Notes under the pieces: model-generated
Database searches by the model: none
What the model was told of the DNA's origin: nothing
What the model saw: only the letters and a program-made list of their open reading frames with translations
Shown here: positions 1-45,274 of the stretch, one piece after another
Layout of the letters: every line of letters starts with the position of its first letter
How positions within the stretch are numbered: the stretch's first letter is position 1
Made by a program: the position numbers and the translations under genes
NCBI RefSeq assembly: GCF_913773995.1
Contig: NZ_CAJYES010000070.1
Coordinates: 1-45,274, forward strand
Direction: 5' to 3'
DNA: 45,274 nucleotides
Source of the DNA: an uncultured Pseudacidovorax sp.
GTDB taxonomy: Bacteria > Pseudomonadota > Gammaproteobacteria > Burkholderiales > Burkholderiaceae_C

Positions 1-16
1 TTCCGAGGCTGGCCGA

Positions 17-577
17 ATGAGCGCCGTCGCCCTTGCCCCCGCGTTGGCGGCCAGCGACCTAGCGCCCGGCGGCGGCGCCCCAGTGCCCTGGAGCGACGAG
101 GTCCTGCACCCGCGCCTGCTGCGCACCGTGCTCGGCTGCTACCCCACCGGCGTGGCCATCGTGGCCACCCGCAGCGCCGACGGCCGGCCGGTGGGCCTCA
201 CCATCAACTCCTTCGCTTCGCTGTCGCTGGAGCCGCCGCTGGTACTGTGGAGTCTGGTCAACCGCTCGCCCAGCCTGCAGGCCTTCCGGGACTGCACGCA
301 CTTCACGATCAGCGTGCTGGGCTGCTCGCAGGAAGCCCTCGCGCGGCACTTCGCCAATCCGGCGGTGCCCGACAAGTTCGATGGCATCGCCGTCATGGAA
401 GCCCCCGAGGGCGTGCCCGCCATCGCAGGCGCTGCCGCCACGCTGGTGTGCGCCAGCGATCACCACCGCGAGACAGGCGACCATCATCTGCTCGTGGGCC
501 GCGTCCTTCGCGTGGCGCGCAGCGAGACGGCGCCGCTGGTGTTCCATGGGGGGCGGTTCACGGGGTTGGCGGCTTGA
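17..577 (+). CDS. Flavin reductase family protein
   Basis: Product of 186 residues with the flavin reductase (FMN-binding split-barrel, HpaC/StyB-like) fold. After a ~30-residue variable N-terminus comes YPTGVAIVAT, the pyrimidine-stacking segment GLTINSFASLSLEPPLVLW, and a C-terminal HHLLVGRV strand. Such proteins reduce free FAD/FMN with NAD(P)H and hand it to a two-component monooxygenase. The ATG is preceded by GAGG at a usable distance, although only 16 bases of upstream sequence are in the window. The nearest obvious partner is the StyA-like monooxygenase at 10970, so this could be its StyB-type reductase; that pairing is inferred, as HigBA, the AraC gene and the minus-strand operon lie between them. 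Family assignment is firm, partner is not. Confidence 0.85.
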   Translation: MSAVALAPALAASDLAPGGGAPVPWSDEVLHPRLLRTVLGCYPTGVAIVATRSADGRPVGLTINSFASLSLEPPLVLWSLVNRSPSLQAFRDCTHFTISVLGCSQEALARHFANPAVPDKFDGIAVMEAPEGVPAIAGAAATLVCASDHHRETGDHHLLVGRVLRVARSETAPLVFHGGRFTGLAA

Positions 578-599
578 GCCGACCGATGCGATGGCCGGC

Positions 600-616
600 A
601 GTCCCAATTTGGGACT
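600..616. promoter_or_regulatory. 17-bp perfect palindrome, probable HigA operator
   Basis: AGTCCCAATTTGGGACT is a perfect inverted repeat with 8-base arms and one central base, ending 11 bases before the higB start codon. TAAACT at 616-621 could be the -10 hexamer. Antitoxin/toxin complexes commonly repress their own operon through such a palindrome overlapping the promoter, so this is the expected operator for the downstream pair. Binding is inferred. Confidence 0.65.
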
Positions 617-627
617 AAACTTGCGCG

Positions 628-930
628 ATGCGGATCATCGCCGTCAGCGCCCTGCGGGACTACTGGTCATCGCATCCCGATGCCAGGAGGCCACTGCTGG
701 CGTGGGTCGAAGAAGTACAGGCCGCGCAATGGCGCACGCCGGCTGACGTGAAGGCAAGTTTCCGTAACGCAAGCATCCTGCCCGGCCGGCGGGTGGTGTT
801 CAACATCAAGGGCAACGACCACCGGCTGGTGGTGGCCGTGGCCTATGCCTTCGGCGCCGTCTACATCAAGTTTGTTGGCACGCATGCAGAGTACGACCTC
901 ATCGACGTGCACAACGTGGAGCCTGAATGA
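628..930 (+). CDS. higB: HigB-family toxin (type II toxin-antitoxin mRNA interferase)
   Basis: A 100-residue basic protein of the HigB/RelE-like superfamily. Family hallmarks are the ADVKASFRNASIL segment, the central RRVVFNIKGNDHRLVV strands, and the C-terminal YIKFVGTHAEYDLIDV block that carries catalytic residues in relatives. Members cleave ribosome-bound mRNA and arrest growth. The toxin gene precedes the antitoxin gene, the order typical of higBA, and its TGA overlaps the antitoxin ATG in an ATGA, implying translational coupling. No truncation is visible, so the toxin looks intact. Confidence 0.88.
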   Translation: MRIIAVSALRDYWSSHPDARRPLLAWVEEVQAAQWRTPADVKASFRNASILPGRRVVFNIKGNDHRLVVAVAYAFGAVYIKFVGTHAEYDLIDVHNVEPE

Positions 931-1316
931 TGAACCTGCAACTGCACCCCATCTGCAGCGAGGCGGATTACCGCTCGGCGCTGAAGGCGGCGGAAGCCTT
1001 CTTCGACGTGCCGGAGGAGCCTCGGCCCGACAGTCCGGAAGGCGCTTATTTCGAGGCGCTGATCACGCTGATCGAAGCGTACGAACGCAAGCATTTCCCG
1101 ATGGATCCGCCCGACCCGGTGGATGCCATCAAGTTCCGCATGGAGCAGGCCGGCCTCACGGTGGCAGATCTGGTGCCCTACATCGGGCCCCGCCACCGGG
1201 TTTACGAGGTGCTCAATCGCAAGCGCCCGCTGACGATGCCGATGATCCGGCGCCTGATGAACCTGGGCATTCCTGCACAGTCCCTGATCGGCCCGGCGGA
1301 ACCGGTCACCGCCTGA
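927..1316 (+). CDS. higA: HigA-family antitoxin, XRE-type HTH
   Basis: A 129-residue antitoxin (128 if the second of two adjacent ATG codons is used). The N-terminal ~75 residues (SEADYRSALKAAEAFFDV and following helices) resemble the toxin-neutralising part of HigA. The C-terminal ~55 residues hold a helix-turn-helix: AIKFRMEQAGLTVADL, then NRKRPLTMPMIRRLMNLGI. It should bind and neutralise HigB and, with it, repress the operon through the palindrome at 600-616. It overlaps higB by four bases. Confidence 0.87.
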   Translation: MMNLQLHPICSEADYRSALKAAEAFFDVPEEPRPDSPEGAYFEALITLIEAYERKHFPMDPPDPVDAIKFRMEQAGLTVADLVPYIGPRHRVYEVLNRKRPLTMPMIRRLMNLGIPAQSLIGPAEPVTA

Positions 1317-1398
1317 GGACTGATGTTCCCGAAGGCGCCCGCGCAGGCGTCTGCGCAGCCCCGACACTATTTGCAGACGATGCAGTGAGCGCCAAGAT

Positions 1399-2406
1399 TC
1401 AATGCCGCCGCACCGTCTCGCTCGGGTACTCGCCGAAGCGCGCACGGTAGTCGGCGCTGAAGCGTCCCAGGTGGCCGAAGCCCCAGCGCAGCGCGACGCC
1501 GGCCACATGGGTGCTGCCGCCCAGCAGTTCGGCACGGGCCCGCTCCAGCCGCAGGTCCTTGAGGTACTGCATGGGGCTCACGCCGAGGAATTCCCTGAAG
1601 CCCGCATAAAGGCTGCGCACGCTCACACCGGCCACCTCTGCCAGTTGATCAGCGCACAGAGGCTCGTGTGCATGGGCCTGGATGTGGTCCTGTACACGGC
1701 GCACATGGCGCGGCAGCACGGCATTGCAACGTGCAGGCGACGCATGGCTGTGGTTGTGCGGCTGCACCGACAGCAGCGTGGCCGCCACCAGTTGCCCGAC
1801 CTGCTGGCTCACCAGTCGGTGCTGCGACACGTCCATGTCCTGCGCCATCATCTCCTGCAGGTAGCCCAGCAGGTGCATCCACATGGCGTTGTCGCGCCAG
1901 CCGAAACCCAGCTGGAAGCGCACCGGCGCGTCGAGCGCACGGCCCAGTTGCAGCGCCAGCGTGCGCTCCACCAGCGCGCGCGAGACGCGCACCATGAGCT
2001 GCTGGTTGTCGGCCGACCAGCGCATCACCGTGTCCTCGCTCGGGCTGAGCACCGTGGCCTCGTGCGGGCCGGAGTCGCTGTGCTGGCCACCGCTGTCGAC
2101 CTGTGCACGGCCGGCCAGCGGCATCTGTACCAGGAAGAAGTCTTCCAGCGGACCGGGCTGGATCTCCACCTCGGCGCCGTAAGCCAACAAACTCAGCGAG
2201 ACGTCGCCGAAGCTGGCATGGTGCATGCGCGCATCCAGGCGCTGGGCGCGACCGGCCACGTCCAGCCGGTGCGGCTTCATGACGCTGCCCACGCGCAGCC
2301 GCGTCTCTTCGAGATCGGCCGAGGCGAAGAAGGGCCGCAGTGGCCGCGCGGCCGGCAGGGGGGCAGAGGGTTGGCGGGAGAAGAAGGCACTGGCAGTGGG
2401 GTTCAT
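1399..2406 (-). CDS. AraC-family transcriptional regulator
   Basis: 335 residues. Residues ~25-215 resemble the AraC-binding-like sensor domain. Residues 232-335 form the double-HTH AraC/XylS DNA-binding domain, with LCADQLAEVAGVSVRSLYAGF as the first helix-turn-helix and the C-terminal signature GFGHLGRFSADYRARFGEYPSE. The chosen start (MNPTASAF) has GAGG about 8 bases upstream; a longer reading frame to 2505 exists, but its extra 33 residues are arginine- and proline-rich and look non-coding. It lies just beyond the terminator of the anthranilyl-CoA operon, in the same orientation, and shares a 24-bp upstream box with that operon. It is the best local candidate for the pathway regulator. 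Indole-monooxygenase clusters in other bacteria also carry AraC-type activators, which fits the StyA-like gene nearby. Confidence 0.88.
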   Translation of the reverse strand: MNPTASAFFSRQPSAPLPAARPLRPFFASADLEETRLRVGSVMKPHRLDVAGRAQRLDARMHHASFGDVSLSLLAYGAEVEIQPGPLEDFFLVQMPLAGRAQVDSGGQHSDSGPHEATVLSPSEDTVMRWSADNQQLMVRVSRALVERTLALQLGRALDAPVRFQLGFGWRDNAMWMHLLGYLQEMMAQDMDVSQHRLVSQQVGQLVAATLLSVQPHNHSHASPARCNAVLPRHVRRVQDHIQAHAHEPLCADQLAEVAGVSVRSLYAGFREFLGVSPMQYLKDLRLERARAELLGGSTHVAGVALRWGFGHLGRFSADYRARFGEYPSETVRRH

Positions 2407-2526
2407 GACGGGGCCTCGTGTCACGCGTTGCCGGGTCTGCGGGTGGCGTATTGCGGGCGGGCGATGCCGGCAGCGGTGCTGAACCGTTAGCAAGATCGGC
2501 GCCACGGCGTGCGCGCTGCCGTGGTG

Positions 2527-2550
2527 CAGTTAATTTAGTCCTGAAGCAAT
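2527..2550 (-). promoter_or_regulatory. Shared 24-bp box upstream of the AraC-type gene
   Basis: The core TTTAGTCCTGAAGCAAT (2534-2550) matches TTTAGTTGTCAAGCAAT at 10762-10778 in 14 of 17 positions. Over 24 bases (2527-2550 versus 10755-10778) I count 19 matches. Both copies lie upstream of minus-strand transcription units in the same orientation, so they are probably sites for one regulator or a common promoter element. The role is inferred. Confidence 0.5.
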
Positions 2551-2621
2551 GTGGACGCACTCGGGGGTTGCACGGACTCGGAGACTGCTTGGCGATCAGG
2601 AAGGGCTCCCCCTCTCCCCAG

Positions 2622-2644
2622 CCCTCTCCCGCGAGGGGAGAGGG
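2622..2644. repeat. GC-rich dispersed hairpin repeat (CCCTCTCCC...GGGAGAGGG)
   Basis: Nine-base perfect arms CCCTCTCCC (2622-2630) and GGGAGAGGG (2636-2644) around a 5-base loop, embedded in C-rich sequence from about 2606. Spurious translations of this family read SPSPQPSPARGEG, a string seen in many beta- and gammaproteobacterial genomes, so it is probably a dispersed intergenic repeat. No T-tract follows, so a terminator role is unlikely. Confidence 0.6.
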
Positions 2645-2659
2645 AGTATTGGGGAAGCC

Positions 2660-2701
2660 CGGATGCCGGATGCCGGATGCCGGATGCCGGATGCCGGATG
2701 C
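2660..2701. repeat. Six tandem copies of the heptamer CGGATGC
   Basis: Six perfect, uninterrupted copies of CGGATGC run from 2660 to 2701, followed by the degenerate GGGGTGCC. It lies in the non-coding stretch between the AraC gene and the operon terminator. The copy number is likely to vary between strains. The rest of 2407-2780 shows no credible gene. Confidence 0.9.
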
Positions 2702-2780
2702 GGGGTGCCAAGTGCACGGGGCTGACGTGCGAAGAGCAAAGGGCCTGCAGCTGGGCCTGGGCGGTGGGGGACAAATGAAA

Positions 2781-2800
2781 AGCGGCCCGTCGGGGCCGCT
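2781..2800 (-). terminator. Intrinsic terminator of the anthranilyl-CoA operon
   Basis: AGCGGCCC (2781-2788) pairs with GGGCCGCT (2793-2800) over a GTCG loop. Read on the minus strand, the stem is followed by TTTCATTTG, a moderately T-rich tail. It sits 30 bases past the RidA-family stop codon, where the seven-gene operon should end. Confidence 0.7.
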
Positions 2801-2830
2801 CTTGCTGCGGGGGGTGCGCGCGACGAGCGC

Positions 2831-3223
2831 TCAGTCGGGCACCACGGCGGTGACTTCGATCTCCACCTTGGCGCGGTCCTCCACCAGCGCCGACACCTCC
2901 ACTGCCGTCATCGCGGCGTTGTAACAGTTGATCAGCTCGCGAAAGTGCTTGCCGATGGCCGGGTAGGCGGCAACGTATTCGCGCTTGTCGGTCACGTACC
3001 AGGTCATGCGCACGATGTGCTCGGGGCTGGCGCCGGCTTCGCGCAGCACCTCCACGATGTTCTGCAGCGCCTGGCGCACCTGCTCGCCAAGATCGTCGGT
3101 ATGGAAAATGCCCTGCGCGTCCCAGCCGATCATGCCGGCCACGAAGACCATGCGGCCACGGGCGGTGACGCCGTTGGCATAGCCCTTGGGGCGCGGCCAG
3201 CCGGGAGGAAGAAGAACTTGCAT
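2831..3223 (-). CDS. RidA-family protein (YjgF/YER057c/UK114)
   Basis: 130 residues with the RidA fold: GRMVFVAGMIGWDAQG, then DLGEQVRQALQNIVEVLREAGAS, VRMTWYVTD, and the C-terminal VEDRAKVEIEVTAV strand. Classical RidA enzymes hydrolyse enamine/imine intermediates. As last gene of an operon that should generate a dearomatised amino-cyclohexenyl-CoA (an enamine), an imine-hydrolysing role would fit. However, aligned by eye on the KVEIE strand, the position of the catalytic Arg105 of E. coli RidA appears to hold Leu; an Arg occurs four residues later in EDR. It may therefore belong to a non-archetypal Rid subfamily with a different or modified activity. Confidence 0.85.
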   Translation of the reverse strand: MQVLLPPGWPRPKGYANGVTARGRMVFVAGMIGWDAQGIFHTDDLGEQVRQALQNIVEVLREAGASPEHIVRMTWYVTDKREYVAAYPAIGKHFRELINCYNAAMTAVEVSALVEDRAKVEIEVTAVVPD

Positions 3224-3251
3224 GGGGACTCCTGCGGGAAAAAAGTTGGAT

Positions 3252-3731
3252 TCAGTTCAGGGCCGGATCGGGCGCAAAGCGCAGCAGCGCGTCGCGCACG
3301 TCCGGCGGGATGTCGATGGCGCGGTGCGTCTGCAGGCTGGTGAAGACCAGCACCTGCCGCGAGGCCACGCGCAGTTCGCCATCGGTGCCGGTGCATTGCA
3401 GCGCCAGCGTGAGCGAGCGGCCACCCGCGCGCTCCACCGCCAGGCCCAGCTCGACGGTGTCGCCCAGCCGGCTGATGGCGCGGAAGTCGCATTCCAGCCG
3501 CACGATGGGCAGGCCGATGTGGCGGCCGGCGATCATGCCGGCGTAGTTGACGCCCAGGCTCTCGTTGAACCAGTCCTCCACCAGCTGGTTGAACATCACC
3601 AGGTACTGGGGAAAGAAGACGATGCCGGCGGGGTCGCAGTGCGAGAAGCGGATGAGCTGCGTGCGCGTGAAGCGGCCCGGCGGCGCGTCGGCGGTCTCGG
3701 CCGGGTCGACAGAGGTGGCGACGCGGATCAC
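3252..3731 (-). CDS. Acyl-CoA thioesterase, 4-hydroxybenzoyl-CoA thioesterase family
   Basis: 159 residues with a single hot-dog domain. The active-site segment HCDPAGIVFFPQY lies at residues 31-43, with Asp33 corresponding to the catalytic Asp of Pseudomonas 4-hydroxybenzoyl-CoA thioesterase. Typical family length is 135-150 residues, and the first ~20 residues here are an unconserved extension. It overlaps the upstream ligase gene by four bases (ATGA), so it is translationally coupled. In an aryl-CoA pathway it probably releases CoA from dead-end or accumulating thioesters rather than performing an on-pathway step. The substrate is inferred. Confidence 0.85.
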   Translation of the reverse strand: MIRVATSVDPAETADAPPGRFTRTQLIRFSHCDPAGIVFFPQYLVMFNQLVEDWFNESLGVNYAGMIAGRHIGLPIVRLECDFRAISRLGDTVELGLAVERAGGRSLTLALQCTGTDGELRVASRQVLVFTSLQTHRAIDIPPDVRDALLRFAPDPALN

Positions 3732-5416
3732 GAGGCGGCCCCCGTTTGTTCCGCAGGCGTGGCCGGGGTGGTCCCCGTCGTCGGCGCCATCGCGCTCGCC
3801 TGCGCCGCCTGCTTGAGCACGAAGCGCTGCAGCTTGCCCGTCTGCGTGCGCGGCAACTGCGCCACGAAGACCACCGAGCGCGGGTACTTGTACGGCGCGA
3901 CGGTCGCTTTGACGAAGTCCTGCAGCGTGCGCACCATGGCCTCGCCCGCTTCGCCCTGGCCGGCACGCAGCACCACGAAAGCCTGCACGATCTGGCCGCG
4001 GTCAGCGTCGGGCGCACCGATGACGGCGCATTCGGCCACGGCCGGGTGCTGCATCAGCGCCTCTTCGACCTCGGGCGCGGCGATGTTGTAGCCGGCCGAG
4101 ATGATCATGTCGTCGGTGCGCGCCTGATAGAAGAAGTAGCCGTCGGCGTCCATGAGGTACGCATCGCCGGTGAGGTTCCAGCCACCCTGCACGTACTGCG
4201 CCTGGCGCGCATCCGACAGGTAGCGGCAGCCTGTCGGGCCCTGCACCGCCAGGCGGCCGACGGTGCCTGGTGGCAGTTCATGGCCGGCCTCGTCCACGAT
4301 GCGGGCGCGATAGCCGGGCACGGGCTTGCCCGTGGCGCCGGGCCGCGCGCTGGCCTCGTCGTGCGAGATGAAGATGTGCAGCAGTTCGGTCGAGCCGATG
4401 CCGTCGATCAGCTCGATGCCGGTCGCCTGCTTCCACAGTGCGCGGGTGGTGGCGGGCAGCGCCTCGCCAGCCGACACGCACTTGCGCAGCGGCGTGGCGC
4501 GCAGCACGGCGCCCTGCTCGGCCAGCAGCCGATACGACGTCGGCGCGGTGAACAGCACCGTGGCGCCGAAGTCCTGGATGCCCTGAAGCAGTTGCGCCGG
4601 ACCGGCCTTCTCCAGCAGCACGGTGGATGCACCCACATGCATGGGAAAGAGCACCAGCCCGCCGAGCCCGAAGGTGAAGGCCAGCGGCGGGCTGCCGATG
4701 AACCGGTCGTCGGCCGTGGCGCGCAGCAGGTGCGGCGGCCAGCAGTGGCACACCGCCATGACGTCGCGGTGGAAGTGCATGGTCGCCTTGGGCACGCCGG
4801 TGGTGCCCGAGGTGAAGCCGAACAGGCAGGTGTCGTCGGCTGCCGTGTCGACGTTGTCGAAGACGGGCGAGGCCGTGGCCATCAGGGCCTCAAGGCTTTC
4901 GGGCCCGTCGGCATGAAAGTGGCGGATGTGCTGGAGCAGCGGCGCCTTATGCGCGGCCAGCGCCAGCTCCTCGGCCAGGGCGGCATCGCACAGCGCATGC
5001 GTCACCTGGCCGATCTCGAGGATGGGCACCAGCTCCTTGGCGCGCAGCAGCGGCATGGTGGCGACGGCGATGCCGCCGGCCTTCATCACCGCGAACCAGC
5101 AGGCCGCCAGCATCGGGTTGTTGGGCGCGCGCAGCAGCACGCGGTTGCCCGGCACCAGGCCCATCTGCTGTACCAGCACGTTGGCGATGCGGTTGGCCTT
5201 GTCCTGCAGCTGGGCATAGGTCCAGCGCAGGCCGGGTGCCAGGATGCAGGGCCGGTCGCCACGGCCTTCGGCCACGTGGCGGTCCAGCAACTCGGTGGCG
5301 CAATTCAGGCGCGCGGGCATCTGCAACTCGGGCAGCTCGAAGATGAACTGCGGCTGCTGCTCAGGCGGCGGCAGGTGGTCGCGCGCGAAGGTGTCGACGT
5401 GGGCGCTGGCGGTCAT
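3728..5416 (-). CDS. Aryl-CoA ligase, probably 2-aminobenzoate-CoA ligase (AMP-forming)
   Basis: 562 residues of the ANL adenylating superfamily, benzoate-CoA ligase branch. Visible core motifs: the phosphate-binding FTSGTTGVPK at 201-210, GSTELLH at 341-347, TGD at 416-418, the hinge TDDMIISAGYNI at 434-445, and the C-terminal PRTQTGKLQRF with the catalytic Lys at 528. The PARLNCATELLD start is typical of benzoate/aminobenzoate ligases. It would convert anthranilate, ATP and CoA into 2-aminobenzoyl-CoA, the substrate of the monooxygenase/reductase encoded at the head of the same operon. Benzoate or salicylate are alternative substrates; the operon context favours anthranilate. It lies 22 bases after the acyl-CoA dehydrogenase stop. 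Confidence 0.88.
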   Translation of the reverse strand: MTASAHVDTFARDHLPPPEQQPQFIFELPELQMPARLNCATELLDRHVAEGRGDRPCILAPGLRWTYAQLQDKANRIANVLVQQMGLVPGNRVLLRAPNNPMLAACWFAVMKAGGIAVATMPLLRAKELVPILEIGQVTHALCDAALAEELALAAHKAPLLQHIRHFHADGPESLEALMATASPVFDNVDTAADDTCLFGFTSGTTGVPKATMHFHRDVMAVCHCWPPHLLRATADDRFIGSPPLAFTFGLGGLVLFPMHVGASTVLLEKAGPAQLLQGIQDFGATVLFTAPTSYRLLAEQGAVLRATPLRKCVSAGEALPATTRALWKQATGIELIDGIGSTELLHIFISHDEASARPGATGKPVPGYRARIVDEAGHELPPGTVGRLAVQGPTGCRYLSDARQAQYVQGGWNLTGDAYLMDADGYFFYQARTDDMIISAGYNIAAPEVEEALMQHPAVAECAVIGAPDADRGQIVQAFVVLRAGQGEAGEAMVRTLQDFVKATVAPYKYPRSVVFVAQLPRTQTGKLQRFVLKQAAQASAMAPTTGTTPATPAEQTGAAS

Positions 5417-5438
5417 TGCGGTCTCCGGCCGTGTCCGC

Positions 5439-6602
<1,164 letters not shown>

Positions 6603-6691
6603 GTCAGGACTCCCGCCGGGCCGCCCCAAGGGAGGCCTGCGCCCCCTCGGGGGGCAGCGAATACACGAAGTGATGAGCGTGGGGGCACATG
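6603..6691. repeat. Intra-operon GC-rich hairpin spacer
   Basis: The 89-base gap between the hydratase and dehydrogenase genes contains GCCCCC (6641-6646) pairing with GGGGGC (6650-6655), followed by a stretch reading CAGCGAATACACGAAGTGA. Very similar CCCCGAGGGGG-type spacers recur between genes in Comamonadaceae as I recall them, so this is probably a lineage-specific dispersed repeat. It might partly attenuate downstream expression. No gene fits here. Confidence 0.5.
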
Positions 6692-7552
<861 letters not shown>

Positions 7553-7605
7553 GCGGTCTCCGTTCTTTGCTGTCTGCGTTGGTGTGGTGGAAGGCGAAGG
7601 CGCGG

Positions 7606-8376
7606 TCACATGACCTCGCCGCCCGCCACGGAAATGGATTGGCCGGTCACGGCGCCCGCGCCCTGGCCGCACAGCCAAGCCACGGCATCGGCCACCTCGT
7701 CGGGCTGCACCAGGCGGCCCTGGGGGTTGCTCTTGACGAACTCGGCCCGTGCGGCCTCGGGGCTGCGGCCCGTCTTGGCGACCACACGCTCGATGCTCTG
7801 GCGCACGATGTCGGTCTCGGTGTAGCCCGGGCACACGGCGTTGACGGTGATGCCCTTGGTCGCCAGTTCCAGCGCCAGCGAGCGGGTGAGGCCCACCACA
7901 CCGTGCTTGGCCGCGCAGTAGGCCGACACGTAGGCATAGCCCACCTGCCCCGCCGTGCTCGCCACGTTGACGATGCGGCCCCAGCCCGCCGCCAGCATGC
8001 CGGGCAGCACGGCCTGGCTGCAGACCATCGTGCCGGTCAGGTTGACGGCCAGCATGCGCTGCCAGAGCGCCATGTCCATCTTGTGGAAGGGCGCGCTCTC
8101 GGCCTGGCCGGCGTTGTTGACCAGCGCGGCGACGGGGCCGAAGCGGCTTTGCGCCTCGGCCAGCGCGGCCGCCACCGCCCCGGCATCGGCCACGTCGGCG
8201 CTGACGGCGAACAGGTGTTCGGTATCTCCGGCGGCCACGGCCTGCACGGCCTCGGCGCTGCGACCGAGCACGGTCACGTGCCAGCCTTCGGCCACCAGCC
8301 GCCGCGCAATGGCGGCGCCGATGCCGCGGCCGCCACCGGTCACCAGCGCATGGCGCGATGCGGTGGTGCCGCTCAC
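7606..8376 (-). CDS. SDR-family dehydrogenase (3-hydroxyacyl-CoA dehydrogenase-like)
   Basis: 256 residues of a classical short-chain dehydrogenase: cofactor motif TGGGRGIG at 13-20, NNAG at 87-90, catalytic Ser140, Tyr153 and Lys157 (YCAAK), and the PGYTETD loop. It should oxidise or reduce a hydroxy/keto group with NAD(P)(H), probably a 3-hydroxyacyl-CoA formed after the hydratase step. Its ATG overlaps the stop codon of the upstream monooxygenase/reductase gene by four bases, which supports a shared transcript and coupled translation. The substrate is inferred from context only. Confidence 0.9.
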
Positions 8377-10712
8377 TTGCCGGCCCCCGCCGCCTCAGCC
8401 ATGGCCTTCTCGCGCGCGAAGTTGGCTTCCATCTGCGGCTTGGCCGACCGGTACTGCTTGGGCCAGGTGATGGCCGTGTAGCCGATCTTGGCGGCCTCGG
8501 TCAGCGTCCAGGCCGGGTTGGCCAGGTGCGGACGCGCCACCGCGCACAGGTCGGCGCGGCCTGCGGCCAGGATGCTGTTGGCATGGTCGGCCTCGCTGAT
8601 CGCACCCACGGCGATGGTGGGGATGCCCGCCTCCTGCCGGATGCGGTCGGCGAAGGGCGTCTGGAACATGCGGCCGTAGACCGGCTTTTCCTTCTTGCTC
8701 ACCTGGCCCGAGGAGCAGTCGATCAAGTCCGCGCCCGCGGCCTTGAAGGCACGGGCGATGGCCACGGCGTCCTCGGGCGTGATGCCGCCCTCGACCCAGT
8801 CGTGGGCCGAGATGCGCACCGAGATCGGCTTGTCGACCGGCCAGGCCTCACGCACGGCGGCGAACACCTCCAGCGGATAGCGCAGCCGGTTCTCCAGGGA
8901 GCCGCCGTATTCGTCGGTGCGCTGGTTGGTCAGCGGCGAGATGAAGCTCGACAGCAGGTAGCCGTGGGCGCAGTGCAGTTCCAGCCAGTCGGCGCCGGCC
9001 TCCGCCGCGGCGCGGGTGGATGCGACGAACTGCGCCTTGACCTCCGCCATGTCCTCGTGCGTCATGCCGCGCGAGAGCTGGCTCACGCCCTCCAGGTACT
9101 GCTGCGGCGATGCCGACAGCAGCGGCCAGTTGCCCGACTCCAGCGGCTGGTCGATGCCCTCCCACGCCAGGCGGGTGGAGGCCTTGGCGCCGGCATGGCC
9201 GATCTGGATCGCGAACTTCGCATCGCTGTTGGCGTGGATCCAGTCCGCGATGCGCTTGAAGGCCACCGTGTGCTCGGGCTTGTAGAGGCCCGGGCAGCCG
9301 GGGGTGATGCGGCCTTCGGGGCTCACGCAGGTCATCTCGGCGAAGACAAGGCCGGCGCCGCCCATGGCGCGCGCGCCCAGGTGCACCAGGTGGTAGTCGC
9401 CGGCCACGCCGTCCACCGCCGAGTACTGCGCCATGGGCGAGACGACGATGCGGTTCTTGAGGGTGACGCCACGCACCGTGTAGGGCGTGAACATGGGCGG
9501 CGGCGGGGTCTTGCCTTCTGGGACCGGTACGTCGGCACGTTGCGCGAACCAGCGCTCGTAGCCTTCGAGCCAGCCGCGGTCGCGCAGGCGCAGGTTCTCG
9601 TGGCTGATGCGCTGACTGCGCGTGAGCATCGAGTACATGAACTGCTCCGGCTCCAGCTGATCGCAGTAGCGCTTGCCGCAGACCTCGAACCATTCCATGG
9701 CGTTCCAGGCGGCGTTCTGGATGCGCAGCGTCTCCACGCGGCGGGCTTCCTGGTAGGCCTTCAGCACCTCGGGGATGTGCTCGCGGGTATCACCTTCGCG
9801 GACGAACAGGCGGGCCAGCTCGATGGCGTCCTCGATGGCCAGCTTGGTGCCGGAGCCGATGGCGAAGTGCGCCGTGTGCACCGCGTCGCCCATCAGCACC
9901 ACATGGCTGCCGTGCTCGTTCTGCAGCGACCACTGCTCGCAGACCACGCGCTGGAAGTTGATCCAGGCCGAGCCGCGCAGGTGCCGGGCATTGGTCATCA
10001 GCTTGGCGCCCTGCAGGTCGCCGGCGAAAAGCTTCTCGCAGAAGTCGATGGACTGCTGCTGGTCGGCCTGGTCCAGGCCGTGGGCCTTCCAGGTGTCCTC
10101 GGTGGTCTCGACGATGAAGGTCGAGGTGGTGTCGTCGAACTTGTAGATGTGGGCCTGGAACCAGCCGTGCTCGGTGCGCTGGAAGTCGAAGGTGAAGGCC
10201 TCGTAGACCTTGTTGGTGCCCAGCCAGATGAAGCGATTGGGCCGCGCCACGATGTCGGGCTTGAAGACGTCGGCGTACTTGCTGCGGATGCGCGAGTTGA
10301 CACCGTCGCTGGCGATGATGAGGTCGGCGTCTGGATAGTCGGCGTCGCTGTCGGCCTCGGTCTCGAACACCAGGTTGACGCCCAGCGCCTCGCAGCGCGC
10401 CTGCAGGATGTTCAGCAGCTTCTTGCGGCCGATGCCCACGAAGCCGTGGCCGCCCGAGCGGATGCGCCGGCCCTTGAACAACAGCTCGATGTCGTCCCAG
10501 TGGTTGAAGGCCTGCTCGATCTCGTCGGCCGTCTCGCGGTCGCAGGCGCGCATGTTCTCCATGGTGGCGTCCGAGAAGACCACGCCCCAGCCGAAGGTGT
10601 CGTAGGGCTTGTTGCGCTCGACCACGGTCACCTCGTGACCGGGGTTGTGCTTCTTCATCAGCAGTGCGAAGTACAGGCCGGCCGGCCCGCCGCCGATGCA
10701 GACGATGTTCAT
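8373..10712 (-). CDS. 2-aminobenzoyl-CoA monooxygenase/reductase-like fusion (salicylyl-CoA 5-hydroxylase/oxidoreductase type)
   Basis: 779 residues with two fused domains. Residues 1-~395 are a class A FAD monooxygenase: [14 protein letters not shown] dinucleotide motif at 5-18, [13 protein letters not shown] at 134-146, and [16 protein letters not shown] at 275-290. Residues ~405-770 are an old-yellow-enzyme-type FMN oxidoreductase, with [22 protein letters not shown] at 505-510 and [11 protein letters not shown]. This architecture is that of the Azoarcus evansii 2-aminobenzoyl-CoA monooxygenase/reductase, which hydroxylates and then reduces the aromatic ring using NADH and O2. First gene of the operon; RBS AAAGGAG precedes MNIVCIGG. 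Automated pipelines often name it salicylyl-CoA 5-hydroxylase; the linked CoA ligase and downstream genes favour anthranilate. Confidence 0.9.
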
Positions 10713-10754
10713 GGAGAGGCTCCTTTGCGATGGCTTGGGATGGAGTCTCCTCCT

Positions 10755-10778
10755 CATTTAGTTTAGTTGTCAAGCAAT
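10755..10778 (-). promoter_or_regulatory. Shared 24-bp box in the divergent promoter region
   Basis: TTTAGTTGTCAAGCAAT (10762-10778) contains the imperfect palindrome TTAGTTG-T-CAAGCAA, resembling sites for MarR-type regulators. It lies 43-66 bases upstream of the monooxygenase/reductase start and in the 257-base gap shared with the StyA-like gene. A related copy lies at 2527-2550. Read on the minus strand it contains TTGACA, a consensus -35 hexamer, though I see no good -10. An operator role is inferred. Confidence 0.5.
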
Positions 10779-10969
10779 TCGGGCGGCGCCCGGGTCGCGT
10801 CCGCAACTCCTGCAGCGGACGGACAGGCGCTGCGGCCAGCGGATAGCGGCGGCGCGAGGCGCTTCCTAGCATGGCCCTGCCACTGTCGGGAAAGGCCCGC
10901 CGGTGCACCGCGAACCCTTCTTCGTCCCTCTTCCTTCCTCTTCGTCTGCAACCGCCAGGAGAACCATCC

Positions 10970-12217
10970 ATGAGCCGCAAGATCGCCATCGTCGGAGCGG
11001 GCCAGTCCGGCCTGCCCCTGGCCCTCGCCCTGCAGGGCCGGGGCGACACCGTCACCCTGGTCACCAACCGCAGCCCGGACGAGTTGCGCCGTGGCAAGGT
11101 GATGTCCAGCCAGTGCATGTTCGACAACGCGCTGCAGATCGAGCGCGATTTCGGCCTGGACCTGTGGGCGGACGACTGCCCGCCCGTGGAGGGCATCGGT
11201 CTCACGGTGCCGCACCCCGAGCAGCCGGGCGAGCGCCTGATCGACTGGTCGGCCCGACTGGACCGGCCAGCGCAGGCGGTGGACCAGCGGCTGAAGATGC
11301 CGGCCTGGATGGAGCTGTTCCGCGAGCGCGGCGGCAACCTGGTGTTGCAGGACGCTGGGATCGCCGAGCTGGAAGAGTTGGCTGCCACGCATGACCTGGT
11401 GGTGGTGTCGGCCGGCAAGGGCGAGATCGTTCGCCTGTTCGAGCGCGACCCGGTGCGCAGCGTGTTCACGCAGCCGATGCGCGCGCTGGCCCTGACCTAT
11501 GTGCACGGCATGACGCCGCGCACGCCCTACTCGCGCGTGTGCTTCAACCTGATCCCGGGCGTCGGCGAGTACTTCGTCTTTCCCGCGCTGACGCTCAGCG
11601 GGCCGTGCGAGATCATGGTGTTCGAAGGCGTGCCGGGCGGCCCGATGGACTGCTGGAGCGACATCCGCACGCCCGAGGACCATCTGCGGCAGAGCCTGAA
11701 GATCCTCGACACCTACCTGCCCTGGGAGGCCGAACGGTGTCGCGACGTGCGCCTGACCGACGACGGCGGCGTGCTGGCCGGCCGCTTCGTGCCGACCGTG
11801 CGCCGACCCGTGGGCACGCTGCCCTCGGGCCGCCAGGTCCTCGGCATGGGCGACGCGGTGTGCGTGAACGACCCGATCACGGGTCAGGGCTCCAACAATG
11901 CGACCAAGGCCTTCAAGGTGGTGCACGACGCGATCGTGGCGCGTGGCGACGCGCCCTTCGACGCCGCGTGGATGAATGCGACCTTCGAGCGCTTCTGGGA
12001 CTATGCCCAGCACGTGGTGCGCTGGACCAACACGCTGCTGGAGCCACCACCGCCCCATGTGCTGAACCTGCTGGGCGCGGCGGGCCAGATCCCGGGCGTG
12101 GCGCATGTCATCGCCAACAACTTCAACCATCCGCCGGGGTTCTTCCCGTGGTGGACCGATGCGCAGGCCTGCGAGCGGTTCATCGCTGACCAGGCGGGGG
12201 CTGCTGTACCAGCTTGA
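10970..12217 (+). CDS. StyA-like styrene/indole monooxygenase (FAD-dependent, two-component)
   Basis: 415 residues. The N-terminal KIAIVGAGQSGLPLALALQGRG is the FAD-binding Rossmann motif, followed by VTLVTNRSPDELRRGKVMSSQCMF, which matches the StyA arrangement (TDRKPDE and following). The central block TPYSRVCFNLIPGVGEYFVFPAL and the C-terminal GDAVCVNDPITGQGSNNATKAF (second FAD motif with the QGxN signature) also follow StyA, as does the overall length. Such enzymes use FADH2 from a separate reductase to epoxidise styrene or indole. AGGAGA precedes the ATG. Divergent from the anthranilyl-CoA operon, an indole-oxidising role feeding anthranilate is attractive but inferred. The flavin reductase at 17-577 is the possible partner. 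Confidence 0.85.
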   Translation: MSRKIAIVGAGQSGLPLALALQGRGDTVTLVTNRSPDELRRGKVMSSQCMFDNALQIERDFGLDLWADDCPPVEGIGLTVPHPEQPGERLIDWSARLDRPAQAVDQRLKMPAWMELFRERGGNLVLQDAGIAELEELAATHDLVVVSAGKGEIVRLFERDPVRSVFTQPMRALALTYVHGMTPRTPYSRVCFNLIPGVGEYFVFPALTLSGPCEIMVFEGVPGGPMDCWSDIRTPEDHLRQSLKILDTYLPWEAERCRDVRLTDDGGVLAGRFVPTVRRPVGTLPSGRQVLGMGDAVCVNDPITGQGSNNATKAFKVVHDAIVARGDAPFDAAWMNATFERFWDYAQHVVRWTNTLLEPPPPHVLNLLGAAGQIPGVAHVIANNFNHPPGFFPWWTDAQACERFIADQAGAAVPA

Positions 12218-12275
12218 TCGGCTGCCGCGAGTCGGCTCGTCGGCTCGTCGGTCGGTGGTCCGTTGGCGATGGTCC

Positions 12276-12523
12276 GGCCCTGGCGCCGGTGAGGGCGTGG
12301 CGGCGCTTCAAGTGGGGCGGTCGGCGCTGCGCGCCGACTCCCCTCCGGTGCTCGGACAGACGGGCCGCGGCAGAACTCGCTACGCGCTTCGCGCTGCGCT
12401 CAAACAACTGCCGCGAGTCAGATCACGAAGCAGGCCTGTCCTTCGGCAGGCCCGCAGCCCGTCCGCCCTGCGCTCCTCGGCACCCCACAGGCGCGCCGCC
12501 ACGCCCTCACCGGCACCAGGGCC
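12276..12523. repeat. Structured repeat element, copy 1
   Basis: Bounded by 31-base inverted repeats at 12276-12306 and 12493-12523 with one mismatch. The inside carries a hairpin GTCGGCG/CGCCGAC (12320-12338) and a 77-base core (12376-12452) that matches the reverse complement of 12865-12941 at 73 positions by my count. No convincing protein is encoded. The second copy lies at 12793-13042 in inverted orientation. Confidence 0.75.
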
Positions 12524-12574
12524 TACGTTGGGGGTGATCGGCCGGCACTACGTCCTGCACCCCGCACTCCGCAC

Positions 12575-12652
<78 letters not shown>

Positions 12653-12693
12653 CTCTGCGCCGAAGCGTGCTCACTTGCCGTCCTGGCTGGACT

Positions 12694-12714
12694 CCTTCCC
12701 CCACTGGGGGAAGG
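12694..12714. repeat. 21-base palindromic hairpin
   Basis: CCTTCCCCCA and TGGGGGAAGG pair around a single C, giving a perfect 21-base palindrome. It is similar in style to the hairpin at 2622-2644 and is probably another dispersed intergenic repeat. No T-tract follows immediately. Confidence 0.65.
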
Positions 12715-12792
12715 CAGGGATGGGGGCCAGTGCGCCGTTACGGTTGGTGTGCAGACAATCCCTGCCTTTTTGATGCCCAACGCGCGTCTCCA

Positions 12793-13042
12793 CGCGCCGG
12801 CGCTGGGCCCAGGGCGCGCGGGCGATTTCGGGGTCGGCGAGGCGCGCAGGATGGACGGGCTGCAGGCCTGCCGAAGGACAGGCCTGCTTCGTGATCTGAC
12901 TCGCGGCGTTTGTCTGAGCGCAGCGCGGAGCGCGTAGCGAGTTATGCCGCGTGCCCGTCCATCCGAGCACCGCAGCGGAGTCGGCCCGCAGGGCCGACCG
13001 ACCCCGTATGAACCCGCGCGCCCTGGGCCCGGCGCCGGCGCG
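12793..13042. repeat. Structured repeat element, copy 2 (inverted)
   Basis: Bounded by 30-base inverted repeats at 12793-12822 and 13013-13042 with one mismatch. Their sequence differs from the terminal stems of copy 1. The internal hairpin at 12980-12998 is GTCGGCC/GGCCGAC on the opposite strand, where copy 1 has GTCGGCG/CGCCGAC: a swapped base pair that keeps pairing. The 77-base core at 12865-12941 is the inverted match to copy 1. The remaining parts of 12218-13233 show no supported gene. Confidence 0.75.
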
Positions 13043-13233
13043 CACCCCATGCCCGGCACCGGCGCGCACCCCGGCCCCCCCACCGAGCACACGGAACCCG
13101 CCGCCCTCTGAACACCTCGTTCATGGCAACTGCGAGAGACCCGACAACCGAGCCACAAACTTCCGTCGCGATTCGGATAGCCACCCGCCCGAACCGGATA
13201 GCCCCGAACGACAGCCAAGGCAAAGATGCCCCC

Positions 13234-14832
13234 ATGGCAAGCCCCGCAACCTCAGCCCCAGACGACGTGCTGCTCATCGGCAGCGGCATCAACGGCCTCG
13301 TGTGTGCCGCCCTGCTCGCCCGCAAGGGCCGCAAGGTGCGCGTACTGGAGCGCGAGGCCACGCTCGGCGGCTGCATCCGCACCGACGAGCTGACGCTGCC
13401 CGGCTTCCAGCACGACACGCTCTCCACCGCGCATCCGCTCTTCCTCGTCGGCCCTGCCTACGCAGCCCTCGGCAAGGCGCTGCACGAGGCGGGCCTCGCC
13501 TACTGCAACACCGACAGCCCCACCGGTGTGCTGATGCCCGATGGCCGCCACCTGGTCCTGTCCACCTCGCGCCAGCTCAACCGCCAGCGCATGGAAGCGC
13601 TGCATGCCGGCGACGGCGCGGCCTTCGTGCAGACGCTGGAGGGCATGGCCGAGCGCGCCCCACTGGTCTTCTCCTTGCTGGGCAACGAGCTGTGGAAATT
13701 CGACACCGCCCGCACCCTTGCCGGCGCCGCCTGGAAGGACGGCCCACATGCCTTGGCCGGCTTCTTCGGCGAAGCCCTGACGCCCGCCCGGCCCTGGCTG
13801 CAGCAGCGCTTCGGGTCGGACCTGGTCGGCGCGCTGCTTGCGCCCTGGGTACTGCATTGCGGCCTGGGGCCGGACTCTCCACTCTCCGCGCTGATGGCGC
13901 AGGTCGTCGCGTTCACGCTGGAGGCGGTGGGCATGCCGCTGGTCCAGGGCGGCAATGCCAACACCGTGCGCGCCTTCGAGCGGCTGATCCGCGACGCCGA
14001 CGGCACGCTGGAGACCGGCTGTGATGTCGAACGCATCCTGGTCGAACGCGGCCGCGCCGTCGGCGTGCGGCTGGTCGGCGGTCGCGAGCTGCGGGCCGGC
14101 GAGGTGGTGGTCAGCGCCACGCCCACGCAGCTCTACGGCCGCCTGCTGGCGCCCGAGCACATCCCGCCCGAGATCGCCGGCCAGGCCCGTCAGTGGCGCT
14201 ACGGCAAGGGCAACATGCAGATCCACCTCGCGCTCTCCGAGCCGCCGCAGTGGCCGGATCGCGCGCTCGACAAGGTCGGCTACCTGCACCTGAGTGGCGG
14301 GCCGGACGCCATCTCGCGCGCCGTCAACGAGGCCGAGCGCGGCCTGCTGCCTGCCGCGCCCACCATCTGCGTCGCACAGCCCACCGCGCTGGACCCGAGC
14401 CGAGCGCCCGAAGGCCGGCACATCCTGTGGATCCAGCTGCCCGAATGCCCGCGCGAGCCCGTCGGCGATGCGGCCGGCGAACTGGAGGTGCCGCCCGGCG
14501 GCCAATGGACGGAGACACTGCGCGAGGCCTATGCGGACCGCGTGATCGCCCAGATCGCCCGCCACGCGCCCAACCTGCCCGGCAGCATCCTCGGCCGCGC
14601 CGTGCTCTCGCCGGCGGACCTGCCGCGCCTCAACATGAACCTGGTGGGGGGCGACCCGTATGGCGGCGACTGTGCCCTCGACCAGTACTTCCTCTGGCGC
14701 CCCCTGCGCGGGCTGCGCAACCACGAGACCCCGGTCGCCCATCTCTGGCACATCGGCGCCTCCACCCATCCCGGGCCGGGACTCGGCGGCGCGTCGGGTG
14801 TGCATGTGGCCCGGGCCCTCGGGGCCCTGTGA
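13234..14832 (+). CDS. FAD-dependent oxidoreductase, phytoene desaturase/PYROXD2-like
   Basis: 532 residues from the chosen ATG (MASPATSAPDDVLLIGSG). The N-terminus has LLIGSGINGLVCAALLARKGRKVRVLEREATLGGCIRT, the dinucleotide-binding motif with the GG-doublet of the amine oxidase/phytoene desaturase superfamily. The C-terminal HLWHIGASTHPGPGLGGASGVHVA is the conserved FAD-binding closing motif. Function is unknown; PYROXD2-like bacterial proteins remain poorly characterised. An ATG at 13123 would add 37 residues without homology-like character, and neither start has a strong RBS. The cyclase-family gene follows 72 bases later. A role in oxidising an indole- or tricarboxylate-derived intermediate is only a guess from context. 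Confidence 0.8.
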   Translation: MASPATSAPDDVLLIGSGINGLVCAALLARKGRKVRVLEREATLGGCIRTDELTLPGFQHDTLSTAHPLFLVGPAYAALGKALHEAGLAYCNTDSPTGVLMPDGRHLVLSTSRQLNRQRMEALHAGDGAAFVQTLEGMAERAPLVFSLLGNELWKFDTARTLAGAAWKDGPHALAGFFGEALTPARPWLQQRFGSDLVGALLAPWVLHCGLGPDSPLSALMAQVVAFTLEAVGMPLVQGGNANTVRAFERLIRDADGTLETGCDVERILVERGRAVGVRLVGGRELRAGEVVVSATPTQLYGRLLAPEHIPPEIAGQARQWRYGKGNMQIHLALSEPPQWPDRALDKVGYLHLSGGPDAISRAVNEAERGLLPAAPTICVAQPTALDPSRAPEGRHILWIQLPECPREPVGDAAGELEVPPGGQWTETLREAYADRVIAQIARHAPNLPGSILGRAVLSPADLPRLNMNLVGGDPYGGDCALDQYFLWRPLRGLRNHETPVAHLWHIGASTHPGPGLGGASGVHVARALGAL

Positions 14833-14904
14833 CGACTGCATCCGCGGCCCCCTTCCCTCTTCATCCCTTCCCCGCTCGCACTTTTCCCCACGGAGCCCAC
14901 GACC

Positions 14905-15693
14905 ATGACCGCCTCCCTCGCCCAGTTCGCCCAGGACATCGCCACCGGCGCCCTGCGCGTCGTCGACCTGACGCAGACCCTGTCGCCCCGCTTCCCGGCC
15001 CTGCAGTTGCCGCCGCAGTTCGGCCAAGTGTGGGCCTTCAAGATGGAGCGCATCTCGCAGTACGACGAGGCCGGCCCCGGCTGGTACTGGAACAACTTCT
15101 CCTGCGGCGAGCACACCGGCACGCACTTCGACGCGCCCGCGCACTGGATCACCGGCAAGGACCATCCGGCCAACACGGTGGACACGATCGACCCGAGCGT
15201 GTTCATCGGCCCGGCCTGCGTGATCGATGCCAGCGCCCCGGTGGCCGACAACCCCGACTGGCTGCTCACCGTGGATTTCCTGCGCGCCTGGGAAGAGACC
15301 CACGGCCGCATCCCGGCCGGCGCCTGGGTGCTGCTGCGCACCGACTGGTCCCGGCGCATCGACGACCCCGCCGCCTTCGTCAACATGCGCGAGGACGGCG
15401 CCCACACGCCCGGCCCCACGCAGGAGGCCGTCGAATGGCTGATCGGCGAGCGCAACGTGCGCGGCTTCGGCGTCGAGACCATCAACACCGACGCCGGCCA
15501 GTCCTATGCCTGGCCGATGGCCTACCCCTGCCACACACTGATGCATGGCGCCAACAAGTACGGCCTGCAGTGCCTGAAGAACCTCGACCAGTTGCCGCCC
15601 CAGGGCGCCATCGTGCTGGCCGCGCCGCTGAAGATCGAGGGCGGCTCGGGCAGCCCGCTGCGGGTGCTGGCGCTGGTGGGCGCCGACCACTGA
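14905..15693 (+). CDS. Cyclase-family metal hydrolase (isatin hydrolase/kynurenine formamidase-like)
   Basis: 262 residues. HTGTHFDAPAHW is the metal-binding signature HxGTHxDxPxH of the cyclase superfamily, preceded by VVDLTQTLSPRFP at the N-terminus, as usual. Family members include kynurenine formamidase (about 210 residues) and isatin hydrolase (about 260), both Mn/Zn enzymes hydrolysing an amide next to an aryl ring. Length fits isatin hydrolase better. Together with the StyA-like monooxygenase and the anthranilyl-CoA operon, an isatin to isatinate step is plausible. Many cyclase-family proteins have other or unknown substrates, so the specific activity is tentative. Confidence 0.82.
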   Translation: MTASLAQFAQDIATGALRVVDLTQTLSPRFPALQLPPQFGQVWAFKMERISQYDEAGPGWYWNNFSCGEHTGTHFDAPAHWITGKDHPANTVDTIDPSVFIGPACVIDASAPVADNPDWLLTVDFLRAWEETHGRIPAGAWVLLRTDWSRRIDDPAAFVNMREDGAHTPGPTQEAVEWLIGERNVRGFGVETINTDAGQSYAWPMAYPCHTLMHGANKYGLQCLKNLDQLPPQGAIVLAAPLKIEGGSGSPLRVLALVGADH

Positions 15694-15850
15694 GCACGCC
15701 GTCGCCGGGCGGGGCAGGCGGTCATCTCGCCGCGTGATACCCCCATGACTGCGCCCCCCTGCACCGCGGGCGTCCTGCTTCCTAAAGTGCGCCTCGTCCG
15801 GCCCGTCTCCGCGGCCGGCGAGACCCCACCAAGGAAGAGACAGTCCCACG

Positions 15851-17308
15851 ATGCAACCCGACGTGCTCGTCATCGGCGGCGGCAATGCCGCGCTGTGCGC
15901 CGCGCTGATGGCGCGCGAGGCCGGCGCCAGCGTGCTGCTGCTGGAGGCCGCGCCCCGTGCCTGGCGCGGCGGCAACTCCGCCCACACCCGCAACCTGCGC
16001 TGCATGCACGACGCGCCGCAGGACGTGCTGGTCGAGGCCTACCCGGAAGAGGAGTTCTGGCAGGACCTGCTCAAGGTCACCGGCGGCCAGACGCAAGAGC
16101 CGCTGGCGCGGCTGGCCATCCGCCATTCGGGCCACTGTCGGCCCTGGATGCGCCGCCACGGCGTGCGCTTCCAGCCGCCGCTGTCGGGCGCGCTGCATGT
16201 GGCGCGCACCAACGCCTTCTTCATGGGCGGCGGCAAGGCGCTGGTCAATGCCTACTACCGCAGCGCCGAGGCCCTGGGCGTGCAGGTGCGCTACGAGGCA
16301 CCGGTCGCGCAGCTGGAGATCGAGGACGGCCGCTTCGTGGCCGCCCATACGGCAGCGGGCGAACGCATCGCAGCCCGCAGCTGCGTGCTCGCGGCGGGCG
16401 GCTTCGAATCGAACCGCGACTGGCTGCGCGAGGCCTGGGGCCGCAATGCGCGCGGTGAATTCCCCTCCGACAACTTCCTGATCCGCGGCACGGCCTACAA
16501 CCAGGGCGTGCTGCTGCGCCACCTGCTGGACGCGCAGGGCGCCGACCGCATCGGCGACCCGACCCAGGCCCACATGGTGGCCATCGATGCCCGTGCACCG
16601 CTGTACGACGGCGGCATCTGCACCCGCATCGACTGCGTGTCGCTGGGCGTGGTGGTCAACCGCGAGGGCGAACGCTTCTACGACGAGGGCGAGGACTTCT
16701 GGCCGAAGCGCTATGCCATCTGGGGCCGGCTGGTGGCCATGCAGCCGGGGCAGATCGGCTACTCGATCATCGACAGCCAGGCCATCGGCCGCTTCATGCC
16801 GCCGGTGTTCCCGGGCGTGAAGGCCGACAGCCTGCCGGCGCTGGCCACCCAGCTGGGCCTGCCGGTCGAGGCCTTCATGCGCACGCTGGAGGCCTACAAC
16901 GCCGCCTGCCGTGGGGGCCGCTTCGACCACACCGTGCTGGACGACTGCCGCACCGAGGGCCTGACACCCGCCAAGACGCACTGGGCCCGGCCCATCGTGC
17001 AGGCGCCGTTCTACGGCTATGCGGTGCGGCCGGGCGTGACCTTCACCTACCTGGGCCTGCGCACCGACGACACCGCGGCCGTGCGCTTCGGCGGCGTGCC
17101 GAGCGACAACCTTTTCGTGGCCGGCGAAATGATGGCCGGCAACGTGCTGGGCAAGGGCTACACCGCGGGCGTGGGCATGAGCATCGGCACCGCCTTCGGC
17201 CGCATCGCTGGCCAGAACGCCGCCCGCGCCGCCCGGCAGCAGCCGCCACGCACCCTGGCGAACGTGATCGCCGACGACAAGGAAAGAGACACCCATGCAA
17301 GCGCTTGA
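15851..17308 (+). CDS. tcuA: FAD-dependent tricarballylate dehydrogenase-like protein TcuA
   Basis: 485 residues of the fumarate reductase/succinate dehydrogenase flavoprotein family. It has [32 protein letters not shown] at the N-terminus, the [13 protein letters not shown] segment characteristic of TcuA, and the C-terminal [38 protein letters not shown] motif. TcuA oxidises tricarballylate to cis-aconitate, passing electrons to TcuB. GGAAGAG lies upstream of the ATG. Its 3' end overlaps tcuB by 14 bases, showing coupling. The typical TcuC transporter is absent; a Bug-type receptor follows tcuB instead. The substrate may be another tricarboxylate. Confidence 0.9.
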
Positions 17309-18482
17309 TGCCATGGTCAACGAGGCCCGGCAGCTGGCGCTGGGCGAGGTGGTGCCGGTGCCGGCCTCCACCGCCGCCGAGGACGAGGTGGCCCGCCAGC
17401 TGCAGATCTGCAATGCCTGCCGCTACTGCGAAGGCTTCTGCGCCGTCTTTCCGGCCATGACGCGGCGGCTGGCCTTTCCGGTGGCCGACGTGCACTACCT
17501 GGCCAACCTCTGCCACAACTGCGGCGCCTGCCTGCATGCCTGCCAGTACGCACCGCCGCATGCCTTTGCCGTCAACGTGCCGCAGGCGATGGCGCGGGTG
17601 CGGGCTCGCACCTACCAGGACTACGCCTGGCCGCCGGCCCTGGGCCGGCTGTACGAGCGCAACGGCCTCACGCTGTCGGTGGCGCTGGCGTTCGGCCTGG
17701 GGCTCTTCCTGGCGCTGGCCGTGGCGCTCAAGGGCGGGCTGTGGCGGGCCGTGCCGGCCGGCGGCCATTTCTACGACCTGTTCCCGCACAACCTGATGGT
17801 GGGCCTGTTCGCGCCGGTGTTCCTGTTCGCGGTGCTGGCGCTGACGCTGGGCGTGCGCCGCTTCTGGCAGGCCGTGACGCCGGTGACCGGCGCAGTGGCC
17901 GTGAGCGGCCCGGCCGGTGCGGAGGCCGCGGCGGACATCGCGCAATTGCGCTATCTGGACGGCGGCCATGGCGAAGGCTGCCACGAGGCCGACGATGGCC
18001 CCACCCTGGCGCGGCGACGCTTCCACCACCTCACCTTCTACGGCTTCCTGCTGTGCTTCGCGGCCACGGCCGTGGCCACGCTGTACCACTATGCGCTGGG
18101 CCTGCCCGCGCCCTACGACCTGCCCAGCCTGCCCAAGCTGCTGGGCGCCGTCGGCGGCGTGATGCTGATGGTCGGCAGCGCCGGACTGGGCTGGCTGCAC
18201 CTGCGGCGCCATCCTCTCCACGGCGATGCAGCCCAGCGGCCGATGGACCGCGGCTTCATCGCGCTGCTGTTCCTCACCAGCGCCAGCGGCCTGGGCCTCT
18301 GGGCCGCCCGGGGCAGTGCCGCCATGCCGCTGATGCTGTGCCTGCACCTGGGCGCGGTCATGGCGCTGTTCGCCACCCTGCCCTACGGCAAGTTCGCCCA
18401 CGGCATCTTCCGCAGCGCCGCACTGCTGCGCTACGCCGTCGAAAAGCGGCTGCCCAACCCGGCCGCGGCCGGCGGCGAATGA
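17295..18482 (+). CDS. tcuB: Tricarballylate utilisation membrane iron-sulfur protein TcuB
   Basis: 395 residues. Two 4Fe-4S binding motifs lie near the N-terminus: [11 protein letters not shown] (Cys 39, 42, 45, 49) and [11 protein letters not shown] (Cys 73, 76, 79, 83). About six hydrophobic membrane segments follow, with histidine-rich loops ([24 protein letters not shown]) that could bind haem. TcuB reoxidises TcuA and delivers electrons to the quinone pool. Length matches the family (~380). It starts within the end of tcuA. Confidence 0.9.
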
Positions 18483-18523
18483 GGCCTGCGCCTTCCCCTT
18501 TCCAGACCTTGCTCGGAGACACC

Positions 18524-19522
18524 ATGACGACTTCCTCCCACCGCCGCGCCCTGCTGGCGCGCCTGGCCTGCACCGCCCTGGGCGGCGCAGCGCTGCTGCC
18601 CGCCCTTCACGCCACCGCCCAGGCGCAGGACTTTCCGCCCCGCAAGCCGGTCACGCTGGTGGTGGGCTTCGCCCCCGGCGGCGCGGCCGATGCCGCCGCG
18701 CGGCTGATCGCCAAGAAGCTGTCCGAGAACATCGGCCAGCCGGTGATCGTGGACAACAAGGCCGGCGCCGGCGGCAACATCGCGCACCAGTACGTGGCCG
18801 GCCAGCGCACCGACGGCACGGTGCTGCTCTTCGGCTCGGTCGGGCCGCTGACCATCGCGCCGCACCTCATGAAGCTGAGCTACGACCCGTTCAAGGACCT
18901 GGCGCCCGTCTCGGGCGGCGTGTACTTTCCCAACGTGCTGGTGGTGCACAAGGGCCTGGGCGTGCACAACCTGCAGGAGTTCGTGGCGCTGGCCAAGCGC
19001 AAGAGCATCGACTTCGCCTCCACCGGCGCGGGCTCGGCCTCGCATTTGGCGGGCGAGCTGTTCAACCAGCGCGCAGGCGTGAACATGGTGCACGTGCCCT
19101 ACAAGGGCGGCGCCCCCGCCCTGCAGGACCTGCTGGGCGAGCGCATCGCCTCGTACTTCGCCGCGCCGCCCACGGCCATGCCGCATGTGGAGGCCGGCAC
19201 GCTGATCCCGCTGGCCACCACCAGCCTGAAGCGGCCGGCCTACCTGCCCAACATCCCGACCATGGCGGAGTCGGGCTACCCGGGCTTCGAGGCGCTCAAC
19301 TGGTATGCCTTCGTCGCGCCCGGCAAGACGCCCGCGCCCATCCTCGACGGCTGGAACCGCGAGATCGTCAAGGTGCTGAACGACCCGGGCGTGAGCGAGG
19401 CCCTCACCAAGCACGGCCTCACGCCCCAGCCCACCACGCGGGCCGAGTTCGCGGCCTTCATGCGCAAGGAATACGACCAGTGGGGCACCATCGCCCGCGC
19501 ACGCAAGCTGACGGCGGAATGA
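18524..19522 (+). CDS. Bug/TctC-family tripartite tricarboxylate transporter substrate-binding protein
   Basis: 332 residues. The N-terminus is an arginine-containing signal peptide (SSHRRALLARLACTALGGAALLPALHATAQAQ) probably cleaved near residue 35. The mature part shows Bug family blocks: VTLVVGFAPGGAADAAARLIAKKL, GQPVIVDNKAGAGGNIA, and MVHVPYKGGAPALQDLLGE. Bug proteins bind carboxylates in the periplasm. GGAG precedes the ATG, 41 bases after tcuB, so it probably supplies tricarballylate-like acids to TcuAB. No TctA/TctB membrane genes are nearby. Confidence 0.92.
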   Translation: MTTSSHRRALLARLACTALGGAALLPALHATAQAQDFPPRKPVTLVVGFAPGGAADAAARLIAKKLSENIGQPVIVDNKAGAGGNIAHQYVAGQRTDGTVLLFGSVGPLTIAPHLMKLSYDPFKDLAPVSGGVYFPNVLVVHKGLGVHNLQEFVALAKRKSIDFASTGAGSASHLAGELFNQRAGVNMVHVPYKGGAPALQDLLGERIASYFAAPPTAMPHVEAGTLIPLATTSLKRPAYLPNIPTMAESGYPGFEALNWYAFVAPGKTPAPILDGWNREIVKVLNDPGVSEALTKHGLTPQPTTRAEFAAFMRKEYDQWGTIARARKLTAE

Positions 19523-19590
19523 GGGCGGGCGGGCAGCCCCTTGTCACGGCGCAGCGACGGCGCACCGGCCGGTGAGGACAATCGCAGCCC

Positions 19591-20547
19591 ATGGAACTGC
19601 GCCAGCTGCGTTACTTCGTCCGCATCGTCGAGGCCGGCTCGATGAGTCGCGCCGCGCTGGAGCTGGACGTGGTGCAGTCGGCGCTCAGCCAGCAGGTCTC
19701 GCGCCTCGAAGGCGAGCTGGCCACGCGGCTGCTGCAGCGCACGCCGCAGGGCGTCACGCCCACCGAGGCGGGACTCGCCTTCTTCCATGAGGCCAAGCTG
19801 ACCCTGCGACATGCGGAGCAGGCCGTGCGCTCGGCACAGCAGGCGCGTCTGTCGGGCAGCGTGAGCATCGGCCTCGCACCGACCACATCGGCGCTGCTGG
19901 GCCTGCCGCTGATGCAGGCGATGCGCGAGCGCTACCCCGAGGTTCGGCTGCACATGGTCGAGGGCATGTCGGGCCACCTGGCCGCGATGCTGCGTGCCCG
20001 CGAGCTGGACATCGCCATCCTCTTCGGCCACCGACCCGACGCGCTGGCACTGCATGAGCCGGCCGGTGGCGCGGGTCGCGGCTGGCAGGTGCTGCCGCTG
20101 ATGGAGGAAGCGCTGTTCCTGATCCGCTCGGTGGTCCAGCCCGCGCTGCCGCCGCAGGTGGACATCGAGGCGCTGCGCAACGAGCCCCTGATCCTGCCCA
20201 CCGGCCCCCACGGGCTGCGCAGCGCCATCGATGCCGCCTTCGACCGCGCCGGCATCGCGCCGCGGGTGGCGCTGGAGGTCGATTCGCTGGCCATGGTCAT
20301 GGCCGCCGTGGATGCCGGCCTGGGCGCCACGCTGCAACCCTGGGCCGCGCTGGGCCGCTATCCGGATGCCGACCGACGCTTCCGCCACGCCCGGCTGGAC
20401 GCGCCGGTTGCGCGCCGCGTCAACCTGCTGTGCAGCCGGTCCGACGAGGAGCTGGCGCCCGCCGTGCTGGCGGCGCGCGGCGTGGTGCGCGACAGCGTGC
20501 GCGCCCTGGTCGAGGACGGCCGCTGGGCTGGCGTCACGCTCGTCTGA
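19591..20547 (+). CDS. LysR-family transcriptional regulator (candidate TcuR)
   Basis: 318 residues. The winged HTH occupies residues 1-60 (MELRQLRYFVRIVEAGSMSRAALELDVVQSALSQQVSRLEGEL), followed by a LysR substrate-binding domain starting around VSIGLAPTTSALLGLPL. It resembles the Nac/TcuR group of LysR proteins. It lies 68 bases downstream of the Bug gene on the same strand, unlike the divergent tcuR of Salmonella, and is the most likely regulator of the tcuAB-Bug genes. It is convergent with the nrsF-like gene, only 3 bases apart. Confidence 0.9.
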   Translation: MELRQLRYFVRIVEAGSMSRAALELDVVQSALSQQVSRLEGELATRLLQRTPQGVTPTEAGLAFFHEAKLTLRHAEQAVRSAQQARLSGSVSIGLAPTTSALLGLPLMQAMRERYPEVRLHMVEGMSGHLAAMLRARELDIAILFGHRPDALALHEPAGGAGRGWQVLPLMEEALFLIRSVVQPALPPQVDIEALRNEPLILPTGPHGLRSAIDAAFDRAGIAPRVALEVDSLAMVMAAVDAGLGATLQPWAALGRYPDADRRFRHARLDAPVARRVNLLCSRSDEELAPAVLAARGVVRDSVRALVEDGRWAGVTLV

Positions 20548-20550
20548 CGC

Positions 20551-21192
20551 TCACCAGCGCAGCAGCCGCGGCCCCAGCACGGCCCCGGCGGCCACCGGCA
20601 GCAGCATGCCGAGCACGTACCAGGTGGCCAGAAAAGGCGCCGTCAGCTCCGGGCAGTGCAGAGCGTACACCGTGGCGCCCGCGCCGCCCGCCAGCAGGCC
20701 GGCCGCGGCCCCCGCGCGGCGCGGCCGCGTGGCGGCCATACCGCGCAGCATCCAGAAGGCTGCCACGAACACGGGCAGCCCGATCAGGCCGATGTTGACC
20801 ACGCAGGTGCGCCAGGTCTGGCCCATGAGCGCCGGCATGCGCACAGGCTCTGGCATGTCGATCCAACGCCACACGGCCAGCGCCCACAGCAGCCCGACGG
20901 CCACCACGGCCAGCCAGCCGGCCCGGCCCGGACGCACGCCGGGGCTGGCCAGACGCCGCACCATCAGCAGCCCGGCGACGGCCACGCACAGCGACACGGC
21001 CAGCTTGACCCACAGCATGGGCAGCGCCATCACGCGCCAGAGGTCGCCGCGCACCCCATAGCCCGCCTGCATGAGCAGCAGCGACAGGGGCAGGCTGCAC
21101 GCCAGCGCCAGCCACAGGCGGCGCGACGCGGTACCAGCGGGCACCGGCGCCGCGTCCTGCGCCAGCAGGTTCACCAGATCGTCGGTCTTCAT
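20551..21192 (-). CDS. NrsF-like anti-sigma factor (DUF1109)
   Basis: 213 residues with six predicted transmembrane segments after a short cytoplasmic N-terminus ([17 protein letters not shown]), matching the DUF1109/NrsF layout. NrsF proteins hold a SigF-type ECF sigma factor at the inner membrane until metal or redox stress. A cysteine in CVVNIG and another in LHCPEL lie in or near membrane segments; paired cysteines are sensing residues in some relatives. Its ATG overlaps the end of the sigma factor gene (20551-21192 and 21189-21746 share four bases), so the two are co-translated. Confidence 0.85.
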
Positions 21193-21746
21193 GCGGCAGC
21201 CTCCTTGTCGATGCCGAGTCGGGCGGCCAGAGCCTTGAGGCCGCGGTGCACGCCCACCTTCACGGCCGATTCGGACATGCCGGTCAGCTGCGCCGTCTCG
21301 GCCACCGACAGGCCCTGGAGCTTGGTGTGCACGATGGGCAGGCGATGGCGGTCGGGCAGCGTCTCCAGCAGCACCAGCAGGTCGCGGCGCGCCTCCTGGG
21401 CGTCAGTGTCCGAGTCGGCCACCAGTTCGAGCGCGTCGTCCAGCGGCTCATGCAGCGCCTCGCGCGAGGACTTCTGGCGCAGGTGGTCGATCAGCTTGTG
21501 GCGGGCGATGGCATGCGCCCAGGCCGTCACGGGATGGTCGCGCAGGTAGGTGTGTCGCTGGTTGTGCATGGCGAGAAGGCACTCCTGGACCAGGTCCTCG
21601 ACGTCGTCGGGCCAGCCGAACAGGCGCCGACGCAGAAAGGCGCGCAGGTGCGCCGCCAGCTCGGACAGGAACTGGCGGTAGGCGGCTGCATCGCCATCGA
21701 GTCCCCGAAGGAACAGCGTGCGCAGATGGGCTTCGGCGGTACTCAT
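21189..21746 (-). CDS. ECF RNA polymerase sigma factor (SigF-type)
   Basis: 185 residues. Region 2 runs through [34 protein letters not shown] and [18 protein letters not shown]; region 4 is [48 protein letters not shown]. Linked to an NrsF anti-sigma factor and divergent from a bufferin operon, it is a SigF-group ECF factor that should respond to copper or oxidative stress. GAGG precedes the ATG, and a GTAACC-N16-CGAA promoter lies immediately upstream, indicating autoregulation. Confidence 0.9.
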
Positions 21747-21765
21747 TCGGACAGGCCTCTTTCCA

Positions 21766-21791
21766 TTCGCCTCGGCGGGCCTGCGGGTTAC
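21766..21791 (-). promoter_or_regulatory. SigF-type ECF promoter of the sigma/anti-sigma operon
   Basis: On the minus strand GTAACC (21791-21786) is followed by a 16-base spacer and CGAA (21769-21766), about 20 bases before the sigma factor ATG. This equals the GTAACC-N16-CGAA motif I associate with Caulobacter SigF-type ECF promoters, and indicates self-activation. The match is directly visible; the assignment rests on that recalled consensus. Confidence 0.7.
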
Positions 21792-21834
21792 AGGCGCGGC
21801 GCTTTTATTTTTTCGTCGGCGATTGTGCCGCCGC

Positions 21835-21860
21835 GTAACGGCCGCCGCGCCGGGACGGAA
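21835..21860 (+). promoter_or_regulatory. SigF-type ECF promoter of the bufferin operon
   Basis: GTAACG (21835-21840), a 16-base spacer, then GGAA (21857-21860), about 70 bases before bufA. It is one mismatch per box from the minus-strand promoter that faces it at 21766-21791. The paired elements suggest that the one ECF sigma factor drives both units. Confidence 0.55.
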
Positions 21861-21928
21861 CTAGCAGACGGTCGCCGCGATGGCGGTGCCGATTCCGACC
21901 TTCAACCCTTTCATCAGGAGCCTTCACC

Positions 21929-22219
21929 ATGACCTCGACCCGCCCCCTCGCCTCCACCGCCTTCCTGCTCGCCGCCCTGGCCGGTGGCATCGCCCATGCG
22001 CAGGACAGCAAGCCCGCCGACAACATGGCCAAGATGGAGAAGTGCTACGGCGTCGCCCTGGCCGGCAAGAACGACTGCGCCGCCGGCCCCGGCACCACCT
22101 GCGCCGGCACCTCCAAGGTCGACTACCAGGCCAACGCCTGGAAGAACGTGCCGGCCGGCACCTGCACCAGCATGAAGACGCCCAAGGGCATGGGCTCGCT
22201 GACGCCGATGAAGTCCTGA
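21929..22219 (+). CDS. bufA: Bufferin-family peptide precursor (DUF2282)
   Basis: 96 residues. The first ~24 form a signal peptide (ending GGIAHAQ). The mature part has four cysteines (39, 50, 58, 79) in the contexts KCYG, NDCAAG, TTCAG and GTCTS, and is lysine-rich. DUF2282 proteins are the bufferin (BufA1) precursors: ribosomally made peptides whose cysteines are modified by an MNIO enzyme so they can bind copper in the periplasm. AGGAG precedes the ATG. The genes for its maturation enzymes follow directly. Confidence 0.88.
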
Positions 22220-22237
22220 TCGCCGGGCCGCATCGCC

Positions 22238-23092
22238 ATGCCGCAACCGCCATCGCAGCCCGGCGCGGGCCTGGGCCTCAAGCCGCAGCATTTCGACGAG
22301 GCGCTCACCGCCGATGCCGAAGGCCTGTGGTTCGAGGTCCATCCCGAGAACTACATGGTCGATGGCGGCCCGCGCCTGGCCTGGCTGGAGCGCATCGCCG
22401 CGCGGCATCCGCTGTCGCTGCATGGCGTGGCGATGTCGCTGGGCGGCACCGAGCCGCTCGACGCTGCGCACCTGCGGCGCTTCCGCGCCCTGGTGGACCG
22501 GTTGCAGCCGGTTTTGGTCTCAGAGCACCTGGCCTGGTCGCGGGCTGGCGGCCGCTACCTGCCCGACCTGCTGCCCGTGTTGCGCACCGATGCCTCGCTC
22601 GCACGCATGGCCGATCGCGTGGACCAGGCACAGCAGGCACTGGGCCGGCGCCTGGCCATCGAGAACCCCTCGCACTATCTGCGCCTGGACGGCCACACCT
22701 GGGCCGAGACGGACTTCCTCGCCGAACTGGTGGCGCGCACCGGGTGTGGCCTGCTGCTCGACCTCAACAATGTCCATGTGTCCTGCCGCAACCTGGGACA
22801 GGACGCCGCGGCCTACCTCGACGGCTTTCCCGCCGAGGCGGTGATGGAGTTGCACATTGCCGGCCATTCGCCCGACCCGGTGCATGGCGACGCCCTGCTC
22901 GTGGACACCCACGACCGCGCCGTGGCGCCCGAGGTGTGGGCGCTGCTCGGGCGCTTTCTGCGCCGGCACGGACCACGGCCCGTGCTGCTGGAGCGCGACG
23001 GCGACGTACCCGCCTTCGCCGACCTGATGGCCGAGCGCACCCAGGCGCAGCAGTGCCTGGATGAAGCGTCCAGGCAGGAGGCCCTGGCGTGA
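22238..23092 (+). CDS. bufB: MNIO-family bufferin maturase BufB (DUF692)
   Basis: 284 residues, TIM-barrel multinuclear non-haem iron-dependent oxidative enzyme. Conserved metal-ligand blocks are visible in order: EVHPENYM, LHGVAMSLGG, SEHLAW, IENPSHYL, LDLNNVHVS, MELHIAGHS and DTHDRAV. These enzymes oxidatively rearrange cysteines of the peptide precursor (to thiooxazole-type groups in bufferins). It starts 18 bases after bufA and its stop overlaps the GTG of bufC, consistent with a maturation unit. Confidence 0.93.
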   Translation: MPQPPSQPGAGLGLKPQHFDEALTADAEGLWFEVHPENYMVDGGPRLAWLERIAARHPLSLHGVAMSLGGTEPLDAAHLRRFRALVDRLQPVLVSEHLAWSRAGGRYLPDLLPVLRTDASLARMADRVDQAQQALGRRLAIENPSHYLRLDGHTWAETDFLAELVARTGCGLLLDLNNVHVSCRNLGQDAAAYLDGFPAEAVMELHIAGHSPDPVHGDALLVDTHDRAVAPEVWALLGRFLRRHGPRPVLLERDGDVPAFADLMAERTQAQQCLDEASRQEALA

Positions 23093-23934
23093 GCGCCCGG
23101 CCTGCCGTCGTTGCGCGGGTACGCAAGGCTGGCGACGATGAAGCGCCTCGTGCCAGGACGGGCTGCGCCAGCGACGCCGCCGAGGACTTCGAGCAACTGT
23201 TGCACGCCGCCCTGCTGGCACCCCACGCCGAAGGACCGCTGGCCGACCAGCCCGGCCTGGCCGTCTATCGCAACGGCTTGCGCCGCGCCTGCATCGATGC
23301 GTTGGTTGCTAATCACCCGGCCACGGCCCGGCTGGTGGGCGAAGACTGGCTGCGCAGCGCCGCCGCGGAGTACCTGCGGCATGAGTTGCCGACCGACGCC
23401 AGTCTGCTGCGCTACGGCGAGGGTCTGCCGGACTTCCTGGCGGGGCTGCCTTCGACCGCCGAGATGCCCTGGTTGCGCGCCGTGTGCCGGCTCGACCGTC
23501 TGTGGCTGGACGCCCACCAGGCGGCCGATGCGCAGCCGTTGCACGCTGGCCTCCTTTCCACCCTGCCGCACGACGCTCTGGGGCAACTGCGACTGCGCCC
23601 CCTGCCCTCGGCCCGCTGGGCGTGGCATGCCGATGCGCCGGCCTTCGCGATCTGGCAGGCCGCGCGGGCCGGCGCAGAGGCGGCGGATCTGGCCGAACTG
23701 CCCTGGCAGCCCGATGGCGCCCTGCTCGTACGGCCCGGCGAGGCGGTCGAGTGGCATGCGCTGGACCGCGCCGGCTGCGCCTTCCTGGATGCCTGTGCCA
23801 ATGGCCAGACGCTGCTCGACGCCAGCGCCCGGGCCGTCGCGGCCGACCCCGGCTGCGCCATCGCCACGCTCATCGGCCAGCTGCTCGGCTGGCAGGTGCT
23901 GTGCCTCGATCCCATCTGCACCCACGAACCATGA
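23089..23934 (+). CDS. bufC: BufC-like partner protein (DUF2063)
   Basis: 281 residues from a GTG that overlaps the bufB stop (GTGA). The N-terminal DUF2063 domain is recognisable: [17 protein letters not shown], then [44 protein letters not shown]. BufC/HvfC-type partners recruit the precursor peptide to the MNIO enzyme. The first ~25 residues look unconserved, so the true start could be slightly later. The stop overlaps the next gene (ATGA). Confidence 0.87.
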
Positions 23935-24416
23935 ACGCTACCTCGCTTCCCCCGTCGAACGCCCCGTTGGGAGACCGTCTTGCCGCTTTCGGCCGACGCG
24001 CCGCCTGGCATGACGCCCTCGCTCTGATCGACCGCGTGGCCATCGCGGCGATCTTCTGGCAGTCCGGCCGCACCAAGGTCGACGGCTGGTTCCACATCAA
24101 CGACAGCGCCTACGAGCTGTTCCGCACGGAATACCGGCTGCCGCTGCTGCCGCCTGAGCTGGCTGCGCAGATGGCCGCCACAGCCGAGCACGTGCTGCCC
24201 CTGCTGCTGGTGCTGGGCCTGTTCACCCGCCTGTCGGCACTGGGACTGCTGGGCATGACGCTGGTGATCCAGCTCTTCGTCTACCCGTCCGCATGGCCCA
24301 CGCACCTCTCGTGGGCCGGGCTGCTGCTGTACCTGCTGGTGCACGGCGGCGGCCGCTGGTCGGTCGACGGTTGGCTGCGGCACCAGCGCCGCCATGCACG
24401 CTCGAACGCGCCCTGA
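23931..24416 (+). CDS. DoxX-family membrane protein of the bufferin operon
   Basis: 161 residues, DoxX family, with about four membrane segments ([16 protein letters not shown], a helix around [36 protein letters not shown]). DoxX proteins often accompany DUF692/DUF2063 genes. Their role there is unsettled; a redox or quinone-linked function is proposed for relatives. The ATG overlaps the bufC stop by four bases, so this is the last gene of the four-gene operon. Confidence 0.88.
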
Positions 24417-24442
24417 CGTCTAGGGCAGGCACGCTCAGGCCT

Positions 24443-25864
24443 TCAGATCACCCCTGCGTCGACCACGACGAAGGGCAGCGACTTGTCCCGCTTGGCCCGG
24501 TACATGGCAGCGTCGGCCTGGTGCAGCAGGTCGTCGGCCTGGGCCTGCTCCGACGGCGCCGTGGCGAAGCCGATGCTGCAGCCCACGGCCAGTGACTCGC
24601 CACCGACATGCACCGGGCTGCGCATCGCCGTGTGGATGCGTTCGGCCACGACCGCCAGCTCCGGCGCCGCAGGACTGGCGCGGTCGAGGAAGAGAACGAA
24701 TTCGTCTCCGGCCAGACGCGCCACGTAGTCGCCCTTGCGGCAACTCGCCTGGAGGCGCTGCGCGCATTCGCGCAGCACCTGGTCGCCCGCGCCGTGACCG
24801 TAGGCATCGTTGATGCCCTTGAAGCCATCCAGGTCGATGAAGGCCACCACCGCCGTTTGGCCCGCGCGGCGCGCGCGGGCGAGTGCACGGTCGAGCTCGG
24901 CGAACCAGGCCGTGCGGTTGGGCAGGCCCGTGAGCGGATCGGTCATCGCCAGCACCTCCATCTGGCGCGAGTCGCGCGCCTGGGCGGTGATGTCGTGCAT
25001 GGTGCAGACGGCACCCAGGCTGTGGCCGTCGGGTGCCCGCAGCGGGCTGGCATTGCAGCTCACCGTGCGCGGCTCCATGCCCGGCGTCCGGATCACGATG
25101 GCCTGGCCGCGCACCTTCTCGCCGGCATAGGCGCGGGCCAGCGGCACCCGCTCCGGCGTCAGCAGGGTGCGCCCGTCGGGTTCGCACAGGCCGAAGTAGG
25201 TCGGCCATTGCGCAGGCGGCAGCGCCCGGGGGTCGACGCCGTGCCATTCGCGGGCGGTCTTGTTGAATTCCTGCAGCGTGCCGCTGCCGTCGCACGACAC
25301 CACGCCATCGGGCAGCGCCTCCAGCAGTTCGGCGATGGCGGCGGCGCGGCTCTCGCCCAGGATGCGCTGGCGGCGGCTTTCCAGCAGGTCGGCGGCACGC
25401 ACCGCCAGGCGCCGCAGCGCTTCACGCTGAACGTCGCCCAGCCGGCGCGGCGCGTGGTCCATCACGCACAGCGTCCCGTAGCGCCAGCCGGCCTGGCCGA
25501 TCATCGGCATGCCGGCGTAGAAGCGCAGGTAGGGCGCATTCGCCACCAGGCCGTAGTGCGCAAACCGCGGGTCTGCCCGCATGTCGGGGATCTCCAGCAG
25601 ATCGGAGCGTTCGATGGCGTGGCTGCACACGGCCTGGCTGCGCGGCGTGCCCTCGATCTCCAGCCCGCACCGGGCCTTGAACCACTGGCGCTGCGCGTCC
25701 ACCAGGGTGACCAGCGCGACGGGCGCTTCGCAGATCGAGGCCGCCAGCCAGGCCAGGTCGTCGAACGCCGCCTCGGGCGGCGTGTCCATGATCTGCAAGT
25801 CGGCCAGGGCGCGCAGGCGGCCGGCTTCGGTCATGCCAGGGGTGGCGTCGGTTGTACTCGGCAC
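24443..25864 (-). CDS. GAF-PAS-GGDEF diguanylate cyclase
   Basis: 473 residues from a GTG with GGAAG about 5 bases upstream; ATG at 25834 is a possible alternative start. An N-terminal GAF domain (DTPPEAAFDDLAWLAASICEAPVALVTLVD to YGTLCVMDHAPRRL) is followed by a PAS domain (ALPDGVVSCDGSGTLQEFNKTA). The C-terminal GGDEF domain has DPLTGLPNR, FIDLDGFKGINDAYGHGAGDQVL and the active-site loop ARLAGDEFVLF. The loop is AGDEF instead of GGDEF, a substitution tolerated by many active cyclases. I see no RxxD inhibitory site just before the loop. It likely makes cyclic di-GMP in response to a cytoplasmic signal. It is convergent with the bufferin operon. Confidence 0.9.
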   Translation of the reverse strand: MPSTTDATPGMTEAGRLRALADLQIMDTPPEAAFDDLAWLAASICEAPVALVTLVDAQRQWFKARCGLEIEGTPRSQAVCSHAIERSDLLEIPDMRADPRFAHYGLVANAPYLRFYAGMPMIGQAGWRYGTLCVMDHAPRRLGDVQREALRRLAVRAADLLESRRQRILGESRAAAIAELLEALPDGVVSCDGSGTLQEFNKTAREWHGVDPRALPPAQWPTYFGLCEPDGRTLLTPERVPLARAYAGEKVRGQAIVIRTPGMEPRTVSCNASPLRAPDGHSLGAVCTMHDITAQARDSRQMEVLAMTDPLTGLPNRTAWFAELDRALARARRAGQTAVVAFIDLDGFKGINDAYGHGAGDQVLRECAQRLQASCRKGDYVARLAGDEFVLFLDRASPAAPELAVVAERIHTAMRSPVHVGGESLAVGCSIGFATAPSEQAQADDLLHQADAAMYRAKRDKSLPFVVVDAGVI

Positions 25865-26026
25865 GTTGCTTCCTCGGGAGTTCGGCCCGCCCATCCTAGC
25901 GGGCTTGCTTTGCGGCAAGCGCAACGGAGCATTCACAAGGATGCGCTTGTGGGGTGCCCGGGCCAACCCTAGGATGACCGATCAACGCCGGTCCCCTTGC
26001 CACCCTTCACGAACGATCGCACCGCC

Positions 26027-27019
26027 ATGGCTTCACCGAGCGCTCTTCTTGCCCGCCTCATCGGGGCCGCCGCGCTCGGACTGATCGCGCTGCGTCCTGC
26101 CGGTGCGCTTGCACAAGAGGCCTACCCCAGTCGCGCGATCACCATGGTCGTGCCCTACCCGCCCGGCGGCGGTGGCGATGCACAGGCGCGGCTGATCGGC
26201 CAGAAGCTGGGCGAGCGACTCGGGCAACCCATCGTCGTGGACAACCGCGCAGGGGCGAGCACGGCCATCGGCGCCTCCTTCGTGGCCAAGGCGCGGCCCG
26301 ACGGCTACACGCTGCTGATGAGCTCGAGTTCGACCTTCACGCTCAACCCGGCGATCCGCAACGCCCTGCCCTACGACCCGATCCGTAGCTTCGAGCCCAT
26401 CGGCCTCGTGAGCCGCGTCGGGCTGGTGATGCTGACCCATCCGGCGCAGCCGCTTCAAAATCTCAAGGACGTCATCGCCGCCGCCAAGGCCGACCCGGAC
26501 AAATACGCGTATGCCTCCTTCGGTGCCGGCACCAGCGCGCACTTCGTGGGCGAGATGGCGATGCAGGCCATGGGCATCCGGATGGTGCACGTCCCCTACA
26601 AGGGCAGCGCGCCCGCGATGACCGACCTGATCGGCGGGCAGATTCCCATCTCCTTCGACACCGTCACCGCGGCGATCCCGATGGTCAGGGCCGGCAAGGT
26701 CCGGCCCCTCGCGATCACCACCGCCAAGCGGTCGCCCTTCCTGCCCGACGTGCCCACCTTCAGCGAGCTGGGCTATCCGTCCGTCAAGCTCGACGCCTGG
26801 GGCGCTTTGATGGCGCCGCGCGGACTGCCGCCCGACGTGCATGCCAAGCTGGAAAAGGCCCTTTCCGCGGTGATGGCCGACCCCGCCGTGAAGAAAGGCC
26901 TGGCCGAACAAGGCGTCGAGGCCACCTTCCTGCCCTCCGCAGAGACGGCCGCATTGGTCGAGCGCGAGCTCACGTTGATGCGCGCCACCGCCCAGCGGGC
27001 CGACATCCGGCCCGAGTGA
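26027..27019 (+). CDS. Bug/TctC-family substrate-binding protein
   Basis: 330 residues. The signal peptide is MASPSALLARLIGAAALGLIALRPAGALAQ. Mature Bug blocks are ITMVVPYPPGGGGDAQARLIGQKL, GQPIVVDNRAGASTAIG, and MVHVPYKGSAPAMTDLIGGQ. It is a periplasmic carboxylate receptor. The ATG was chosen because the signal peptide begins there; an upstream TTG at 25997 is also in frame, and neither has a strong RBS. The aminotransferase gene starts 50 bases after the stop, so the receptor probably imports that pathway's substrate. Confidence 0.9.
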   Translation: MASPSALLARLIGAAALGLIALRPAGALAQEAYPSRAITMVVPYPPGGGGDAQARLIGQKLGERLGQPIVVDNRAGASTAIGASFVAKARPDGYTLLMSSSSTFTLNPAIRNALPYDPIRSFEPIGLVSRVGLVMLTHPAQPLQNLKDVIAAAKADPDKYAYASFGAGTSAHFVGEMAMQAMGIRMVHVPYKGSAPAMTDLIGGQIPISFDTVTAAIPMVRAGKVRPLAITTAKRSPFLPDVPTFSELGYPSVKLDAWGALMAPRGLPPDVHAKLEKALSAVMADPAVKKGLAEQGVEATFLPSAETAALVERELTLMRATAQRADIRPE

Positions 27020-27069
27020 CAGGCGGCGCGCACCGCGTGCCCGCCTTCCATCGACGAGACAAGCTTTCG

Positions 27070-28380
27070 ATGACGACCCCCGCCACAACCTCCGCCACCC
27101 TCGATCTGGCGCTCGACGCGCTCAAGACCGACTTCGTCGCCCGCAACCCGGCCAGTGCACGCCAGTTCGAGCAACAGGCCCGCGACATGCCCGGCGGCAA
27201 CAGCCGCTCGGTGCTGTTCTACGCCCCCTTCCCGCTCACCATGGCCAGCGGCCGCGGCGCGGAGCTGACCGACCTGGACGGCCATACCTACAGCGACTTC
27301 ATTGCCGAGTACACCGCCGGCGTGTACGGCCACTCGGCACCCGAGATCCGCGAGGCCGTGCTCGCGGCCATGGACAAGGGCATCAACCTCACCGGCCACA
27401 ACCTGTACGAAGGCCAGCTGGCGCGGCTGCTGTGCGAGCGCTTCCCGCAGGTCGAGCGGGTGCGCTTCACCAATTCGGGCACCGAGGCCAACCTCATGGC
27501 CATCACGGCGGCCCTGCATTTCACCGGCCGCCGCAGGATCGTGGTGTTCACCGGGGGCTACCACGGCGGGGTTCTGGGCTTCGGCGCGACGCCGGCGCCG
27601 ACGACCGTGCCCTTCGACTTCCTGGTGCTGCCCTACAACGACGTCGAGCGCGCACGCTCGGAGATCCGTGCCCAGGCTTCCGAGATCGCCGCCGTGCTGG
27701 TCGAGCCGATGCTCGGCGCCAGCGGCTGCATTCCCGCGGCGCCCGGCTTCCTGGCCGCGTTGCGCGAAGCCACCTCCGAAGCGGGCGCCCTGCTCATCGC
27801 CGACGAGGTCATGGTGTCGCGCCTCGCGCCGCAGGGCCTGTTCATGCAGGCCGGCATCCGCGCGGACATCACCACACTCGGCAAGTACATCGGCGGCGGC
27901 ATGTCCTTCGGGGCCTTCGGCGGACGGGCCGACATCATGGCCCTGTTCGATCCGCGCGGCGGTCCGTTGCTGCATTCGGGCACGTTCAACAACAACGTGG
28001 TGACCATGGCCGCCGGCCATGCGGGGCTGACGCGCCTCTATCCGCCGGAGGCGGCGGCAGGACTGTCGGCCCGGGGCGAGTCGCTGCGCCAGCGCCTCAA
28101 CGCGCTCTGCACCGCGAGTGGCGTCGCCATGCAGTTCACCGGCGTGGGGTCGGCGATGAATGCCCACTTCGTGCGCGGGCCGGTGGTGCGTTCGGAAGAC
28201 GTGGCGGCGGCCGACCCGAGGCTGCGCCAGCTGCTCTTCTTCCATCTGCTGGCGCAGGGCATCTACATCTCGCCGCGCGGCTTCATCGTGCTGTCCCTGC
28301 CGGTGACGGACGAGGCCATCGAGAAATTCGTGGCGGCCGTCGACCTCTTCATCCAGCGTTACGCAAGCCTGCTGGCCTGA
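27070..28380 (+). CDS. Class III PLP-dependent aminotransferase (glutamate-1-semialdehyde aminomutase-like)
   Basis: 436 residues, fold type I. The N-terminal [17 protein letters not shown] matches the glutamate-1-semialdehyde aminomutase branch. SGTEA at 136-140 binds phosphate, DEV at 245-247 contacts the pyridine nitrogen, and Lys272 in TLGKYIGGG is the PLP lysine. It is not next to haem genes. With a Bug receptor, an HpaI aldolase and an aldehyde dehydrogenase remnant as neighbours, it is more likely a catabolic amino-acid/amine transaminase than HemL. Its stop codon abuts the dehydrogenase remnant. Confidence 0.88.
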
Positions 28381-28488
28381 CGACACGCCCTTCGGCCTGG
28401 CCGCCTACTTCTACAGCCAGGACGTGCGGCGCACTGGCGTGTGCCCGATGCGCTCGAGGCAGGTATCGTCGGCATCGATGACGAGACC
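28379..28488 (+). pseudogene. Aldehyde dehydrogenase (succinate-semialdehyde dehydrogenase-like) 3' remnant
   Basis: One frame (from 28379) reads [18 protein letters not shown], which matches the near-C-terminal [18 protein letters not shown] region of GabD-type dehydrogenases. From about 28435 the match continues in the next frame as [16 protein letters not shown] (native type: FRVGEALEYGIVGIN). So a ~37-residue remnant with a one-base frameshift is left between the aminotransferase and aldolase genes. It begins exactly at the aminotransferase stop, suggesting a deletion removed most of the gene. Confidence 0.72.
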
Positions 28489-28504
28489 AGAGAAAGACTT
28501 CGCC

Positions 28505-29308
28505 ATGAGCAATCCCTTCAAGAACGCCCTGGCCGCGCGCCAGGCCCAGGTCGGCCTGTGGCTGTCGATGGCCGATTCGTACGCGGCCGAGGCCTGCGCC
28601 ACGGCCGGCTTCGACTGGCTGCTGATCGACGGCGAGCATGCGCCCAACAACGTGCTCAGCATCCTGCCGCAGCTGCAATCGGTGGCGGCCTACCGCAGCC
28701 ATCCGGTGGTGCGGGCGGTCAACGGCGACACCGCGCTCATCAAGCAGTTGCTGGACATCGGCGCGCAGACGCTGCTGGTGCCCATGGTGGACACGGCCGA
28801 GCAGGCCGCGGCGCTGGTGTCGGCCACGCGCTATCCGCCCGAAGGCATCCGCGGCGTCGGGGCCGCGGTGGCCCGGGCCTCGCGCTGGGGCGGACGGCGC
28901 GACTACCTGGACGAGGCGAACGACGAGGTCTGCCTGCTGGTGCAGGCCGAGACCCGCACGGCGCTGCAGAACCTGGAGGCCATCTGCGCCGTCGATGGCG
29001 TGGACGGCGTCTTCATCGGCCCGGCCGATCTGGCGGCCTCGATGGGCCACCGCGGCAAGGCCGGCCATCCCGAGGTGCTGGCGGCCATCGACGACGCGAT
29101 CCGCACCATCGTCGCCAGCGGCAAGGCCGCCGGCACGCTGACCAGCGACGCCACACTGGCCTGCCGCTACCTGGACCTGGGCGCCACCTTCGTGGCGGTG
29201 GGCTTGGACATCACGCTGCTGGTGCAGGCCACCCGCAGGCTGGCGGCCGACTTCGGCCGCGGCGAAGGCGTGGCCGCGGCGCCCGCGCCGCACACCGGCC
29301 CCTACTGA
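28505..29308 (+). CDS. HpcH/HpaI-family class II aldolase
   Basis: 267 residues. Every catalytic position of E. coli HpaI can be placed at the same number: His45 in IDGEHAP, Arg70 in PVVRAVNG, Glu149 in LVQAET and Asp175 in [12 protein letters not shown]. It should cleave a 4-hydroxy-2-oxo acid to pyruvate plus an aldehyde, using a divalent metal. The start MSNPFKNAL was chosen by alignment with the family and an upstream GAGAAAGA; in-frame upstream codons lie in the dehydrogenase remnant. The lost aldehyde dehydrogenase probably once handled the aldehyde product of this or the aminotransferase step. The 3' end overlaps the convergent LysR gene by 7 bases. Confidence 0.92.
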
Positions 29309-30276
29309 GCGGCCGGACCGGCTGCACCTTCGCCGCCACCCGCGGCCCAGCGCACCAGGTGCGCCAGGACCGTGGCCGCCGCCTCCGAAGCGGGTCGTCG
29401 CGGATGCAGGCAACCGATGGGCGCCGGCGCGCCCGGTACATCGATGGGCAGCCGGTGCAGCCGGCCGGAGGCGACGAAGCGGTCCATGTGGCTGCCCAGC
29501 CCCAGGTACAGCAGCCGCAGCTCGCACACCAGCGCGACGCCGAGCGCCAGCGTGCGCGTGCTCACCCGCGCCACCGGCGGCGGGGCACCGAGCGTGTCGC
29601 ACAGCGCCGCGAAGGCCGCGTGCGGCGGCGAGCCCTCGGGCGGCAGCAACCAGGTCTCCTTGGCGCAGCGTTGCAGGTCCACGCCGCGGCGTCGCGCCAG
29701 TGGATGGTCGCTGGCGCAATAGACGCCCATGCGGTCCGTGCGCAAGGGCGTGAAGTCGTGGCCCGCCGGCACCTGCACCGAGGCCCGGCACAGCACCAGG
29801 TCGGCCGCGCGGTCCTGGCACACGGCGGCAATGTCGGCGGCCTCGATCTCGCGGTAGTCGAGCCACAGCGCCGGCTGGGCGGCGCACACGGCCGGAAGTG
29901 CCGGCGCGGCGATGGCCGTGCTGGCCGCCGCAATGCCGGCGATGCGCACCAGTCCGCCGGCCCCCTGCGCAAGGCGGGCCGCATCACCGGCCAGCAGGTC
30001 GAACGCGTCCAGAGCGCGCCGCAACGCCGGCAGCAGCAGCGCGCCCTCGCGCGTGAGGCGCACGCCACGCGCGTGGCGGTCGAAGAGGGTGAGGTCCAGC
30101 AGCGCCTCGACCCGGTTGAGCGCCTCGGTGGCCGAAGGCTGGCTCATGCCCAGGTCGGCAGCGGCCTTCTGCATCGCCCCCAGCTCGGCCATGCGTACGA
30201 CCAGTTGCAGTTGCCGCGGACGGGCGTAGTGCAGCAGACGGCGGGCGAGGGAGGCGGCGGCATCGGCGGCGGACAT
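29302..30276 (-). CDS. LysR-family transcriptional regulator
   Basis: 324 residues. The winged HTH ([42 protein letters not shown]) begins about residue 20, after an unusual alanine-rich N-terminal extension. The effector domain follows from ~115 ([21 protein letters not shown]). It is divergent from the Bug receptor at 30393, with a 17-base palindrome between them, so it probably controls the Bug-lyase pair. The aldolase gene converges on it from the other side. Confidence 0.9.
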
Positions 30277-30294
30277 GGGCGGAGCGGATTCCGA

Positions 30295-30311
30295 TATAGG
30301 AGAGCCCTATA
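30295..30311. promoter_or_regulatory. LysR-type operator palindrome in a divergent promoter
   Basis: TATAGG-AGAGC-CCTATA: six-base perfect arms separated by five bases, in the 116-base gap between the LysR gene and the divergent Bug gene. Size and AT-rich arms suit a LysR recognition half-site pair. Binding is inferred. Confidence 0.6.
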
Positions 30312-30392
30312 GCTTAGGCCCAGCCGTGGGTTGCTGCCTGGACAGGCGGCGCCAAGAATCCGCCCGCACATCCCTACGCCGGAGACAACCGC

Positions 30393-31400
30393 ATGCAGAC
30401 CTTCCAACCCCGCGCCCAACCCAGGCTCGCCCGCCGCACCCTCCTCGCCCGCGCCGCCCTGGGCACGGCCCTGGCCCTGTCCGGCGGCCTGGCCGGTGCC
30501 CAGACCTATCCGGCCAAACCGGTCAGCCTGGTCGTGCCCTTTCCGGCCGGCGGCGCCACCGACACCGCCACGCGGCTGGTGGCCCAGCACCTCGGCCAGG
30601 TGCTCGGCCAGACCGTGGTGGTGGACAACGTGGCCGGCGCCTCGGGCGCCATCGCGGCGCAGAAGGTGGTCCGTGCCGCGCCAGACGGCTACACGCTGCT
30701 GGCCGGCACCTTCAACGAGGTGGCGCTCGCGCCCATCGTCACGGCCGGCACGCCCTACAAGCATCAGGACCTTGCGCCCATCGGCGAGATCGGCGTGACG
30801 CCCTTCGTGCTGGTGGCCAATCCGAAGCTGCCGGCCAACTCCATCGACGAGCTGCTGGCCCTTGCACGCCAGAAGCCCGGCACCCTCAACGTCGGCGTGC
30901 CCGGCCTGGGCACGCTGCAGCACGTGGCCACGGCCATGTTGGCCAGCCAGGCTCGGGTGAGCTGGCTGACCGTGCCCTACAAGGGCGCCGCGCCGCTCAA
31001 TGCCGACCTGCTGGGCGGTCAGGTCGACCTCGCGGTCGTCACGCTCCCCTCGGCCATCGGCTACATCCAGGACGGCAAGATGAAGTCGCTGGGCCTGATG
31101 AGCCTGCAGCGCGACGAACGCGCCAAGGACATCGCCACCATCAACGAAGGCCGCGAGATCAAGGGCTTCACCACCGACGCGTGGCTGGGACTGCTGGCGC
31201 CGGCCAAGACGCCGGCGGCCGTGATCACGACCATGAATGCGGCCCTTGCCAAGACCCTGGCCATGCCCGAAGTGCGCGACGGGCTTGGCAAGCTGGGCTT
31301 TCGCGTGCAGCCCGGCACGCCGGCGCAGTTCGGCGAGTTGATGACCCGGGAAGACGCCCGCTACCGCAAGCTCGCCGCCACGGTGAAGCTCGACCGCTGA
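30393..31400 (+). CDS. Bug/TctC-family substrate-binding protein
   Basis: 335 residues. The signal peptide contains twin arginines followed by a hydrophobic stretch (ARRTLLARAALGTALALSGGLAGAQ), so Tat export is possible. Mature Bug blocks are VSLVVPFPAGGATDTATRLVAQHL, GQTVVVDNVAGASGAIA and LTVPYKGAAPLNADLLGGQ. GGAG precedes the ATG. The lyase gene follows at once, so the two probably act on one imported carboxylate under the divergent LysR regulator. Confidence 0.92.
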   Translation: MQTFQPRAQPRLARRTLLARAALGTALALSGGLAGAQTYPAKPVSLVVPFPAGGATDTATRLVAQHLGQVLGQTVVVDNVAGASGAIAAQKVVRAAPDGYTLLAGTFNEVALAPIVTAGTPYKHQDLAPIGEIGVTPFVLVANPKLPANSIDELLALARQKPGTLNVGVPGLGTLQHVATAMLASQARVSWLTVPYKGAAPLNADLLGGQVDLAVVTLPSAIGYIQDGKMKSLGLMSLQRDERAKDIATINEGREIKGFTTDAWLGLLAPAKTPAAVITTMNAALAKTLAMPEVRDGLGKLGFRVQPGTPAQFGELMTREDARYRKLAATVKLDR

Positions 31401-31423
31401 GAACGACGCCGAGGACGACCGCC

Positions 31424-32755
31424 TTGCTCTGCCTGTCCGACGACCCCAGTGCGACGCCCGAAGGCGCCGCGGTGCGCGAGATCTTCTCGGCACGCGCCAG
31501 CGTGGCCGGCATCCTGGCCTTCGAGGCCGCGCTGGCCCGCGTGCAGGCGCGGCGCGGGCTGATTCCGCAGGCCGCGGCCGACGACATGGCCGCCAAGGCC
31601 GATCTGCGATTCTTTCCCGAGGACGAATGGGCCCGGCATCGCGCGGAGGTGGGCCATCCGCTGGTGGCGATCCTCGACACCTGGCGCACGCAGCTGGCGC
31701 CCGAGAGCCGCGAGTGGCTGCATTACGGCGCCACCACGGCCGACCTGTTCAACACGGTGCTGGTGCAGCAGTTGCAGGCCGCCGGTGCGCGGCTGGTGTC
31801 GCAGATGTGCGGCATCGAACAGCGCCTAGCCGACATCGCCGCCGAACACCGCGCCACGCCCATGGTGGCCCGCACGCTGGGGCGCCATGCGCTTCCCTTC
31901 ACCTTCGGCATGAAGGTGGCGACCTGGCTGGCCGAACACGGCCGCAGCATCGAGCGGCTGCAGGGCTGGCTGGCCCGCTACCGCACCGGCATCCTGAGCG
32001 GGGCCGTCGGCACCTATGCCTCCTTCGGCGATGTCGGCCCCGCCATCGAGCGCGAAGTGATGGCCGAGCTGGGCCTGGACGCGCCCGAGGCCGTGGACTG
32101 GAAGGGCAGCCGCGATCGCTTCGCCGAGTTCGGCTGCGCCGTCGCCCTGGCGGCCGGCACGGCGGGCCACATCGGGCAGGAGATCTTCCTGCTGTGCGGC
32201 GACGACCTGGACGAGCTTCGCGAGGCCACCGGTGCGGTCGGCTCCTCGACCATGCCGCACAAGAGCAACCCGTCGCTGAGCATCGAAGTGGTGTCGCGCG
32301 CGCGCGAAGTAAGCGCGCGTCTGCAGCCGCTGCTGGCCTGGATCGGCATCGTGTACGAGCGCGATTCAGCCCAGCACGGCGAGGTGCTGCGCGACCTGTG
32401 CGTCGGCATGGCCGACCTGCTGGCGATGCTGCAGCGACTGCTCGACGTGCTGGTGGTGATGCCACGGAACATGGCGGCCAACCTGGCGCGCAGCCAGGGG
32501 CTGGTGCTGTCCGAAGCCATCACCTTCGCCCTGGCCGGCCGGCTGGGCAAGCACAGCGCGCACGAGAAGATGAAGCAGCTCGCCCGCACCGCTCAGGCGC
32601 AGGGCTGCTCGCTGCAGCAGGCGGCCCTGGCGGACCCCACGCTCGCGCCGCTGCTGGCCGAGACGCCAGGGTTGTTCGACGCCACCAGTCACCTGGGCCA
32701 GGCGGCGGCGATCACCGACGCGGCCGTGGCTCGGGTGCGCCAGCGCCAGCGCTAG
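31424..32755 (+). CDS. Fumarase/aspartase-superfamily lyase (PcaB/adenylosuccinate lyase-like)
   Basis: About 443 residues. The superfamily signature GSSTMPHKSNPSLSIE is present, with the HYGATTADLFNTVLVQQL and ARTLGRHALPFTFGMKVATWL blocks expected of 3-carboxy-cis,cis-muconate cycloisomerase or adenylosuccinate lyase-type proteins. It probably catalyses an elimination or cycloisomerisation on a carboxylic acid supplied through the Bug receptor. The start is uncertain: no ATG lies near the N-terminus, and TTG at 31424 with GAGG 9 bases upstream is my choice. No other protocatechuate genes are nearby, so PcaB itself is not assured. Confidence 0.8.
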   Translation: MLCLSDDPSATPEGAAVREIFSARASVAGILAFEAALARVQARRGLIPQAAADDMAAKADLRFFPEDEWARHRAEVGHPLVAILDTWRTQLAPESREWLHYGATTADLFNTVLVQQLQAAGARLVSQMCGIEQRLADIAAEHRATPMVARTLGRHALPFTFGMKVATWLAEHGRSIERLQGWLARYRTGILSGAVGTYASFGDVGPAIEREVMAELGLDAPEAVDWKGSRDRFAEFGCAVALAAGTAGHIGQEIFLLCGDDLDELREATGAVGSSTMPHKSNPSLSIEVVSRAREVSARLQPLLAWIGIVYERDSAQHGEVLRDLCVGMADLLAMLQRLLDVLVVMPRNMAANLARSQGLVLSEAITFALAGRLGKHSAHEKMKQLARTAQAQGCSLQQAALADPTLAPLLAETPGLFDATSHLGQAAAITDAAVARVRQRQR

Positions 32756-32830
32756 GGCGGACGCTCACACCACAGGCACCGCGCGGGGCCCGCGTCTGGC
32801 ATCACGGGCCGCTGCAGGCGCGGCCCGTCC

Positions 32831-35059
32831 TCAGTACCCGCTCGCTCCGCCGTTGCGCCGGTTGTCCGCCGCGCCGCGGTAGATGGGAAAGCCGTTGGCG
32901 TCGTAGCCCACGGCGATGCCCGACAGGCCGCTGGTCAGCCCCGTCACCTGCGCGTTGCTGCTGGTGTTGCCGTAGCCGCTGATCAGGCGCGCCACTTCGT
33001 CCGCGATCGGCTTGCCGGCTTCGAGCTGGGCGATGCCGTTCTGTCCGGTGAAGTTGTCCGCGTTGATGGCGGCCTGCAGGTCCATGCCGTAGACCACATG
33101 GCCCAGGAAGGTCTTGACGATGTAGTCGGGGATCGGGCCGCCGCCGGCCGAGCCCCACACCAGCCGCAGGCGGCCATCCGCATCGAAGGCGATGGCCGGC
33201 GCGATCGAGCTGCGCGGGCGCTTGAAGGCGGCGTAGCCGTTGACGTCCAGGCCCGGCGTGCTGGCCGAGAAGTTGGACATGACGTTGTTGATCATCATGC
33301 CCGCCGCCTCGATGTGGGCGCCCCAGTGCGTGTTGATGGTGGTGGTCATCGACAGCGCATTGCCAAAACCATCGATCACGGCGACGTTGCTGGTGGTGTT
33401 CCAGTCTTCGCTGCGCGCATCGGGCTGGCCGGACGTGGCCCGGCTGGGTGTCGTGGCGCGCGCCAGCACCACCGGTGCACCGGGGGCGCGGGCCAGGGTG
33501 TCGTAAGTCGTGGGATCGGTCGCGCCGAAGGCCGGGATGCCGTCGGCGGTGCCGCCCACCGGCACCGTCGCCAGCGCCGTGCCGGTGATCAGCGCGGCGC
33601 GGCCGTCCAGGTAGGCCGGCGACAGCAGCAACCCCACGCGGGCATTCACGTTGGAGTACGCCGGGTCGCCCACGATGTTGCGTCGGTCGGCATTGGCCAG
33701 GCGACTGCCCTCCGTCAGCAGATGCAGCCAGGCCGTGCTGTTGAAGCCGACGCTGCCGATGGCCTTGCGCTCCATCAGGCCGAGGTTGTACAGCGTGACC
33801 ACACCGCCGAAGGAAGGCGCCGGCTGCGTGAAGATGGTCATGCCGAAACGCGTGCCCACCAGCGGCTTGCGCTCCACCGCCTTGTAGCTGGCGAAGTCGG
33901 CGGCCGTCATCAGGCTGGGGATCCGGGCGATGGTGCTGGCGGTGGATGGGGCGATGGCGGTGCCCGCCGCCGGGAGGATCGATGCACAGGGCAACTGGCC
34001 CGTGGTGAGCTTGGCGACGATCGCCGGTGCGATGGAGCCTGCCGGATCGTAGAAGGCGGCCGCCCCGCCGTCGCGCACCTTGGTCAGGGTGGCGGCCAGT
34101 TCGGCATTCTTGATGAGTGTGCCCACCGGCAGAGGCTTCTGCTGCGTGGCGTCCGACGGCAGGCAGTAGCGCGCGTTGATGTCGGGGTATTTGCAGCGGG
34201 CCGCGCCGCGCGCCGGGCCGGCCGAGTTGACCCAGGCCGGCACGCCGCTGCCGGCCGACACCGGGTTGCCGTCGTCGTCGTACTCGCCCGAGTCGGAATA
34301 CAGCGTCTGGTACATGTACTTCGTCATCGGGAAGCCGTTGGTGGCGGTGGCGATGCTCTCGTCCCACAGCTTGTTCCACGCCAGACGGCCATAGGACTTG
34401 TGCACCAGGTCCAGCACGGCCAGCGTGCCGGGCACCCCGGCCGCGCGGGCCGAGATGTTGGTGTTGCCCTGCTGCGAGGAGATGCTGGCGCCTGCCGTGA
34501 GGCCGCTCTTGCAGACGTTGAAGCCGCCCGTGGTGCTCACGTCCTGCGCCACCGCGCGGTAGATGTCCGCGACGCCGCCGGTGGTGGCCGGTGCCGCCGA
34601 GAAGCCGTCGAAGGCACGCACCTTCTTCGTGGCCGCGTCGTAGTAGGTGATGACCGTGCCGCCGCCCAGGCCCGAGGCGAAGGGCTCGGTCACGTTGAGC
34701 ATGCCCTGCACCGCGATGGCCGCATCGATGGCGGAGCCGCCCGCGGCAAGGATACGGCAGCCGGCCAGCGACGCCTGCACGTCGGCCGAGGTGACCATCA
34801 GGTTGGTGCCCGTGATGCCCACGGTCTGGCCATAGGGTGCGCCCGCCTGCAGGGTGCACCGGGCCGGATCGAAGGCGACCGTGCGGGTGGGGGGCACGGG
34901 CGCGCCGGTCGCCGGTGCCGGGGCCGGTGTGCCCGCCGAGGGCGGCTGCGGCGCCGGCGCGGCGAGCGAGAAGGTGGAACCGGAGCCGCCACCGCAGGCG
35001 GTGAGCCAGCCGGCAGCGAGCACCGCGGCGGTCAGGGGAAGGGAGAAGGGATGGCGCAT
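32831..35059 (-). CDS. Gamma-glutamyltransferase family lipoprotein
   Basis: 742 residues. The N-terminus ends in a lipobox LTAC with Cys22, followed by a Gly/Ser and then a Pro/Ala-rich linker (24-58), so it is probably membrane-anchored. GGT-family blocks: GGSAIDAAIAVQGMLNVTEPFASGLGGG (107-134) and TTSNVAVIDGFGNALSMTTTIN, where Thr555 should be the autoprocessing/catalytic Thr at the start of the small subunit. The residue normally His in TTHYSV is Ser here. Length exceeds the usual ~580 residues because of the linker and insertions around 240-310. It may hydrolyse gamma-glutamyl compounds or another amide. Transcribed alone. Confidence 0.87.
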   Translation of the reverse strand: MRHPFSLPLTAAVLAAGWLTACGGGSGSTFSLAAPAPQPPSAGTPAPAPATGAPVPPTRTVAFDPARCTLQAGAPYGQTVGITGTNLMVTSADVQASLAGCRILAAGGSAIDAAIAVQGMLNVTEPFASGLGGGTVITYYDAATKKVRAFDGFSAAPATTGGVADIYRAVAQDVSTTGGFNVCKSGLTAGASISSQQGNTNISARAAGVPGTLAVLDLVHKSYGRLAWNKLWDESIATATNGFPMTKYMYQTLYSDSGEYDDDGNPVSAGSGVPAWVNSAGPARGAARCKYPDINARYCLPSDATQQKPLPVGTLIKNAELAATLTKVRDGGAAAFYDPAGSIAPAIVAKLTTGQLPCASILPAAGTAIAPSTASTIARIPSLMTAADFASYKAVERKPLVGTRFGMTIFTQPAPSFGGVVTLYNLGLMERKAIGSVGFNSTAWLHLLTEGSRLANADRRNIVGDPAYSNVNARVGLLLSPAYLDGRAALITGTALATVPVGGTADGIPAFGATDPTTYDTLARAPGAPVVLARATTPSRATSGQPDARSEDWNTTSNVAVIDGFGNALSMTTTINTHWGAHIEAAGMMINNVMSNFSASTPGLDVNGYAAFKRPRSSIAPAIAFDADGRLRLVWGSAGGGPIPDYIVKTFLGHVVYGMDLQAAINADNFTGQNGIAQLEAGKPIADEVARLISGYGNTSSNAQVTGLTSGLSGIAVGYDANGFPIYRGAADNRRNGGASGY

Positions 35060-35190
35060 GGAACCTGAGACGTTGAGCGGGATTACCCGAAGCGGGCCAT
35101 TAAACGTGAAAAAGCACGGAAGGTGGGCGACGCCTCGTCGACGCGGCCGTGTTGCTGGCCCCGCGCCATCGCGCAGCGGGATGGCACCCC

Positions 35191-35211
35191 GGCCTGCCTG
35201 CGCGGCAGGCC
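35191..35211. other. GC-rich hairpin between nitroreductase and GGT genes
   Basis: GGCCTGCC (35191-35198) pairs perfectly with GGCAGGCC (35204-35211), 7 bases beyond the nitroreductase stop. No T-tract follows on the minus strand, so termination strength is doubtful. The rest of 35060-35217 shows no gene. Confidence 0.4.
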
Positions 35212-35217
35212 TGAGAT

Positions 35218-35814
35218 TCAGCCCTGCGCGCCGAACCTGCCCTCGAAGGCCATCTCTGCCAGCGGCCGGCGGTCGCTGGGCAGTTCACGGGCGCGGATGC
35301 CTTCGGGCAGCACGGCGGGATCGCCCCTGCGCCCCACGGCCACCACGGTGTCGAGGGCGTAAACCTCGGGCAGACCGATGGCGGTGCGCAGCTTGCCTGC
35401 GTCGAAGCCGGCCATGGCATGGGCCGACCAGCCCGACAGCTGCGCCTGGAAGGCCAGGCTGGCCCACGCCGCGCCCGCGTCGAAGGCGTGGGAGGCATTG
35501 GGCGCCGGCTCGGTCTTGCCGGGGAACACGGCCTCGCGGGCGGACGCGATCACCACCAGCGCGGCGGCGCGCTTCGTCCACATCTGGTTGAACTCGATCA
35601 GGCTGTCGAAGATGGGTTGCCAGGCGGCGGTGTCACGACGCGCATAGATGAAGCGCCACGGCTGCGCGTTGTAGGCCGAGGGGGCCCAGCGCGCCGCTTC
35701 GAGCAGGCTCAGCAGCGCCGGCTCGGCGATGGCCTCTTCAGTGAAGGCGCGTGGCGACCACCGGTTGATGAACAGCGGGTCGATGGGATGGGCGGGTTGA
35801 CGGGGGTTGCTCAT
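35218..35814 (-). CDS. Nitroreductase-family FMN oxidoreductase
   Basis: 198 residues. FMN-binding blocks are visible: INRWSPRAFTEEAI near the N-terminus, LLEAARWAPSAYNAQPWRFIYARR (phosphate and isoalloxazine contacts), AWASLAFQAQLSGWSAHAMAGFD, and a C-terminal VVAVGRRGDP strand. Such enzymes use NAD(P)H to reduce nitro groups, quinones or enones. The ATG of MSNPRQPAH was chosen because homology-like sequence begins there; the frame stays open to 35949. The gene appears monocistronic and its substrate cannot be told. Confidence 0.9.
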   Translation of the reverse strand: MSNPRQPAHPIDPLFINRWSPRAFTEEAIAEPALLSLLEAARWAPSAYNAQPWRFIYARRDTAAWQPIFDSLIEFNQMWTKRAAALVVIASAREAVFPGKTEPAPNASHAFDAGAAWASLAFQAQLSGWSAHAMAGFDAGKLRTAIGLPEVYALDTVVAVGRRGDPAVLPEGIRARELPSDRRPLAEMAFEGRFGAQG

Positions 35815-36031
35815 TCGAAAATTCCAGGGGAAAGGAAGCGCGTGCAAGCGGCATGCCAGAAAAGAGGCCAGGCGGGCATGCGCAGATCCGGACGCAGCCG
35901 CCGGGCCGGGCCTGCACGGCCTGCGGCAGGCTGCACGGCGAGAAATCATGCCAGCTCCGCGGCGGAGCCAACTTCGGTGACAGAGCCCACAGCCGATGAC
36001 ATCAGCCTGCAGGCATTTGCCCCAGGCGGCC

Positions 36032-36524
36032 CTAGTCCAGCACCCTCACGCTCGGCGCATCGTCGAGCCGCCAGATACCTGCCAGCAAGGTCTTCGCACG
36101 GTCCAAGCCGATCACCGGCGCCGCCAGCTCCATGAGCTTGTCCTCCAGCTCGGCATCGGACAGCGGCAGCTCGGGGTCGCCGTTGCGGTCGGGCTGCAGC
36201 CACACGTAGTGCTGGCCGTCCTCCGTCTCGATCTCCACACGAGCCGCGCGGCGGCCGGAGAAGGCGGCGTCCAGTTCCGCGTCGACCTGGGCCTCGATGC
36301 GGGCCATCAGCGCCCGGATGCGGCCATCGGGGAGCCAGGCGTCGCCACGGCCCAGGTCCTCGGCCAGTGCACGGCGCAGTTGGGGCATGGGTGGGGAATC
36401 CAGGCCGGGAAACAGCCGCGTGTCAGTCGATGACGGCGCGCTTGGTGTGGTGCAGCACCTCGTCGTTCAACCGCAGGTCGCGAAACTGGGTGGCATGGCG
36501 GGCGAAGACGTCGACGGCATGCAT
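36032..36524 (-). pseudogene. MmgE/PrpD-family protein, internally deleted
   Basis: Two pieces of one gene remain. The N-terminal piece (36524 to 36423) encodes 33 residues, FARHATQFRDLRLNDEV then LHHTKRAVID and a TGA, matching the start of MmgE/PrpD proteins (typically ...KRAVIDW). A second piece in another frame (up to ~36424, with an open frame from ATG 36388 to 36032) gives the C-terminal end: VEIETEDGQHYVWL, LSDAELEDKLMELAAPVIGLDRAKTLL. The family is ~450 residues, so roughly 300 internal residues are missing. The C-terminal frame (118 residues) could still be translated but should not be enzymatically active. It sits at the end of the IclR-associated operon. Confidence 0.7.
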
Positions 36525-36566
36525 GGCGATCAGCGAATAAGAGGTGGAACGCGTGGGAGCGCAGCG

Positions 36567-37463
36567 TCAGCCGCCGAGCGCCTCGCGCAGCCAGGCGTTG
36601 ACCTGCGTCGCCGCCTCGTACTGAACCCAGTGCCCGGCCCCGGGAATGATCTGCGCCGGGCAGCCGACGAGCGCGGCGGCTTCGGCCGGATCGACCGTCA
36701 CATCGTGCATCCCCCAGACGGCCGCCGCCGGGCCGGCATGCGCAGCGACGAGCGCCTGCAGGCCGCCGGCCCGCGACAGCCGCTTGCTGCGAAAGCGCGT
36801 GGCCTGGCAGGCCCGCGTGTGCAGCGCCAGCGCTTCGTCGTCGATGGCTGCGTCGTCGTGCAGCATGTGCATGAGCAGGTTGTGACGCATGATGGCCGCG
36901 AGGGCTGCGGTGTCTTGCGCCTGCGCGGCCGCATGCCAGTCCTGAAGAGCGCCGCGCGGACGCCGCGCGCCGCCATGGCCGGCGGGGCCGAGCAACAGCA
37001 GGTGGTGCACCTGCAAGGCCATCTCGTTCGATTCGGGGGCCTCGGTCGCCCGCGCCGCCAGATGGGCCGCCACCAGCCCACCGAAGGAAAAGCCCGCGAG
37101 GTCGACGCCCCTCTCCGGGACGCCGGGCAGTTGCGCGATGCCGGCCATCAGCCGCGCGAGCAGGGTGTCGAGCCCACCTTCGTCGACGGCATCGGAATCG
37201 CCATAGCCCGGCATGTCGGGCACCCACACGGCCCGCTCCTCGGCCAGCGCCTCGATGTTGCGCACCCAGTGCATCCAGTTGCCATGGCCGCCATGCAGCA
37301 GCACCAACGGAGGGCGGCGCCTGCCGTGGAGGCCCCATCCCCGCCAGCGCACACGGCCGCCGATGGGGCCAAAGTCCAGCTGACGGGCCAGCGCGTCGAG
37401 CCGGGCGGCGCGCGGTGCGCGGGTGGCGAAATCGATGGAGAGCGATGCAACTTCAGGTGTCAT
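36567..37463 (-). CDS. Alpha/beta-fold hydrolase
   Basis: 298 residues. LVLLHGGHGNWMHW carries the oxyanion-hole HGG, GFSFGG is the nucleophile elbow with its Ser, and IIPGAGHWVQYEAATQVNAWL has the catalytic His. The acid is probably the Asp in VWGMHDVTVDP. It resembles ester, lactone or carbon-carbon bond hydrolases of catabolic operons. It starts 15 bases after the acyl-CoA synthetase stop, so it belongs to the IclR-controlled operon. The substrate is unknown. Confidence 0.88.
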   Translation of the reverse strand: MTPEVASLSIDFATRAPRAARLDALARQLDFGPIGGRVRWRGWGLHGRRRPPLVLLHGGHGNWMHWVRNIEALAEERAVWVPDMPGYGDSDAVDEGGLDTLLARLMAGIAQLPGVPERGVDLAGFSFGGLVAAHLAARATEAPESNEMALQVHHLLLLGPAGHGGARRPRGALQDWHAAAQAQDTAALAAIMRHNLLMHMLHDDAAIDDEALALHTRACQATRFRSKRLSRAGGLQALVAAHAGPAAAVWGMHDVTVDPAEAAALVGCPAQIIPGAGHWVQYEAATQVNAWLREALGG

Positions 37464-37478
37464 GCGCGAAGTCTGCCT

Positions 37479-39578
37479 TCAGGCCAGCACGAGCACACCG
37501 TCCGCCGCGCGCACGCCCTGCCCTTCAGGCAGCACGAACACCGGGTTGATCTCGGCCTCGGCGATGCGGTCGCCCAGCTGCGCAGCCATGGCCGAGAAGG
37601 CCACGATGGCGTCGACCAGCGCCGCCACGTCGGCCTTGGCGCGGCCGCGGAAGCCGTCCAGCAGCGGCCAGGTCTTGAGCGACTGCGTCATGGCCAGTGC
37701 ATCGGCGCGGCCGAGCGGGAGGAGTCGGCCGTCGTGCTCAGGCAGCAGGCGCAGCGTGGTGTCCTGGAACAGCTCGGCCGTGACGCCGCCCATGCCCAGC
37801 AGCACGGCCGTGCCGAGCGCGTCGCGGTGCAGACCCAGGATCAGCTCGGTGCCGCCCGAGACCATCTGCTGCACCAGGAAGCGCTGCGGCAGTACGCCGG
37901 CACGGGCCTCGACGTCCGCGGCCATCTGCGCCAGGCGCGGCCCGATGGTCTGCGCGTCCAGGCCGACCGCCACGCCGCCGACGTCGCTCTTGTGCGTGAT
38001 CTGCGAGGAGAGGATCTTGAGCACCACGCGCCCGCCCAGCTCGCGCGCCGCGGCCTCGGCCTCGCGCGCATCGTGCACCACGCGTTCGGCGGCGCAGGGC
38101 ACACCGAAGCGGGCGAAGACGGCCTTGGCCGCGGCCTCGTCCAGCGAGCCGCTGGGCAGATCACCGGCATCTACGGGCCCCCCCCCGGCGGCCACTTCGG
38201 CGGGCGCCTCGAAACCGGTGGCATGCAGCATGCCGGCCAGCGCCGCAGTGCAGCTTTCGGCCGCCGCAAAGGCGGGCACGCCCCGGCGCATGAGCAGGGC
38301 GCCGATCTCCGGCGCGTGCGGGCTCACATAGGCCATCACCGGCTTGTCGGAATCGGGCAGGCAGTCCTGGATGGCGCCGGCCAGCAGCTCGGGCATGGCC
38401 AGGCTGGAGCTGCCCACGATGATCACCAGCGCGTCGTAGCTCGGGCTGGCGAGCAGCGCGCGGATGGCGCCGCGCAGCAGGTCGGGCCGCAGGCCGGCCA
38501 GCGTCACGTCGATGGGGTTGCGGTCCAGCACGGCCTCGCTGCCGGTCTGCAGGGCACGCAGCGCCTCGGCCGTGGCGGCATCGGGCGCCGGCGTCTCGAA
38601 GCCGGCCACGCCCAGGTCGTCCGACACCAGGGTGCCCGCGCCGCCGGTCGAGGTGAGGACGGCCACGCGCCGGCCGCGCAGGCGACGCCCGGTTGCCAGT
38701 GCCGCAGGAATGTCCAGCAGGTCCGAGAAGCGCTGCGCGCGGATCACACCCACCTGGCGGAACAGCGCGTCGTACATGCGGTCGGCGCCGGCCATGGCAC
38801 CGGTGTGCGAGACGGCCGCCTGCGCGCCGGCCTCGGAGCGGCCGATCTTGAAGGCCACCACCGGCTTGCCGGCGCGCGCCGCCTTCAGGCAGGCGGCGCG
38901 GAAGCGCGCCGGGTTGCGCACCGCCTCCACATAGAGCGCGATGACCTGCGTGGCCGGATCGTCGGCCAGGTGCTCGATGAAGTCGGCCAGCTCCAGGTCC
39001 ACCTCGTTGCTGGTGGCGATGAGCTTGGACAGGCCGATGCTCCGCGCCGCCGCCCGCGACAGCAGCGAGCCCAGGATGCCGCCGCTTTGCGACACCACGC
39101 CGATCCCGCCCAACGGAAAGTGGTCCATCTCCAGCGCACCGGACGGCGAGAGCACGATGCCCTCGGTGAGGTTGACCAGGCCGATGGTGTTGGGCCCCAG
39201 GATGCGCATGGAGCCTGCGGCCTGCACCAGCTGCTGCTGGCGACGCGCGCCCTCCTCGCCCGTCTCGGTGTAGCCGCTGGCCAGCACGATGGCGGCGGCG
39301 CAGCCGCGCTCGGCCAGTTCCTTCACGGCCAGGTGCGCGCGCTCGGCGCCCAGCAGCACCACGGCCACTTCGGGCACCTCGGGCAATGAGGCAATGTCGG
39401 GGTAGCAGACCAGGTCGTCGATCTGCGTGACCTTCGGATTGACCGGCAGGATGCGTCCGGCATAGCCATGCTTGCGCAGGTAGGCCACGGGCCGGCCCGA
39501 GGTCTTTTTCGGATCGGCCGAGGCGCCGATCACGGCCACGCTGCGTGGCGACAGGAGTCTGGCGATGGCGTCGCTCAC
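37479..39578 (-). CDS. ADP-forming acyl-CoA synthetase (acetate-CoA ligase family)
   Basis: 699 residues from a GTG (VSDAIARLLSPRSVAVIGAS) that has GGAG upstream and lies 4 bases after the hydratase stop. Domains in order: CoA-binding Rossmann domain (PRSVAVIGASADPKKTSGRPVAYL), two succinyl-CoA ligase-like flavodoxin domains (GIGVVSQSGGILGSLLSRAA; VSHTGAMAGADRMYDALFRQ), and a C-terminal ATP-grasp domain (VVLKILSSQITHKSDVGGVAVGL). It should form an acyl-CoA from a carboxylate with ATP, giving ADP and phosphate. With the Bug receptor and hydratase it forms an import-activate-degrade unit. Confidence 0.92.
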   Translation of the reverse strand: MSDAIARLLSPRSVAVIGASADPKKTSGRPVAYLRKHGYAGRILPVNPKVTQIDDLVCYPDIASLPEVPEVAVVLLGAERAHLAVKELAERGCAAAIVLASGYTETGEEGARRQQQLVQAAGSMRILGPNTIGLVNLTEGIVLSPSGALEMDHFPLGGIGVVSQSGGILGSLLSRAAARSIGLSKLIATSNEVDLELADFIEHLADDPATQVIALYVEAVRNPARFRAACLKAARAGKPVVAFKIGRSEAGAQAAVSHTGAMAGADRMYDALFRQVGVIRAQRFSDLLDIPAALATGRRLRGRRVAVLTSTGGAGTLVSDDLGVAGFETPAPDAATAEALRALQTGSEAVLDRNPIDVTLAGLRPDLLRGAIRALLASPSYDALVIIVGSSSLAMPELLAGAIQDCLPDSDKPVMAYVSPHAPEIGALLMRRGVPAFAAAESCTAALAGMLHATGFEAPAEVAAGGGPVDAGDLPSGSLDEAAAKAVFARFGVPCAAERVVHDAREAEAAARELGGRVVLKILSSQITHKSDVGGVAVGLDAQTIGPRLAQMAADVEARAGVLPQRFLVQQMVSGGTELILGLHRDALGTAVLLGMGGVTAELFQDTTLRLLPEHDGRLLPLGRADALAMTQSLKTWPLLDGFRGRAKADVAALVDAIVAFSAMAAQLGDRIAEAEINPVFVLPEGQGVRAADGVLVLA

Positions 39579-39582
39579 GGCC

Positions 39583-40374
39583 TCACTCCTTGGCGGTCGT
39601 CTTGGCCAGGAAGGCCTCGACCGAGGCGCGGTGCTCGCTGCTGGTGTAGCAGATGCCCTGCGCCTGGCTGCCCTGCGCGAACACATCGTGCGACGACAGC
39701 TCGAAGCTCTGGTCGAGGATGGACTTTGTCAGCGCCAGCGCCGTGGGCGACGCGGCCGACAGCTCGGCAGCCCAGGCCTGGGCATCGGCCAGCAGCGTCT
39801 CGGCCGAGGTCTTGCGGTCCACGATGCCCAGCGCCAGGGCCTCGTCCACCTTGACCTGGCGGCCGGTGAAGATCAGCTCCTTGGCCTTGGGCAGGCCCAC
39901 GCGGCGCGGCAGGAAGTACATGCCGCCGCCGTCCGGGATGATCCCGCGGTGGATGTACGACCAGGTGAAGCTGGCCCATTCGCTGGCGATGATGAAGTCG
40001 CAGGCCAGCGCCGTGTCCGCGCCCAGGCCCGAGGCCGCGCCGTTGACGGCCGCGATTACCGGCTTGGGGCAGGTGTGCAACAGGGCCTGCACCTGATGCA
40101 CGCGCTGCTGCCGGTGCCAGCCGTTGAAGCCCACCTCGCCGGCGGGCGCGTTCATGCGGCGCTGCATGCCGGCGATGTCGCCGCCGGCGCAGAAGCCCTT
40201 GCCGGCACCGGTCAGCACCAGGGCGCGGATGGCCTTGTCGGCGCCCACATGCTCCAGCGCATGGGCGAATTCGCGGCGCATGTCGTCACTCATGGCGTTG
40301 CGCTTGTCGGGTCGGTTGAGCGTGAGGGTGGCGATGGCGTTCTCGACCGAGAGGGTGATGAAGTCGTATGTCAT
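39583..40374 (-). CDS. Enoyl-CoA hydratase/isomerase family protein
   Basis: 263 residues, normal crotonase length. LTGAGKGFCAGGDIAGM and AAVNGAASGLGADTALACDFIIA supply the oxyanion hole, and IHRGIIPDGGGMYFLPRRVG carries the region with a likely catalytic acid (Asp in PDGGG). It should hydrate or isomerise an acyl-CoA made by the synthetase encoded just downstream. The ATG of MTYDFITL was selected over a longer frame to 40635 that runs into the Bug gene. It is 43 bases downstream of that gene. Confidence 0.92.
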   Translation of the reverse strand: MTYDFITLSVENAIATLTLNRPDKRNAMSDDMRREFAHALEHVGADKAIRALVLTGAGKGFCAGGDIAGMQRRMNAPAGEVGFNGWHRQQRVHQVQALLHTCPKPVIAAVNGAASGLGADTALACDFIIASEWASFTWSYIHRGIIPDGGGMYFLPRRVGLPKAKELIFTGRQVKVDEALALGIVDRKTSAETLLADAQAWAAELSAASPTALALTKSILDQSFELSSHDVFAQGSQAQGICYTSSEHRASVEAFLAKTTAKE

Positions 40375-40417
40375 GGCAGTGTTTCCGATGCGGCGCGTTG
40401 CGGGCCGGGGCTCTCGA

Positions 40418-41392
40418 TCAGTCCGGCTTGATTCCGTTCTCCTTGACGATGCGGGCCCACCGGGCCTCTTCGGCCTGAACGTAGGTGGCCAGATCGGCGG
40501 GCGTGCCGCCACTGACCACCAGGCCCTCGTGTTCGATCTTGCGGGCGAAGTCTGGCGTGCGCACCGCCTTGCGGGCGGCGGCGCCGAGGCGCTCGATGAC
40601 GGCAGGCGGCGTGCCGGCCGGCACATAGAGGCCATACCAGCTTTCCATCTGGTAGCCCGGCACGGTGGCGGCGATGGCGGGCACCCCCTTGAAGGCCGGC
40701 GAGGGCTCGGGCGTGGTCACGCCCAGCGCGCGCAGCTTGCCGCTGTCGACGAAGCCGGACGCCGCGGCGGCCGTGGCGAACATCATGTCCACCTGCCCGC
40801 CCAGCAGGTCGGTGAGGGCCGGGCCGGCGCCCTTGTAGGGCACATGTACCAGCTTGATCCCGGCCAGGTTGGCGAGCATCTCGCCAGCGAGGTGGGCCGA
40901 GGTGCCGGTGCCCTGCGAGGCATAGCTGAGCTTGTCGGGCCGAGCCCTGGCCGCGGCGACCAGGTCGGCCACCGACTTGAGGGGGCTGTCGGCCCTCACC
41001 ACCAGCACGTTGGGGCCGCAGCCAATCAGCATGACCGGAGCGAAGGCGGCGTTGCTGCCATAGGGCAGCTTGGGCTGGAGCGCGGGATTGACCGCGTGCG
41101 CGAAGGACGCGACCACCACCGAGTAGCCATCGGGCGCGCTCTTGGCCACGCTGTCGGTGCCGATCATCGTGCCGGCACCGGGCTTGTTGTCGACGATGAC
41201 CGGCTGGCCGAGGTCCTTGCCCATTTCCTGACCCAGCGTGCGCGCGATCAGGTCGGTGCCACCGCCAGGCGAGAAGGGCACGACCAGGCGGATCGGATGG
41301 TCGGGGTAGGCGGCCGACGCGGCGCTGGCCGCGCCGAGGGCACCGAGGGCGATGAGGCCTGCGCAACCTGCTCGCAGAAGGCGTCGAATCAT
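40418..41392 (-). CDS. Bug/TctC-family substrate-binding protein
   Basis: 324 residues. The signal peptide is MIRRLLRAGCAGLIALGALGAASAASA. Bug blocks are IRLVVPFSPGGGTDLIARTLGQEM, GQPVIVDNKPGAGTMIG and LVHVPYKGAGPALTDLLGGQ. GGAG precedes the ATG. It is the first gene of the minus-strand operon (Bug, hydratase, acyl-CoA synthetase, hydrolase, MmgE/PrpD remnant) and is divergent from the IclR regulator. It is the likely receptor for the acid that the operon activates and degrades. Confidence 0.93.
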   Translation of the reverse strand: MIRRLLRAGCAGLIALGALGAASAASAAYPDHPIRLVVPFSPGGGTDLIARTLGQEMGKDLGQPVIVDNKPGAGTMIGTDSVAKSAPDGYSVVVASFAHAVNPALQPKLPYGSNAAFAPVMLIGCGPNVLVVRADSPLKSVADLVAAARARPDKLSYASQGTGTSAHLAGEMLANLAGIKLVHVPYKGAGPALTDLLGGQVDMMFATAAAASGFVDSGKLRALGVTTPEPSPAFKGVPAIAATVPGYQMESWYGLYVPAGTPPAVIERLGAAARKAVRTPDFARKIEHEGLVVSGGTPADLATYVQAEEARWARIVKENGIKPD

Positions 41393-41491
41393 GGGATGTC
41401 TCCGTGTTGACAGGGCTCCGGGCGGCTTGGGAATCGACTGCCGGGCCGGTGCCAACTCTAGGTTCGTTCGGCACGCCAGAAGCGGTCGCCG

Positions 41492-41506
41492 TTCCATTCA
41501 ATGGAA
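41492..41506. promoter_or_regulatory. IclR-type operator palindrome
   Basis: TTCCATTCAATGGAA is a perfect 15-base palindrome with a single central base, in the 160-base gap between the divergent IclR and Bug genes. IclR-family regulators often bind short palindromes of this kind in divergent promoters. It is the natural control site for both directions. Binding is inferred. Confidence 0.7.
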
Positions 41507-41552
41507 TTGGCCTAAGCTTCGCGCCCTGCCAATCTGTCGTTACTTCATCGCC

Positions 41553-42353
41553 ATGCCACACCCTGCCGACACCCCGACCGACAAGCCTGGCCGTTCCCCG
41601 GCCAATCGCTCGCTGGAGCGGGGCGTGGCACTGCTGCGTGCCTTCCGGCCCGGCTCTGAACTGCTGGGCAACAACGAACTCGCCGAGCGCACCGGCCTGC
41701 CCAAGGCCACGGTCAGCCGCCTGACGCAGACGCTGGTCGGCTGCGGTCTGCTGCAGTGGGAGGCCGCATCGCGCGCCTATCGGTTGGCACCGCCGGTGCT
41801 GAGCCTGGCGCACGCCATGCGCTCGGGCTCGCGCGTGCTCGCCGTGGCCGCGCCCCACATGCACGCGCTGGCCGAGTCCCGGCGCATCAACGTGGGACTG
41901 GCCGCGCCGGATGGTGACGAAATGGTCTACCTCGAATCCATCCGCTATGCGCGCCGCGTCGCGTTGCGGCATGTGGTGTCGGGGCAGCGCGTGCCGATGG
42001 AATTGACCTCGCTGGGCCGCGCCTACCTGGCCGTGGCGCCCGCGCCGCGGCGGCGGGACATCCTGCGCCTGATCGCGCAGCGGCGCGGCGACCAGTGGCC
42101 GGTCCTGTCGCGCGAGATCGAAGAGGCTACCCAACAGGTGCGCACCCGAGGCTTCTGTGCTGCCTCCTGGCAGCCCGAGGTGGTGGCGCTGGCCGCTCCG
42201 CTGCCATCGGCCGACGGAGCGGCTTATGTGCTCAACGTGAGCGTGTCCACGCCGCTGCCCATGGAAACCGTGGCGCAGGAACTGGGGAACGCGCTGCTGG
42301 AACTGGCCCGAAAGGTGGGGCAGGCTTGGTCCGCCGATCAACGGCCGCGCTGA
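41553..42353 (+). CDS. IclR-family transcriptional regulator
   Basis: 266 residues. The N-terminal winged HTH (RSLERGVALLRAFRPGSELLGNNELAERTGLPKATVSRLTQTLVGCGLLQW) is followed by the IclR effector domain (APHMHALAESRRINVGLAAPDGDEMVYLES through AAPLPSADGAAYVLNVSV). The start MPHPADTP was chosen because the frame upstream overlaps the divergent promoter and Bug gene. It is expected to regulate the divergent Bug/acyl-CoA operon through the palindrome at 41492-41506. Confidence 0.92.
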   Translation: MPHPADTPTDKPGRSPANRSLERGVALLRAFRPGSELLGNNELAERTGLPKATVSRLTQTLVGCGLLQWEAASRAYRLAPPVLSLAHAMRSGSRVLAVAAPHMHALAESRRINVGLAAPDGDEMVYLESIRYARRVALRHVVSGQRVPMELTSLGRAYLAVAPAPRRRDILRLIAQRRGDQWPVLSREIEEATQQVRTRGFCAASWQPEVVALAAPLPSADGAAYVLNVSVSTPLPMETVAQELGNALLELARKVGQAWSADQRPR

Positions 42354-42479
42354 TCCGGGCCTCATCATCCGTTTGGCCGAGAACCCACGATGCCCCGACG
42401 GCTAGATTGCCCGGACCGCCGCCGAGACGCGCGAGGGAGGAAAGCGCAGGAGGGACCGACCACCCGCTGAAGGGCCGCA

Positions 42480-42614
42480 CGGGCATCGCAACGAGGCAGA
42501 GAAAGCAGCTTTCCCCTCGTTGCCATGTGGTGGCCATCCTGTTCCCTGCCATGGGAGCAGGTGCGCTTTTTTGCAGGGGTCGTCGGGTGTGCAAGCACCC
42601 GGCGACCCTTTTTT
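42480..42614 (+). ncRNA. Candidate structured small RNA with intrinsic terminator
   Basis: Three consecutive hairpins lie in a gene-free region. First: GCAACGAGG (42488-42496) pairs with CCTCGTTGC (42515-42523), with an inner GAAAG/CTTTC stem (42501-42513). Second: CCTGC/GCAGG around 42545-42561, shortly followed by six T (42567-42572). Third: GGGTCG and CGGGTG (42577-42589) pair with CACCCG and CGACCC (42596-42608), followed by TTTTTT (42609-42614), a strong terminator. The nearest upstream gene ends over 120 bases before the first hairpin, so a separate small RNA is more likely than a plain gene terminator. The 5' end is unknown. Confidence 0.45.
42577..42614 (+). terminator. Strong intrinsic terminator
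   Basis: A long GC-rich stem (GGGTCG-T-CGGGTG pairing with CACCCG-G-CGACCC) has a short TGCAAG-type loop and six T residues at 42609-42614. It ends either the IclR transcript, 224 bases from that stop codon, or the small RNA candidate. The remaining stretches of 42354-42778 hold no supported gene. Confidence 0.85.
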
Positions 42615-42778
42615 CTGCCCAGGGGCGCTCCACGTGAGCGATCACACGCCTGACCCCCGCGCCGCCGTGCCTCCTGAAGCACGCATTTGTTGTGCAGTCG
42701 CAACGAAACGGCCCTGAATCCCGTGAATGGACCGTCGAGTCAACGCCTTCTGACCGCCCGCGGGCGACTTGACTCCGT

Positions 42779-42798
42779 AATGCGAACGATTGCCAATT
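42779..42798 (+). promoter_or_regulatory. Probable Fur box at the siderophore receptor promoter
   Basis: AATGCGAACGATTGCCAATT resembles beta-proteobacterial Fur boxes (AATGNNAANNATTNNCANTT-like) and lies 41 bases before the receptor start. A TTGACT hexamer at 42769-42774 could be the -35, placing the box across the promoter core. Iron repression of the receptor is the expected consequence. Confidence 0.6.
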
Positions 42799-42838
42799 AG
42801 ACTCGCATCCGACTACCCAACCACGGAGCGGAGATCCA

Positions 42839-45166
42839 ATGAGCAACCACCCGACGCGCCGGCCGCGCAGCCTGCGCATGGCCGACGGCCTGGCCGCCAG
42901 CCTGTCCACTGCAGCCCTGCTGCCCCTGGGCGCCCTCGCCCAGACCGCCGCCCAGCCGCCCGCCGCCGCCCTGCCGGCGGTGACGGTGCAGGAACAGGCC
43001 ATCGACCCCAACCCCAATGCCGAAGGCGGCGCGCCCTACAAGGCCCGCACTTCGGGCGACACGCGCCACACGCGGCCGCTGGCCGAGACGCCGCAGACCA
43101 TCTCGGTCGTCACCAAGACAGCCATCGACGATTCCGGCGCCACCGACCTCAAGCAGATCCTGGCGGCCCAGCCCGGCATCACGCTGGGCACCGGCGAGAA
43201 CGGCAATGCCTTCGGCGACCGCTACATCATCCGCGGCCAGGAAGCCCGCAGCGACGTCTTCGTCGACGGCCTGCGCGACCCCGGCATGACCACGCGCGAA
43301 AGCTTCGCCATCGAGCAGGTCGAGATCACCAAGGGCCCCAACTCCAGCTTCGCCGGCCGCGGCTCGGCCGGCGGCGCGATCAACGCCATCACCAAGCAGG
43401 CCACGCTGGACTACGACTTCTACCGGACATCGGCCGGTGCCGGCACCGACAAGTACCACCGTTTCACGGCCGACCTGAACAAGGGCTTCACCGACCAGTT
43501 CGCCCTGCGTGCCAACGTGCTGACCAGCAACGAAGGCGTGCCCGACCGCGACTACTCCACCCGCCGCCGCGATGGCTTGGCTCTCTCGGGCCTGTGGGAG
43601 GTCAACAAGGACCTGTCCGTCACGCTCGACTACTACGGCCTGCGCGCCAAGGACAAGCGCCCCGACCTCGGCAGCTACCTGGTGGGAACCGCGCCCTTCC
43701 GGTATCCGGCGAAGAACGTCCCGCTCTACGCCCAGGCCAACGACTTCCTGCAGTCGGACGTGGACACCGTCACCGCCCGCGTGCAGTACCGCTTTGCCGA
43801 CAACCTCAAGCTCAACAGCCTGACGCGCTACGGTCGCAGCGAGAACGCCTACGCCACCACCGGCGCCTCCAGCCGCACGGTCTATCCCTTGGGCAGCAAC
43901 CAGGGCTACATCGCCGGCACGCTGGACAACGGCCACACCGGCTGGCAGGACGTCAGTTACTTCGCCCATCAGAGCAACCTGCGCTGGGACACCGAGATTG
44001 CCGGCCGCAAGAACGAGTTCATCTTCAGCTTCGAGTACACCGACCATGAGGTGGTCTCGGGCGGCTACAACATCACCAATGCCGGCGCCTACAACTGCCG
44101 CAACAGCACCACCAGCCGCGTGAACAACGCCTGGTGCATCACCGATGCGCTCGGCAACGCGGTGGCAGGCGTCAACTACCTGGCCAACCGCAGCTACACC
44201 CGCACGCCGCGCACCCGCGACTGGCATGTGAAGTCCACCGGCCTGAGCGTGATGGACACCGTGGACCTGACCGACCGTCTCACCGCCTTCGGCGGCCTGC
44301 GCGCCGACTACACCGACTTCCGCCTGATCACCACCAGCGCCTCCACCGGCCTGGCCACCGGCAACTACGGCTACACCGACACGCTGTGGAACGGCCACCT
44401 GGGACTGTCGTACAAGCTGAGCGAAGCCGGCATGGTGTACGCGAGCTACGGCACGGCGCAGGACATCAACGGCGGCGAGTCCGACACCGGCACCAGCGCC
44501 GGCTACGGTGGCCTGGTGATCTACCAGGGCAGCGCCGCAGGCGCCAAGCCCGAGACCTCCGAGAACCTGGAGATTGGCACCAAGTGGAACCTGCTGAACA
44601 ACAAGCTGCTGTTCACGGCCGCCGCCTTCCGCACCACCAAGAAGGATGTGATGGAAGGCGCCAACTACGACGCCGTCGGCACCTTCAACACCGGCAAGAA
44701 CCGGGTGCAGGGCGTGGAGTTCGGCCTGGTGGGCAACGTAACGGACAAGCTCACGGTGCAGGCCGGTGCCACCTTCATGAAGTCCAAGGTGCTGGCCTCG
44801 GCCACCGCCACCAACGTGGGCCTGCCGCTGTCGAACTTCGCCGACCGTGCCGCCACGCTGCAGGCCAAGTACCAGCTGACGCCGGACCTTTCGATCGGTG
44901 GCGTGGCGCGTCACGAAAGCAAGCGCTGCGGCGGCCAGCCCGACACCGGCGCCGGCTACACCAACGGCGTATGCGCCCAGCCGGTGCCCGGCTTCACGGT
45001 GTACGACCTGTTTGCCTCGTACCGGCTCAACAAGCACGCCGACATCCGTCTGAACGTGCTGAATGCGACCGACAAGGACTACTACACGGCGGTCTACCGC
45101 TCGGGCTCCTTCCTCTACAAGGGGGATGGCCGCGCCGTTCGGGTGACCTTCGACTACGAGTTCTGA
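42839..45166 (+). CDS. TonB-dependent siderophore receptor
   Basis: 775 residues. A signal peptide ends near residue 35 (LGALAQ). The plug domain includes RPLAETPQTISVVTKTAIDDSGATDLKQIL, RYIIRGQEARSDVFVDGLRDPG and VEITKGPNSSFAGRGSAGGAINAITK. A 22-strand-type beta-barrel follows, with the conserved KPETSENLEIGTKW and NVLNATDKDYY motifs, ending in an aromatic residue (DYEF) as outer-membrane barrels do. It resembles catecholate/hydroxamate receptors of the Fiu/FcuA class. GGAG precedes the ATG and a Fur-like box lies upstream. The gene is complete despite its closeness to the contig end. Confidence 0.93.
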   Translation: MSNHPTRRPRSLRMADGLAASLSTAALLPLGALAQTAAQPPAAALPAVTVQEQAIDPNPNAEGGAPYKARTSGDTRHTRPLAETPQTISVVTKTAIDDSGATDLKQILAAQPGITLGTGENGNAFGDRYIIRGQEARSDVFVDGLRDPGMTTRESFAIEQVEITKGPNSSFAGRGSAGGAINAITKQATLDYDFYRTSAGAGTDKYHRFTADLNKGFTDQFALRANVLTSNEGVPDRDYSTRRRDGLALSGLWEVNKDLSVTLDYYGLRAKDKRPDLGSYLVGTAPFRYPAKNVPLYAQANDFLQSDVDTVTARVQYRFADNLKLNSLTRYGRSENAYATTGASSRTVYPLGSNQGYIAGTLDNGHTGWQDVSYFAHQSNLRWDTEIAGRKNEFIFSFEYTDHEVVSGGYNITNAGAYNCRNSTTSRVNNAWCITDALGNAVAGVNYLANRSYTRTPRTRDWHVKSTGLSVMDTVDLTDRLTAFGGLRADYTDFRLITTSASTGLATGNYGYTDTLWNGHLGLSYKLSEAGMVYASYGTAQDINGGESDTGTSAGYGGLVIYQGSAAGAKPETSENLEIGTKWNLLNNKLLFTAAAFRTTKKDVMEGANYDAVGTFNTGKNRVQGVEFGLVGNVTDKLTVQAGATFMKSKVLASATATNVGLPLSNFADRAATLQAKYQLTPDLSIGGVARHESKRCGGQPDTGAGYTNGVCAQPVPGFTVYDLFASYRLNKHADIRLNVLNATDKDYYTAVYRSGSFLYKGDGRAVRVTFDYEF

Positions 45167-45179
45167 CGCGCTGCTGCGG

Positions 45180-45210
45180 CACGGGGCCCGCGGGCCCGTG
45201 TGTTGTTGCG
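45180..45210 (+). terminator. Probable terminator of the siderophore receptor gene
   Basis: CACGGG (45180-45185) pairs with CCCGTG (45195-45200), with an inner CCC/GGG stem, followed by TGTTGTTG. It lies 13 bases after the receptor stop codon. The tail is only moderately T-rich. Confidence 0.6.
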
Positions 45211-45246
45211 GCTTCTGATCCAATGCCAGGCCCCGCCTGGCGAACC

Positions 45247-45274
45247 AGATCGGAAGAGCACACGTCTGAACTCC
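45247..45274. other. Illumina TruSeq adapter sequence (artefact)
   Basis: The last 28 bases begin AGATCGGAAGAGCACACGTC and are identical, as I know it, to the start of the standard Illumina read 1 adapter. They are not genomic. The contig truly ends at or before 45246. Confidence 0.97.

What the first reader, a model, noticed from the sequence alone, without database searches (positions are those of the whole stretch)
17..15693. Possible complete indole/isatin-to-anthranilyl-CoA degradation locus
A StyA-like (styrene/indole) monooxygenase, a flavin reductase, a cyclase-family hydrolase of isatin hydrolase size, an AraC-type regulator and a full anthranilate-CoA operon occur within 16 kb. In known bacteria, indole oxidation by StyA-like enzymes gives anthranilate, which is usually degraded by dioxygenation; joining it to the CoA-dependent monooxygenase/reductase route in one locus would be a less-described combination. 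Gene families are seen in the sequence; the linked pathway is inference.
Basis: partly seen in the sequence, partly recalled or inferred. Interest (0 to 1): 0.7.

Follow-up and report, generated by a model that had tools for sequence, protein, structure and literature searches.

The report
Indole breakdown locus via isatin
This bacterial DNA carries a real and recurring set of genes that most likely break down indole through isatin to a coenzyme A-bound form of anthranilate, a variant of a known pathway in which two steps still lack a proven enzyme.

Summary
Window 1-15693 encodes an indole monooxygenase (SMO 10970-12217; reductase 17-577), an isatin hydrolase (80.6% identical to the solved Ralstonia enzyme), an AraC regulator and a 2-aminobenzoyl-CoA (ACMR) operon. 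An IifB-type dehydrogenase is cut by the contig end. The host is Pseudacidovorax-like.

The cluster recurs. Of 399 family genomes, 26 carry this monooxygenase: 15 have CrtO-like nearby (13 also isatin hydrolase), 10 the known alternative IifA, none both. ACMR is in 25 of 26 (one partial), so indole plus the CoA route is usual there; it is also in print for Cupriavidus. A Providencia cluster with the same annotated set is published, its "GS-O" (apparently CrtO-like) without function.

Best reading: indole, dihydrodiol, dioxindole, isatin (by CrtO-like), isatinate, anthraniloyl-CoA, ACMR. In many relatives an indolepyruvate-oxidoreductase-like pair (Ior) lies near isatin hydrolase or ACMR, suggesting direct isatinate-to-anthraniloyl-CoA conversion; the window itself has a CoA ligase and no Ior. 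New variant of a known kind; nothing was assayed.

The parts
1..20 (+). 3' end of an IifB-type SDR gene (cis-2,3-dihydroxyindoline dehydrogenase candidate); body on contig G000:C193:12893-13666
   Evidence: SDR ends C193; window bases 3-20 read P-R-L-A-E-stop in its frame; P. intermedius L067 is continuous here
17..577 (+). NAD(P)H:flavin reductase, partner of the monooxygenase
   Evidence: PF01613 E 9e-37; StyB and FerA models below cut-off; beside the monooxygenase in relatives
628..1316 (+). HigB-type toxin (628-930) and probable HigA-type antitoxin (927-1316), a passenger
   Evidence: PF09907 E 1.5e-29 for 628-930; no family for 927-1316; pair seen in L067, not detected in L064 or L068
1399..2505 (-). 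AraC-family regulator
   Evidence: homologue (35% or more) in 23 of 26 monooxygenase loci
2831..3223 (-). RidA-family enamine/imine deaminase of the ACMR operon
   Evidence: PF01042 E 1.7e-23; same operon in L020, L061
3252..3731 (-). 4HBT-family acyl-CoA thioesterase
   Evidence: PF13279 E 1.4e-12
3728..5416 (-). AMP-forming CoA ligase, 2-aminobenzoate-CoA ligase candidate
   Evidence: PF00501 E 5.5e-69; TIGR02262 benzoate-CoA ligase 367.9 bits, just under its 375.25 cut-off
5439..6695 (-). acyl-CoA dehydrogenase (start codon uncertain)
   Evidence: PF00441 E 7.1e-48
6692..7525 (-). enoyl-CoA hydratase (start approximate)
   Evidence: NF006107 503.4 bits, cut-off 330
7606..8376 (-). SDR, 3-hydroxyacyl-CoA dehydrogenase candidate of the ACMR operon
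   Evidence: 76% to the SDR of the L020 operon
8373..10757 (-). ACMR: fused 2-aminobenzoyl-CoA monooxygenase/reductase
   Evidence: NF006101 1382.9 bits, cut-off 1078; FAD monooxygenase plus OYE-type domains
10970..12217 (+). indole monooxygenase (IndA/IifC type)
   Evidence: PF17885; PDB 7z4x E 1.8e-189, StyA 3ihm only 4e-41; indole-monooxygenase fingerprint residues S46 Q48 M50 V73 I76 present
12218..13233 (.). intergenic stretch with inverted repeats (arms up to 121 nt) and a (CCTGTA)n tandem repeat
13234..14832 (+). CrtO-like FAD oxidoreductase (ORF 13123-14832; residues 1-44 of that ORF have pLDDT under 50), dioxindole-to-isatin dehydrogenase/oxidase candidate
   Evidence: CrtO model 202 bits, far below its 1000 cut-off; in 15 of 26 monooxygenase loci, never with IifA; FAD carotenoid-desaturase/amine-oxidase fold
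14905..15693 (+). isatin hydrolase
   Evidence: PDB 5nmp E 6.9e-147, 204 of 253 aligned residues identical; motifs HTGTHFDAPAH, GLQC, WYW

Best explanation
The locus is an isatin-branch indole catabolic cluster joined to the CoA-dependent anthranilate pathway. Proposed steps: (1) SMO with FADH2 from the reductase oxidises indole to the 2,3-epoxide or cis-2,3-dihydrodiol; (2) the IifB-type SDR (mostly on contig C193) oxidises this to dioxindole (3-hydroxyindolin-2-one); (3) the CrtO-like FAD enzyme oxidises dioxindole to isatin, in place of the IifA oxygenase of classical iif clusters; (4) isatin hydrolase opens isatin to isatinate (2-aminophenylglyoxylate); (5) isatinate becomes anthraniloyl-CoA, either by decarboxylation and oxidation to anthranilate followed by the AMP ligase of the window, or directly by an indolepyruvate-oxidoreductase-like enzyme (Ior) encoded elsewhere in this genome; (6) ACMR hydroxylates and reduces the ring, RidA removes the enamine nitrogen, and SDR, hydratase and dehydrogenase continue by beta-oxidation. 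Shown here: presence, family membership and conserved linkage of the genes. Known from others for relatives: steps 1, 2, 4 and the ACMR reaction. Inferred only: step 3, step 5, the RidA role and control by AraC.
For: Gene families and cut-offs. Monooxygenase of indole type. Isatin hydrolase 80.6% identical to the solved enzyme with the three published motifs (motifs from PMC6117287, passages read). Same set SDR-SMO-reductase-isatin hydrolase-CrtO-like in three genomes of three families (L016, L017, L021; AraC beside it in L017 and L021, none in the L016 stretch). Of 26 monooxygenase-bearing family genomes (399 searched), IifA in 10, CrtO-like in 15, both 0, neither 1 (Fisher p 2e-6, not corrected for kinship; thresholds set), with at least 4 label changes on a monooxygenase tree. 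ACMR match in 25 of 26, 24 over the cut-off, against 6 of 56 order-wide controls. In Bacteroidota (L056) nine adjacent genes on one strand: SDR, SMO, reductase, ACMR, isatin hydrolase, IorA, IorB, CrtO-like, thioesterase. Published Providencia cluster with the same annotated set, isatin detected (PMC9871250, passages).
Against: No enzyme, transcript or growth data. SMO and CrtO-like are 1016 bp apart with repeats between, so they may not be one transcript. CrtO-like has only distant solved relatives, so step 3 rests on context. Two of the 15 CrtO-type family loci (G716, G709) show no isatin hydrolase in the fetched stretch; of the 31 CrtO-scan loci 8 show none (two of these, L048 and L053, are cut), and L039, L043, L044, L055 show neither hydrolase nor SMO. 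The ACMR model is named salicylyl-CoA 5-hydroxylase, so family alone does not fix the substrate. One IifA-type genome, G285, and two isatin-hydrolase genomes, G029 and G284, lack full ACMR. The window has no Ior homologue, and some ORFs beyond 23 kb were not scanned for families. The 56 ACMR controls are order-wide, not matched by family. No shared AraC site was found.
Confidence: 0.75

Rival explanations
1. Indole is degraded to anthranilate as in classical iif clusters (dioxindole cleaved directly to anthranilate); isatin is a side product and the hydrolase and CrtO-like enzyme only clear it.
For: The review PMC6221969 (section 8) reports that Sadauskas et al. held isatin to be a dead end or artefact in Acinetobacter. 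G000 has a weak dienelactone-hydrolase homologue (37%, partial).
Against: No full-length IifA orthologue in G000 (best 37% over residues 12-250 of 422, while those in G350, G133 and G285 are 67% or more). IifA and CrtO-like were never seen together in the 26 loci (10 IifA, 15 CrtO-like, 1 neither).
Confidence: 0.1
2. Two independent modules lie side by side: an indole/isatin detoxification cluster and an anthranilate (or salicylate) CoA operon fed by tryptophan or kynurenine breakdown.
For: They are divergently transcribed (212 bp between ACMR and SMO); in many relatives ACMR lies elsewhere in the genome.
Against: ACMR match in 25 of 26 monooxygenase genomes; Ior or SMO beside ACMR in G204, G299, G388, G575, G585, G776 and three Bacteroidota. 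The divergent promoter itself suggests common control.
Confidence: 0.15
3. In relatives the Ior-like pair acts on indolepyruvate or other auxin-pathway substrates and its closeness to isatin hydrolase comes from shared auxin loci, not from acting on isatinate.
For: Ior-first control: of 15 close IorA loci fetched for it (five more, G204, G299, G350, G352 and G388, were left out because already fetched, and a fragment in G126 was not fetched), isatin hydrolase lies within the stretch in 3 and ACMR, CrtO-like or SMO in 0. Of all 21 genomes with close IorA, 8 have no isatin hydrolase. iad auxin loci carry IorAB (PMC9613470 legend), and a segment without iadAB sufficed for anthranilate (PMC12633357, passages).
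Against: Indole clusters involve no indolepyruvate, yet 11 of 11 CrtO-scan loci with Ior at threshold also have isatin hydrolase. 10 of the 21 close-IorA genomes have isatin hydrolase within 10 kb, and so have 11 of 15 isatin-hydrolase genomes if the 58% IorA of G175 is counted. In G299 Ior belongs to an ACMR operon that shows no CoA ligase in the fetched 12 kb.
Confidence: 0.35

Closest known systems
Providencia rettgeri GS-2 indole cluster GS-R/E/O/A/D/C/B (PMC9871250, passages read)
   Same: By the paper's annotations: AraC, oxidoreductase GS-O of 1613 bp, PF04199 cyclase, flavin reductase, SMO and SDR, the set found here
   Different: A catechol route was proposed and CoA is not mentioned (0 occurrences); GS-O had no function and was said to appear only in Providencia, while CrtO-like genes are found here in Burkholderiales and Bacteroidota. 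GS-O itself was not compared by sequence here
iif/ind cluster of Acinetobacter O153 and Cupriavidus SHE (through the review PMC6221969)
   Same: Indole monooxygenase, flavin reductase, SDR, a regulator; in Cupriavidus also a 2-aminobenzoyl-CoA cluster
   Different: IifA turns dioxindole straight into anthranilate; the window has CrtO-like plus isatin hydrolase instead
iad auxin (IAA) loci of Variovorax and Bradyrhizobium (PMC9613470, PMC12633357, passages)
   [quoted passage not shown] IorAB genes present
   Different: First oxygenase is a Rieske type acting on IAA; the iad-like stretches seen here (L058, L062) gave no SMO or CrtO-like hit. The host genome seems to hold such a locus separately (L057/L058)
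Aerobic CoA-dependent 2-aminobenzoate pathway of Aromatoleum/Azoarcus evansii (recalled)
   Same: ACMR with ligase and beta-oxidation-like genes
   Different: There the substrate is anthranilate supplied as such; here the operon adjoins an indole cluster

Membership tests
Indole monooxygenase (group E, IndA/IifC) | Indole fingerprint S46-Q48-M50-V/I73-I76-A96 rather than the styrene one (PMC13101512 section 11) | tested here: met
   S46 Q48 M50 V73 I76 counted from M at 10970; the alanine stands at 95, not 96
Indole monooxygenase (group E, IndA/IifC) | Oxidises indole with a reductase | not testable with these tools
   needs enzyme assay
Isatin hydrolase | HxG[T/A]HxDxPxH, GLQC/GLAS and W/F-x-W motifs (PMC6117287) | tested here: met
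   HTGTHFDAPAH at 70, GLQC at 220, WYW at 60
Isatin hydrolase | Close identity to a solved isatin hydrolase | tested here: met
   204 of 253 aligned residues identical to 5nmp
ACMR (2-aminobenzoyl-CoA monooxygenase/reductase) | Fused FAD monooxygenase and OYE-type reductase over the family cut-off | tested here: met
   NF006101 1382.9 bits against 1078; two domains
ACMR (2-aminobenzoyl-CoA monooxygenase/reductase) | Acts on 2-aminobenzoyl-CoA, not salicylyl-CoA | not testable with these tools
   family model is named for salicylyl-CoA; assay needed
Classical iif cluster | IifA dioxindole oxygenase in the cluster or genome | tested here: not met
   no hit in the window; best in genome 37%, partial. 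That the L018 DLH/SnoaL protein is IifA is inferred from its place and fold class, not from a labelled sequence
Classical iif cluster | IifB-type SDR, SMO and flavin reductase together | tested here: met
   SDR adjoins the reductase across a contig break; SMO 10.4 kb away
CrtO beta-carotene ketolase | Score over the NF045689 cut-off | tested here: not met
   202 bits against 1000; 'CrtO-like' is a label of convenience only
Indolepyruvate ferredoxin oxidoreductase (relatives only) | TIGR03336 alpha subunit cut-off | tested here: not met
   281 bits (L020) and 301 bits (L056) against 650.9; the beta-type subunit is over the PRK08312 cut-off in both

The most novel reading that the evidence does not exclude
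Bacteria have a second, ligase-free end to indole breakdown: dioxindole is oxidised to isatin by the CrtO-like flavoenzyme, opened by isatin hydrolase, and the 2-oxo acid isatinate (2-aminophenylglyoxylate) is oxidatively decarboxylated with CoA by an Ior-type enzyme straight to anthraniloyl-CoA, the ACMR substrate, bypassing free anthranilate and saving ATP. This module alternates with IifA across Burkholderiales and exists whole in Bacteroidota. The window is a Pseudacidovorax form in which a ligase-bearing ACMR operon has moved into the cluster and Ior is perhaps supplied in trans from an auxin locus.
Probability: 0.4. Interest if true: 0.65.

Novelty: new variant of a known kind. Interest (0 to 1): 0.5.

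Why it matters
The 2018 indole review (PMC6221969, section 8) lists as open whether isatin is a true intermediate of indole degradation and calls isatin hydrolase worth functional identification. The swap between IifA and CrtO-like plus isatin hydrolase makes that question directly testable by single gene deletions. It also gives candidate genes for two steps without a proven enzyme (dioxindole to isatin, isatinate to anthraniloyl-CoA), the second of which would also bear on IorAB (IadAB) in auxin-degrading bacteria.

Tried and rejected
Rejected: that 12105-12773 or 12523-13218 between SMO and CrtO-like is a gene (no family; repeats). Rejected: that TcuA/TcuB/TctC/LysR at 15851-20547 belongs to the pathway. 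Rejected: that the monooxygenase is a styrene monooxygenase (StyA model 221 bits against 550; fingerprint). Rejected: that joining indole and the CoA route is rare (PMC6221969). Led nowhere: Rfam on the window (0 matches); sigma-70 promoter scan of 1-16000 (0 found); search for a shared AraC site between promoters (no better than shuffles); CrtO-like against solved structures by sequence (only weak hits) and by fold (carotenoid desaturase/amine oxidase class), which does not settle the reaction. Against my reading: the Ior-first control found isatin hydrolase in only 3 of 15 close IorA stretches, and ACMR, CrtO-like and SMO in 0 of 15; among 20 more distant IorA stretches, isatin hydrolase in 1 and a partial ACMR-type hit in 1. 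These 15 left out five close IorA genomes fetched earlier (G204, G299, G350, G352, G388) and the fragment in G126. In three of the 15 (G029, G138, G207) the hydrolase lies just outside the stretch, 8.5-9.6 kb from IorA. Over all 21 genomes with close IorA, 10 have the hydrolase within 10 kb, 3 on another contig, 8 not at all.

Full report
WHAT IS THERE. The ACMR operon 2831-10757 is compact (gaps -4 to 71 bp): RidA, thioesterase, AMP ligase, acyl-CoA dehydrogenase, enoyl-CoA hydratase, SDR, ACMR. It is transcribed away from the monooxygenase, with 212 bp between them. The nearest named relatives of the region are Pseudacidovorax (97%, 96% and 96% for CrtO-like in L026, L027, L028).

THE MISSING FIRST GENE. 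Relatives start the cluster with an IifB-type SDR (PRK08265). In this genome the orthologue ends contig C193, and the first 20 bases of the window are its last codons, its stop overlapping the reductase start. In the Pseudacidovorax genome G399 the whole locus lies on one contig: SDR, reductase, AraC, ACMR operon, SMO, CrtO-like, isatin hydrolase (L064 and L065). In P. intermedius SDR, reductase, HigBA and AraC are continuous (L067) and the rest is on another contig (L027). So the reductase at 17-577 is most likely the partner of SMO although it stands 10.4 kb from it. L072 (G464) shows a perhaps older layout: SDR, SMO, reductase, AraC, second SMO, CrtO-like, isatin hydrolase; inference: in Pseudacidovorax the first SMO was lost and the ACMR operon came in.

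ENZYME IDENTITIES. The monooxygenase matches PDB 7z4x (E 1.8e-189), far better than styrene monooxygenase 3ihm (4e-41); that 7z4x is the indole monooxygenase VpIndA1 is recalled, the entry bears only a generic name. It carries the indole fingerprint quoted in PMC13101512 section 11 with the last alanine one place off. The PF04199 protein is identical in 204 of 253 aligned residues to Ralstonia isatin hydrolase 5nmp, whose paper PMC6117287 I read in passages, and has its three motifs. The CrtO-like enzyme has no close solved relative; its model (mean pLDDT 79.7) is nearest a carotenoid desaturase (TM 0.72 on query length, 17% identity), a fold class of FAD dehydrogenases and amine oxidases. Residues 1-44 of the longest ORF have pLDDT under 50, so the start is probably Met 38 (13234).

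IS THE NEIGHBOURHOOD CONSERVED? An order-wide search found this monooxygenase in 8 of 399 genomes; a family-wide one in 26 of 399. I fetched up to about 10 kb on either side where contigs allowed (for G000 the whole window was used) and scored neighbours by thresholds that I set after a first look. Of the 26, 15 have CrtO-like, 13 isatin hydrolase (one cut by a contig end), 10 IifA, 0 both IifA and CrtO-like, and one (G779, contig end) neither. Fisher p is 2e-6, without correction for kinship; on a quick monooxygenase tree of 45 rows the two labels need 4 changes, all forced by starred branches, so the exclusion does not come from one split. Both types occur within the host's own genus (G569 against G469, G645, G768). 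A scan of named genomes with CrtO-like alone (31 loci; at least five of them are the same contigs as family loci) gave isatin hydrolase in 23, SMO in 15, ACMR at 50% identity or more in 10, IorA in 11, IifA in 0; three loci hold SMO, hydrolase and ACMR at those thresholds (L026, L027, L037, the last with ACMR cut by the contig end). Three Bacteroidota loci (L049, L050, L056) also carry a more distant ACMR (40-41% identity over 93-98% of the length; 897 and 927 bits for the two scanned, under the 1078 cut-off).

THE CoA LINK. ACMR matches at E 1e-200 in 25 of 26 monooxygenase genomes (G709, 89% complete, lacks it; G667 has only a partial match under the cut-off) and in 10 of 10 IifA-type family ones, against 6 of 56 order-wide controls (not matched by family). 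G285, an IifA-type genome of another family, has no full ACMR, and of 15 isatin-hydrolase genomes 13 have it (not G029, G284). So the CoA route is the usual companion of this monooxygenase in the family rather than a rarity. The review PMC6221969 (section 8) states that Qu et al. 2017 proved a 2-aminobenzoyl-CoA cluster vital for anthranilate degradation; I saw that paper only through the review.

THE ISATINATE STEP. In G299 the ACMR operon shows no CoA ligase in the fetched 12 kb; directly upstream of ACMR in the same direction stand a TPP-enzyme subunit and a POR/DUF6537 subunit (L020), an indolepyruvate-oxidoreductase-like pair (beta type over, alpha type under its cut-off). The pair lies in the indole locus of 7 of 15 CrtO-type family genomes at the set threshold (an eighth, G587, falls just under it) and 0 of 10 IifA-type ones, next to ACMR in G204, G575, G585 and G776, and between isatin hydrolase and CrtO-like in the Bacteroidota loci, where L056 has nine genes in a row and no CoA-ligase hit. 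But Thiomonas-type loci L035 and L036 hold both Ior and a CoA ligase. Isatin hydrolase at 60% or more is in 15 of 399 order genomes; 13 of these have close IorA against 8 of the other 384 (p 2e-17, kinship not corrected), and 11 of 15 have IorA of 58% or more within 10 kb. Since isatinate is a 2-oxo acid, 2-aminophenylglyoxylate, an oxidative decarboxylation with CoA would give anthraniloyl-CoA, like the phenylglyoxylate oxidoreductases (recalled). Results against this: starting from IorA, only 3 of the 15 close loci fetched for that control show isatin hydrolase in the stretch and 0 of 15 ACMR (five known close ones were not among them, see Tried and rejected); several lie in loci that look like iad auxin loci, which carry IorAB by PMC9613470 (legend); and a Variovorax segment without iadAB still made anthranilate (PMC12633357, passages). 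That preprint also reports that C8H7NO3 and C7H7NO build up strongly only in strains overexpressing that segment; I read these as isatinic acid and 2-aminobenzaldehyde, which would fit the lack of an isatinate-using enzyme. In the window's genome close Ior occurs in an apparently split iad-like locus (C105 and C55), so the window's own ligase route stays equally possible.

WHAT IS NEW. The gene set without ACMR is in print for Providencia (PMC9871250, passages), which left GS-O without function and said it appears only in Providencia; GS-O matches CrtO-like in size, annotation and place, though I did not compare its sequence. My searches for isatin hydrolase, isatin with anthraniloyl-CoA, isatin with indolepyruvate ferredoxin oxidoreductase, indole degradation with isatin and gene cluster, indole with anthraniloyl- or 2-aminobenzoyl-CoA, and isatinate/isatinic/isatic acid listed no paper whose title or shown start of abstract assigns the dioxindole or isatinate step in indole clusters; I opened eight papers in passages or single sections, and the library lacks most subscription journals. 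Hence: new variant of a known kind, interest 0.5.

Noticed in passing
window 628-1316: A HigB-type toxin gene with an overlapping small downstream gene stands between the flavin reductase and AraC; present in P. intermedius L067 but not detected in L064 or L068.
   Followed up: partly
window 12218-13233: Inverted repeats (arms of 121, 52, 45 and 31 nt, 87-97% complementary) around a (CCTGTA)n hexamer array between SMO and CrtO-like; a gap of similar size exists in L069, while L072 has only about 230 bp there.
   Followed up: partly
window 15851-20547: Tricarballylate utilisation genes TcuA and TcuB, a TctC receptor and a LysR regulator directly follow the isatin hydrolase.
   Followed up: yes
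window 20551-23092: NrsF anti-sigma, an ECF sigma factor and an MbnB/TglH/ChrH-family RiPP-modifying enzyme lie together, a possible ChrH-type RiPP locus.
   Followed up: no
window 18482-41497: Four TctC-type tripartite tricarboxylate receptor genes within about 23 kb.
   Followed up: no
L058 (G000:C55) and L057 (G000:C105): An iad-like auxin locus with a second isatin hydrolase (64%) and IorA/IorB, IorB seemingly split over two contig ends.
   Followed up: partly
L030 9546 onward: Variovorax beijingensis holds only a partial SMO match (36% of the length in all) just before CrtO-like, isatin hydrolase and Ior, possibly a decayed copy.
   Followed up: no
L031, L033, L035, L036, L038, L045, L047, L051: CrtO-like plus isatin hydrolase without an SMO hit in the fetched stretch, in Variovorax, Thiomonas, Achromobacter, Bordetella and unnamed proteobacteria; the upstream substrate there is unknown.
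   Followed up: no
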